Shown: in pieces, positions 1 through 64,000 of the stretch
How positions within the stretch are numbered: position 1 is the first letter of the stretch
Layout of the letters: every line of letters starts with the position of its first letter
From: Diadema setosum
Taxonomy: Eukaryota > Echinodermata > Echinoidea > Diadematoida > Diadematidae
Assembly: GCF_964275005.1 (NCBI RefSeq)
Contig: NC_092705.1
Coordinates: 22,577,980-22,641,979, forward strand
Reading direction: 5' to 3'
DNA: 64,000 nt
The notes under the pieces: model-generated
The model's input: the letters and a program-made list of their open reading frames with translations, nothing else
The model's database searches: none
Told to the model about the DNA's origin: nothing
Position numbers and translations under genes: made by a program

Positions 1-339
1 AGGAATGAAATGCCAGGCTGATAGCTGTTAACACAGTCACACCTCGCCTCGGTGATTGGCGTATCTATGAAATAAATTTCCACTAGCTGAAAATTGGAAA
101 CGTTAAGACCTATCTCAACGAATCTGCACACTATCCCTTTAAGGCAATGTTAGTACTCCTGCTTTCTGAGAGGAAAGCCAATGGCTCTTTTGTATTGGCA
201 TTGATTGGTAGAGATGCTAAGAAAATGGAATTGTTAATAGTGAAATAGTCCTATCGGCACATTGGTAAATACACTGTCCGGAGGTTTGTAGTAATTCTTC
301 CGGTTTTTATGATTGATGCCGGTGCTTAGAACATGGAGC

Positions 340-1075
340 AATTTACGTACACCATAATAAAGATGACGTGAACAGAATCGTAACGACGAGATGGTCAACA
401 TCCTGGCGATTAGATGAATGGAATCCTAACGATGTGATGAACGATGTCCTTAAGATGGGATGACGGCATCCTGACGATGAGATGAACGACATCTTAGCGA
501 CGAGATCAACAACTTGGCATCCTAACAATGAGATGAATGACATCCTAAGGATGAGCTTAACGGAATCCTAACAATAAGATGAACAACAGAGATGAACGAC
601 CTAACAACGAGATGAACATGATGATAATAATGAGACGACATCCCAACAGTGAGATGAAAGACATCCTAGCAGCGGGATGAACGACATCGTAACGATGGGA
701 TGCATGTATGCCATCTTTACGATGACATGCATGGCATTCTAATGATGAGATTAAGGGCATCTCAACTATATAACAAGGAGGTGTACAACGTCCTAACAAT
801 GAGATGAACGACATCCTAACTATGAGAATGCACGGCACAATGACAATGGGGCGTATGACATGCTAACAATGAGATGAACAACATCCTAACGATGGAATGC
901 ACGACACAATAACAATGCGGTGTAAGACATCCTAACAAGGATACGAACGGCATCCTATATATTATAACGATGGAATGCACGACACAATAGCAACGAAGTA
1001 TGCGACATCCGGACATTAAGATGAAAGACATGCTAGAACAAGATCCTAACAATGCGAAATCAATGATCTACCAGA
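340..1075. repeat. degenerate minisatellite, period about 23 bp
   Basis: A degenerate tandem array with a unit close to GACATCCTAACAATGAGATGAAC. Spacing between successive ATCCTAA blocks is often 23 bp but drifts. Read on the minus strand it gives runs resembling MSFISLLGC in several frames, which is the signature of a repeat rather than of a protein. Positions 1-339 just before it show nothing I can name. Confidence 0.8.
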
Positions 1076-1624
1076 TTTCCCATTACTGGAATCCATCAAG
1101 CGGGCAAAGAAACGATTGTTTGTTTAAAGCAAATTACCATTTGCAGTAATGATACCTTTCTTTATCCTTATAAATTCACGGTAATTAGGGCCTACATTGT
1201 GGTTGTCTTCTAGCAAACACACATGCACCCAAACACCATGAGACACATGTATTTACAACAATCTCAGAATTACTGAAAAGCTCTTGAAGACACTTGTAAG
1301 TGCATACTCACTCACACCCGCGCACACACTGACACATAATTATTGGGCTTGCTTCCATTTATGTCATATTTAAAGTGGAAGATAATTACACCCTGGGAAG
1401 ACAATAGGTCATCACAACAACGCCCTTTGACAACTCTTTACTATTTCATAGCGTATGGCTTCTCCTTCGCTTTCTTCTTCAAATCCAACCACAAACTCAA
1501 CAAAGCTCCTTGAAAACACATTGTTTTTCTTCAGGTGATATTTACTGACAAAGGAAGTATTTTAATGATTTTTTTTTTCATGCAACAAGAACATTCATTA
1601 ATATTCAATCAGTATACAAACAGT
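1076..1624. other. no recognisable feature
   Basis: A/T-rich sequence with no convincing coding frame, no terminal repeats and only short homopolymers such as the T run near 1567. I see nothing to annotate here. Confidence 0.5.
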
Positions 1625-1817
1625 ACACTCTAATGTCGTTGGATTAAAAAGTAATCTAATAGACCATGAGGAGGGACAAATCCAAAGAAGATTATTAATT
1701 TCAAATATAATGGATTTGATTTCTAAATCATTTAGACCAAAAATTGTAATCTTTTGTGGATTTGTCCCTCCTCATGGTCTTATTGGACTACTTTTTAATC
1801 CAACGAATTTAGAGTGT
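1625..1817. mobile_element. short hairpin MITE
   Basis: Inverted repeats of about 60 bp with few mismatches. The left arm starts ACACTCTAATGTCGTTGG and includes GACCATGAGGAGGGACAAAT; the right arm is its reverse complement, ending at 1817. The interior is under 80 bp and noncoding, so this is a non-autonomous DNA element of about 193 bp. The superfamily is not identifiable from the ends. Confidence 0.85.
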
Positions 1818-2303
1818 AGCACTACTCCAATTAACACGGCCGACTAGGGACCCGATAGCTCATAAATCTTTAAGACATCATGAATCCGGTGTATAGAATG
1901 CTCTGCGTAATCATCTGAAGCAATTTGCATCTCTTTTTAAAACCTTTTAAAAGACTTTTACGGCTAATAACGATAGACATATATCGTTCTTGAAAAAAAA
2001 AACAGGAATAAACCACTATAAGAAAACATATAGTATAAATATAGTGCAGACATTTTTTATAGTTATATTAACCTATGTTCCCTTTAATCATGTCAAGAAA
2101 GGACTGTCATCTCGTCAAACATCATTATGTTTGTTGTCATAAAAGTGAAAATACAACAATTAACTGTATTTTATAAAAAAAAAATTGAATTTATTTGGAC
2201 ACTTGACTTTATATTACAAAAATTGGTATTGTTTTATTTTCAGTTTTTATGGCGTTTTTCTTTTTTTTTGTTTTTATTTATGCCACTATGAAATCGCGTG
2301 TTG

Positions 2304-2490
2304 TCATCTCCCGTCAGTCGATTTCTTTTGCTTCTCACAAGGAGCGTAGCCGCTGTTCCAGGACTCCTTTCGTATATCTACAGCCACGTGTGTGTAAAGG
2401 AGTGACAAGTCCAGTCGTTCCTTGGAGTAAGTGATGTTGTTGATGCCGTCCCACAGCATGCGCTCGTTGGATTTGCCCAAGAGACAATAA
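2304..2490 (-). CDS. B4GALT: B4GALT-like exon, C-terminus
   Basis: Last coding exon, with acceptor CCGTTACAG just upstream in transcript order. It enters in phase 2 and reads YCLLGKSNERMLWDGINN, then ITYSKERLDLSLLYTHVAVD, and stops after STDGR. The block DGINNITY..LYTHVAVDI matches the B4GALT C-terminal pattern DGLNSLTY..LYTQITVDI. Confidence 0.88.
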
Positions 2491-5400
2491 CTGTAACGGG
2501 AAGGATATAGTGATAGCTTAGTGCATTTAAAGCATGACTTGTGATTTGGTGGAATTGACCTCCGACATAACATTATTTCTTTCCGTTTTAGAGCGAAGTC
2601 ATCTGCAACTATCAATATATTCTTGCACGTGAATGTACCTTTGAAATGCAGATAACATTTTCTTCCCAGCCGTGTTTTTAAACAGTTTTTTTTAGCCTAG
2701 CTTCAATGCGTTGGGCTGTCATCCCTCTATGAGCCTCAAGTATCAGTGTATGCCTATTGGGATGCATTTCTCTGTTACGTTGGCTGGCCGGTAACGACTA
2801 AAGGGTAACAGGGACAGTCTTCTGCAAAGAATAATAAAAGACGTACTTCTTAAAGAAAATACGTTTGGGGCACAAAAAGCATCCAATGCATTAAACAAAT
2901 GCTGCTACAATTCACAATTTTACGGTTTGTTTCCATGGTAAAATTACGGAAACCTTACGTATATTAGCCCTAACGTGAGAACACGACATGTTGAAACTCA
3001 CCTGGACGCTTTTAGTGCAGGATAAGAAGATTTATTAGTACTTATTAGTACTGTTCGACGGGGCATAGCGCCTTAGAGAGTTATTACAAGCTGGCCTCTC
3101 ACCTCACGTAAAAAGAGGAATGAAACTAAAATCGAATAATGCCTGCATACAACTGCATACGTGGGCAAAGTGAAAGCTGCAATCTCGTATTTAGTGAACA
3201 ACTAACAACAGTTAGTGAAAGTTTGAGAAACGCAAGTTTATTAATATTTAAAGTTTCTCTGCAGCCATCACTGGAGGAGAAGACTACAATATTTTGTGAC
3301 CTTATGTAAACAGAACACATACAAAGCATCCCACAAAATTGTATGTTTCCTGTAAGGAACGCACTCTCTCGAGTTGTATATCGACATAATTATGTTAAGG
3401 GTAGTATCATTTCCCCTGTTTTCCGAAAGAGGTAAAATTAAGTGCTATTTAATAATTATGCTAGAAAAGTGGAAATACATTATGTTGAATTTTCTTTAAA
3501 CACTCTATATTCTGTTTTCCATACGTGACGTCACAAAATACATATTTCTGCACTGAAAATCTAAAAAAAAAAATCATAACTATTCTGCAGATTGTCTGAT
3601 CATGCTGATGCTCCTCAAATCCGGCTACCCCCAGAGGGCAATTACTACCGGCTAAATACTTGCTAGTGGTAAGGTTAGAGTAAAGATTGGGGTATGGCAC
3701 TGTATGGGTTAGTTTTAGGGTTAGGAGTTAGGGTTAGGGTTAGGGTTAGGACATGGACCCTACACTGGTTAGGATTAGGATTAGGGCCAGGGGAAGGGTC
3801 CGGGGTAATTGCCCCTGGGGTAATTGCCCTAGACCCCCTCAAACTTTCGTAGATGTATTCTATTTCTATCGCTGCATTCATCCAATCTATACGTATTCTT
3901 TGGTTTCATTCCCAGTTGATTGTTTACTCACACTTCTTCGCACAGTTCATTCTCGGTTTTCTTGGTGTGATTGAGCGTTCTGTAGTATCCTTGTTTGAGG
4001 TCCCGTGTAGGCTTGTACCCGCGGGCATGCAGACGTTTTAATAGGTCATCGTCCTCGCCGCCCCATCCCCAGTAGAAGTTCGAGTACCCATTGGATCCTT
4101 TCATTTGTCGCGCAGTCACGCCTACCACGCCGCCGAACAACAGCTGGTAGGCGGGTCTACAAAAAGAAGCGTACTCTGGTAATCATGAGGAGAAAATGCA
4201 ACCTTTTAGTTCTACTGTTTAATTCGAAATTTCATAGTTACGCAAAATATCACACAGGATAGTTAAACAAGATATATTTTGTCTTTAAAATTCGATTCAC
4301 CTCCGGAGGTCATACAATGTACGAACGACGAAAGCGCAGAAATTGGTTGAATGGAATAAAAACTGAATTACACCCCTTTCAAACCAAGAGACTGTTTTGC
4401 TTCCACGATGCCTCTGCTTTCACATCGAGAGTTGGTTTGACCTTTTAATCAGCGTACAAGGAGAAGAAATCCCTTTCTTTGCTAACCGTGGACATATATT
4501 TTGTTTGCATTACATTCTTATCTTGTTGTTGTTGTTGTTGTTGCTTTATCATATGTGCATAATACTGTATCTTACTTCATTTTTTTTTTGTCGGATTAAT
4601 GCGTTTAGAAACATCGGTATTGAGCGCTTTATAAGTGTTTTTCATTATCATTATCATTGTCATTATCTAATCTATCAAATCTAAGCATGACTAATGTTAG
4701 ATGCACCGAATCAGTAGGGATGTAAGCTGTGTTGTAAAATTACTTGCAGGAGATTTTCTATGTTTCATTTCTTTCATTTCATTCTTTAAGTTTTGACACA
4801 AATTACACAGTGTTGCTTTCGTAACAATCATCCCACAGATATCAAAGAAAGTAACATAATTATATTTTGTAAATTTAATATACAAAGATTATAATACAAC
4901 AGCGCTTACAAATTTGTGATTACTTCAACAGCCTAGTCATGATGGCAATTATAGATTCAGCCGGTGAAATTTGCAGAAAACTTGGGTTACTGAACGATTC
5001 GGATTGGTAACGTTTAATTTTCGAAATTAAAAACGATTAATAACGATGTTATGATAATAAAACAAACGAACTTTTTTTTTAATAATTTGCATAATTTCCC
5101 ATTAACATTGATTACAATTCAGTGAATGAAGTGAATGGAATGAAAATGAATATTTCCTGCTTCCTGGTTAGTGAAGCAAGGTGCACGTCACGAGTTTGAC
5201 ACCCACGAATCATACAACCCAGGAGTCATACAGGCCACGAGTAATATAATTTATAAGTTCGACTCTTAGCAAACACGGCCGACAAGACCTATGCATTAAG
5301 TCCCACGAGACCTATACATTAAATTGTAATGTCAAACAGGTGGGCTGTTTCTACCGATAGTGTCGAATTCGTGGGCCCTATTTGCCTAGCGTCAAACTCG

Positions 5401-5839
5401 TAGGCTGTATGACTCGTAGTTGTCGGTCTCATAAGATGACCCCCGGTAGATGCTCTCTACGCTTTCGGCCAGCTTTGTATTTTCATACCAAAGTAAAGCG
5501 TATAAATACCCAAATCTTGTTTTAAATAGCGTCTCCGAAGGTATAATAAATCAATAACCCTAAATGGACTCATTTTGGTACACACTCTCGATGAAGGGTG
5601 TGTCCATAAAATGGTTAATCGTCTTAATATTATCATGTGCATGGTCTTTCTTTCTTTCCAACTGTGCGATTTTTATGAGAGAATGTATTATGTGACAGTT
5701 AAATGTCTTATACTTTGCTACTTTTTAAGATCAACTTTCATCAATATTCACAATTTCATACATTTGTTCGATTCATTGTTCAAGGCAACTGAAGAATGGT
5801 GTGGGGTTTTCTTTGCATTCTTTCTTTTGATTCCTCGTG

Positions 5840-5899
<60 letters not shown>

Positions 5900-8800
5900 T
5901 CCCTCTTATCTCTTCAAGAGTAAATTTTCTCTCTCTCCCTTTCTTTCGAGCCTTACTTGTATGCCATCTCCTCGGGCCTTGCACAAAGGTGTCTCGGCAT
6001 CCCATCGCAGCCGTAATAATTGGCGCCCCTCATCGGGATCTGGTCGATGTCGTGGAAAATCACGCAGTCCCACCAGCCGAACTTGGTGGCCTCCAGAAAC
6101 CCGATGTTCTTCATCAAGCCTCGGTTGAAAATGACGTCGTTGTTCTGTCGAGTTCGAGACCGGGCATCGTAAAAGGATGAAAAGAGATCGTATTTATTGC
6201 AATTGCCATGGCAGCAACCTACAGGGACCTATGAATCCGTAAAAGCTGACCGCTTTTGTTTCCGACAGCTCGCCATAGTAACTTCTTGACAACAATAATT
6301 GCGAACGCCTTGAAAAGGGGCCGAACGAAATGCGTGCGGTGTTGCCGTCCTTCTGCCATTTTACTCTGCCATTCCATGGCTATTCTGCCAATTGCATTCG
6401 ATAGCTCACAGTGGCTGAAAATGAAGTTGCCTATATTGATACATGAGTATTCTTTTTCATCTTGCAACGTAAGTATAAAAAAAAAGAATATTATTCGTAC
6501 ACCTGATAAAACTATTTTCCCAAAGGAAATCTATCAAGGCAATGTTTTGCGGACAAACAAACAATAAAACAAATCTTTTCTGTCTCGTACAGGACCATGT
6601 GATCCATCAATATGCATTTAATATACCGAGAATCAATGTGTTTATGAATTATAATACATGTATTTTTTCCACGTTTGCTCGACACAGTTCATCAAGAACA
6701 TAGATGAAAGGACATCTGAATACATGACTAATACTTCTGGTTTTTGGGGCAGGGGTGGGGACCTGAGGCGGAGCAAGTTGCTTACCTGCTCGCTTACGAA
6801 AATTCTAAATTCTAGTTTCTGCAGCTTGAGGAGGGGTATGAGGTTACGTAACAGCACCGAGAGATGGGCGTGGCGCCTCCTGAATGGAATGACGATGGCA
6901 ACCTGCATTGGAAAGGACGAGAAATTTCACTGTGTATGATTGTGATACATTCAAAATCACACACACACGCACACGAACACACACACACACGCATAGGGTC
7001 TATATAGAAGTATCAACAATAAACCAGTTCACAGTTGTAATCTGAGCATGCGCAGACATAGGTCATATAGGTCACTGCGCACCTTCTCTTGAAATTGGCT
7101 TGCAACAGACGTTTTTGAAAAACTGGATAAATTTTCATGAAAACTATATTCATGTATGAACCACGTGCATATTGGAATGTACAGGTGAATGTGTATTCTT
7201 TCAAACTAAGTAACAACAGATTTCCATGCAGCACTTACACATACAATCACATAGATTACCACTTTCTGCTTGGACGTTTTCAACTGCTCTTCTTAAAGAG
7301 TATTTCATTTTTTGTTAAGTCTGTGGTTCCACAGTTTACTGCAGACTATTGCTAACTGTGAAATGGTTTATCAAAAATAAAGCAAAGGAACAGCCTTAAG
7401 TGCGAAACAAAGAAAATACCTCATGGGTACAATCACTTAATAACCTTTGTGAAACACGTACACAAGAAGTGCAGATTATCAACAACAGGAAGCTATGGTC
7501 TGTGAAATGAATCGAATGTGTGTTTTAAATTCAAGGCAATCCGTACTCAAGTTGAGACAATTGAATAAATAGATTTAAATGAAATAAAAAAAGTAGAGGT
7601 TTCATGAAAAAAAGAATTGATGTTACACGACAAATGAATGAAATCTGAAGTTTTGCAAGACGTCTTCTCACTACATGGATAACTGTACCAGGAGCACAGA
7701 AGAATGAAGTAATGATTTCAGCACCTTCACCTGTCTTGTTAAAAAAAATCCCTTAAAAATTACTGTTTTTGTTTCATTCTTATAAGATTGACAATAAACC
7801 CTTTTCTTCTAAACGTCATCAAAGTATAAACCCTTACGATGTTTGAACGCAAGATCGTCTTATGATTTCATTTAAACAACACAACAACAGTAGTGTAGAT
7901 TTGTGCGCAGGTTGAGGTGGACCAGAGTACCATAATCAATGGCACCATCACCTCATCAGGTTTGTAGGCATTGTCATAGGTATAGGATTTAGAACTTGAT
8001 GTAGGTTAGGTTAGATTCGTAAAGCTGTACCTGAAGATGCCCACAGCTTGATTAGATCTTGTGATGATACTAATTAATATGTCTCGGCTAAAAAAAACGA
8101 CATCAGAATGATGTCCTTTTCTCTGATTATTTTCGTCAAAAGACTCTTTAAGCGTCTTTTTTCAGTATCAATATACGTAAAAACGCGGTAAATTGACGTG
8201 TAAACAGCATTTTTATGACATTATTTTGACGTGACATTTTGTCTTTAAGGTAGTAATTTTAACGTTACACGTCTTTGTATTACCACCTAGACATCAGACA
8301 GTCATCACAAATGTGACATCTTTTTGACGTCTTCGATTTGAGCAAAAAATACGACATTCTGACGCCAGTCTAAGACTTCTAGATGACGTCCATTATCTTT
8401 GTTTATTTACGTAAAAAAGACAACATGCTATTTCTGACGTCTAAAAATGACGTCTTGTTACGTCTTCCATTTGAGCAAAAATACGTCTTATTGTCGACAG
8501 TTTCTGACTACAGCGCTGACGTGAAATTGACGTCATTCTGACGTGTCTCTGCTATCAGGGTAATCCAAATATCAAACAACTGCTAAAGACACACTGATCA
8601 GCTGATCCGGGATTCTAAAGAGCGCTGTCAGATCTCGGGTCCAGTCATTGCAATGTTCGAGTAAGGATTCACGAACATTACAAATGGTTTGATTAAAAGT
8701 CCAGGAGAATGTCCATATTACTGCAGGTAATGTGTTTTTCTCTACTTTGAAATTCCCCTTTTAATCGATACTGACATCATTTATCTTGGCTTCATTGGAG

Positions 8801-11382
8801 GTTGGTGCTGATTTTTAAATTTCCTGCTCAGAAATGTTTATAAAACCTCTTCTCTAGAAAAGGAAGGGAAATAAAAAAAAAGAACATAAGACAATGAAAA
8901 ATCACTGGAATTTCTCTGTGAGAGTCAAGTATGTACAGTATCAAAGGAGGAGTTCTAACCTTCCATCTTGGCTCGCAGTCTATTGGTTTCCAGTGGCCAC
9001 CTGCCCGGTACACGTAATTCCCTATGACCAAGCCCTTCTCATTTTCTGCCCTGTAAGCCGCGTTATTGAGATAGCGCCCGGAGGGAAGACTACGGATCGT
9101 GGAGAGGATGGCGCGCATTCTGGCGACATAGAGCACCACATCGGATCGTGATTTTGCGAAGACCTCGTCCTCGACGCTGTGGAGATTGATGTCAGCAACC
9201 TTGACCTTGAATGCTGCATTAATTTCTGGGGATTGTAGGAATGTTCTCGCGATGAAAAAAAGAAATTGGTTTTCTTTGCTTTCTTTGTCAAAGATTTGAG
9301 ATTATTCAAACGGCTGAAAGCTGTTGTCGGAAATTTTGGCATTTATCTATAGTTCAGCTACCGTGGGATTTTGTATGATTATTATATATTTATTTTATAG
9401 TTATAATTGTCATTTATCATTATTACGGCCTCATTTCGGCATAACATCGATGACAATTATAGCAAACCTTTTATTATTAATATGATTGATTAAATATCTC
9501 TTTTTGTGTCATCACATAAAATACTTCTATTTCTGCTGCTGCCACCTATGCTACATTGCCAGCATCTCTACTAATGCTTGTATCATCACCACATCAATCA
9601 AATTCATTAAGTAAAAAAAAAAGAAATAATTAACAACTAAAATCTCACTGCTAACTATTACTACTACTGCTGCCAGTACTGGCTGCTACTACCACTAAGA
9701 CTCTATACTCCGTACCATGATTCATACAAGTACAATTACAGTTATACAGTGTCGGAAAAGTTATAAATCGCTTGTCACCTTGTTTTGACCCAAGTCTGCA
9801 TACGTCGTTTTCCAACACTTCGACATCCCCTGCATGTGTACATAGGAGACAGACGAATAAAAGGAAAAAAAAATAGTGCAAGAGATTAGCATATTCTTTT
9901 AGTTTATTCCCTCATTCTTGTAGTTACCCGAATGTGATGATGGATGTGATACGTCCGTTTGAAAACTGAATGTAACTGGTGGTTAGATGCCCTCGTGTGT
10001 GACACAGAGTGATACCCTGAGGGAAGTGGAGTGAATACTGTAGTACGATGTATTAAACTGAGTTTGATCCCAGTGGCCGTAGTAATTATCATTTCTACCG
10101 GCTATGTTCACTACCGTACTGTCACCAATGTTAACAGTGGCATGAATGGTCTCATACTACTGTTATAATTGATATCACAATTCCTATAGTTATAATCATG
10201 ATCATCATTTCATATGATTTTTTTTTGTTTGTTTCTGCTTTAACAAGAGGACGACAATATGATGCACACAACCTCACTCTGAATTCATTTAATTATTAGG
10301 ATATAAAAGAGTACTAGTAGTTTTGTTCTGGTCAGGAGAGCTCTTCAGATTATTTTTTCCTTGTGTGACGTATTAAACGCAAAATCCCATATACAATTTA
10401 AGAAAAAAGCTCATGATATTAGAGGTAAAAAAAAAAGATTATGTGTTGCCTTTTGGTTTTGAAATGACAGATGGGAAGAGCAAAAGAAGAAAAAAAAAAA
10501 AAGAAGAAGAGAGAGATACCTATGTATAAGATAACTGTGCAATCCTAGTTGCAGATGTTTTCCAAGACAAAGATAGCATTGCCAACAATATTCGTTTAAT
10601 AGCACATATCTACACTCTTTTATGCTAGAAAAAATATGTTCGCTATTTTTTTTTCATAGATGATATTCGTATTTTTTCAAATAAAAAAGAAATCAGTTCT
10701 ATTCATAGCCATGACTTACCGTCGTCAATGGAACCACTATCGTAGGAGTCGTAAGGCTTGCTATGAGTGAATTCTTCGGTCGTTCCGCCCTCCGTACCAG
10801 TTATGCCATGAGAGGAAACCGTCGAGGGTCTGCTACCATTTTTAAGTCGCAGGGATGCAAACTTCCTCTCCGGACCCTTAATCAAATTCCAGTCTGTAAG
10901 GGAATACATTCCTTAATTCACTAATGAAGTCTGGAGTTCATTAACAACAGCAACATGTAAATGAGTAAATGAGTAGGCCTACATGAATACATGAATACAA
11001 GAACACATGAATGGATACAAAAGTTCAAAATACACTTGCACATAAGTCAAGCTAGACAAAGACACATGCGTAAACATGAGAACTAAACCGGCTTTCATTG
11101 GCAAGAACATATTAGATGTATATAACAAATATGAAATGAGGAAAACGTAGGAAAAAGAAAATAAAAGAAAAAAGAGAAGGAGAAAGAGATGAGAAGAGTA
11201 GTATAATATTTATCATAGGATGTAGTTGTCAAAAGGATCAAAGATAGCACAAGTGCTAGTAAGGATTGATCACTTGAACTCATACCATTTTAGTAATATT
11301 ATTGTAAAGATTATAATAACAATACTGATAATAATAACAACTATGATTATGATAACAATAATGATAATAATAATGATAATGG

Positions 11383-11414
<32 letters not shown>

Positions 11415-12812
11415 ATAATAATAATAACAATAATGATAATAATGATGATGATGATGATGATGATGATGATTAATGAGGATAATAATAATGTATATGATCA
11501 GGTATTTCTCCTTTATAAAAGAAATGTACCGGGCAGAGTCGGGTATAAAAACGTTTTCGAACAGAATACTTATGCTTGTGAGACTGATAGAGATACAAGG
11601 AGGACAAAAAAGATCATGAAGTTTTGTGTTTTCAGTCAAAAGATGTATTCTATAGATTAAAAAATCTGATTATTCACAATTAGCGAGGTAAGGGAAAGAG
11701 ATTGTTACAGTTGTAAGTTAACTTGCCGATACCTAAGAAAGTATTCAATATCAATGTGACCGTGCTGAAATAAAACCAACAGAAAGTCGCACTCGCACCC
11801 CATCGTTTTTCGTGACAACTCAAAAAGGGTGAAACGGTTCTACCAAGTCAATCTCATTTTTTTTCATATTTTTTGAAAAGTTATTCTTATTTTACATAAT
11901 GCTTACGTTTGGGATCATAAAATGAACCGGAAAGTGTGTTTCCAGCAGTTTTTCTACAAATCCTTCTTTGTAGAGTGGTGCAACCAGGAGTGTTTTAGAG
12001 GCCCCCTTTTCATTTCTGGAAAATCCTTTGCACACTCTTCACTTTCAACTTCAATAACTTTTGAAAAGATAATGCTACTGCTTTGAAAGTTGGAATTATT
12101 CAAGGAGAGATTTCTTTGATAGAGCATGCTTTTTCTTTCCTTTGTTGTTGCCGCCACGGTTTACATCCTGTTTTATAGGTCCATTTATCGCACAGCTAGC
12201 ACGTCTCGGGAAAGATTAAGCGTTTGAATAAACCATTACTTCAGAGCCTCTTCTCTTACTTCACACTTTTCCAGAGTGTTTGTTTTCTTTTCAGCATTAA
12301 CTATAAGTTAGGAGAGTTTATTTGAATTATTTGAGTTATACATCATTTTAAGCCTTAATAAAAAGTCTGCTACTCCTGAATCTAATTTGCCCAAAAATCC
12401 ACGTCTGTTGACTTTTTGTTGGTTTTGTGATGCAGGGTCACATATTGTATTTTTATCTCCACATAGTGGAAATGCCTGTTTGTAATCTGTTCCAATTTCA
12501 ACAGCTATATTCTGACACTATGTAGTGACAGAGTGTTTGCAAAACACATGCAAAATCGCACACACACACTCACTCCCTTTCTTTATTTTGTGTTATGCGG
12601 GTGTATCACATAATATACAGAAGTATAATCATAACGATTATGATAGGTAAAGCAATAATAGCGCGTCATATCAAACACCTTGACTTCTTCGTGTATTTTC
12701 AAAGTCGTTTCCATGACTACTGCTGAAAAATGTAAAGAGACCAAAGCAGCAGATCGCACAAATCCAAACTGCTGGGCTTGATATGACATTCCACAATCGT
12801 CGGCGACCAAAT
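2304..12812 (-). CDS. B4GALT: beta-1,4-galactosyltransferase-like glycosyltransferase (7 exons, 5' end missing)
   Basis: Exons in transcript order are 12812-12679, 10893-10720, 9225-8960, 6902-6786, 6144-5957, 4156-3932 and 2490-2304. All junctions are GT-AG and all phases agree, giving about 430 codons. Family knowledge: these are type II Golgi enzymes that transfer galactose from UDP-Gal to GlcNAc-type acceptors using Mn2+. Seen here: RRR followed by a hydrophobic segment, a polar stem, VAIVIPFRRRHAHL, a D-x-D site in IFHDIDQIPMRGA, PRH, FGGV and YWGWGGEDDDLLKR. A histidine in RTLNHTKK sits where B4GALT has its metal-binding His. The B4GALT consensus at the metal site is FSDVD, so HDID is a divergent form. 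A possible AATAAA (minus strand) lies about 26 nt past the stop. The start codon must be in an exon upstream of 12812 that I could not find. Donor specificity is inferred. Confidence 0.88.
3625..3838. repeat. GGGCAATTACC-ended repeat with interstitial telomere-like (TTAGGG)n
   Basis: Intronic. Positions about 3709-3755 contain TTAGGG units, perfect and near-perfect, including three consecutive copies. They are bracketed by CCCCCAGAGGGCAATTAC at the left and GGGTAATTGCCCTAGACCCC at the right, which look like inverted ends of a small non-autonomous element. Confidence 0.65.
3932..4156 (-). CDS. B4GALT: B4GALT-like exon with WGWGGEDDD motif
   Basis: Reads PAYQLLFGGVVGVTARQMKG, then SNGYSNFYWGWGGEDDDLLK and RLHARGYKPTRD, ending TENELCEE. 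The acceptor TTTTTGTAG and donor GT|GTGAGT are clear, with phase 2 at both ends. WGWGGEDDD is the family hallmark and contains the proposed catalytic acid. Confidence 0.95.
5841..5896. repeat. (TA)n microsatellite
   Basis: Uninterrupted TA repeat of about 56 bp inside a B4GALT intron. It creates spurious IYIYIY open frames on both strands. Confidence 0.98.
5957..6144 (-). CDS. B4GALT: B4GALT-like exon with D-x-D motif
   Basis: Starts NNDVIFNRGLMKNIGFLEAT after acceptor CTCGACAG and continues KFGWWDCVIFHDIDQIPMRG, ANYYGCDGMPRHLCARPEEM, AYK. The donor is GTAAGG. FNRG...GF.EA and D-D-x-x-P...Y.C...PRH align with the B4GALT nucleotide-sugar/Mn2+ region. The His before the first Asp departs from the usual FSDVD. 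Confidence 0.92.
6786..6902 (-). CDS. B4GALT: B4GALT-like exon, start of catalytic domain
   Basis: Phase-0 exon of 39 codons reading VAIVIPFRRRHAHLSVLLRN, then LIPLLKLQKLEFRIFVSEQ. It matches the family start of the catalytic fold (VAIIIPFRNR..HL...L..L.P.LQ.Q.L...I.V..Q). The acceptor is CCAATGCAG and the donor GTAAGC. Confidence 0.95.
6903..8086. other. intronic sequence, only CA repeats
   Basis: B4GALT intron. A CA/CG-rich dinucleotide tract lies at about 6959-6993. The rest is A/T-rich with no recognisable element or coding frame. Confidence 0.5.
8087..8560. mobile_element. GACGTC-array MITE-like element
   Basis: Within a B4GALT intron. The left end contains GACATCAGAATGATGTC and the right end, reverse complemented, CACGTCAGAATGACGTC, so the ends are imperfect inverted repeats. 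The interior is a patchwork of GACGTC/GACGTN and short ACGTAAAAA-like motifs. Non-autonomous; boundaries approximate. Confidence 0.6.
8960..9225 (-). CDS. B4GALT: B4GALT-like exon, stem and pre-catalytic region
   Basis: Enters in phase 1, reads EINAAFKVKVADINLHSVED and continues through DVVLYVARMRAILSTIRSLP. It ends ENEKGLVIGNYVYRAGGHWK, PIDCEPRWK, with donor AAG|GTTAGA in phase 0. The GG-x-W-x-P-x-x-C segment directly before VAIVIPF is characteristic of B4GALT proteins. Confidence 0.88.
9226..10719. other. intron, nothing recognisable
   Basis: B4GALT intron between the two stem exons. It is A/T-rich with short homopolymers (A runs near 9608 and 10491) and no terminal-repeat element or extra exon that I can support. 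Confidence 0.5.
10720..10893 (-). CDS. B4GALT: B4GALT-like exon, stem
   Basis: Reads DWNLIKGPERKFASLRLKNG, then SRPSTVSSHGITGTEGGTTE and EFTHSKPYDSYDSGSIDD. It is Ser/Thr/Gly-rich, as expected for a Golgi stem. The acceptor is CCCTTACAG and the donor GTAAGT; phase 1 at both ends fits the flanking exons. No family signature of its own, so the assignment rests on phase and position. Confidence 0.75.
11280..11480. repeat. trinucleotide repeats (ATA/ACT/ATG)
   Basis: Intronic low-complexity stretch: imperfect AATAATAAT, then (ACT)n at about 11384-11412, then (ATG)n at about 11444-11470. It produces spurious open frames such as a poly-His run on the minus strand. Confidence 0.9.
12679..12812 (-). 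CDS. B4GALT: B4GALT-like exon, membrane anchor
   Basis: Reads FGRRRLWNVISSPAVWICAI, then CCFGLFTFFSSSHGNDFENT, RRSQ. Three arginines precede an approximately 17-residue hydrophobic stretch, as expected for a type II signal anchor. The acceptor is CTACCACAG; the donor is AAG|GTGTTT, which is weak, but phase 1 joins exactly to the next exon as SQDWNL. It contains no ATG in frame, so another exon must lie upstream. Confidence 0.65.
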
Positions 12813-13170
12813 CTGTGGTAGAAAAGTGATAAGAGAAAGTATTTCCTTATGATATTCCTCGGAAAGACGACAATGAACAATTATGTCAAAACGGGACACC
12901 CTCGTCTCTGATATTCGCCGTTATCAAAATCGCTTTAGCTCTAGAGGGCGTAATCTATGTTCTGAACCGAGAGAATAAAACCATGTACAGTTATTATGCT
13001 ATTCGTCTACGGTTCTGAAATATTGAAATGCTTGAAGTTGCATCGCAATCATACTCCAATTGTGTGATAGATATTAAAATGCTCGAACACTTTGAATGCT
13101 ATTACAGCTGTAAAAAATACAACAAAAAGAAAATACAAAACAAATTTAATGAAGAAGAGAAAAGAAAGAC

Positions 13171-13209
<39 letters not shown>

Positions 13210-13734
13210 AAAAACTTGGCATACCCACCCACTAAAGCATCACGGATGAACAACATTCCCATCGTTATTTCGTTCATTTGCCTGTTGAGAATCTTGCTTT
13301 TCAAAATTTCACCAAAATTAACCATAAAAGCCCCCTCTTATCTGGCGATTATTTCTTAGTTCGTTAAAGGGTAAAACACATAAACATTTAGTGTAGACAT
13401 ATACTGTACATACATTACATAATACACACATATGGTGTATTTATATTTAAAATGTATGTATGTTATACGTATATTTGATATCATGATTACAAAATTCCTA
13501 GCACATCATGTGCACAACCAGAGAATTTCGTGAAAGAAACAATTAAAAGATGGATGTTGAATACAGTGCCTCACTTCCCTTTGCCAATACGATTCTATAC
13601 TCTCTTCTTATGTCCGTGATTACTCACGGACTTTAACATTAGTTAAAGCGTTAGTTGTGTGTGGGTGCATGTGTATGTCTGTTTGTGTGTGTAGTACAGA
13701 ATAACACTTTTTTTTCTTTTTTTTTTTTGAGATC
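12813..13734. other. unassigned, with an AAAG repeat
   Basis: Upstream side of the B4GALT-like gene, where its first exon may lie. An (AAAG)n tract sits at about 13163-13211. No start exon could be recognised on the minus strand. Confidence 0.4.
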
Positions 13735-13985
13735 AGAGAAGCCGGAAGGAAGGAGGCTGTAGCGTTTCCGGGGAAACGATTGCTATGGTTTCTACACAGA
13801 TGGGCCTTGCGATATTCACCGACACACTGATAAGTTTCGTTGACATGAAAGTCCATTGCGTGACTGCATGGATGTATGCTCGACTTGAGTTCAAGTCTCC
13901 CGTGCCCGTTCCAAAGGGATATGTGATAGATGTTTCGTGCATTAACCATTATGGAAACTTAGCTAGACAACTTTATGATGATTAA
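13735..13985 (+). CDS. possible isolated terminal exon, function unknown
   Basis: A long T-rich tract ending GAGATCAG (about 13709-13734) is followed by a frame open to a TAA at 13983. It reads RSRKEGGCSVSGETIAMVST, then QMGLAIFTDTLISFVDMKVH and CVTAWMYARLEFKSPVPVPK, ending HYGNLARQLYDD. It is less A/T-rich than its surroundings and holds three cysteines. I do not recognise the protein. The minus strand of the same interval is also open, and no partner exon was found, so this may be chance or an exon of another gene. Confidence 0.25.
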
Positions 13986-14586
13986 GCACCATGTTGTGTG
14001 ACATTGACGTAATCATAAAACTCTACAATACTAAAATGTACATTGCACACCACGGAATCTTACTGTGGATAATATCCTAAAATTTGATCTAGCGTGAAAG
14101 AAACCCAAATGAACTGCAACTATGAGCTACATAGCTATACTACGATTTTCACTTTCGTGCTTAAAGTTTGATAAGAGGACGCATGAATCGGAGATATATA
14201 TGTGCCAAGTCTACTGCCAGAACTGCTCTTTCTCCTGCTATACTGCAACCACCTCTACTACCAATAGTACTTGAACTTCTACAATCGTTACTTGCTCTGT
14301 CCAATACTATATACTTCAACTACATGTACTTCAACTTTAAAAAGTAGAACATCTATAATTATTTACATCAACTGCTGCGCTACCATCATAACAATTTATA
14401 CCACTTTTATCTTTATCATTAGGCCTACTAGTAGTACATGTACTACCAACACCAACCCCTCCACCACCACTACTACTAGTCCTGCAGCTGGCAATATACT
14501 GCTAGTCTGCATATAGTGTACTTGTATCGCTATTATTCATTGAAAGTTTTGTCTTTTTTTTATTTTTTAGGGGATCGCTAATACCT
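13986..14586. other. no recognisable feature
   Basis: Low-complexity ACT/ACC-rich sequence around 14240-14490 and otherwise plain A/T-rich DNA. Confidence 0.45.
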
Positions 14587-14753
14587 GGGCCCTGTTGCAT
14601 AAAACCCTTACCGCTGAACTTACCGCTCCTTTCTAGCGGTAAGTCTTCAAATCAGCGGTAAATTTTACAATCCTTGATGCTGATTGGCTGTGATGCCTAA
14701 TTTTGACGGTAGTTACCATTGAAATTCAACGGTAAGTTTCATGCAACGGGCCC
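14587..14753. mobile_element. GGGCCC-ended hairpin MITE
   Basis: A 167-bp element with inverted ends: left GGGCCCTGTTGCATAAAAC, right (reverse complement) GGGCCCGTTGCATGAAACTT. Both ends continue into TTACCG(C/T)TGAA. The interior repeats GCGGTAA. Non-coding and non-autonomous. Confidence 0.88.
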
Positions 14754-16319
<1,566 letters not shown>

Positions 16320-17294
16320 GTAATAATACAATATATACAAGAGTATAAATAAATAATTTGCACACAGTAGATTTCTTGTCTCAAAATTTTATTGCTTCTG
16401 TACGTGCCATGTCTATTGTCATTAAATCAAATCATAGTGTGTCAGTTGCTGAAATTTGCGACTTTCCATAATAGGCGAATTTCTGCACTGAGAAGGGGAA
16501 AATTGGAACTGGTCACAGAAATGAAAAAAGAAATGAAAATGAAAGGCCCTGCACTTTTGTGATTGATGTAAGACAATAACAAAAAAGTTCACCTTGCAGC
16601 CTGATGTTTTCACTGCTGTCTTTTCTGAAACCGTGAACTGTATGTCAATGATTTATACCAAGACAGCATACACTGTCTGTCACATGCAGCAAGTGAGTAA
16701 AGAACGAAGAGCTGTGACACATCGATTTCATGTAGCCCGCCCTCTATTGTCAAACAACCGATCATCCTGACTATTCAATCAGATGCACCGTTAGCCTTTT
16801 GACAAGGGGCGTTTTGCACTTTAAACCCGGGGACACACAATAATAATAATAACAACGCGCAACATATCCACTTAAAGGTGCTCAAATAACCAAACACACA
16901 ATCCGACGGGATATTACATAGGCCTATAAGTTCCTACAGCTGCAAGCACTTTTCTCCTCAAAGAAAAGTAGACTGAAGAATAACGTGCATTATCGCACTA
17001 TAAAAAGCCAAAGGACACAATTTTGTTATCCCACTTCATTCCTTCATAAATGTAATCTAGAGGCGTGGGGATCATTCACAGCTTCCAGTGGATCCAAGTG
17101 GATATGGCATGCGACATGTGAAATTAGGGTGCTGCATCAAACGTAGCATTATAATATTGTTATACTGTCAAATATGTGATGCCATGTTGGCTTTCCATAA
17201 GACACTGGGAATCCCCATAGTGACGTAGGTTTCAGAAATAGTAGGCCCTCATGCTGCTAGGCCTGGGGAATCCCATCGAAGCAAACAGCGTAGT

Positions 17295-18090
17295 CTAAAG
17301 GCCCGGTCCCACTGGCCGACGGACACAAAGCGTATGCAGAAAGGACACAGCGGACGAGCAAAATTTCGGGGATGGCTTCATCCGCTTTCATCCGCTCCAG
17401 AAATTGACAAAATTGGCGAAAATTGGCGGTAACAGAACGGAAATAGAACGGACGTGGGTAGTATGTAGTGGGGATGTCAAACGGATGTTCATCGGAAGCC
17501 TAGCGGATGAAAGCGGATGGAAGGGGATGACAGCTCCGAATTGGTTACCGGAGATAATTGCGAAACGGACGCATAGCAGAAAAAGCGGATGCAGAGTGGA
17601 TGCAGAGCGGATGCAGAGCGGATGCACAGGGGATGCTTTCGAAATGCTTTAGATACGAGATGCATACGCTTACATCCTTTCTATTAACGTGCTATTAACG
17701 ATGTAAAGACGTTCCACGTACCATATCTTTCCTCCCTCTTTCCGTTTTTAGCTGCAGCGGATGTGAGTTGCGAGGATGCCCAGAGGATGCAGAAAGGATG
17801 CAGCGGACGTTTAAGGGATGCCGCACGGACATACAACGTTTGTTGCTCGTATGTCGCGGATTTACATCGTACACAGCGGAAAGTTCATCCGTTCTAAAAG
17901 TTTTAAGCAGCTTAAAACTTTTTGCGCGGATGAAATCACAGTGGACGGATGCTCGATGGATAGAGCGGATGAAACACGTATGCGATGGGTACACAGCGGA
18001 TTCGTAGCGTTTTCCAACGGATGGCAAGATTTTTTTTGTACGCTTTACATCCTCTTTGCATCCGTAAGTGCAGTGGGACCGGGCCTTTAG
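17295..18090. mobile_element. TIR element, GGCCCGGTCCCACTG family, with GCGGATG arrays and a hairpin
   Basis: Perfect 20-bp terminal inverted repeats, CTAAAGGCCCGGTCCCACTG, bound a 796-bp segment. The interior is filled with degenerate GCGGATG/CATCCGC motifs in both orientations. A hairpin at 17896-17922 has arms AAAAGTTTTAAG and CTTAAAACTTTT around a 3-nt loop. There is no transposase, so it is non-autonomous. The superfamily is unknown. Confidence 0.9.
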
Positions 18091-18399
18091 TGAGGGAGAC
18101 GGGCGGGGGTCTAGAAAGAGGGAGGGAGTGATTGCGCCAGGCGTCTAGTGAGGATATGAGCATTGCGAAATTTGCAAAACGGAACAATTCTACTTGACAA
18201 TACACAAGGCAATAGGCAGTCAACAGCTGATAGCACGATATAATCGAGGGCAGTCCGATGCTGCAGCTTTCACCGAATGAAACATTCCAGAAAGCTTGCC
18301 AGCATGTACTGCATGTAGACATCACAAAGGACACTATCCTAGCTGTGTTGACGTTCTCTCTTTTTGGAAGCCTGATCTGTCGATTCAAGCCTGTCTATG

Positions 18400-18533
18400 A
18401 AATACAAATGTACAATTGATTATCATCATTCAGCGAGCAGACGGATCGTCATGTCTCCGTGTTGAGAGTACCGCAAGGAGACGAGTTATGCCCGACGGTA
18501 GTGATTTGTGATTAACCGTGTTTACATCGTAAA
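18400..18533 (+). other. candidate 5' noncoding exon of the HERC-like gene
   Basis: Sequence ending CATCGTAAAG is followed by a strong donor GTGAGTAC at 18534. It contains only short frames that stop quickly. It lies on the same strand and upstream of the first supported HERC coding exon, so it could be the first exon; this is inference from the donor alone. Confidence 0.3.
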
Positions 18534-20082
18534 GGTGAGTACACACGCTTTGTCAGCTTGCGCTTGTGTGCTCGTCAGTTTTGAGTTGTCAGTATCGCAC
18601 ATTGATTGCTCTCTGTATTCAATGGCATTGTCAATGGATTGGAAGTTTGATCTCTCTCCAGACCTTTCTAAAAACATGATACACGCGCAGCAAATTCACT
18701 GTTTATTGCAATGAATAAATGCAGCTCTTATCAGCGACTATCTATCTGACTGATGTTTATATAGGTAGCTAGCGAAGAATTGACTCACATTGGCTATAAT
18801 AGACTTTGTGTACGGACTGCAAACTGTAAGTTCTAAACAGGAGATTAAGACTTAATTGCCGCCAAATCTAGACAAACAACATTGCAAATACTGAGTATAT
18901 ATCAGTCCTAAATTCCACAACCATGGTCGCAGATGGTTGTTCATCTCTCTTATAGTATAGTTAAAGCACAAAGTCATTGTTTAGTAAACAGGATGCCATA
19001 AATATGATGATAAATAATGATAATGACAACGGTGTTGACCTCCTACTGCTACAACGACGACGACTACTGCTGCTATACTACTACTACTACTACTATTACT
19101 ATACTACGGAATTTTCCCGTGATTTTAACTGTTGCCAATCCCATTTGTGAAATGGTCATGCAAAACAAAAGATATCTCGCATACCGTGTCTTAACAGCAA
19201 CACCAAAAGAATCGTTGTTAAACGATCCCAGTTGCTATATTTCATTTCACTTCCTTTTAATTTCATTTTACTTCATTTCCGACGAAAGTATAAAATATGA
19301 CATTTGCATATACACAAAGTGAAGTAAAATGTGACTTTTGCATATTCAAATGAGATTTAAATGCACGCCATTTTTACAATGAAAAAAAAAATACTTTAGA
19401 TAAAGTATAAAAAAAATGCATTGGCAAACTGTAATTGAATCGTAACAAAGAAAAAAAGTCGGAAATGGAGATGACTGCTAAAGAGCCTAGCTTGTAAAAT
19501 GTTTATAGGGAAAAACAATGTCGTAGATGTGTCATGGACTTTTAAGTCCTGAAATCGACTTAGGAAGTCACATCTGCGTACGTGGTGGACGTGTTTCGAA
19601 GGTTAAGATTTTCTTAGGGAAATCCTTTTTTTTATTTTTTTTTTTTTACTGTATCCAATCAATTCAGAGGACGATGTATCCGCGTGGACACAAATTATTT
19701 CTTAATGATGTACCATAAGTGCATCACAAACATGCATACATTTTACTGGCAAATATTTCAGATTTTCTTTGTTATATTTTTTCCATTTTTCTGTTTCACG
19801 TTTACATCACTTACGTGTAGTTTAATATTATTCTTTTCTCTACATGTCATTTTTTTTTCTTTCCTGTATACGTTTTGTGTAAAAGTATGCATAAAAATTG
19901 GATCGTTTCGAAAGAAGTCTAAATACACGCAATCATTTGTGTGTGTGTGTGTTTGTTTTGGTTTTTTTTTAAGGAACGTGATCAGGGGACGGGACAGCAA
20001 GGGGCAGAGATCCTTGAAGATATCGAAATTTCATCTTTACGAAAAAGACCTAACTTCTACCAGGGAGGTGAGAGGAAACACG

Positions 20083-20263
20083 ATGTCCCCCAAGAAGGCA
20101 TCTAGGGGCAAAGAGGGTCATTTGAAGGTCATTCAACTTTCGACCTGCCGGAACGAACGCGTGACAAGGGTGCATTCCACACTCGATAGGGTCGCCATAC
20201 TGGTAGAGAGCGGACGTGTCTTTTCATGCAGAATATCGGATATCGCCGATCATGATCAATACG
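20083..20263 (+). CDS. HERC: HERC-like exon 1 (degenerate RCC1 repeat)
   Basis: From the ATG at 20083: MSPKKASRGKEGHLKVIQLS, then TCRNERVTRVHSTLDRVAIL and VESGRVFSC. The pattern V.......R.....L..ESGRVFS resembles an RCC1 blade, but the usual G.H glycine and histidine are lost. The donor is G|GTGAGA, phase 1. The true exon probably begins at the acceptor ending near 19973. Confidence 0.7.
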
Positions 20264-23200
20264 GTGAGAAGTAAGACAATAATAGAGTACTGAAGTGATG
20301 ATGTCACAATAGCTTTTGTTAAAAACAGGTGTGAGCAACAGGTGTGGGCATAAATAGTGTTCACAAAATATTTGGGCCAGGTGAGAACTATTATACAAAT
20401 AATGATTGTTTATGAGTGAGGATGAATGGCTATGCATGACACCAAACTTACCGGTACTCCTTCAACAAACTTTTTTTTTTTTTTTCGGAGGGGGGGGGGG
20501 GGGGGGTCTGCACCCTATTAAAACACACCTCTAAAAAGATCCTCCAAATCATCTTTATTCGTGTTCCAGCAGCTCTGAAACTATCCTCCTATAACACTTG
20601 AGTCGAGCAAAAGACCTAGTAACAGTTATGTTCCTTACCGTTCATTCCTATACTACCTACACTTGCAAAAGCATTACATTTTTTGTTGTTGTTTTGGACA
20701 AAGTTTAATTTAATAACTGTTTCTATCGTTCAGTTCAAGTGTTATGGGAAGATAATGTCCCAGCGGGATTAAGAATAGAGATGATCCCGAGGATTTTCAT
20801 TCTAAAGAGATGTTGCTTTAAGGCAACCCTGTACAATTCAATGCATAAAATTTTGACATTTTGTCAAAAACTATGCCATATTGAGATTATTGCGTATTCA
20901 CAAACAGTAACTATCCTAAAATCATGTCACCAAGTTTCAAGCATATATTCAGCCCCAAAATCCTCCAAAATCAAGCTTTTCTGAATGAAGACACATCCAA
21001 AATTCATCCTATTTCACGTAATCCGCATCTAATTATATATTCATAAACCTTAAAAAGCTGTAACTTTCCTCAAACATGTCCGATTTGGATGATTTTTGCA
21101 CCAAAAGAAAGCTCTTGAAATTCTCCCTACCCAATGTCCAGAAACTGCAAACAAACAGACAAAGTCTTCTTACCCCTAATGTGATTGGTCAATAAGCCTC
21201 AACTCTCCCAAAATTGTCCAATCACAGCACACCTCTCACACAGTCACCTGGAAGTTCCACTGATTCTCCCTACTGCCCAGGAAAGTTTATTTACACAGGG
21301 ATTGCCCCTGGCCCTGCTGTGTGCATTGTTTTAGTGTGTAGGTGAATGGGATTTAGGGATATGTGGTCAGTGTACTATTGGATAGTAGTGGAAAGTTCTT
21401 TCAAAGCCCTAGTACAAGTTGCATAATTATTTCAAAATGGGAAAAGCAAAACCAAGGAAAGCTTATGGAAAGAGGAAAAGAAAATTCTATGGAAATAAGT
21501 GGACAAAGGAGAATGAGGACATTATCACATCACAGGAAGAATCTGATGAAAGCAGATCTGCAAGTGCAACTGATGATGCTGGTGTTGCTGCTCATACAAA
21601 TGCAAGTAATGAACAGGGCTCAGACCAACAACAAGAGTACAATACGGGTGAGTGTTGCCCATCGGAAGCAAAATTACAGAACATAGACTGTTTGAACCAA
21701 TCTATCGATTCAATAGAATTTGATGACATCCCCAGTGGAACGCGTTTTGTTGATGTTCGCAATATGCTTGAATTTGTAAATTCATTACCATGTCCCGAGT
21801 GTCATTCCATCGGTTCTGTGACTGTAAAAGAAGCACGACAGGGATTAGCATCAACATTCAAGTTCAAGTGTGAATCATGTGGTCATGTGTCAGAACTAAA
21901 AACCTCAAACTTTATTGCAAGTTCTACAAAACCGTATGCAGAAACAACTAACCGGGCAGTTGTTGCTACATGTGCTATTGGTGGCCATCATCAGGATCTT
22001 GAAAGGTTTTGTGGTGCTATGGATATCCCATGCAACCTTAGTGAGAGGACATGGAACTCACATCTGCAGAAAATCCACTCTGCTACAAAGACATGTTCAG
22101 AGGAGTCAATGAAAAATGCTGGCAATGAGCTGAGATCTGAGGTAAACGTAGATGAAGCAGCAGATATCACAGTGTCATGTGATGGGACATGGCAAAGGAG
22201 GGGCTTCGCAAGTAAGAATGGCATTGGAACAGTCCTGTCAGTTGCTGGAAAGAAGTCCAAAGTGATAGATGTAGAAATTCTGTCCAACCATTGCAACATG
22301 TGTCTGAAACATAAGAAATCTCTCAGCGAGAGAGAATTTCACAAATGGTACAATGGGCACAAAAAACGGTGCAACAAGAACTACGAAGGCTCAGCAGGCG
22401 GAATGGAACCACGTGCGATGGAGACCATATTTAGAAGATCCGTGAGAACCCACAAGCTTCGTTATACTGGTTATCTTGGAGATGGTGACTCCAAATCATT
22501 CAGCCGTGTCTCAAGGGTTTCTCCACCAATATATGAGGGAGTGACAATAAACAAGCTAGAATGTTGTGGACACGTACAAAAACGGATGGGAAAGCACCTT
22601 CTGGATAAAACCAAAGAACTAAAAAACCAAACCTTTCGGCATGAAGGAAAGGTAGTAAGAGGAATTAGTGGTAATGGGAAGGGGAGACTAACAGTGAAAA
22701 AAATCAAAAGACTCCAGGGGCACTATGGAGGTGCTATAAGAAAGAATGCAGGAGATGTAGCTGCAATGAAAAAAGCTGTGTGGGCTTCCTGGAAGCACAG
22801 AGGAGGTAACCATGCCGACTGTGGGACATGGTGTCCGACCAAACAAGGCAAGGAGGACAAAGTCGACAACAACGCACTTGCCCCATATGTTCTCAAGGCA
22901 ATCAAGCCAGTGTATGAGAAATTATCACGTGACGACTTATTGCAGGCATGCGCTCATGGTGGGAGTCAAAACACCAATGAATCCTTCCACAATCTCATTT
23001 GGGAGCGTTGTCCAAAGCAAACATTTGTTGGGAGGAAACGACTGGAAGTTGCCGTACACGATGCTACTTTAGTCTATAATGATGGGGAAACTGGACGGTT
23101 ACCTATATACAATGAGCTGGGGTATTCTGGGGGAGTACATTGTCAGCTGTATTCAATGAGAAAAGACAGAAAGAGAGTGTTGGGTGCTCAGAAAGCTAGC

Positions 23201-26200
23201 TCTAAGAGAGCTAGAAAGGCGAGGAAGGAAAGGAGGATCGAAGCAGCTGATGATGAGCAAGATGTAGAAAGCAATGAGGATGAGCAAGATACAGAATATC
23301 TTGCTGGCGGTTTCTGAGCAGGGAAATGGTAAAATATTGATTTAAATGCAATTGAATAGAATGTACTGCCATGGAATACATTTAAAGTCATTGTGAAACT
23401 GTCCTGTTCAAGATAAATAATCTAAATAGGCTCATGATATAATTTGTATGGCCGTAATGGACTTTGTTTTACTTTTTATGAAATTGTGTTATTATTTGTC
23501 AACTTTCAACGCGATTTCCTCAAAATGTAATTTCTTCACTACTATGTGTCACTCTTACAGTGATAATTCAAGTTTTCATTGGAATATATGCTTCATTTTT
23601 GGCTCAAATGATAAGTAGACTCTGGAGAACAAAATAGACTTTTCTTACTGTTATATGTACTCCCTAGACTGAAATATGGGGAAATATGTGACAATATTAC
23701 ATCATAAAAATATGGATGAAAACTAAAAATTAAAAAAAAATATTTGTAATACCCCTACTACATAAAGAAAAGTCTATTTTGTAAATTACCTTACAAATAA
23801 ACTTTCCAGAAAGTTTCAGCTCAATAGGGGTAACCATTACAAAGTTATTTGAGTAAGAAGATTTTTCTTTGTTTTTCATTGTTTTTATCAGATGACCTTG
23901 AACGAACCGCTAAAATGTGGAAATTGATATTGTACTTTACACTTTGATGCACAATGACTGATGTATCAAAACTTTGAAGCAGAAATACAAGAATTAAAAA
24001 AAATGGCTAAAATTGTACAGGCTTGCCTTAATAACAGGGTGCAGAAAAAAAGTAAAATGTTTAACTCTTTAGCAACTGAAGATTCCGTTCATAATGGCCT
24101 ATGGTTCCATAGAAGGTACAACAACTACTCTTATTTCAACAACTTTTTAAATTATGTAAAATATCTCACCGCATTTTTTTTTGTGTGTCTATAATAAGTT
24201 ATGTTTATATGAAAGCCTCTATTACGACTTCTTTACCTAGATAATTGTGTGTCACAGACGTAATACTGGCTTACTGCTGTTGACCTTTGACCTCTTTTAA
24301 ATTCCATAATTATACATTCTATTTGAAAATGATTTTAATGGTTAAACATAATTCTTTAAAAAAAACGGACGGGCGGTTCGGGCTGTTCAGTTACTAATGG
24401 GTTAAAATTACATTTCATATACAATTATATTTCATATATACTCATATTTTCATGAAGTATCCATGTACGGACCAAGAGGCATCAACACAAGTCAACATCA
24501 ATTTGATTTCAAGGACCTTTTATGAATTTTGTTACTCATCATTATGATTGCATGGTTCTGTTGCAGATTTGTTTTTTTCCTTTACTACCACATTTTTTTT
24601 TTTTTTTTGGGGGGGGGATCATTTAACATTGTCAACACTTAAATACAATTTCAGTTGCTCTTCATACAGAAGATATTTTGCGCATATCTAATTAATTCAT
24701 TAAACCAGTTACATCTCACATAACGAGTTGCCACTTTGATGACTACAAGATAATATATGTATATATATATATATATAATTATATATATATATACCGTATA
24801 TATATTCTTTCTTTTTTTTCTGCAGCAAAATTCTGCAAGGATTTGTTGGGTTAATTTTGTTTTAATCTTGATGGTGTACACACAACTTTTACTTAATGGA
24901 ATTTCGTTGCAGTGGAAATGGTTCCACGGGGTCTTGCAGGAACCGTTCAAGAAACCATCAAATTGGTGGAGCTTACGGGCGGGAAGGAGCATTTTGTTGC
25001 CATGTCGACAGAAGGGAAAATCTACTCATGGGGCGCCAACAACCGTCAGCAACTTGGCCGGCGGGAAAAGAAGAAAAACAGGAATAAAGGAAGAACGGGA
25101 ATGAAGGGCAAATTTTCTCATATCAGGTCAGAGACATGATTACAGAGGAAATCCACCCCCAAAATAAACCAACTCTGAAAGAAAGAGAGAGAAAAGGTCT
25201 TCACAGAACGTTGCAAAAATGACAAAATGGGATGAGAAATAAGGAAGAAATTAATTTTCTCTGTTTTTTATGTTCCTTCACCTCTATCTCTAGTTCCTCC
25301 TGATTATTTTTTCACCTTTTCCCCCTATTTTTCCCCTCCTTGCTGCGCAATCGTTGTCTTCCACATACCTTCAATTTCTTTGGAAATTCGTTCTGTTCCC
25401 CTTCTCTTGGGATTATTATAGCTCGGAAGGCCTTCAAGAAACATCCCATTAATGATTATTTAAAGGGATGTATTTCTCGTTTGAAACGAATGCCAATAGT
25501 GAAGTCTCTTTAGAACCTGCATTTGTATAATCAGTCTGTACAAACCTTTGCAGCGTAATTACAATGTAGGGCCTATGATCATATTCAGATAATGAGTAAT
25601 CGTTTTCATCTCGTGATGTTCCTCTATCTTATGATACTCGTGAGTGCATTATAGTTGAGTGAAATGTGGAAATATACTCATCCATATCTCTTTGTATATG
25701 TGCATCATTTCAGTGAGGTTGAAGGTTTGACTGAGCAGAAAGTCATCCAGATCGCATGCGGAGACTACCACTGTCTAGTCCTTACAAGAAGTAAGTATAG
25801 AGAGGAAAATTCAAGAAAAGAAAACAACAACAGAATGATGCAAGTTATCAATATCTACTTCTGATTTGAAATCGAGACTACCACTGTCTAGTCCTTACAA
25901 GAAGTAAGTATAGAGAGGAAAATTCAAGAAAAGAAAACAACACCAGAATGATGCAAGTTATCAATATCTACTTCTGATTTGAAATCGATTACAACGTTTT
26001 TCACCTGTGCATATTAAATTGATATGTAAGCCCACGATTGGCGAAGAATGATAGACCATCAAGGCCCTGTTTCATAAAGCTGTTCGTATAGTTAAGCACG
26101 ACTTTATGATGAGCCAAGTGGGTTTCGTATTAAATCATTGTTAATTTCAGTAGCTAAAGTCAAAGTTTGCAGATGATAATTATTATCTTTACATTTCAAC

Positions 26201-26685
26201 ACACGTTTCGAGTTGAAAGTGTATTATTGCCCAAATGTAGATGAAATACTGACATAGGCCCTACAGTCTTACTTTGTTAAAGACATATATATAAAAAAAA
26301 ATGGGTACACATATCGGCACTTCATATTCCAGTCTTTCGTAAAGTCATGAGTAACTTTACGAACAGCTTTATGAAACAGGGCCGTGAAACAGGGCCGTGA
26401 GCTTGTGTTTCTTGCTCAAGATATAGGACTGTGATTAACACGAAAAAGTTAATGTTTGGAATACAAATGAATTAACAGATTATTTGAAATACCGGTAGTA
26501 AATTTTTAACTGATTGAATAACTAGGTAATTAAACAAAAATGAAGATAATTCATTAAGTAAACAGATGAATGAGTTAAAAGGTAAAAACAAATAAATGAA
26601 TATAATGTATTGACAAAATTATGTGAATGCATTTCTACAAGCATAATTATTTAATGAAATGTGCCTGCGTGTCTGATTGTATGTT

Positions 26686-26722
<37 letters not shown>

Positions 26723-29700
26723 GAAGGCTTGTCACAGTCTTTGTGATCTTTGGTCTCCCCTCCACAGCTGGGAAGCTGTTCACATGGGGAGCCAACGACT
26801 GCAGTCAGCTTGGACTGGACAGTGGCACCAAGGAAGACGTGTCTCAAGCGACGGAAGTCGAGAGGCTTCGAGGCGTACCTCTGTCGAAAATTGCCGCTGG
26901 CGGCGCCCATTCGGTTGCCGTGACTACCTCCGGGAGAGCCCTGGTGTGGGGAAACAACGAATGCGGGCAACTTGGTCTTTCCCAAGAAAAGAGTGAGTAG
27001 AAAAACATCCCGTGAATGTTCTGACTGACCTGTAAATGGTGATGGTAATAGTGGCAATAGTAGATATAGTAGACTTAGTGACATTAATGATAATAATTCT
27101 AATAGTGCAGGTGTAGTGATGATTATGTGATAAAATCTATTATTATTATCGTCATTATCATTATCTTTATCATCATGGATAATGATCTGGGCCGGCGGAA
27201 CCGGGAAAGGGGGGGGGGGGCAGGGGGGCTCGGACCCCCACTTTTTTGCACCCTTATATAGGAATACATAGGGTGTCACCACTTTGCCTCCCCCCCCCCC
27301 CCCACACACACACACAAAACAGAAGTTACAGTAGCAAAATAATAGAATGAAACCCGGAAGTGGGCCGGCCATGATGATGACCTGGAAACTATAAAAGAAG
27401 AATACGATGTTTAAAAGGAAGAAGGAAACAAGAATGACGGCACATCTGTTTCAAAATAGTAATATTATTAATAAGAAAAAATTTTCAGCAGTGATATAGT
27501 GTATGCACGACACATACCGTCCAACAGGTTCGCTAAAGAGCTTTCAATCCGTTTGGAAAAAACAGAAGAAAAAAAAATGCCTAGGAAAACTTTTTTTAGG
27601 GAGATTTATTATTAATTTCTGATGTATTTATTTATCTGTTATCAAAGTTGCTTTATTATGTATTGATTCGTTAAGAAATACCACATACCACCAAAGCTAA
27701 TGGTCGTAGTTGAGTCACGTTTATTTCATCCTTACAGCGATTGATACTCCCACGCCACTTTCTAGTGCTAGAATGCTCCGAAATGTGCAGTCGGTTTCCT
27801 GTGGGTTCCAGCACACAACTTTCATCGCAAAAGTGAGTGCAATCCTGATTTATAAGCCTTTTGCGTGAATATTTTCTTTCTTTTATTTTTTGTTTTTATT
27901 AGGGACTACGAACACTAATGAAGCTTTGGGTGCCACAGACCGGTTTATCAATACTTTCAGAATAATAGCTGCCATCTTCTGCAGCTATAACAACTTCAGG
28001 AATATATAGTACTTTCGCATGAGGAACACAGTGATAAAATAAAAGATATTCGATCGTTTTGAGACTCGATTTTCAGTGTCTGAGCACCATTGATATCACT
28101 CTAAAGAACGTTCCAGTATCATGAACCAGAGTAAAATATATATTTTTGGGTTTAACTGTTGTTGTTGTTGCTTTTTTGGGGGAGGGGGAGGGGGATGGAG
28201 GGAGCTGAAAATTGAAGTAGGTACAGCAACATATTTGTTCCTTCTATTTTTTCAGTGGTCGCATCTGTACGAACATTTTTTCCAGACTTTTTTTGTGTGC
28301 ACTAAGTTATTTTTCTATTGGCATTCTTTACCTGAGGGGCCCACATGCCACATGCTTTGTCTTTTTTGTTGGTCCCTCCTTTTTTCCAAGTTGCGTATTA
28401 TTTCATCTTTATCACTTCAGTTTTCATGGCAACGTACTATAAAGTTCCACAATTGTTTTACAATTTCAGTTTACTTTGTTTTCCTTATGAAATCTTATTC
28501 TCTGTAACCAGAGAAAGTGAAATGTCTATGTTCTTTTAAAAAAATTAAATAAAATTTGAATTTGAATTGAAATGAAATATATCGAGTCTGCATTCGTAAT
28601 TGAGTATGTCTTGTCACGAACTTCATTTCATTTCATTTCATTTCATTTCTAGTAGAATCCACAAGTTTCATTTGTCGTGTTTGTTGTAAGATACATGTAC
28701 TAATGAAAGTCTACTAACCATAAAATGTGGATTTCCATGATTGCAGAACAAGAATCTGTTGGTCTTCGGAAAAGGGATACCACGAAACATTTCGGAAGTA
28801 GAGAGGGAACTGGAACCCGCCTACAACTGGTCCAAGACAATCTCCAACATATGGTGCACCGCGTAAGAAACGCCATTAAAGTATTATCATTGATTCTTTG
28901 GCAATCTTAATACAAGCCTCCACGGCAGAAAAAAAAGTCAGTGGACGTATAGGCATCACCACCAGTATAAATCCCATTGTGTAAGTTGTGTGTGTGTGTT
29001 TGACCACGTCTCCGGATTTCTTCAGTAAAAAAAAAAAAAAGTAAAGACAGTAAGTTGGTGCATTTTACCTCCCCCCAAAAACACACACACACACACACAC
29101 ACAAAAAAAAAAAAAAAAACATACGGGTTTCAGTCTCCTCTGAAAGATTTGTTCACTTTTTTCTTTTGGAAATATTTGTAATGCCTTAAAAGTTATCACC
29201 ATCACATTTCCTTGCCCTCACGAAAGGTCAAAAAAAGAAAATGACCACTACGCGCGCGCACACACACACACACATCGATGACTTTGTTATGATAACAGTG
29301 ATTATGATCAAATATGCATGTTATCGTTACTTTGTTTCAAAATGGCCATCATTTTATCATGAGGACAATTATTATCTTAAAATATAGTAAGTGGTAATTG
29401 GATAATATCATCATCATCCTTGAGCATCTTTTTCCACAACATGGGAATTGCTATCTTGTTTAGCTTCTTCACCATAGCTTGCGAGGAAGGATCGAGCGAC
29501 CTTTACGTCATCAATCATCGACATCGATCACTGATCGGAAAACAAGACGATGAACTTGAGCTTAGTGTCTTTGATCCGAGTCCATTGATGGAGGTCGACG
29601 AAGAAGGTGAATCCACTATCAGTTCAGGAACATTTTCAGTCGCCTCATGCTCTTGGCAGAAGAGACATGACGTTGGAGTTACCGATGCGATTAGAAGTTT

Positions 29701-32700
29701 CAGGTTTGTTTATTTTACTTCCATAGTAAAAGAAAAAAAAATAGTTTCAAATAGTAAAATAGATGCCTTTACAATAAATGACTGTACAGTTCTGGTTGAG
29801 GTGAGGAGGATTCAGGATTATAACATTTTTGGTGAGGTAATAAGAAATCTCTTATGATGAAAGAGCATGTAATTCCAAGGAGGAGACAACGTTTATTTAA
29901 TGATAATTGGCCTTGAAATGGCTGAGATATTCTATTATTCTATTCTATTATTCTATTCTATGATTTCAAATTCCAGCCTATCTGCCCCTGTGCACTTTCA
30001 AGCACATGCACGCACATTCACCACCATCACACATCAGAGTTTATTTTCCCCTGCTAGTGTACCTCCGCAGCAGAATTTGTATTGTTACGAATCTAGTACG
30101 TTCCTACCTTTTCCTCGGGCCGGCCATCTTTTCAAGCAATGCTTACAATGGCGGCCCTCTGCATAATCACTCCTTGAATATAATAATATTATGACAATAT
30201 CATTGTCATTGTAATCCCTGCTGCATAGACATGCATACTGTAATATTATATCATTAATTTCCTTTTATATCGTTGTTTATGTAAGTCAAACGACTCTGTT
30301 TCAAATATACTTTATGTGTTTCCCATGTTCATGATTATGTAATTTATGTAAATTGATTTGCAGAAAATAAAGTATCTAGCAAAACAAAGAAAAAAAAATA
30401 ATACATATAAAAACAAAGCTATGCTAATAAAATTGACAGGCCACGACTTTTATCAAGATCTCGCTGGATCCTCACCTCAACCAGTACGGTACTGTACAGT
30501 CGTATAAGAAAAAAGAAATACAAGGAGGGTCACCAATTTTCAGTGGTGGCAATGAACGTCCAGTATACCATGGGGCCCTGTTTTTACGAAAACGTATTTC
30601 ACACAGCATCACACAGTATATGAAAATAAAATGAATGTATAAAACGGTACAATATGTTTCACATGTTACATCATAATTACTAGGTTTGAAGCACGTCAAG
30701 AAAAGACGCAAAAACAACAATAGCAATACTAACAACTCTAACAACATCAGCAACAAAATCTTGTTGGGGAGATTTCAGTCCTATTCAAATTAATCTTTAG
30801 GACAAGAGGAAAATTGTTGTTAATCATCGGATATCTTAGCACACGTCTGTTGCAGAAATGTATTTTCTTTTCTTTTTTTAATGATAGGCTGGGATAGCTG
30901 GGGATCATTTTGATTACAGAGAAAGTAGGGAAATATCATACTTACAACGTATATTTGGGGCCATGTCAATGACAATTTTATACGTTAGTGGTAGCAGATG
31001 AATCTTTTGTCTTTTGGATAAGTACTGTGTTGATTTTATCACGGGGTTGAGTTCCCCGTTTAGTACTCAAATTCGGGTTCTGACGTACAATTCATGAAAT
31101 ATTCTGTCTTTAAAAATGATACAGATATTGAGTCAAGATGTGATGGTCATTTTGATGTGTAGGAACGCTTAAAGGTACAGTACTGCTCCGCGTCCTACTG
31201 TTCTTAGATCTCATGCTCAATTTTGTCTGAACATCGGGCGATAACAATACTGCATCCAGGTCGTCGGTACTTACGACACTCCCAATTAGCGGCGGATGCA
31301 ACGATGGTACCAAGGGAGCTACTTCAGATTGGGAAGAAATTGAGGAGAGAGGCATTCTTAGTCCCAGCATGGAGCATCACGACACAGCCCTCAGAGAGAA
31401 TGAGGCACTCACTCCCCGCTGCATCTCGCCTCCTCCTACCCACACCGCATCAGCGTCTTCGACTCCTGTAACCATGCCAACAACTGCATCTTACGGCGTC
31501 GCTACCATGCATTCTCCCACTAGCGATGCTTCGCCAGCTTACGGCACATCCAAAGACTCTTTACTCGCCCATCAAACGCCCCAGGTCCCGGATGCAGGCT
31601 TGGCAGCACCCAATGTCAAGGCAAATCTCGGAAACGGATGTATAAATGGTCAAGAAGACGCCAGGGAAGTTTCAGCGGGCGATGGCGACGGTATCAGCCA
31701 AGATGATGACTGCGGCAGTGCTGAAGCAGCTGCCGTAAGTCGTGGGGCGCGTCCAAAGCACAGACGTACCCCAGCAAAATGGAGTGGAAACATTTGTGCA
31801 TCAAGGAACCTCGTTTTCCTCTGTGCTGATGATGAGGTAATTCCAGGATGCCATTACTGTCGGCATAAAGCCAAACGATGCCTGTATTTCTTGGGCAACC
31901 ATAAAAACTCTGCGATAAACATGATAAAGAAGAAGAAAAAAAAAAACATAACAAATAAACTATAAAATAAAGTACGACCAGTATTGACAACGATTAGATA
32001 TCAGCAAATCAAACAATGGGCTGTTATCATGTATCAATGTAAATGCAGGTTGCAATCCCAAAATGTTCAAGTGATCAACAAGCATCAAAACTTGGAGAAG
32101 AAAAGCATAACAAATAGACTGTACAATAAAGTACGACCAGCATAGACAATGATCGAATACAGTTATCAGGATTTTTTTTTTTTTCATATCAATCTGAATT
32201 CAGGTTGCAAGACCAAAAATGTCAAGTACATGTAATCAGCTTGGACGAATTGCAGTTATACTGACGTTCATTTTGTGTTCAACGAAACTGGGTTATAAAA
32301 GAGGTTTCCTTCCCAAACATAGACGTAGGCGCCAAAAGAATAGGCTGTGCGCGTAACAGTTATCACAGCACCGCTTCTTCTGTAGGGGGCTAGGCTAGGG
32401 GCAGTAATGACGTGGGAATGGATAATTCGATGACAAAGCAATTCCGTTTTTATGTTGTTTCTGCGTGTAATGTTACTCACATCAATCTCTCTTTGAGATA
32501 TCATGCTAAATTCTGCTAGGACACGCAGATAAATTAGGTGAAATACATTGGCATATACTGGTACTCAGAGCGATGACGGCTGAGTACAATTTCAAGAAAA
32601 TTGCTCGTTTTTGTTATGAGTAACTTCATAATTGAAATGAACCAACTTATTTGAATAGAAACAACTCTTATTTGTACAATTATTCATTCAATCATTTATG

Positions 32701-35700
32701 TGTTTAATTGACTTTACATTTTATGTTCGTACACATGCTGGACCTTTTGGTCCTCCTAGTGTTAATGTTCACTTGATTATGTCAATTTGATGGTGTGTCT
32801 ACATGCGTGTGTGTGTGTTTGTGTTTGTGTGTGTGTGTGTGTGTGTTTTCTGTGTGTATGTTTGCTTGTCTAGGATTTGCCTATATAGATATCATCGACA
32901 GCTAAGAACATGATTGCGCCCTTAAAGGGATCGTATAGTTTGGTTGAGATCTGACTTAATTTTTCTATATATATATATATATTTTTTTTTTTTGTGAGAC
33001 AATGCGAAACCTCTTACAAGGTATAAAAAGCATGTAATTCCAAGAGGAATTAATTAATAATAAATGAATTAATTAATGGATATTGGTTTGGAAATGGCTG
33101 AGATATCCAAAACAAAGCAATTCTAATAAAAGTGGAACCCACCTTTTATTACAATCGCTTTGTTTTACTTTGTTTTTGGTTGTCTCAGCCATTCCAAAAC
33201 CGATTTTCATCAAATAAAGTTTGAACTAGACTTGGAATTTTTCAACACTGAAAAATTAGGTGATCCGATCTATTTGAAAATCAATGATTTGAGTCCTGAT
33301 ATCAATAGATATGACCATACTGGTTTCATTTGTGTTGAGGGGACAATGGCCGTGTGATGTTTGGATTCTCATTTAGAAAAGTGAGTCAGACCTGCCATCT
33401 TTGGTACCGAATTCCGCATACACTAACGAAAATACAGAATGGAATGTATTTGACCTTAGACCTCACTTTGCACACCCAAGATTGCATCTGAGCAACACGG
33501 TGGTTATTTTGCGAAATGATTCTTGTAACACGGTCTTTGCGTGTGCAAAATATGGGAAAGATAGGACATGTATTCGCCAAGATACAGGATGAAACGTTTA
33601 TGACCTTTGACCCTAATTTACATACCCAAGATGGTGTCCGATCAAGTAGTTGTTATTTTATGAAATAATGTATGTGATATGAACTAAACATGTGCAAAAT
33701 ATGGGGGTGATAGGGGCTGTTTTTCTTAAGTTATTGCAAAAAAAAGTTGCAGAAAGAAAGAAATATCCCAATACATCGAAGATAAGCTTTAATTACAACC
33801 AAGTATTTTGACGTGATCCCGACACCGTATGAAAAAATAAAGGGCACCATGACAATAGCCCAAAGTCTCAGCTACAACATATTAAAATATGGGAGAAATT
33901 CACCGAAGCATAAGTGAGCCAGTGCTCGAAAAAGATAGTCATGTCAATTTTCATTCCCAGAAATTACTGCACTCCCATAGAGATAACACGTAAACTGGTC
34001 AAATTTGACAAGGTTACTTTCAATCCATTTTTACGAAATGATGCCGTCATTTCATCAAAATTTTGTTTTACATTTTTGAAAGAGCATTTAATAAGCTACA
34101 ACATACCGAAATCTGGGAGAAAATCGGCAAAGGATAAGTGAGATACGCTCGAATGAACTTGAGATTTGATGACGTCATTTTGAAATTTTACTTTTTTTTA
34201 TTTCATTAAGAAATTTGATATCTTTTAATAATTTTTTTCAGATCGTCAACCCATGAAATGACATGTACAACTCATCAGCTTTCAGAATATAAAGAAAATG
34301 GGGCGTCACCGTCCATCCTGACGAGTAAAATCGAATTTAAAATTGGCGGTTTTTTTTTTTTTGCATAGTTGCACTGTATACCGCCATTGACGCGCGCGCG
34401 GAATTTCAACTTTGACGGGCCCGTTTGACGTCATATTGAGTCGGATTGACTTGAAACTTAGTAGAATTGTTCCCTGACATTTCAGACATCTGATCCATGT
34501 GAAAAATGGAAATTTCTATTGCATACAAGATGTGCGTGCGTATATGTGCGTGCGTATATGCGCGCGCGTGTACGCGTCCGTCGATTTTCTTATAAAATGC
34601 TCAAAATGACCTGAAACGTGTGCAAAACAATTTTGAGCTTGATTGGAGAATGTTAAAATTTCAACGCGCGCGTACGCGCTCGTTTAATTGAACATGATCA
34701 AATTTTAGGACATGAATCAACAGAACTTGACTTGAACCATATGATATGTAAAGTTCATTGAAAAATTCCATTCCATTAATTTGATACGAATGCAAACGTG
34801 ATTTCACATAATGACGTCATAGTGACGTCACGGTTGACTGATCACAATGATACATTAGATCTGTCATTCCTAGAAGATGATACATATATGGTATAAGTTT
34901 GAAAGTAATAGGCGAAGAACTTTTTGAGTTAACCGCTGCACAACATTTGAGGAGAAAGAAAGAAATAAAGAATCAGTACAGATACAGGTGATCCGAGAGG
35001 ATACTCGGATCACCTAATTCCTCTTAAAATGGTATGTTTTGTACTATTTCAAAAGTGGTTTCTTGGTATCTTTTTAAAAAGTTTAAAGCCCAATCATCAT
35101 CTCCACCAATACTATACCATGCCTTTGAATAACTCCTCATTTTGAATTTCTAAGTATCAGCAAGCAGGTAGCCGCAATGACCAATCACGATGTATAGCGA
35201 CAGTGACGGTCGAGCTCTTAAAGAGCGCCTCTAGCGCCGAAAATTCACCATCCAAGGCATCCTCCATACAGGAACTGAGAACTGCGTTTTCTTCTCCGGC
35301 GTGCCTGAACGCATCCTTCGCAGTCTCAGAGTAAGATTCGTATAATTTGTACCATTCTCGTTGTTGCCTGATATTTTTTTTTGTTGTTTGCTGCTGTTGT
35401 TGCATTATTTTTCTTGACACATTTTGCTGTTGCAAGAATCCCTCATTATAATTATGTCCGAATTCAACAAGATGTTGAATTAGTTACATCACTACAAAGA
35501 TGTTTTCCTCATTGCAATCAACACGAAAGTTAATGAATAATAATGAAGTATAGGGACGTTTGATGATGATAAATTACTGCGGTGATTATTAGCACGGCCT
35601 CTGGAAGAGCAGTGTTAATATTGAAGAGGCTGTCATTGGCAGAAAGTATCATTATGCAGGTACATTGTATAATTCATCATTTTCTAATTTCTACTTTTGT

Positions 35701-38700
35701 CTCATTCTTTTTTCCAGTGATGGAGCTGATCCAGACAGCTTATGCGTTGATTTGAAATTAGCAAGGACGGTATTCAAAAACATGGACAACAATGAAAAAA
35801 TTATCAGCATGGTGTGTAAAGTAACTCACTTATCTCACTCTTTAATGAACTTTAATGAAATTTTTCCTTTAAGGAATTGAATAAACTTTTATAACAACTT
35901 TACACCTTACTTCTTTAATGCTGGTGATGAGTTGTTTAGTTCATCAAAGTAGTATGCTTTCATATTTATTCATGATATGAATTTCGCTCTACTCACAATA
36001 CATGCGTTGATAAACGACAAATATAACCTGCCCCATGGCAATATGCGGGCTGTTCAGAACTTATCCACAGAGTGAAAAAATATTTTGAATTCCACGATTT
36101 ACATCCACGTGTTCATCTACATTACTTGTAAACGCTAATCACGTGATATTATCGCTTATCACGTGATATAAATGGCACAGTTCTTATTCAGAGATTTTTG
36201 TGTCCGTGGCCACAGAGACCGAAAAGGCAATAGATTACAGAGGACTCCCATTATAACAAAGTCCTCGAACTTATGATATAACCGAGCAAATAAGCAATAA
36301 AAATCATGAAGCGGATAATATTTCGGCCTGAACTTTTACTTCGTTGTAAGCGGAATTTCGTTATAACCGTGTTCGTTATAACGGGAGTGCACTGTATATG
36401 GCAATACTCAAATTTAAGCCTCATGAGTGTTTCTTTTCCATGGCTCTACATTAGGTTAGTTTGCACAGAAATGTGAGATTTGTACGTAAATAGATTGTAT
36501 GGAATTAGATTGACTGAATAGACTAGAATATGATGAAACTGAGTAATTAGAACAGAGTTGAAATACGATGAATTTGATTGAATGGAAGAAGTTGCAAAGT
36601 ATACAAATGATGAACTGTCACGAGTGTAAAGGTACAAGAATCAAATATAATTTAATCAGATTGAATTCGATTGAATTTACTCAAATGGCATTCAATATCC
36701 TCTTTAGGTCAACGAAATCATCTTGAATATTCTTTTGGAGAGCATACCTGTCCGTCCTTGTGTCAATGATGCCTTTGGATTTCTCCTATCGCTAATGGAA
36801 TGTCCCATCTTCGACTGCATTCTCGAGTCATGGAACCACGACGCTTTGATAGTAATGATGCGGATCCTCATAACACTGATGGATAACGACGAAAATTTCA
36901 AGCGTTCACTCGGTTTGTATAAAAAAAAAACAACAACACACAAACACACACAACAAGAAGAAGAACAACAGCAACAACAACAAACTGGAACAGCACCCGC
37001 AGAACGTAGACCTCATTTCCACCCACATTGGTTGATTTCAAGTTCGGTGCTAGTGCTAGTGCTAGTGCTAGTCCCAAAATAACAGCCTTTAAATCGAGCT
37101 CCAACACCGACAGTCAGATTAATGAGGCGATACTAATCAAAATTAATGCACCCAACACTATGTGCTAGCATCGCATCGCCGCAAAGTCCGCGGGAATTGC
37201 ACAACGAAAAAAATAAAATGGCGCATAGTTAAAGCCAAATTAGACAAAGAAGATGCAGCCATGACTGCTTAGTTTTGGACACATAGGCCCGAATTCACGA
37301 AGGTGGTACAAATGAAACCATGGTTTAAACCATGGACAAAAACCATGGAGCGCCAAGTGTCGCATAGAATATTTCGTTACGAAATCAGTCATTTCGTCAA
37401 TGAAATGATTATTTTGTAACGAAACGACATTTTGTAACTAAACATGCTAAATGAACACTTCGTCCATGAAATGATAATTTCGTTATCGAAACAGTCATTT
37501 TATCAACGAAATGACCAATTTCGTACCGAAATATTCCATGCAACACTTGGCGCTCCGTGGTTTTTGTCCATGGTTTAAACCATGGTTTCATTTGTACCAC
37601 CTTCGTGAATTCGGGCCTAAATGAGGAAGACTGATTGATATGCCACAAATTTCATCTCTTCTTGAAATCACGATTACCTTAATTTTGCTCCTAGGCTCAG
37701 ATTTATATAGCCATGTCGAGAGTGTTCGTGTAGGTTACGAGAGCGACTATTGCATTACCCTAGACTTTGCAAGTAAAACGTGCATCCATTATGGAAGTGA
37801 GTGCGGGTGTCGGAAGGCAACACTAACACCAGCACCGAACACATTTAGAACCAGCACTTGCTGTCGGGCGGAAGCTCGGTGATCTAGTGGAGATGACGCC
37901 TGTCCGGAGATCAGGATGTCGTACGTTCGAATCCTGCTCGAGTATGTACGCCCATGATTTCTTTTACCATGGCTAATACTAAATCACTGATCAATTCAGT
38001 GCTTATTTACGTCGATGTAGGGTAATTTGTCAATATGCGAATATTTATTTGTCATACACTTATGATAGCAACAACAACAACAAAAAAAGAATCCTAAAAT
38101 TTCACCAAAAGTGTGCACCAGATCCCTGAATTTCAGGTCTGAAAATGCAACATCTCCCCTGTGTGTGTTTGTGTGTGTGTGTGTGGGGGGGGGGGGGGGC
38201 GAGGGGATACCACCCACACCCTCCCCCACTCGGTCGCTCCGCTCCCTCGTATCACATAAATATCTTGCCCCCCCCCCCTCCATCGTGAAAAAGGAGCGAC
38301 GCCGCTGAGTGTTACGCATTGGTCTGCACAAGGTAGAACCTATCATGTTCTGGATATGAAATGATAAACAAGAAATTAGACAAAGTTATTTCTTCATTAT
38401 CTTCTATTCATTAAAATACCCGAGTAATGATTTCAGAAGCAAACCAGTAACTGTCGATAACACTATAGTTGATGGACTCTTAAACATAATTACAAAACCC
38501 CATACAGTGCCATGATGTACAAAAAAAGAAAAAGAAAAAAATGTCTAAAGCTATTCCTCTAGCATTGTATCCATTTCATAAAACGTTTGATTATAACACT
38601 TCAACTTTCAAAAGCTTCTGCAGAATGTGTGCGAAGTTGGTCAGTTTATAATGTTCAACCCCCCCCCCCCAAACTCCCTCTTTGTATAGTTACAGGTCTG

Positions 38701-41700
38701 TTCATTATTTCACACTCTTTCGTATTATCTGTTTCCAGCGCGCTCCTGGAAACGAGAGCCTCGTGGATTTGGACGGGTGGTAACTCTTTTCCGTGTGTCT
38801 CTGGATGGCTTCAGGCTCTTTGACTGTGACTTCTCCGGAATGGACTTCTTCACACAATCTATAAATACATTTACATGTTATTTTCTCTGGGCTTTGTCCT
38901 CTTTGAATGAGGTAATCATATTTCTTTTTTATGCCTCCGCCACGAAGTGGTGCCGGAGGCATCCGTCCGTCCTTCTGTCCGTAATCAATTTTGTGGACAG
39001 CATAACTAAAAACTGAGGTGTCCTTATGAAACTTGGCATGAGTATGTATAAGTGGGCAAAGTTGTGCCTATCAACTTTTGGGTGCACATGTTCAAGGTCA
39101 AAGGTCAGAGGGTCATGGTCAAATGCTCAAAATTTCACAATTTCCCCCATATGTATGCAATGCCTGAAGGTATTTTCTTGAAACTTAGTGTATACATGTA
39201 CTACCAAGTGAAGATTCTCCAGAGAGCATTTTGGGTCATGAAGACAAAGGTCAAAGGTCAAGTGAACATGTTAGAATATCACTTTTTTTCTCCATATCTC
39301 GCAAATGGTTCGAGGTATTTTTATGGAACTTATAGTGTCTATGCTTGTACTGACAGGCAGTGATTATCTTGGGAATTCCAGGGTTACGGGTCAAAAGGTC
39401 AAAGGTTAGGGGGTCAGAGGTCAAGGTCAACAGTACTCCTCATAATTTCAATATTTCCCCTCATATTTATGCAGTGCCTGCAACTTTTTTTGTTGAAACT
39501 TAATGTATACGTGTATTACCCAACAGAGATTCTCTGGGAAGTTTCTTGCCATAACGTCAGAAATCAAAGGTCAAGTGAAAGTGGTAAATTTCACTTCTTC
39601 CTCCATATCTCGAAAGTGACTCAAGGTTTCCTCGTAAATCTTATTACATGAATATTCTACCTGACAGTGATTCTCCTGAGAATTCTACAGCCATGGGGTC
39701 AAAGGTCAAGGGTCAAAGGCCAGGTTAAAAGGCTACAGTATTATTTTACCACACAATACTGAAATTACACTTTTTTCTCCATACCTTGAAAATTACTCAA
39801 TGAATAAACTTATAAGAGGGTCAAAAGTCAAGAAAAACGCTCAAATCTCCAAATACCTTCACTCGTAGACAACAGCCATTCATTCAACTAAATCTAGCTC
39901 TTTATGTGCCACGTTCGCACGTCCGACTCAGTCGACGGCTTGCCAACTTCGCATATTCTGCTCAACAAACAAAGCCGCCAAGACCGATCGATAAACCGCT
40001 AATTACTGCTAATCCCGCGGCACAATGAAAGCGTTTCTCGTGCTTTTGTTCCTCTCATAAACGGCTTGCATTCTATGTGGAGATCGACTATCAAGCGATG
40101 TTCCCAACTGGATTTGCTCGTACATTCTAAGTTTCTGTCACGGTTTTATGTGCAAAAGTCATGCCTTTATACTAATGTAGCAACTGGTCATTCAAAAGCA
40201 AAATTGAAAATAGACTCGTCATATAATTTATATCGAAACGAAGCTTGGCATTCCTCTTTAACTTTGCCTACTAATATGCCCATCCTAACAGAACTTTGTA
40301 GAAGTTATACAGATTGGAAAAACAGAATTCTTTCTCAAAGCATGACAACCTTCGTGTCTCAGAATAATGTGGCACTCAGGGGGTTTCCACCATGGCACAT
40401 AAAGAGCTAGTTCAAAGTGAACATTCAACACATTTGAGACAAACCTGCCATTTTGTACGTCTTGACACATTGTCTATAGATCCTATTTGGAGAATCATGC
40501 ATTATGGGGAGGCATACCAGTCACCATAGCGACATTTCTATTTTTTTCATGATGTTGATCTTATTACATAGGGCCTAGGTATCATGTAATCAGTGCGTGT
40601 ATACATAATGTTTAAACTTGTCTGCATTATGGGCATATTCCAAATTAGGGTGTATGTGCGCGATCTTTGAAAGGACAAGTTCATTTTATGTGTGGATTGA
40701 GTAAATGCATATTAGTGAACACAATGTCATCAGTGAATGTTTGAGGAAAATCGGACAATCCGTTCAACGGTTATGAAGATTTTAAAGTTTTAGTGTTGCC
40801 ATCGTCCATTGAAAAGAAGACTACTACACAGTTTGCATGGTCTGTGATGTTACATGCGTAGAACGTAGAATGTAGAAAGAAAATATAAAGAAAGTGCAAC
40901 ATATTGTCTCGCATAAGAAAAGAACACTTAATTCTCATTTTTCAGAAGACGGGGGGAATGGTAAGGCCCCCATCTCACTAGGATGGCGACCATGGCGATC
41001 TGTGAAAAATTCACAAATCGTGGCGCGATTGCCGTCCGTCTCCATTTTCGGCTTCCGATGCGATTACACTACGGTTTCTCAACCTGCGCTGTAGGCGATC
41101 GTGTCACGATGATGATACGACTCTGCCACGTTGTTGACGCATTTCCAGGCCGACAAGACCTGCTACTTCTACGAACGATCGAACCGATTGTATTGTGATA
41201 TTCGTACGCTTAGTCCCCCATCTCACTAGGAAGGCTACCGTGGCGACCATGGCGATCTGTGATGATTTAAAAAATCGTGGCGTGATCGCCGTCCGTCTCC
41301 ATTTTTGGCCTCCGAGGCAATTACACTACGGTTTCTTTACGCTCAACCTGCGCTGTAGGCGATAGTGCCACGATAATGCTACGACGCTGCCACGCTTTTG
41401 CCGCTTTTCCAAGCCGACGAGACGCGCTGCTTCTGCGATCAAAGCGATCGTATTGCGATATTCGTACGCTTATCAAGACGTCGCTACAAGAGTGATACGA
41501 TCGAAGCGACAGTGATACGTTTACGCCGAGCTCATGCTACGATCTCAAGCGATCGGGGTATAAAATGGGTTTCATGATTGAATTTCTTCAGTGAGATGTC
41601 AATGTCAAACCAACATGGATATGCAGAATAAGGTTTTACCTTACATCTTAGCATTCCAGAACACACCAGTTAGAACCTGATGTGAAATTGCACTATTAAG

Positions 41701-44700
41701 TCATCCATTCAATTAAAAGGGTAACATGTGTATATAACATCAAAGAACCGGCTTACGAGCAAACTGCAAATTGTATCTTACAATGAGACAGTTTTATGAA
41801 GATATATTTGAAAAGATTACAACTTAATTTACTTTCATTGACTTGCAATGGTAAGTATGGCAAACAAAAAAAATTAATAAACAGAGTAGATTCGTACTGA
41901 GTGTACGTGGAAAAATACATTTTATACGCTTTTCTCCACGTCCACCTTCATGGCCCCTGCATTTCATTTCATTTCATTTCATTTCATTTATTTCATTCCT
42001 TCTTTCTTTTTCGGCAAACATAACACGAAATGAATCAGAAGATATAACATAGGCATGTATTCGACTTTACATGGTAGATAATGGTTAACAAATACGAAAT
42101 TATACATGCATACCGGCAAAATACAAAGTTATGTCTGGAGAAAAAAAAAGAAGAAAGAACTGAGAGGTTCAGTGAGAAGTATGCTTGTAAATTGTGAACC
42201 ACTCAAAGGATTCTTGTGAATACATTAAACTTTTTTCTTTTTTCTTTTTACAAAGACAGGACAGAACAAGACAGTAGAAACACTACGACATTATATGACT
42301 TTACAGTAGGGTATACCATGACAGTAATAAAATACAAAAGAATAATGGAAAGAAAGGAGAGAAAGAAAAAGGAAATGAAAGGAAAAGCCAACACGCTGAA
42401 CATCGGGATCAGAAGAGGGAATTGAGGTGCTTCAGCTAGATCAGCCGAGCAAAGCTTGTACAAATACGATAAAATACACAATGATAAAATCAATGATTGA
42501 CGATGAACCATTAGGCTGTAAAGACCCGTTAAGTAATGAATCATATATATCTTAATATGAGTTCAAAAAAAAATTGTGAACTTACGCTTAAACGAATTCA
42601 AAGATAAAGAATTTTTTATATCACAACTTAAAGAATTCCAAAATCTAGGGCCAGTGTACATAAATGTATTTTGAGCCAATAACGTTCTCAGAAGGGGTAA
42701 ATGAAACTCATTAGATCGCCTGGTGGGATAATTATGAAAAGATTGATTTCGTGAAAACATTGAATTAAAAATGCTGGGAAGTGCATTTGTGTTATAATTA
42801 AACATAAACTGGCCCAGCTGAAAGAAAAACAAATCTTTAATTTTTAAAATCTTATATCTAACAAATAATGGATCTGCATGGGAACGTGGAGAAACGCCAC
42901 AAATAATACGAAGTGGCTTTTTTTTTGGTAATAACAATAATTTATCCAATAAAGTTTGATGGGCACTACCCCATGCTAAGATTCCATAATTTAAATAAGG
43001 TAATATTAATGAAAAATACAACGTCAACAAAGAAGACAACGGGATATGAGATTTAAGTCTATTAATAATACCAATATTACGCGAAATTATTTTACTAATA
43101 TCAATACTATGAGGCTTCCACGAAAGTTTATCGTCCACTATAATACCGAGAAACTTTGTATGAGATACACGCTCTAAGTGAACGTCATCAAAAATGATAT
43201 CGGTGCGTAAAACTTCTATAGACTTACTGAATAACATATACTTAGCTTTCTGAAGATTCAGTGACAATTTATTGGCTCTTATCCATTGAGTCACTTTTTT
43301 AATTCAGAATTAACAGTATGGACAAGAGTGATTGGATTTTGGTGGGAGAAGAAAATATTTGAATCATCGGCAAAGAGTATTAAAGAAAGTATGTCGGATG
43401 ATCTACAAAAATCATTTATGTAAATAATGAAAAGTAAAGGTCCTAATATACTACCCTGAGGGACGCCACATTTAATGACTTCAAGACTAGAGATGTGCTC
43501 GTTCAAAGATACATATTGTTTTCGGTTTTGCAGGTAACTCCTGAACCACTCCAAGGCCTTCCCTCGTATACCATAATGAGACAATTTATGAAGTAAAATT
43601 TCGTGATTAATTATATCGAAGGCCTTGGAGAAGTCCAGGAAGATACCAAGAAGATGAGAATGGTCATCTATAGTATGTGTGGCGTTATCAATAAACTTCA
43701 AAAGAGCATGAATGGTGCTGTGTTTCTGACGAAACCCAAATTGAGAATTCGTAAAAACATTATAATAATTAAGAAATTTAATTTTTCTTGTAAATATCAA
43801 TTTTTCCAAAACTTTAGATAGGGATGAAAGTAAAGAAATAGGTCTATAATAATTACTTATATCAAAACTGTCTCCTTTTTGAAATAAAGGACACACCTTA
43901 GCAATTTTCATACAATCAGGAAAAACACCATGTAATATGGATTTATTAAAAGTATGAGAAAGTGGATCAGCAACAGAAAATATAATTCTCTTTATAATAA
44001 AATTACTTATATCATCATAACCGGCACTTCGTTTATTATTCATTGCAGTGACAATGTCTATTATTTCATATTTCGTAGTTGGAGCAAAGAAAATAGAACT
44101 GGGATTGGATTGACCTAAAAATTTTGCAAAATGCGTATCGGACTACGGTACTTCTTTTGCCAGATTCTCTCCAATCATTGAAAAATAAGAATAAAAAATA
44201 TTTGCTATATCACCTGGATCTTCAACAATTTTATTATCAAATCTTATTTTTGTAATATTCAATTTCTGTTTTGATATATCCATGGCCTGCTTTAATATCT
44301 CCCATGTATTCTTCACGTCATGTTTATATCTTTCTATGTGAATGGTATAGTATTTCCGCTTTTCCGATCGTATGACCTTAGTCAAAATATTCTTATATGA
44401 TGTATATTTATTTTTTTGACTGCTCATTTTTTTTTTCATTTTGAACTTATAATACAACCTATTTTTCCTGTTAATTGAACGGAGGAGAGATTTCGAAATC
44501 CATGGAAGTTTAGGTGTTGTTTTATAATTTACTGACTTATCTTTTAGTTTAGGAATATAATCATCTAAATGCTTGTTGATTATCTCCATGAAATTATCGA
44601 ATGATACATTAACATCATCAGTATCACAAACAAAACACTTGACCAATCAACCCTATCTAAACAAGCGTCAAGACTAGCTAAATTTTTCCGGTGTGGCTCT

Positions 44701-47700
44701 ACATCTAAATGAAGGAAAATAAGACTTATTAACCGAATGCTTAAGATCACAACATGTTATAATTGGAAAGTGATCGGTCATATCGGATAAAATTATAGAA
44801 GAATTCAAAACTTGTAAAGAATTAGTAAAAATATTATCAAGGAGGTTGGCAGAATGTAACACGTGTAGGTTTGGAAATTAATGGCAAAAAAAGAGGATGA
44901 CAAAAATAATTCAAGAAATTCTTGTGAAGTATTATCATCACTCTTAATCAAATCAATATTAAAGTCACCCATTATATAAATACATTTGTTAACAAAACGA
45001 GGGCTTTTTAATAAATTTGTGATACTATCTAAAAAATCTTTTGAACTGGAGTTTGGGGGTCTATAAACAACACCAACTATAATATTTTTACTTTGAGGGA
45101 TGGAAATTTCAACAAACAAAGACTCTATTATATCATTTATTAAATTTAGATCATCACAAATATCAAACTCAAGTTCATTAGATAAATAAATCGCAACCCC
45201 GCCGCCAGTCCTATTCACTCTATTATTTACAATCAACTCATAGCCATTCAATGCATACGGCATTTTTTGTACGGTAAATTGATATCAGATGATAACAATG
45301 TTTCTGTTAACCCTATTACAGATATTTGTTGTTTATACAGATAATTATTTGTTGCATCACTTTCTTTTGTTCATGGTTGGTTCTTGTTACGTAATACTGT
45401 AAAAGTGGTAATTTTCATAGCGGTGGGGGCCGCTTTCGACACGCTTGAGTTACGCCTAACGCGTTGCTACCCCGTCAGATTTACGAATGTGGCGCTTTTA
45501 ATGCGCTCGTGAGGCGATTGTGATACGCTCTAAAACCATGCACGGCGACCGCGCTACGGAAGTTTTGGACATGTTCAAAACTTCCGTAGCGAGGTCGCCG
45601 ACCATGGCGATTGTGGCGACCCTCCGCGCTTCTGAACCGCTCAAGATAGTCACTACGATGGTGAAGATTTAAAGCGATCAAGCCACGATTCTGTGCGCTT
45701 CGTTGATTTTTGATGATCGGAGCGGAATCGCCGTCTAGTGAGATGGGGGTATTATCAAGATCTCGCTGCAACAGTGATACGATCGGAGCGACAGTGATGC
45801 GTTAACGCCGGGCTCATGCTACGATCTCAAGCGATATTGGTATAAAATGGGTTTTATAATTGGATTTCTTCAGTCAGATGTCAGTGTCAAACCAACATGG
45901 CTATGCAGAATATAGTTTCACCATTATTCTTAGCATTCTAGAATACACCACTTAGAGCCTAATATGAAATTGCAAGTTAACATCCATTCAATTAAAAGGG
46001 TAACATGTGCAATTTTATGAGAATATATTTGAAAAGATTACAACTTAATCTACTTGCATTGACTTACAATGGTATATGACAAACAATTTAATAATCAGAG
46101 TAGATTCGTCCTGAGTGTACGTGGAAAAAAGGAGTTTTATGCGTTTTTCTCCATACCCACCTCCCTGGTCTGGTGCATCACTTTCTTTGGTTTAAGGTTT
46201 GATCCAGTTCAATAATACTGTTAAAGTGGTAATTTTCAAGGACGGTGGGCCGTTTTCGATGCGCTTGAGTTACGTTTTACTCGTTGCTACCCCCGTCAGA
46301 GCTACGAATATAGCTACGCTTTTAATGCGCTCGTGAGGCGATTTTGATACGTTCTAAAACCACAGCCCTCTCGCAACGGAAGTTTGGGACATGATCAAAA
46401 CTTGGCGGCGACTATGGCGATGGTAGCGTCCCTCCATGCTTCTGAACCGCTCAAAATACGATGGAGAAGATTTAAAGCGATCAAGCCACGATCCGCCGCG
46501 CTTTGTCGATTTTTGATGATCGTAGCGGAATTGCCGTCTAGTGAGATGGTGGTATTAACTGTTATCACTATCTTGCCAGTGAAAAATGGAGGGAATGTAT
46601 ATACATTCGTAAAAGAAAAATTATGGAATTCCCTCAGTATAATCTATTTTCTATAATATTGTTGTCCGATTTTCTTTCACCTTGCTTCTTGCAGATGAAC
46701 GCGTGCCATGATATCGTTCCGATTTCAACGTTTTACCTCCCGGGTCTGTACACGACCTACGAGGAGTGTGAAAAACTGATGTGTGACGTGTACTTTGGTG
46801 TGCAGAATCCAGCAACTGTGAGCGCTGAAATCTTCCAACAAACTTTACTTATTTTCATGACACAATTTCGTAACATTATTTCGTTGGATTGACTGTGATC
46901 GAGTAAAATGATTACAGAGATGATGATGAGAGGAGGATGGGGGATATGTTCAAATTCAAATTCAAATTCAAACCTTATTTTCACTTTTTTCATGACGCAA
47001 TGTTCAATTCAGGAAGATAAGAACTGAACGAGGGTATATCAAAGTCCCGATAGGAGGTCAAGAGATTATTATCTCGCTATAATACTATGTATGATACTAG
47101 AATGATACTAATGATACTAGTATGGTGTATTATACCATACTAGCATTTTAAACGTCAAGTTTAGAACATATCCGTATGTCTTACAACAAAAGTCGTCGTC
47201 CGTTATTTTACATGGATTAATCACAGCGTTACGGTTTGCTATTCCAAACGTCGAGTTACTTGCGGATCCAACCATTCCTAGGTACCCCCCCCCCACAAAG
47301 TTGTCCTGCACTTGTTGCTGATAATAAGCAATTAATGTAGAGGTGCTTATCGAAAGTTACAAGATCTACACGGTGATCCACCTCTCTACCAGAATCTAAC
47401 CATCTATTCCTTGTATCTTTTTCAATTTTTCCTGAAAATTTTAGCAAAACTTGTTCTTAACTTCTTGATTTATTTTGCAAACAGGTGAGCAAACCAGTGT
47501 AGGCAAAAAATAAATAAATAAATAAATAAAAAAAAAAATCGGCTTTGGCAGAGGTACCGAATATAATCTACGATCGATTACTTATGATAGATAGGTAAAT
47601 AATGACAGTTTTACTGACGAAAATGAAATCACACCCCACCTACGCTATTTGTTTCAGGAGACAAAATGGCTGGAAGAATACCCATTTCTCTTGAATCTGA

Positions 47701-50700
47701 AGACGAAAATTCGAATCCTGACCGCCCATGACACTCTGAGACAGAAGGTTAGTGCTATAATGATAGGCGTTAATAACCGGTTTTGTTTTCATGCCTCCGC
47801 CACGAAGTGGTGCCGGAGGCATTATGTTTTCGGGTTGTCCGTCCGTCCGTCCTTCCGTCCGTCCGTAATGAATTTTGTGGACAAGGTAACTATCGAAACC
47901 TGTTGAGGTATCCTAATGAAACTTGGCATGTATGTGTATTAGGGGGTGAAGTTGTGCCTATCAACTTTTGGGTGCACATGCTCAAGGTCAAAGGTCAAAA
48001 GGTCAAGGTCAAATACATAAAATTTCACTATTTCCACCATATCTATTGAATGCCTGAAGATATTTTCTTGAAACTTAGTGTATACATGTATTACCCAATT
48101 AAGATTCTCTGGTGAAAGTTTGGGTCATGAGGTCAAAGGTCAAAGGTCAAAAGGTCAGGGTCAAATACATAAAATTTCACTATTTCCACCATATCTATTG
48201 AATGCCTGAAGAGATTTTCTTGAAACTTAGTGTATACATGTATTACCCAATTAAGATTCTCTGGTGAAAGTTTGGGTCATGAGGTCAAAGGTCAAAAGGT
48301 CAGGGTCAAATACATAAAATTTCACTATTTCCACCATATCTATTGAATGCCTGAAGATATTTTCTTGAAACTTAGTGTATACATGTATTACCCAATTAAG
48401 ATTCTCTGGTGAAAGTTTGGGTCATGAGGTCAAAGGTCAAAGGTCAAAAGGTCAAGTGAAAATATTAAAACTTCTTTTTTTTTCTCCGTACCTTGGAAAA
48501 TTGTTCAAGGTATCTTCATGGAACATAGTATATACATGTGCTGACTGGAAGTGATTATCTAGAGAATGTAGGGTTCATGGGGTCAAAGGTCAGGGGTCAA
48601 AGGTCAAGTGCAAGACTTCAAAATTTTACTATTACCCTCATATTTATGCAATGCCAGCAGGGTTATTTTTTTACACTTGGTGTATGCGTGTGTAACCTAA
48701 TAGAAATTCTCTGGAAAGTTTTTTTTTTCTCTTTTTGCCTCAAAGGTCAAAAGGTCAAAGATCAAGTGAAGGTGCTGAACTAACTTTTTCCTCCATATCT
48801 CGGAAGTGGCTCAAGTTACCTTGAAACTTAGTACATATTATGCATGTTCTACCTGAAAGTAATTATCTTATGAATTTTAGGGTGAAGGGCCAGATGAAAA
48901 TGGTAACAATTTACTATTCAATTCAGAAATTGCACTTTTTCTCCACACCTGTACCTTGAAAATTACTCAATGCCTAAATGTATGAATGGGTCAAAGTCAA
49001 GTTAAAGTAATTAAATCCCTAGATACATGCTCTCCTATTCATCCAATTAAACCTACGTCAAGGAAGGTGAACATTCAACACATTTGTGACAAACTTGTCA
49101 TTCCAATGTTTTGCCAATTTTGTGAAAATGTGATCACACAGTGTCCACATGTACTATCTAGACCTATTGGGAAAATCATGCATTATGGCGGAGGCATACC
49201 AGTCGCCAAAGCGACATTTCTAGTTTTGTTTTTGTTTTAGCATCCGTTTGTTTTGTTTTGTTTTTTAAGAAAATAAAGTACGATATTGAAGAGTTTAATA
49301 CAGTTTATTCTTCCAATGAAATGGAATGGCTGAGATAATACAGCGCTCTGATTCACTTTTAGAGGTTGAATTTACATTATCATTATAATATTATATATGT
49401 TATTACACAAGACAGCTTGTTTGATCAATGACAGTAGTATTTGCTATTTGTATGATTATCCTTATTTGTACGTTTTGGTAGTCATATTTACCTGCCCTGA
49501 CATGAAATGTTGATACTGAATGATTAATGCATTCTAATTCATAGTTATCTTTTTGCTTTGTTTTCTTTTCCAAGCGGAACTAGGGGTTGGAGGTGGGGTG
49601 GGCAGGGGTTAAAGGTCCAGTTTACCTTTGGGAGCAGTGATTTCAAAAATGTTCCAGATATCACATTTGATGCATATGTGTAGGTCTGTTGTATCATAAA
49701 ACATCCTACCATATGAAATATTTGCAATAAAACCTAAAATATAAGGAGATATCAGGGTTTTTCTCAATAAACCGTAACTGTATACGGTTTAGTCTGGAAA
49801 CATTTTTATTATAACTATTGTTCACATTTTGTGTATTTAACAACACTTAACATCGATTATACGGATTCAAATTTCGACAGTGGTTGTTTCTATCCCTAAC
49901 TCACATTTTAGAACTATTTTAAAGCACTAATGCTTTCATCTGCAAATGGTAAATTATGCCTTTAAGATTCTGCGTATCAGCTTGTTAAAGCCAGCGATTT
50001 CGTCCATGCGTAGACGTGGCAGAAGTATTGATAGGATTAGTATTAGTGGCGGCATAATATCATAACGGGTCGTAAACTATATTGAATATCATTGTCAGTA
50101 TAAGAGTAATGCATATCAAAATCATCGCTGGCGAGTTTGCAATTAAAGGTTTTGAAAAAGGAACAGTGAATGAACATTAGAAATTGGATACCAGCTACTT
50201 CTTGAAAAATTATAAAAATACATGAATTAGCATAATAGATCACAAGATTGGACATCTAGCGTCGGACAATGGCCAATCGAACGAAATTCACTAAGACCTA
50301 AATACGATGTATCTCTCGGGACAAGGCAAGGTTCACGTGGACAATCCATTATTGTCTGTATCTTTTTCAATGTATTTCAACATTAAAAAAAAAAAATATA
50401 TGATTACTTGATGTTCTTTTGTACGTTTAGGGAATGTAATTGAGATGTGATTATCCATCTATATCCATAAAATGAATATGACATATTTTATTTTCGAGAC
50501 AGTTCGCAGTTCGCAGCTGCAGTGCAGCTGACAAGACATTCCGCATCTCGGCAGATCGGCAAAATGTTTTCAACGACCAGTTGCGACTATACCTCTCTTC
50601 GGTCACAGAGAAACATGTACAGCGCCCTCTCTATGTGGAATTTGCTGGTGAAAAGGGGGCGGACTGGGGAGTCCTGAGCACGGTAGGGAATAAATCCAGC

Positions 50701-53700
50701 ATGACAAAAAGCTGAATCTTCCTGGAATCTGAGTTTTGATTTGAGATAGATTATCTTCATGCATGGTAATAGAATGTATATCTCGGACTTTTCTTGCAAT
50801 TGAATACAACGCGACACGGTGGCGAAGGGATTTTTTTTTCTTCCACATGACGAGAATGCTAATCTATTATTATAATAATTGTTATAACGCCTATACAGTA
50901 TCAACACATAAGAAAGAGTTTGGAAACGTTACTAGCATAATTTTAATTTTCTCGCATATCGCTATGATATAGGAGTTCTTTACGCTCGTGTTTGCTGAAT
51001 TACTGGACCCGGAGCGTTACGGTCTTGTCCGGCTCTTAGACGAGAATGACCCGGCAGTCTCCCACGTGTGGTTCCGACAGGTTTGAGCTTGAATCTCGGT
51101 TTTGTATTATTTCTACCAGGGGAAAAGCAACTTAATAGCAAAAGGTATAAGCAGCGCCTTCAACGGGCATGTCATTTCCTTCCAAAAATTACGCAATAAT
51201 AATCATTGTAAAGATCGTTGCCTATACCGAGTTATGTTCGTTTAAAATTATAACGAATATTCGTTAATGCAAAAATGAAACAAGGTTGGTTATTCCGAAG
51301 GTTCGTTATTCCGAAACCTACAAATTCCCTATACCTAAATGTTCGTTATTCTGAAAATAATAAAGATTACATTAATCGAAAAATCCGAAACGATCGCTGA
51401 GATATCAAACACGTCGTCTCTAACGACACAACTGCTTATTAAGGTAAATGGGATTTCGTTTTGTGGGGAGTGACACGTCACACACATTGTATTTGGGCCT
51501 TCTATATCAATGTCTAGAGGGATCCCCCTTCCCCTCAAAAACCAGGCCAAACCAAAACAAAACAAAACACCGACAACAAACAAGAAAAATAAGAGTTAAA
51601 CGCCAACGGAAGATCACATTTGTAATCACGTTTCTGAATCATCTGTCCGAACCTGATTACACTGACCACATATAATTATGTGTAGACCTATACAGAAATG
51701 TATTATTTTCCCATCAGCCTGCAAAAAAAAAGACATTTTCATTCAACTATTGTTTCTGAAACAGCAATGTCTGACCAAGGAGGTACATTGTATTGGGCTC
51801 GCTTAGTATCTTCTTTGTCTCATAATCAAACATGCTATTCTTTATAGTATGTTTATTATTATGATATAATATTATGATAGATTATGAGTATGTGTCAGTT
51901 TTCACATGTATATGTACTTCACCTCGTCGTGTGTTTAGGGGGCAAATTACTCATAAAGGAAAATAACTCCCCTGCAAACACAAACAGAAAAAAAAAACGA
52001 AACGAAAAATAAAGAGAGAAAAAATCGAGCCACAGACGAAAATTAACCCAAAGTGATTAGATGAGAAAGGAGTTTGGAAGACTCAGAATAATCAAATTTT
52101 CATGAGTTGTAATATACGTGGTGTGTAAAACAGTGGGAAACATACACCAAAATCAATAATTACACATCGGAACACTTATTTACTCCTTGTTTCTGCATGT
52201 AGGATTGTGACGACTTGGAGCTGATTCGGATCCTCGGCATTCTCGTAGGACTGGCGCTGTACAACAAAGCCGTCGTCCCTCTACCGTTCCCTCAACTTTT
52301 CTACGCCAAACTTCTCTCGGGAGGGTGAGTAATAAAAAAAAAAGAGAGGAAAAGATCGAACCAGATGTGTTCGAATTCCGGATTGTAAATCAAGCCCTGA
52401 ACTATCTTGTTAACTTCTTATCCTTTCTAACCAAATTCAGAAGGACTTTGTTTATTTGAACTTTCACTCCATGACCAAGCCGACGTTAATACTCAAGTGT
52501 ATAAATTCGTTTATCTACGTGCCTACTTTCGTATTTGTTGCCCTTATGCATTTTAGTTATCGGAACATTGTATTACTGTAAAGCATTGAGTCTGAAAATT
52601 TTCAGTTCATTTCGTTCATTAACACATGCGAAGAAATACACAAGGAACGATAAAGAACGAAACACAAACAAATGCTCCTCTGTGTTAATTCACACAAGCA
52701 GAAATTGAGTATTGGTGTTCAACAAGGGTCAAATACCTAAGTGTAGAGTACACATAGAAAGGCAACGCCTTACCATGAAAAGGTTTATCATCAATTCATG
52801 ATGATATGTACATAATATTCATTGCTTAGGCATGAAAACGAAATGGACCAACTACTCGAGTTGGACAGTGATATGGCCAAGCAGTTAACGAAGCTGAGAG
52901 ATGGAACAAAAGAATACATCGAAGAAAACACCATCTACATGGAGATTGAAACAGAGGACGGCCAGAATATCCCGGCTAGTGAGGACATGTAAGTAGCTGT
53001 ACTTTTGGTCAGCCTCGACTTCGTTTACTAGTAGTTTATTTAGTCCTATCTTTGTTACAACAAAATGTGAAGTGTATGTTACGTTTTTCTCGACAAATTA
53101 AAATTTACTTGAATTGAAATGAATTGAATTATGATCCATTTTTCGGAAGGAGTTGGTGGAAATGGAATTAAAGGTGATTGCATTTGCTTTATAGATATAC
53201 CCGCGGACAGTGGTTGCAGTGACAAACACCAAAGCTACCAAAATTGCTTCACTGTCTTTTTATATATCCATTTATTTATTCATTTAAATAATTGATTGAT
53301 TAATAAATGAATGAATTAATTTATTTATTTACTATTCAATCAGCAACCGTTATGTCCAGCAAGAGGTGCGGCGTGCTCTTGCAACTGAACAGATGTGCGC
53401 CTTTCGGAAGGGATTCTACCTCGTCTGCCGCCAGAGCATCCTCCGCATGTTTCGTCCTGTGGAACTGGAAGATTTCGTTCTTGGACAGCAACGCTTCGAC
53501 TGGAAAGCGCTAGAACAGGTTCGTTGACATTTAATACTCGAGCAATCAAATCTTTGAAAAAGATAATAATGCACTTCGGCTTCCATCAAAAGGATGATAT
53601 ATTATTCATGTGTATAATATGTGATGCAAATAAACAGTAAGAATAAAGTGATGAGCTTATGACATTTTGTAAGGTTTCTTGAAGCATAGACGCAAATTAC

Positions 53701-55625
53701 AAAGGCTCATTGTGACTTCCTCCAAAATCTACGATTCATTCTCCGCAAATAATTGGAAAAATAACCATTTACTGCTTTAAAAATGATGATTCCTGTATCG
53801 TTTAGGGTAGTTGCGAAATAATCTCTCCTTCATTTTTTTTTTTCATTGTGGAAATATTGTACAACTTATTGACATACCTTCTTCCACTACGGCTTTGTTA
53901 TGATCCATGTCACTATTTTATCCAATCCTCATTATTGAGGACAATTTTGCAATTTCAGAAGGAAATTAGGAGGACTTCAGTGTCTTTAAATTGCAAAATA
54001 TTAATGGCTGTAATGATCAAGCAATGCGACGGTGTCACCGAGCCTCAAACGGAGCTATATTTTGAGAAAATCAAGAACATTATTTTTACTTGTCAGTTGA
54101 AACAAACCCTTTCCCTCCATAAGAAAGTGAAATATTTCAGGACTGTAACAATATTCAATAATCCCATTAACATTTTCAACGGCTAAAACTATGAACAGAG
54201 TGATGACCCAAACTCTCTTATTCTTTGCCACTATCAGAGCACGAGATACTGCATTCCCTACCACCCATCTCATCAAACCATCACAATGTTCTGGGAATGT
54301 TTCCATTCTCTTGAGGAGGAACAGAAGAGGAAATTTCTCAGTAAGCATAATTAATTTTCAATTTCAAGTTGTCAATTTCAAATGAGATTTTGTTTCCAAT
54401 AGCACATTTTTGTTGGTACAAGTTCAAGGGGGAAAATACATACAATATGTGCAACAATACTAGATATTGTACATACAGCTACATGTGAAACTATCAAATG
54501 TTCAAATTTGTTTCATTAGAAATGAGGGTGATTATAAAAAGCAGCTCCGATAATTTACGGTTTATTATATTACGTATTCAATTTTAGAGTCTAGCCGCAA
54601 AAGTTGGGCTATTTAGGAACCAAAATTCCTCCAAGGAAGACTCTCTAGGCATTTATTATGTTAGAGCGTCGCGTAACACCAGAGCTGGGGAATGTATTAT
54701 AAGAAGTGTCGCCAGAATATTAACTTTGACAAAATTGTAATTGTGAACTATTTCTCCTGTTTGTTGACCTGGAAGTCAAACAATAATAAACATGAAAGAT
54801 TATTCTGGTGTAAGAAAAAAAAAAAACACAGTCCGGTATAGATGACATCATAATAATGCTTCCCTCATCTTCCAAAAAATTATTACTGTAGAAAAAAGTT
54901 GAAATTTCATGTTTGTATTTTTTTATTTATTTATTCAGTCTTTTTTTTCAACAGGGTAGCCCCATCAGTAGGCAGGTACTGTTTTTACTGGGGGCCCTGC
55001 CAAAACAAACATTACAGTTGACAAAACAAAGACATATACATCAAATACAACACACTGTATGTGGACAAGTACAATTCTTCCACCGAGTCCCCTACATACA
55101 GTCACACATTAACTATACACTGACAATTATACGCTTACTAGTCAAATAAGCAATAATAACATGGTGGGCCTACGTATCTATCATAACCAAACAATTAACC
55201 ATAAATTTCATGTTCTTAGTTTAATACCTATATACATGTACTAGCTTTATGGTGAAATTCTAAATTTCATCCTCCTCCAATACTTATTTAGTCATTGCCT
55301 GTCCTTTGAACGCTCCCCAGAAGTTCCCGGTTGATTTTTTACTTCTAATTACTCTCTCCCACTCTTCGCCCATGCAGTCTTTGTGTCTGGTGCGGATCGT
55401 GTGCCCTGCGGCGGCTTGGCAGATCTCGGTCTAACAATCATGGTGCATCCCGGTCCGTTTGACATGAACTCGCCTCTTTCTCACACCCTCCCGGAGGCGC
55501 TTGGTTGCGACAACCACCACTTCCAGCGCAAGCTGAAATTACCTATGTACCAGGACATCGAAACAATTAAGGACCGACTGGAGGTGGCGCTTTCCATGTG
55601 CCAAAGTCCTTTCCATATTGCTTAA
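20083..55625 (+). CDS. HERC: HERC-type E3 ubiquitin ligase: RCC1-like repeats plus HECT (21 exons)
   Basis: Exons: 20083-20263, 24913-25126, 25714-25790, 26768-26992, 27738-27832, 28747-28862, 29464-29703, 31260-31734, 35161-35330, 35718-35811, 36708-36912, 38739-38911, 46695-46817, 47658-47747, 50503-50682, 50973-51080, 52203-52324, 52830-52988, 53344-53518, 54238-54340, 55378-55625. Every junction is GT-AG and in phase; the total of 3573 nt is divisible by three (1190 aa; human HERC3 is about 1050). Seen: RCC1-like blocks in the first ~300 residues, a Ser/Thr/Pro-rich linker, the HERC signature FSSPACLNASF, then a HECT domain with a terminal catalytic Cys and C-terminus SPFHIA. Small HERCs form a thioester with ubiquitin and pass it to substrates. 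HERC3 or HERC4 kinship is likely but not separable by eye. The start is the first in-frame ATG of exon 1; a longer N-terminus is possible. Confidence 0.9.
20471..20507. repeat. poly-T / poly-G junction
   Basis: A T run directly followed by a G run. Similar T/G or G-run blocks recur at about 24593-24617, 27209-27220 and 38185-38199. Strand-asymmetric low complexity only. Confidence 0.9.
20819..24034 (+). mobile_element. DNA transposon with Mutator/Kolobok-type transposase
   Basis: Sits in HERC intron 1, in the same orientation. The ends are inverted: left TTAAGGCAACCCTGTACAATT, right (reverse complement) TTAAGGCAAGCCTGTACAATT. TTAA at both outer edges could be a target-site duplication, as made by Kolobok elements, or part of the TIR. 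It encloses one intact transposase frame. The size of about 3.2 kb and the absence of visible disruption suggest a young copy. Confidence 0.8.
21437..23317 (+). CDS. Mutator-like/Kolobok-type DDE transposase, intact
   Basis: 626 residues from the ATG at 21437 (MGKAKPRKAYGKRKR). The N-terminus is basic, then comes a zinc ribbon (CPECHS...CESCGH, about residues 117-150). The catalytic core has candidate acidic residues in SCDGTWQRRGF, in YLGDGDSKSF, and Glu in SQNTNESFHN. Other conserved-looking parts are ECCGHVQKRMGKHL, a GKGRLT...LQ.HYGGAIR block and the CAHG motif before the Glu. The C-terminus is Lys/Arg then Asp/Glu-rich. This family is annotated in animals as Mutator-like transposase domain proteins; TTAA ends favour Kolobok within that broad group. 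The enzyme would cut out and reinsert the element in the nucleus. It is not part of the HERC mRNA. Confidence 0.88.
   Translation: MGKAKPRKAYGKRKRKFYGNKWTKENEDIITSQEESDESRSASATDDAGVAAHTNASNEQGSDQQQEYNTGECCPSEAKLQNIDCLNQSIDSIEFDDIPSGTRFVDVRNMLEFVNSLPCPECHSIGSVTVKEARQGLASTFKFKCESCGHVSELKTSNFIASSTKPYAETTNRAVVATCAIGGHHQDLERFCGAMDIPCNLSERTWNSHLQKIHSATKTCSEESMKNAGNELRSEVNVDEAADITVSCDGTWQRRGFASKNGIGTVLSVAGKKSKVIDVEILSNHCNMCLKHKKSLSEREFHKWYNGHKKRCNKNYEGSAGGMEPRAMETIFRRSVRTHKLRYTGYLGDGDSKSFSRVSRVSPPIYEGVTINKLECCGHVQKRMGKHLLDKTKELKNQTFRHEGKVVRGISGNGKGRLTVKKIKRLQGHYGGAIRKNAGDVAAMKKAVWASWKHRGGNHADCGTWCPTKQGKEDKVDNNALAPYVLKAIKPVYEKLSRDDLLQACAHGGSQNTNESFHNLIWERCPKQTFVGRKRLEVAVHDATLVYNDGETGRLPIYNELGYSGGVHCQLYSMRKDRKRVLGAQKASSKRARKARKERRIEAADDEQDVESNEDEQDTEYLAGGF
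24913..25126 (+). CDS. HERC: HERC-like exon 2 (RCC1 repeat)
   Basis: Reads VEMVPRGLAGTVQETIKLVE, then LTGGKEHFVAMSTEGKIYSW, GANNRQQLGRREKKKNRNKG. GG.EH..A....GK.YSWG.N...QLG is a clear RCC1 blade. A basic KKK-rich tail follows. Acceptor TTCGTTGCAG, donor CAG|GTCAGA, phases 1 in and 2 out. Confidence 0.88.
25714..25790 (+). CDS. HERC: HERC-like exon 3 (RCC1 repeat)
   Basis: Short exon reading EVEGLTEQKVIQIACGDYHC, LVLTR. IACGDYH is the RCC1 strand motif. The donor is A|GTAAGT, phase 1. The 3' half of this exon and its donor are tandemly duplicated just downstream. Confidence 0.92.
25761..25986 (+). repeat. 113-bp tandem duplication across an exon/intron boundary
   Basis: Two copies, 25761-25873 and 25874-25986, appear to differ at one base (AACAACAACAG versus AACAACACCAG). 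Each carries the last 30 nt of HERC exon 3 and the GTAAGTATAG donor. Confidence 0.95.
26063..26383. mobile_element. MITE, GGCCCTGTTTCATAAAGC family
   Basis: Inverted ends, left GGCCCTGTTTCATAAAGCTG and its reverse complement ending at 26383, with arms of about 26 bp extending to TTCGTA. Followed by a short direct repeat GTGAAACAGGGCC. Non-coding, about 321 bp. Confidence 0.88.
26691..26722. repeat. (TG)n microsatellite
   Basis: TG repeat in the intron just upstream of HERC exon 4. Confidence 0.95.
26768..26992 (+). CDS. HERC: HERC-like exon 4 (RCC1 repeat)
   Basis: Reads GKLFTWGANDCSQLGLDSGT, then later GVPLSKIAAGGAHSVAVTTS and GRALVWGNNECGQLGLSQEK. Best-conserved RCC1 region of the gene: WGAN..SQLGL, AAGGAHS.A....G....WG.N..GQLGL. 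Acceptor CTCCACAG, donor A|GTGAGT. Confidence 0.95.
27738..27832 (+). CDS. HERC: HERC-like exon 5 (RCC1 repeat)
   Basis: Reads IDTPTPLSSARMLRNVQSVS, then CGFQHTTFIAK. VSCGFQHT is an RCC1 strand. Acceptor TCCTTACAG, donor AAA|GTGAGT, ends in phase 0. Confidence 0.9.
28747..28862 (+). CDS. HERC: HERC-like exon 6
   Basis: Reads NKNLLVFGKGIPRNISEVER, then ELEPAYNWSKTISNIWCTA. A worn RCC1 blade: LLVFGKG stands where ..VWTFG.G is usual. Acceptor GATTGCAG, donor GTAAGA, phase 2 out. Confidence 0.85.
29464..29703 (+). CDS. HERC: HERC-like exon 7
   Basis: Reads FFTIACEEGSSDLYVINHRH, then an acidic Ser-rich stretch with EVDEEGESTISSGTFS, ending DAIRSFR. Family similarity is weak; it belongs by phase and position at the end of the RCC1-like region. 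Donor CAG|GTTTGT. Confidence 0.75.
29781..30500. mobile_element. TIR element, CTGTACAG...GGTTGAGGTGAGG family, rearranged copy
   Basis: Left arm ACTGTACAGTTCTGGTTGAG, right arm its approximate reverse complement ending at 30500. It shares arm sequence with the fuller copy at 56182-56579 and the partial copy at 32921-33245, but its interior differs. Confidence 0.7.
31260..31734 (+). CDS. HERC: HERC-like exon 8 (Ser/Thr/Pro-rich linker)
   Basis: 158 residues rich in Ser, Thr, Pro and Ala, for example ISPPPTHTASASSTPVTMPT. It lies between the RCC1-like region and the HERC signature, where vertebrate small HERCs have little. The first acceptor (ends 31259) or an in-phase alternative (ends 31296) can be used. 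The donor GCC|GTAAGT is strong. If that donor is skipped, the frame stays open to 31965. Confidence 0.72.
31735..31965 (+). other. open extension past exon 8: possible alternative HERC C-terminus
   Basis: Retaining this intron adds about 76 codons, VSRGARPKHRRTPAKWSGNI and then a Cys/His segment PGCHYCRHKAKRC, ending in a lysine run. AATAAA motifs lie at 31954 and 31966. This would give an RCC1-only protein. The A-rich end is also the start of a local duplication, so the signals may be fortuitous. Confidence 0.3.
31948..32240. repeat. two-copy tandem repeat, about 159 bp
   Basis: CATAACAAATAAACTATA at 31948 and CATAACAAATAGACTGTA at 32107 begin two diverged copies, each with AATAAAGTACGACCAG and later CAGGTTGCAA. 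Confidence 0.75.
32921..33245. mobile_element. partial copy of the TTAAAGGG...GGTTGAG MITE family
   Basis: Starts CTTAAAGGGATCGTATAGTTTGG and contains the inverted pair GGAAATGGCTGAGATATCC / GTCTCAGCCATTCCAAAACC. It ends without the right terminal motif where the next element begins. It resembles 56182-56579. Confidence 0.7.
33255..35018. mobile_element. ATTAGGTGATCCGA-ended element
   Basis: Inverted ends ATTAGGTGATCCGA at 33255 and its reverse complement ending at 35018, about 1.76 kb. The interior has diverged direct blocks (GACCTT...CACCCAAGAT / GACCTTTGACC...ACCCAAGATGG). It also has CpG-alternating GCGCGCG patches near 34391 and 34560. No coding frame. It fills most of HERC intron 8. 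Confidence 0.65.
35161..35330 (+). CDS. HERC: HERC-like exon 9 (ACLN signature)
   Basis: Reads QAGSRNDQSRCIATVTVELL, then QELRTAFSSPACLNASFAVS. FSS.ACLN.SF is diagnostic of small HERC proteins between RCC1 and HECT. Acceptor TAAGTATCAG, donor GTAAGA, phase 2 out. Confidence 0.92.
35718..35811 (+). CDS. HERC: HERC-like exon 10
   Basis: Reads DGADPDSLCVDLKLARTVFK, then NMDNNEKIISM. It matches the VDL...R..F..L region that follows ACLN in HERCs. Acceptor TTTTTTCCAG, donor GTGTGT, phases agree. Confidence 0.88.
36238..36394. mobile_element. Tigger/mariner-like MITE
   Basis: 157 bp with ends CAGAGGACTCCCATTATAAC and, reversed, CAGTGCACTCCCGTTATAAC, flanked by TA on both sides. TA target duplication and CAG ends are typical of Tc1/mariner-group elements. 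Non-coding. Confidence 0.85.
36708..36912 (+). CDS. HERC: HERC-like exon 11
   Basis: Reads VNEIILNILLESIPVRPCVN, then DAFGFLLSLMECPIFDCILE. DAF.FLL.L.ECP corresponds to the EALRIYLILPE.P helix of HERC3. Acceptor CCTCTTTAG, donor G|GTTTGT, phase 1 out. Confidence 0.9.
37284..37619. mobile_element. long-armed palindromic MITE
   Basis: TAGGCCCGAATTCACGAAGG begins the left arm and its complement ends the right arm. The arms run over 100 bp with few mismatches and contain nested CCATGGTTTAAACCATGG palindromes. The core is made of ATTTCGT/ACGAAAT motifs. Folds into a near-complete hairpin. Confidence 0.92.
37874..37945 (+). repeat. tRNA-derived SINE head
   Basis: Box A-like GTGATCTAGTGG (37879-37890) and box B-like CGTTCGAATCC (37924-37934), 33 bp apart as in a tRNA promoter. 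The cloverleaf is not convincing for a functional tRNA and the sequence continues without a tRNA 3' end, so a SINE is the better reading. Its body probably runs to about 38060. Confidence 0.7.
38739..38911 (+). CDS. HERC: HERC-like exon 12
   Basis: Spliced after exon 11 it reads ARSWKREPRGFGRVVTLFRV, then SLDGFRLFDCDFSGMDFFTQ and SINTFTCYFLWALSSLNE. This fits the F..LV.LYK...L...AL..L..L..VN region of HERC3. Acceptor CTGTTTCCAG, donor GAG|GTAATC. A repeat starts only 20 bp after the exon. Confidence 0.85.
38931..40540. mobile_element. AGGTCA-rich intronic repeat, interrupted copy
   Basis: Starts ATGCCTCCGCCACGAAGTGG, a palindromic end (GCCTCCGCCACG...GTGCCGGAGGC). It ends GGAGGCATACCAGTCACCAT with GCGACATTTCTA at 40540. 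Many CAAAGGTCA and AGGTCAAAGGTCA motifs. The same family occurs at 47791-49225. The copy is split by the TIR element at 39894-40410. Class unknown; possibly a DNA element. Confidence 0.8.
39894..40410. mobile_element. TIR element inserted in the AGGTCA repeat
   Basis: Left CTAGCTCTTTATGTGCC, right GGCACATAAAGAGCTAG, exact inverted ends of 17 bp (CTAG may be the duplicated target). The neighbour at 47791 lacks this segment, so the insertion is directly visible. The interior has a 114-residue frame with no recognised domain. Confidence 0.85.
42563..44646 (-). pseudogene. LINE reverse transcriptase, broken
   Basis: RT motifs: NNKRSAGYDD, LDFSKAFDIINHE, CGVPQGSILGPLLF, LILFADDSN, then KFLGIIVDDKLSW and the C-terminal LPYLNYGILAWG and PTRRSNEFHLP blocks. 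There is an in-frame stop at 44143 upstream of the RT core and a frame change near 43293 between FADDSN and TQWIRANKLS. Not functional in this copy. Confidence 0.88.
44674..45263 (-). pseudogene. LINE AP-type endonuclease, broken and truncated
   Basis: Contains GGGVAIYLSN, VGVVYRPPNSS, IMGDFNIDL and SDMTDHFPIIT. These are the LINE endonuclease motifs, split over two frames. A further IGLTETLLSSDINLP fragment lies above 45263. The N-terminal part is missing. Confidence 0.85.
46695..46817 (+). CDS. HERC: HERC-like exon 13
   Basis: Reads MNACHDIVPISTFYLPGLYT, then TYEECEKLMCDVYFGVQNPA, T. It matches VN....I....FYIPEL...VDI..DY..W before the HECT N-lobe. Acceptor GCTTCTTGCAG, donor ACT|GTGAGC, phase 0 both ends. 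Confidence 0.88.
47658..47747 (+). CDS. HERC: HERC-like exon 14
   Basis: Reads ETKWLEEYPFLLNLKTKIRI, then LTAHDTLRQK. It corresponds to FC.YPFI.D...K...L..D..LQM in HERCs. Phase 0 both ends, donor AAG|GTTAGT. Confidence 0.88.
47791..49225. mobile_element. AGGTCA-rich intronic repeat, fuller copy
   Basis: Begins ATGCCTCCGCCACGAAGTGG and ends GCGACATTTCTA. It is the same family as 38931-40540. An internal segment of 145-152 bp starting AAATACATAAAATTTCAC is present three times (48011, 48163, 48308). The length change of 7 bp is one AGGTCAA unit. Confidence 0.85.
49609..49965. mobile_element. TTAAAGG-ended MITE
   Basis: Ends TTAAAGGTCCAGTTTACC at left and, reversed, CTTAAAGGCATAATTTACC at right. 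357 bp, A/T-rich, noncoding. Confidence 0.75.
50503..50682 (+). CDS. HERC: HERC-like exon 15 (HECT N-lobe start)
   Basis: Reads FAVRSCSAADKTFRISADRQ, then NVFNDQLRLYLSSVTEKHVQ and RPLYVEFAGEKGADWGVLST. The pattern R.N...D.L......L.KPL.V.F.GE.G.D.G is the start of HECT. Usual HERCs have GG after the Asp-x; here it is WG. Confidence 0.9.
50973..51080 (+). CDS. HERC: HERC-like exon 16 (HECT)
   Basis: Reads EFFTLVFAELLDPERYGLVR, then LLDENDPAVSHVWFRQ. EFF.L....L.DP.YG.........WF is canonical HECT. Phase 0 both ends. Confidence 0.95.
51190..51365. repeat. CGTTATTCCGAA-type degenerate repeat
   Basis: Imperfect copies of TTCGTTATTCCGAA and variants. Resembles the interior of small TIR elements, but no clear ends were found. 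Confidence 0.5.
52203..52324 (+). CDS. HERC: HERC-like exon 17 (HECT)
   Basis: Reads DCDDLELIRILGILVGLALY, then NKAVVPLPFPQLFYAKLLSG, G. Equivalent to LIGI.CGLAIYN..VVDL.FP..LYKKLL. Donor GG|GTGAGT, phase 2. Confidence 0.95.
52830..52988 (+). CDS. HERC: HERC-like exon 18 (HECT)
   Basis: Reads HENEMDQLLELDSDMAKQLT, then KLRDGTKEYIEENTIYMEIE and TEDGQNIPASEDM. Covers the DL.EL.P....L..LL segment and an acidic loop. Donor AT|GTAAGT. Confidence 0.9.
53344..53518 (+). CDS. HERC: HERC-like exon 19 (HECT)
   Basis: Reads NRYVQQEVRRALATEQMCAF, then RKGFYLVCRQSILRMFRPVE, ending QQRFDWKALEQ. Matches N...YV......S...Q..AF..GF..V.....L.LF.P.EL...V.G...+DW..LE. Confidence 0.95.
54238..54340 (+). CDS. HERC: HERC-like exon 20 (HECT)
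   Basis: Reads STRYCIPYHPSHQTITMFWE, then CFHSLEEEQKRKFL. Matches Y...YS..HPT+..FWE.FH.....KK.FL. Acceptor CCACTATCAG, donor A|GTAAGC, phase 1. Confidence 0.92.
55378..55625 (+). CDS. HERC: HERC-like exon 21 (HECT C-lobe, catalytic Cys)
   Basis: Reads IFVSGADRVPCGGLADLGLT, then IMVHPGPFDMNSPLSHTLPE and ALGCDNHHFQRKLKLPMYQD, ending SMCQSPFHIA and TAA. F..GSDR.P..G...L is conserved. The presumed thioester Cys is in LGCDN (about 55528-55530), where HERC3 has HTCYN, with several extra residues before LP.Y. Confidence 0.93.
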
Positions 55626-56181
55626 ATTATCTGCAAGCCTACATGTCACACCATCCTGTTGACCGATAGAAAATTCCAATGTCATTTAACATATCGCCGA
55701 TTCCGTTAACATAAATTGAAACTTTTAAATCAGAAATTAACTGCAAGCCCACATGTTACACGATTCCTGTCCACCGATAGAAGATTTCAATGTTATTCGA
55801 CATATCGCTGATTCCATTAACATAGATTGAGACTTCCCAAACGGGGACGTCCCATAGTGCTAAGCCCTAACTCGCCAGATATGTCTTTTCATCAGTCAAA
55901 CAGAGGACCCAGTAGGCAATCTATGCTTCACCATCGTTGAGACATTGCACCTGTAATTGTACCCCTCGGCACAACTCGCCTTAACGGCCACCACGGGCTC
56001 GGAGGAATTCACAGATGATCGAATTTTCCCCTCTCCAGATCTGCATCTTATCTGTGTCCATGCAGCCATCCTCACAGTTAGCACAAAGTGTCCCTCAGAC
56101 ATCCTACATTGTATCCTATCTATACCTAATGATGCTGCCCCAAAGTTGGGGATCTTAATTGCCTGTATGCCTTTTGTACGT
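55626..56181. other. downstream of HERC, with a short direct repeat
   Basis: Just past the HERC stop, CTGCAAGCC(T/C)ACATG at about 55631 and 55741 starts two diverged copies of a roughly 110-bp segment, probably 3'-UTR. No canonical AATAAA was picked out nearby. Confidence 0.5.
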
Positions 56182-56579
56182 CTTAAAGGGACTGTACAGT
56201 ACTGGTTGAGGTGGAGATGCATGTTTTGAATATTCCTAAGTGAGGAAATGAGAAACCTCTTATGAAATATGAAAGAGCATGTAATATTTAAAAGGATACA
56301 ACGTTTATTTGATGAAAATTGGTTTTCAAATGGCTGAGATATCCCAAAAAGTGATGATAATGATAAAAGGCGACAGTCCACGCCTTTTATTAGGATCTCT
56401 TTATTTCACCTTGTTTTGGGATATCTCAGGCATTTTAAAACCGATTTTCATCAAATAAACTTTTGATACCCCTTAGAATTGCATGCTCTTTGACATGTCA
56501 TAGAGAGATTTCTGAATATCTGGCAAAACGTTAAAAGCTAAATCCTCACCTCAACCAGGACAGTACACACCCTTTTAAG
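56182..56579. mobile_element. foldback MITE, CTTAAAGGG...GGTTGAGG family
   Basis: Ends CTTAAAGGGACTGTACAGTA and, reversed, CTTAAAAGGGTGTGTACTGT, both followed by CTGGTTGAGG. Arms are around 180 bp and include GGCTGAGATATCCCAAAA and its complement. 398 bp. It is the reference copy for the pieces at 29.8 and 32.9 kb. Confidence 0.88.
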
Positions 56580-57290
56580 TCAGAAGTCCCTCACATCCTT
56601 CTCAATGAGGCTCATTGAATGACACCCCCCCCCCCACCGTCTCTGTCCCCATATCTGCCCCTCCAATCTATGGCCCAGAGTTACCTGTCTGTACACACCC
56701 CTCCGGGTTTAGTCAGTCACACATTCCCAAGATCATCTCAAGTGACGCCCTTAGAGCCCACCTTACCCTTACACAGCCAGGTGGATCGTTCATGATATTT
56801 TGCCTATTTTCATATCGATAAATATAAAACTCATTCATTTTGTGAATGTGGTTTCCAATTTGAAGTTACGTACATAACAATGACCACATTCGCGTGCCTA
56901 ATTCATCCTTGTTATTTATTATCCAACTGTAGACAAATATCTAATTATCTATATTGATGCCAACATATAGCACCAAACATATTTCTCTAGATTATGTGAT
57001 TATGTTGTATTAATGTTCAACTGCTTTACCGCTAAATTACTGCCATTCATTCAGGGTAGTGATTTTTTCACAGTTTTAGTTTAAATCTTTCACATGTTTT
57101 GTTTTGTTTTTGTTTTATCTATTTTCCGTATAAAAACAACGACAAAACAATAATCGTACAGTCAATAGAATGGTATCAAAATACGGCTGGATTGCCCTAC
57201 TCAGCTATGCTTACACAACACAGCTGTTGTACCGAGGGGTCCAGGAACAAAGTAAATTATAAATACAATGGAAAACATCGAGTGCGAAAA
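56580..57290. other. no recognisable feature
   Basis: Intergenic DNA with a C run near 56625. No supported gene or element. Confidence 0.45.
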
Positions 57291-57517
57291 AAAAAAAACA
57301 CATTACTTTAACTTTTAAGCAGTATCTGTGAAAAAAAAAAGTGAGCAAAAATTAAGTAACACCCCACCCACCCATCCTATTTTATAAACTTGATATTTAT
57401 CTTGATATGAACATTTACAAAAAAATACATATAACAAATGCAGTTTATTCTATGCCACATTTCAATCAAAAATAATAAATTTCGGAATAACATCATTAAT
57501 CATTTCATTAAAACTGG

Positions 57518-58589
57518 TTACATTTGAACAGCACTTGGGCTCTGAAGGTAATTCATTATAACTGGAAGCTCCTCTGTACGAAAACATTCTTCGACAATAT
57601 TTGGTCTTGGGTTTGGCAGTGAGAGGGTACCATTTGAGCGGAGAGAGTAATTTCGGGACATAAAATTAAATAATTCTTTAAGATATGGGGCACTGTAATC
57701 ATGGAGACATTTGAAAACCATGGAATTTAAATGCTTTTTGCGCCTTACGTTTGCAGAATCCCAGTTTAAAATTTGATGAATTTCATGATTTGATACATGC
57801 TTATATGGATTTATCCCAAGAATTATCCTACCCGCCCTATTTTGTAACTTTTGTAAGTGCGAAGTATATTTCAGCGAGGCCGAGTCATAAATCAAATCGG
57901 CATAGTGAAACAGAGGAAGTATAAGAGAATTATATAATAATTTTAAGCATGTTTCATTAAGAATATGACGAAGTCGACCAAAATATTTTACAAGTTTACC
58001 AGCTTTACCAAATAATACATTGATGTGAACATTCCACTTTAATTGCTGGTCAAGTGTAACTCCAAGGTACTTAACTGTTTCTTTGTGTTTGATCACTGAC
58101 CTGCCCACATAACTTTATGCGAAGGGCATTGCGGCGTGATAATAAGGAGCGAGATCCAATCAAAAAACTCTCAGTCTTTTGGAAATTTAGACTAAGTTTG
58201 TTACGACACATCCAATCATACAGTCTTTTAAGATCATTGTTTAGAACGTTTTCAATATGGATAGGGTCATTATGTGAAAAATATAACACTGTATCGTCTG
58301 CATACAAGTGAATGCGACAATTCTTTACTTGACTGACAATATCATTAATATAAATCACAAACAGAACTGGCCCCAGGATAGAGCCCTGTAGGACACCATG
58401 ATGTATATCTAAAACATTTGACATAACAGAATTTAAGAGTGTTCCAACTTTTCGACTTGTTAATTAGCTTCTAAACTATTGCAAGCAAGACAAGCATCAG
58501 AAAACCCCATTCGCTTTAGCTTTTGCAACATAATGAAAGGATCCACCGTGTCGAACGCTTTCTTCAAATCAATGAAGATTGCCCCCGTG
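57518..58589 (-). pseudogene. LINE reverse transcriptase, 3' part, broken
   Basis: Contains LKKAFDTVDPFIMLQKLKRM, then HGVLQGSILGPVLF, YADDTVLYFS, KYLGVTLDQQLKW and LFHYADLIYD. The frame changes near 58440 and near 58090, and a stop interrupts it about 58462. Nonfunctional copy. Confidence 0.85.
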
Positions 58590-59327
58590 TAATGCCCCAG
58601 TCACTCAGTGCTTTGCGATGGGTTACGTCCGCCGCGGATAGATACGAATGAGTGAACGCAGGGGGACGCAGCGTGGACGCAGGCATCCGCAGGGACGTAT
58701 ACGTAGACGTAACTGTCCGTAACTCATCCGTAAAGAAACGCAAATTGACGGCGCCAAGCCTGCGAAATTTTGAAATGTTCAAAATTTCGCAGAGGGATTC
58801 TACGGATGTAGACTTTCGCAAGTAACCGTAACCAAACGTAATTATCCGTAACTGAACGTAACTATCCGTAGCCTGGACGCAGACCATCCGCAAAAAATTT
58901 TACCTCCCGTCCGTTTGCGTTCGTTTACGTCCACCTTAAGTATCCGAAAGTAATCGCAAGTTAACGTATATCAACACTTTCGTCCGCTTACGTATATTTG
59001 CGGACAGTTACGGATGCTGCGGAAGATTACGTCCTTCGACGTTTTCCGTTTTCCACTCGCATTGGAACACAGAGACTCGTTGGAAGCCACACAACTCGTG
59101 TTGCCAAGCTGCAGCGCATTTACCTGAAGGAATGCTACAATACAGTCGGAGCAGTGGAGAGGCAGAACCGCATGGTCAAATTATGACATTTTTACCACAA
59201 ATGGTCATTTTAGGTGGCACCCATATACTCATGACATCGGTTGACCCTTGGTGCTGAACTTTTTTTTTTTTTTTTTCATGCACTCTTTGAATGTATATTT
59301 TTCGAAAAGGCAATATTTTGATTACGG

Positions 59328-59660
59328 GAAGGGGTGACAGCATTTCATTCACTTTTCTGGCCGGGAAAGGTGTGTGACAGCGATAACTATATAAAATTCT
59401 CTATGTCAATGGTATGTCAAAATTCTCTATGTAGGGGATGGGGTGAGAGCATTTCATTCACTTTTCTGGCCGGGAAAGGTGAGTGACAGCGATAACTATA
59501 TAAAATTCTCTATGTCAATGGTATGTCAAAATTCTCTATGTAGGGGGTGGGGTGAGAGCATTTCATTTACTTTTCTGGCCGGGAAAGGTGAGTGACAGCG
59601 ATAACTATAAAAAATTCTCTATGTCCATGTCAAAATTCTCTCTGTCAATGATATGTCAAA
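59328..59660. repeat. 109-bp tandem repeat, three copies
   Basis: GGCCGGGAAAGG recurs at 59359, 59468 and 59577. Each unit has GTGACAGCGATAACTATA and ATTCTCTATGTCAATG. It abuts the inner LINE fragment. Confidence 0.92.
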
Positions 59661-61560
59661 TTCTTCAAACATCCTCTCTTTCTTATTATTTGCGGATGAT
59701 AATAATGTGTTTTATCTGATTCTGATTCTGATCGATTAACACATGATACTTTAAACTGTGAATTAACGAAGTTACTCCATTGGATAAGAGCGAACAAACT
59801 GTCAATAAATTTGCAAAAAACTGCAAGAAAAATGCATGTTGTTCAGTAATTCGCTAGAAAATCTACCGAAAAACGTTTTCCTGGAAGACACGGTCATAGA
59901 CGAAGTCTCTTCCATCAAATTTCTAGGTTTGATTCTGGACAATAAACTTATACCCGGGGTTTGCATATTAATTCTGTTTGTCGTGTTATTTCAAGGAATA
60001 CAGGTATTATAAATAAAGTTAAATTTTATCTTCCCAAAAATTTACATTTTATGTTATATTCTGCTTTGATACTACCTTACTTAAACTATGGTATACTCGC
60101 ATGGGGAAACACTTTTTCTAAATATACAGAAAGAATACTATTATTACAGAAAAAAGCTCTTCGTATCATTTGTCACGAATCGTGGAGAAGTCATACTTAT
60201 AATTTATTTCACGAAAATAATATTTTTAAAATTTGACCTTTATCGTTTGCAATTAGGACAATTCATGTATAAACTCACCAACCATTCTCTCCCCCTTGTG
60301 TTTGATTCCATGTTCTTAAAGAATGAAACTGTTCATGCATATCCAACCCGTCAATCCCATGAATATCATTTGCCTTTGACTAGAACGGTTTTTGCAAAAT
60401 CTTTATTCTCCTTTCCTGGACCAAAATTCTGGAATTCTTTTGATAATAATGTAAAAGAAGCTTTAATTCTTAATACATTTTCTTTAAAGTTAAAGAATTA
60501 TTCAAAAACTTCGTATGCAGCAAAATGAATTATCATTATTTTTTTTTTTTTTTACTTTTGATTTTCAAAATCGTCTGTGCGTCGGTAACCTCACTACTCT
60601 TTGTTTATCAGCGAGCCTCTGCCTCCAGTGCCCTGGTTATGACCATCATTTCCCTCTCCTCCTCCCCCCCCCCCCCCCCCCGTCCACCTCGGACTTCCTA
60701 CCTCCCTTACTATCTTTCTATTTTCTCATCAATCTTTCCTTACAAGAGAGCCTCTTTGTGTTTGTTAATGTGAGTTGGTATGTGTGCATGTATGTGTGTA
60801 TTACTCTGTCTGTCTTTTTTTTTTTTTTTACTACCGTTAAGGGAAATTGTTGTTGTTGTTGTTATTGTTTTTTGCTATTATTTTTTTTTCTGTATGAGGG
60901 GACTGCATTCTACAAGCCCTGTTTTTTAGCATTCCCCTCCATTTCCAGCAATATTGTTTATGCATTCACCACAGTGACGTAACAGTTATTTCAGTTATTT
61001 GTATCTCTGTTGATAATTTACCTGTATCTCTTTTACAATGTTATTCTGTTCATCGCATTGTGGTACTGATTTCATGACATCTGTGTATTCGAGTGTTTCA
61101 TTGTATTTCTAATTATTTTGTTTGATGGAAAGGAAATAAATCAACTTGAAAAAATGAGAACGAATTTGGTATTTCTCTATAGTCTTACCCACTTTAAGCT
61201 CCATGGAATGTGTATTACATTTTTGTATATATATATATATATATTGTGCTTGGGTGTGGGAGGGGTGTTTGAATGTCTTGATGTCTTTTTTTTTCTGGAA
61301 ATTTAATAAGCATTACTTTATTATAAAAATCTCCTTAACAAAACCCAATAAGTCATGAATATCGCTGCACAACAACAGCGTAACCACAGTTTGTCTATTC
61401 CATGACTGTAAAGTAATAATTTTCTTACTCTAATGTTTAACTTATCGATCTATATTGTATTATATTTGTGGCATAATTATGTTATGTATTCTTTACATTT
61501 ATGAAGTTTATTCATATTTGAGTTGCACAAATAAAATTTAAGCCTCAAGTTCAAAATTTC
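59645..61560 (+). mobile_element. 5'-truncated, decayed LINE fragment
   Basis: Plus strand. The residual RT end SNILSFLLFADD is followed after frame breaks by NTGIINKVKFYLPKNLHFML, LPYLNYGILAWGNT, LGQFMYKLTNHSLP and FPGPKFWNSF. It is close to the C-terminal half of the LINE at 42.6-45.3 kb, so the same clade. Several frame changes (near 59710, 59835 and 60235). The 3' limit is uncertain; AATAAA-bearing sequence ends near 61540. Confidence 0.75.
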
Positions 61561-62017
61561 ATATATCTTTTATCATTGCAAAGCAAATTAAAGGATTACG
61601 ATTTTTTTCACAAATTGTACGTAATTGAATTTCAGTTTTCCCCAGTCATGCCAGTGCACAATGTAAGACAGTCCACTATGTGATAACCTTGCTGTCATAA
61701 CACACTGACTTAGCAGGGATCGTCACAGAAAACAATACTGTCCATAATTATCTATAACAATCTGTAACTATCCCTAACTATCCGAAAATATCCGCAACTC
61801 TCCGCAAGTGTTCAGAACTATTATGTGCCAATTCGTAAGAATATCCGCAAGTGGACGCAAGTATTCGCATCTGATCGTATTTGTCCGTATCACCCGCACT
61901 TTTTCTCGGTATGTTTTGAATAAATTTTCTAGTGACGGCAAAGGATCCGCGGGAGTCCGCAATAGAAATGACTTTTTTGGACGTAACGCCGGACGCAGAG
62001 CATTATGTGACTGGGGC

Positions 62018-63432
62018 TTAGAGACCTCTGTCGATGGCGAGCAACCAGTCATCCGTAACTTTTAGCAAGGCAGTGGTGGTAGAATGTTTATCTCGAAAGC
62101 CTGACTGTGCTGTAGATAGCAAATCGTTTGTTTTTAAATAACTTGTAAGCTGCTTTTGTACTATTTTTTCAAGAACTTTTGAAACACAGGGTAAAATCGC
62201 AATGGGGCGATAATTTGTAGGACAAGATTTATCACCGGACTTGAATAAAGGAATGAGTTTGGTCATTTTCCACTGAGAGGGAAAAACACCTTCCGCTAAG
62301 GATTTGTTGAAGAGACGTGTAAGCGAAGGAATTATGACAGGGGTGGACATTTTCAATATGTGCATAGAGATACCATCTAGGCCCACAGATTTCTTATTCT
62401 TCATGCCCATTAATGTTTTAAGCACTTCATCCTCGGTTACTGGTACAAAGTCGAAAATAGATTCAGTACTCTTACTTTGATTGGCATCACGTGACACTTG
62501 GGGTATTTTTGACGCTAACTCTGACCCAATATTTGCAAAATAATCATTAAATTGATTTGCATGAGATATAGTATCTAAATTGGAACGGCCAGTTTGTGAT
62601 GACGTTTTGTTTGGCATAACATCTTTTAAAATATTCCAAATTTGGTTGGAGTTTTCAGCGGCAGATAATTTGTTACTGTAAAAGCTTCGCCTTGCCTTCC
62701 TGATTTTGGTTGTTACACTGTTTCTCATTGTTCTGTATTCCTTCCATAAATTATCATAACAAGTTTGTTTATCATTTTTTATTGTTAAATTATTTTCATT
62801 AACAAAATTCCATTTGGCTTTATGAGCTTTTGCTTTTAATTTATCTCGTTCCTTTATTGATCTTAAAATATCGGAAGTCATCCAAGGGAACGGTTTACTT
62901 TTTACACGTTTTTGGCGGCAGGGCATATGCCGATTTACAACCTCTAATAAAAGATTTTGCCAAACTTCAACTGCATCATCTAGGCACGTGCAATCATACA
63001 CCAATTGCCAATCTTGAGAGGCTAAATCCTCCAAATATGTGTCTATAAAAAGATTATTTAGTTTCCTGTAAGTGACTATACGAGGAGTTTTATGCTCATG
63101 GTTAGATTTCCAGATCACATAACACAAATAATGTTCACTAATCCCTGTACAGAGAACACCATGCGACTTGATCATCTCCTTTGAGTTACAAATCATATGA
63201 TCAATCAGGCTCTTGGAATTTTGACAAACTCTTGTAAACTTGGTTGTGTTTAATTGGATTAAGGAATATGTCTCATTGATCAGATTAAGACGCTTCGTGT
63301 CACTGTTAAGAGAGTGTTTCATTAAATCACAGTTGAGGTCACCCATAACAATAATGTTATGATTAAAGCCATCTAAGAAGGAAATCAGTTCTTCATAATA
63401 ATCAAGAGTATCAGATTTACTATTTGGAGGCC
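62018..63432 (-). pseudogene. LINE endonuclease end and RT start, long open frame
   Basis: About 470 codons stay open, from RPPNSKSDTLDYYEELISFL through MGDLNCDLM, SLIDHMICNS and FPWMTSDILRSIKERDKLKA, then KSVGLDGISMHILK, NYRPIAILPCVSKVLEK and SGFRDKHSTTTALLK. It stops where the TIR element entered. The upstream endonuclease half is missing and a stop precedes RPPNS. Confidence 0.88.
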
Positions 63433-63440
63433 TATATCAT

Positions 63441-64000
63441 GATAAAAATATGAACGGTTTCGCACATTTATTTGGATATAATATTGAAATTGGTAGGGCT
63501 TCCAATGCTGTATACGAGCAGTACTGTATTTTTAGTCATATACAGGTTCACACCATCAGTAATTGAGCTTTGGTAAAGAATTTACCCAATGATTATCAAT
63601 AATCATACACACATAAATTCAAAATATTGCATAAATGTGTGCAACAACAACAATGAAACACAAACAAGCAGAACATTGAAACGGCATAAAACAAGAAAAA
63701 GAGGACATTGTGTCTTTTTTTTAATCCAAGTTCAACTAATATGCCCTTACCTTAAAAATTTAAGCGATAGTAATTACCTTAATACAATTTGTGCCACAGT
63801 ATCATGTTATTTCATTAGTAACAGCATTGTATTGTACTTAGCTATGATTTCTGTCAGTATTTCACCGTCTCATGAATTTGATGTGTTGGATGATTGTTTC
63901 CCATTTTCGAGAATTATAACTGTGACGACTTCGTCCTGTTCCGAATACCAGTTAGTAACAAGTAAAATGCGCCAGTTGTTTTTTTTTCAATCTTATTTAC
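63441..64000. other. no recognisable feature
   Basis: A/T-rich sequence beyond the 5' truncation of the LINE, with no supported gene or element. Confidence 0.45.

Follow-up and report, generated by a model that had tools for sequence, protein, structure and literature searches.

A shared end layout with a one-sided A/T-rich palindrome in transposon families of the sea urchin Diadema setosum

Elements of the window

The window analyzed here, a 64,000-nucleotide stretch of Diadema setosum DNA (contig NC_092705.1, positions 22,577,980 to 22,641,979, forward strand), contains three elements with terminal inverted repeats (TIRs), denoted E1, E2 and E3 (Table 1). The initial annotation had located these elements, their TIRs, motif runs and hairpins correctly, but some of its limits had to be revised. 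The listed end of E1 was in the right place but included letters of the target site. The span from 40966 to 46554, described as one element, has E2 ends but consists of two nested copies and a LINE, with a duplicated TTA at the nesting site of the inner copy. E3 was also correctly placed, but is interrupted by LINE and minisatellite sequence rather than being one continuous element.

Table 1. Positions of the elements and their parts in the window.
Feature	Position	Strand	Remarks
E1, non-autonomous PIF/Harbinger element (MITE), 790 bp	17298..18087	+	TIR AAGGCCCGGTCCCACTG at both ends
E1 left array, GCGGATG-type motifs	17298..17660	.	CATCCG/CGGATG, 8 copies, ≈120-fold
E1 right array, GCGGATG-type motifs	17701..18087	.	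CATCCG/CGGATG, 7 copies, ≈99-fold
E1 palindrome	17884..17934	.	Core AAAAGTTTTAAG-CAG-CTTAAAACTTTT at 17896–17922; CATCCG / CGGATG inverted copies outside core
E2 outer copy, ≈1.05 kb	40964..46555 (pieces 40964–41212 and 45753–46555)	+	From self-alignment; split by inner copy
E2 inner copy, ≈1.1 kb plus LINE	41213..45752	+	TIR CCCCCATCTCACTAG; nested at TTA of outer copy
Non-LTR retrotransposon (LINE) in inner E2 copy	≈41955..45350	-	RVT_1, E = 6.9e-28, in ORF 43291–44142; limits approximate
E2 palindrome	45543..45600	.	Core GGAAGTTTTGGACATGTTCAAAACTTCC, flanked by GGCGACC / GGTCGCC
Decayed palindrome, outer E2 copy	46378..46405	.	Centre 163.5 bp from end
E3, non-autonomous, within LINE reverse-transcriptase gene	58592..62018	+	Itself split by LINE and minisatellite sequence
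E3 palindrome	58760..58792	.	CTGCGAAATTTTGAA-ATG-TTCAAAATTTCGCAG; 184.5 bp from left end

Each element carries an A/T-rich palindrome centred 178–185 bp from one of its ends, the distance to the nearest end being 178.5 bp in E1, 181.0 bp in E2 and 184.5 bp in E3. With random placement, a spread of at most 6 bp has p ≈ 0.0004, a post hoc value for which the length of E3 without its inserts was approximated. The window contains nine hairpins, three of them pure (AT)n; the palindromes of E1–E3 make up three of the other six. A CpG-containing hexamer with at least four copies and at least 50-fold enrichment was present in five of the six ends of E1–E3, compared to 11 of 262 overlapping 400 bp control segments. 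The exception was the right end of E2, where the array is weak.

The TIRs had been considered different, but when compared after the target letters (AAGGCCCGGTCCCACTG in E1, AGGCCCCCATCTCACTAG in E2 and ATGCCCCAGTCACTCAG in E3) they are partly alike. The interiors, reported as unrelated, are not wholly so, since the array motifs of E1 and E3 overlap (ATCCG/CGGAT). An excess of a TIR pattern in the window is circular, because the pattern was derived from E1 and E2 themselves.

Coding relatives and further families in the genome

In the 913 Mb genome to which the window belongs, the exact 18-base E1 TIR matched 567 times, and the TIR with the exact 19-base core at the set spacing matched 245 times; the controls gave no matches. 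One copy between E1 TIRs, L022, is 6431 bp long and coding, with a DDE_Tnp_4 transposase gene (PF13359, E = 2e-32) and a second gene, looked at in L022 only, of the MADF/Myb-SANT type (PF10545, E = 8e-7). The ends of E1 are 93% identical to those of L022, and E1 is derived by deletion from a PIF/Harbinger transposon of 6.4 kb. L021, which has 5.1 kb between E1 TIRs, was considered as a partner and turned out to be an E1 copy with an insertion, in which no Harbinger gene was found. Of 28 E1 insertions (excluding the L021 pair), 16 had identical TWA on both sides, nine differed in the middle base alone and three were otherwise; the hairpin was kept in 25 of the 28 examined. Among eight loci with a transposase of the E1 family (L061–L067 and L076), seven had the E1 TIR upstream, five of these with the full palindrome and one with a single change in it; no palindrome was found in L067 or L076.

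Of 19 E2 loci fetched, 15 contained the E2 palindrome with up to five changes. In both families, most of the copies examined thus retain the hairpin, in line with the proposal of a common design. The stretches between E2 ends yielded no transposase. Among the transposase matches listed (91 and 95, from the best-ranked of 821 and 1310 candidates), none apart from a nested E4 copy started closer than 10.5 kb to any of the 96 E2 ends listed. Two E2 candidates were rejected: the transposase gene in L093 belongs to the nested fourth family (E4, below), and L047, in which the left end has no right end within the stretch, contains a different array-bearing repeat that interrupts it. In viral contigs the E2 TIR was found at 12 places, below the estimated chance level for a 15-mer, and four other patterns gave none; a phage search with E1 gave no match.

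A second E3 copy, L041, is 89% identical over the first 825 aligned positions and retains the palindrome with one change. The host reading frame of E3 suggests a 2 bp TA duplication; an empty site was sought in other LINE copies and none was found. No transposase was found between E3 ends. At one locus (L073/L091), the E3 TIR core lies 5′ of a Harbinger transposase, and no second end was found. The 7 kb fetched there showed no palindrome, an argument against a strict link, and the transposase groups with loci whose 5′ side likewise yielded none. For another candidate partner, L092, no TIR pair could be settled.

Two further families, E4 and F5, differ in TIRs and arrays but carry the palindrome. 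In translated searches, their Harbinger transposase segments were ≈45–59% (E4) and 49% (F5) identical to that of E1. Nineteen of 20 fetched E4 loci, chosen by Harbinger transposase match, contained the TIR AGGCCCCCTCACACCTGAG with at most four changes, together with the core or a sequence close to it, 179–180 bp from the C run in 16 of the 19; the E4 palindrome is imperfect. The F5 TIR plus palindrome matched 141 times (control, none), with identical spacing in 74 of the 100 matches listed. In F5 the palindrome is at the end away from the transposase: the opposite end was matched at 43 of 45 bases on the 5′ side of a Harbinger transposase, and three transposase loci have the palindrome on the far side. 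One F5 transposase fragment (C9:20350016) near an F5 palindrome is oriented such that the two do not fit together as a single element.

The core AANTTTTGAANATNTTCAAAANTT occurred at 237 sites genome-wide, compared to one for the reversed control. AAGGCCC was found once 150–180 bp before the exact core, in an E4-type copy, so most of these sites have no E1-, E2- or E4-type TIR there. In E1–E4, inverted copies of each family's own array motif stand on either side of the core. The family motif shows enrichment at both ends of E1, E2, E3 and F5, and weak enrichment in E4. One layout is common to E1–E3 and at least three more families of the same genome, with a dyad of approximately AAATTTTGAACATGTTCAAAATTT, A/T-rich and present at one end, its centre ≈165–185 bp inside.

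Relationship to known transposon superfamilies

A DDE_Tnp_4-type transposase lies between the same TIRs in E1 (L022), while E4 and F5 have relatives of it beside their ends, F5 having been read at its ends. E1, E4 and F5, half of the six families, are thereby tied to one kind of transposase. E2 and E3 probably also belong to PIF/Harbinger, judging from their TIR, target site and palindrome. The single transposition machinery suggested by the initial annotation corresponds to one superfamily, but not to one transposase, given the identities above; autonomous relatives between the same ends were found for E1 but not for E2 or E3.

Other superfamilies fit less well. The flanks of E1, E2 and E3 are not the TTAA repeats of Kolobok. 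(A Kolobok-type element with TTAA is present elsewhere in the window; its gene, at 21431–23314, was considered as a partner and rejected because the ends differ.) Spy is not known to make a target-site duplication and inserts between AAA and TTT, unlike the matching TWA in 16 of 28 E1 insertions and the duplicated TTA at the E2 nesting site. ISL2EU duplicates AT (A|AT|T; PMC4482050); the flanks here are TWA/TA. It is very improbable that the three elements come from unrelated superfamilies and acquired hairpins by chance or convergence: no autonomous partner was found for E2 or E3, but core sequence, TIR and target site are similar, the distance is common, and E4 and F5 bridge the families with Harbinger transposases.

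As in PIF/Harbinger elements and Tourist-type MITEs (Ping/Pong/mPing, Harbinger3_DR; PMC2836001, PMC9921582), there are genes for a DDE_Tnp_4 transposase and a Myb/SANT-type protein, a probable TWA target and MITEs formed by internal deletion. Unlike those elements, the families described here have motif arrays specific to each family and a palindrome on one side at a set distance.

Motif repeats are also found subterminally in Ac (hAT), and subterminal arrays can contain CpG; the P element and Sleeping Beauty have internal sequences that act as transpositional enhancers. In Spm, the sites for TnpA are short motifs repeated inside the ends, and internal enhancers are cis parts inside the TIR that aid transposition (PMC9921582 for both). 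The arrays described here likewise consist of short motifs repeated within the ends, but are putative sites, and Spm/En (CACTA) and Ac differ in transposase superfamily and target site. Similarly, the palindrome resembles the P element and Sleeping Beauty enhancers in being internal to the TIR, but consists of one A/T dyad that is present at one end and bordered by the array motif in E1–E4. The titles and abstract beginnings of open-access papers on hairpins, palindromes or subterminal sequences with Harbinger, MITEs or sea urchins do not describe this palindrome, nor were the core letters found in the text of the open-access papers searched.

Possible role of the palindrome

The near-identical palindrome, its near-constant distance and the occurrence of the same kind of transposase in three of the six families raise the possibility that the transposition machinery uses the palindrome as a common docking site. 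We consider it probable that E1–E3 are non-autonomous members of PIF/Harbinger families with one common end architecture, in which the dyad is a shared one-sided cis site. In these families the TIR adjoins a TWA/TA target, runs of a CpG-bearing, family-specific motif lie inside the ends, and the A/T-rich dyad is at one end. In each family a fast-evolving ORF1 protein of the Myb/SANT (MADF) type may bind that family's motif array at both ends, while the dyad would provide a common one-sided docking or enhancer site, presumably by binding a dimer and not by extruding a hairpin, and help to join the ends for the DDE transposase. Short copies would then retain the dyad because it is needed in cis.

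It is unlikely, though worth weighing, that the palindrome is instead a transcription-factor or auto-regulatory site of an element gene, and a mere remnant in MITEs. The centre of the E4 and F5 palindromes, GAACATGTTY, and that of E2 resemble RRRCATGYYY, a p53-type half-site, but the E1 centre, AAGCTGCTT, does not match it. In E1 and E4 the palindrome is on the 5′ side of both the transposase gene, a few hundred bp away, and TATA-like matches (at 431 and 550 in L022 and 606 in E4), and the F5 palindrome end has such a match ≈160 bp further in, perhaps for ORF1. However, the palindrome is on the transposase side in E1 and E4 but on the far side in F5, and E1 MITEs retain ≈445 bp of the palindrome end, including the palindrome but no TATA-like match, the transposase start codon (659) being outside. 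The retention of the palindrome without the transposase start, together with its position in F5, fits a one-sided cis site better than part of a transposase promoter.

Somewhat more doubtful still is passive inheritance, by which the palindrome came from one ancestral end and was kept by chance in deletion derivatives, with no present role. Consistent with this, the E4 dyad is degraded and there is no excess conservation within families, the core ranking 46th of 370 windows in E2 and 125th of 532 in E4. On the other hand, core and distance are constant although the transposases are only ≈45–59% identical and the TIRs and arrays have changed, and several arm changes between families preserve pairing, with paired changes on both sides (outer positions 1, 4, 5 and 7; inner positions 1 and 3).

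More tentatively than the shared cis site itself, we propose a branch of PIF/Harbinger with functionally unequal ends, in which, in addition to the family-specific ORF1 arrays, the A/T dyad at a set distance on one end would be a required assembly site, stable while the TIR, the arrays and the side of the transposase change. If so, the dyad would act as an enhancer of transposition throughout the lineage and could be used to classify orphan MITEs, linking such families to a transposase superfamily through a part other than the TIR. These families would form a natural series in which the probable DNA-binding specificity (the array) varies while the probable architectural site (the palindrome) stays constant, making end recognition by the two-protein Harbinger system directly testable.

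Layout of the window elements

The three non-autonomous TIR elements of the window (E1, E2 and E3) carry an A/T-rich palindrome inside one end, along with arrays, i.e., runs of a family-specific CpG-bearing motif. E1 has matching TIRs at both ends, AAGGCCCGGTCCCACTG. E2 is a single element of ≈1.1 kb that is present twice, one copy nested in the other, with a LINE additionally within the inner copy. The nesting reveals the target site: the inner element is flanked by TTA on both sides, and CGCTTATCAAG is present at the equivalent position of the inner copy. E3 is located inside a LINE reverse-transcriptase gene and is split in turn by other repeats. There are nine hairpins in the window, three of which are (AT)n, and those of E1, E2 and E3 make up half of the remaining six. 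Their centers lie 178.5, 181.0 and 184.5 bp, respectively, from the nearest end, a spread with a chance probability of ≈0.0004 (calculated post hoc).

Coordinates of the elements and of other repeats observed in the window and at individual loci
Feature	Position	Strand	Remarks
E1	17298-18087
E2, two nested copies	40964-46555
E3	58592-62018
LINE reverse-transcriptase gene	58071-63436	-	interrupted by E3
Minisatellite	59323-59645		within E3; period ~109 bp
Kolobok-type transposon	20817-24031		apparently intact; TTAA-flanked; TIRs ~21 bp, TTAAGGCAACCCTGTACAATT, 95% complementary; ORF of 628 aa, Mutator-like transposase (PF20700, E=5e-63)
Foldback-type repeat	37271-37632		long inverted arms, 88% complementary; probably another MITE family
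Foldback-type repeat	56185-56575		long inverted arms, ~71-81% complementary; probably another MITE family
Stretches similar to the foldback-type repeats	29780-29930, 32994-33222
Pair of similar repeat-bearing stretches	47786-49001, 38926-39832
115 bp duplication	25761-25988		99% identity
E2 locus L042	G000:C4:39862700-39866100		two left ends facing, one right end between; perhaps an aberrant or nested insertion
Other array-bearing insertion in E2 copy L047	L047:496-620 (G000:C3)		repeats ACGGATTGTCGCC; may represent one more such family
Seventh core site, L118	G000:C2:35491167-35491598		unusually long palindrome arms, GATCGGGAAGAAATTTT...AAAATTTCTTCCCGATC; TIR-like AAGGCCGTGTCACACC adjoins the palindrome, pointing away from it

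Genomic copies and target sites

The genome (912.7 Mb, 102 contigs) contained 567 exact matches to the E1 TIR, versus none for the reversed control pattern; the 40 best-scored of the 349 candidates from the first E1 search were 98–100% identical to E1. According to the initial annotation, absence of the hairpins from most copies would have spoken against a shared design. For E1, such absence was not observed: the full hairpin was found in 25 of 28 insertions and a partial one in the other three, and GTCCCACTGC combined with the exact 19-base E1 core at a set spacing gave 245 genome matches (control, 0). The E2 palindrome, allowing up to five changes, was present in 15 of 19 fetched loci and absent from the stretch read in four. 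The exact 18-base left end of E3 occurred in one other genomic place, with the palindrome kept apart from one change.

Target triplets were read by eye at E1 insertions L013–L040, at E2 copies L043–L059, and in the window at 17296-17299 and 18086-18089. Identical TWA triplets flanked 16 of 28 E1 insertions (the L021 pair was left out), while only the middle base differed in nine (seven TAA/TTA, two TTA/TAA) and three showed other differences. For E2, the flanks matched in 8 of 16 (one being TAC), differed in the middle base in four, and did not fit in four. With copies this young, mismatches should be rarer, and those of the middle base would be unexpected if 3 bp were simply duplicated. One explanation is that some duplications comprise 2 bp (TA), as the LINE reading frame on the two sides of E3 suggests by fitting a 2 bp TA duplication; the other is that flank letters are carried over from the donor site. 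For mPing, one study describes a 5′ overhang model and reports that insertion was not directed by the donor flanks (PMC4561436).

Harbinger transposases and further families

L022, a coding copy with E1 ends, has an E1 TIR pair separated by 6431 bp. E1-like sequence (93% identity) makes up its first 296 bp and last ≈445 bp and encloses two genes, one for a DDE_Tnp_4 transposase (E=2e-32) and one of the MADF/Myb-SANT type (E=8e-7). E1 belongs to PIF/Harbinger. A coding relative with the same ends, as sought in the initial annotation, was found for E1; for E2 and E3, no transposase partner was found. Among the best-scored of 821 and of 1310 candidates, the nested element E4 supplied the sole listed transposase match that started less than 10.5 kb from any of the 96 listed E2 ends. 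At L073/L091, the E3 TIR core GCCCCAGTCAC and GCGGAT arrays lie 5′ of the transposase, with no palindrome in 7 kb and no second end found.

In the L022-type transposase family (L061–L067 and L076, with L075 counted within the L067 locus), the E1 TIR lies 5′ of the gene in seven of eight loci. The palindrome is complete in five and has one change in L066; it was not found in L067 or L076.

E4, nested in E2 copy L093, carries a related palindrome and a disrupted Harbinger transposase with 45% identity to that of E1. Twenty of ≈35 similar transposase matches were taken with their 5′ flanks, and TIR AGGCCCCCTCACACCTGAGCGAA (up to four changes) and core GGGATTTTTGAACATGTTTAAAATTTCC or a close variant were found in 19, neither being present in L105. 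In 16 of these 19 loci, the distance between the palindrome center and the C run is 179–180 bp; in the other three, it is 151, 157 and 188 bp.

The core pattern AANTTTTGAANATNTTCAAAANTT occurred at 237 genome sites, versus one for the control; seven were fetched from 50 listed. Family F5 comprises L115, L116 and L120, plus L121 (array only), with TIR AAGGGGGTATCTCACTGAGCGG and motif GCGAACG; family F6 comprises L117 and L119, with motif CGAGTTA and a tentative TIR. The F5 TIR and palindrome, separated by 125–155 bp, gave 141 genome matches (control, 0), and the span was exactly 165 bp in 74 of the 100 listed. The upstream end of L071 is identical to the F5 end at 43 of 45 bases, and on the far side of the Harbinger transposase, at a distance of 4.3 kb, there is an F5 palindrome end that is oriented inward. 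The same arrangement occurs at C4:21.72 Mb, and a shorter version, resembling an internal deletion derivative, at C4:41.47 Mb; a fourth F5 transposase fragment (C9:20.35 Mb) and an F5 palindrome are 1.7 kb apart, but their orientation misfits a single element. Judged from its two ends, F5 is tied to a Harbinger transposase. These placements put the palindrome at the F5 end away from the transposase.

In a tree of 26 transposase segments, E1 and E4 grouped together (support 0.975), apart from loci without a 5′ palindrome. No palindrome was found 5′ of the transposase gene in 22 loci (L068–L090 less L075; ≈1.5 kb each). L071 (F5), whose palindrome lies at the opposite end, fell among these for that reason; a 5′ search therefore cannot show absence of the palindrome in the remaining loci.

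Nature of the palindrome

Between families, both arms change with pairing kept at outer positions 1, 4, 5 and 7 and inner positions 1 and 3; there are exceptions, most of them in E4 and F6. Inverted copies of the family's own array motif stand on either side of the core: CATCCG/CGGATG (E1), GGCGACC/GGTCGCC (E2), CTGCG/CGCAG (E3) and ATTCG/CGAAT (E4). The same array motif is enriched at both ends in E1, E2, E3 and F5, and less clearly in E4. Within families, conservation of the core was unremarkable (rank 46 of 370 windows in 16 E2 copies; 125 of 532 in 19 E4 copies), and the case for function thus rests on the comparison between families.

The palindrome is unlikely to be part of the transposase promoter: the E1 MITE has ≈445 bp of the palindrome end in common with L022 and contains no TATA-like match, whereas L022 has two such matches, at 431 and 550, and its transposase frame has its first ATG at 659; in F5 the palindrome is at the end opposite to the transposase. 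More likely, it would serve as a one-sided cis site for transposition. In the literature searched, as far as the texts were accessible, no description was found of a family-crossing palindrome at a set distance. Internal regions of mPing are reported to have positive or negative effects on transposition, and mPing and mPong have no specific promoting sequence in common (PMC9921582). PIF/Harbinger elements require both the transposase and the ORF1 protein (PMC2836001). The ORF1 protein may bind the arrays described here, which would then change along with it.
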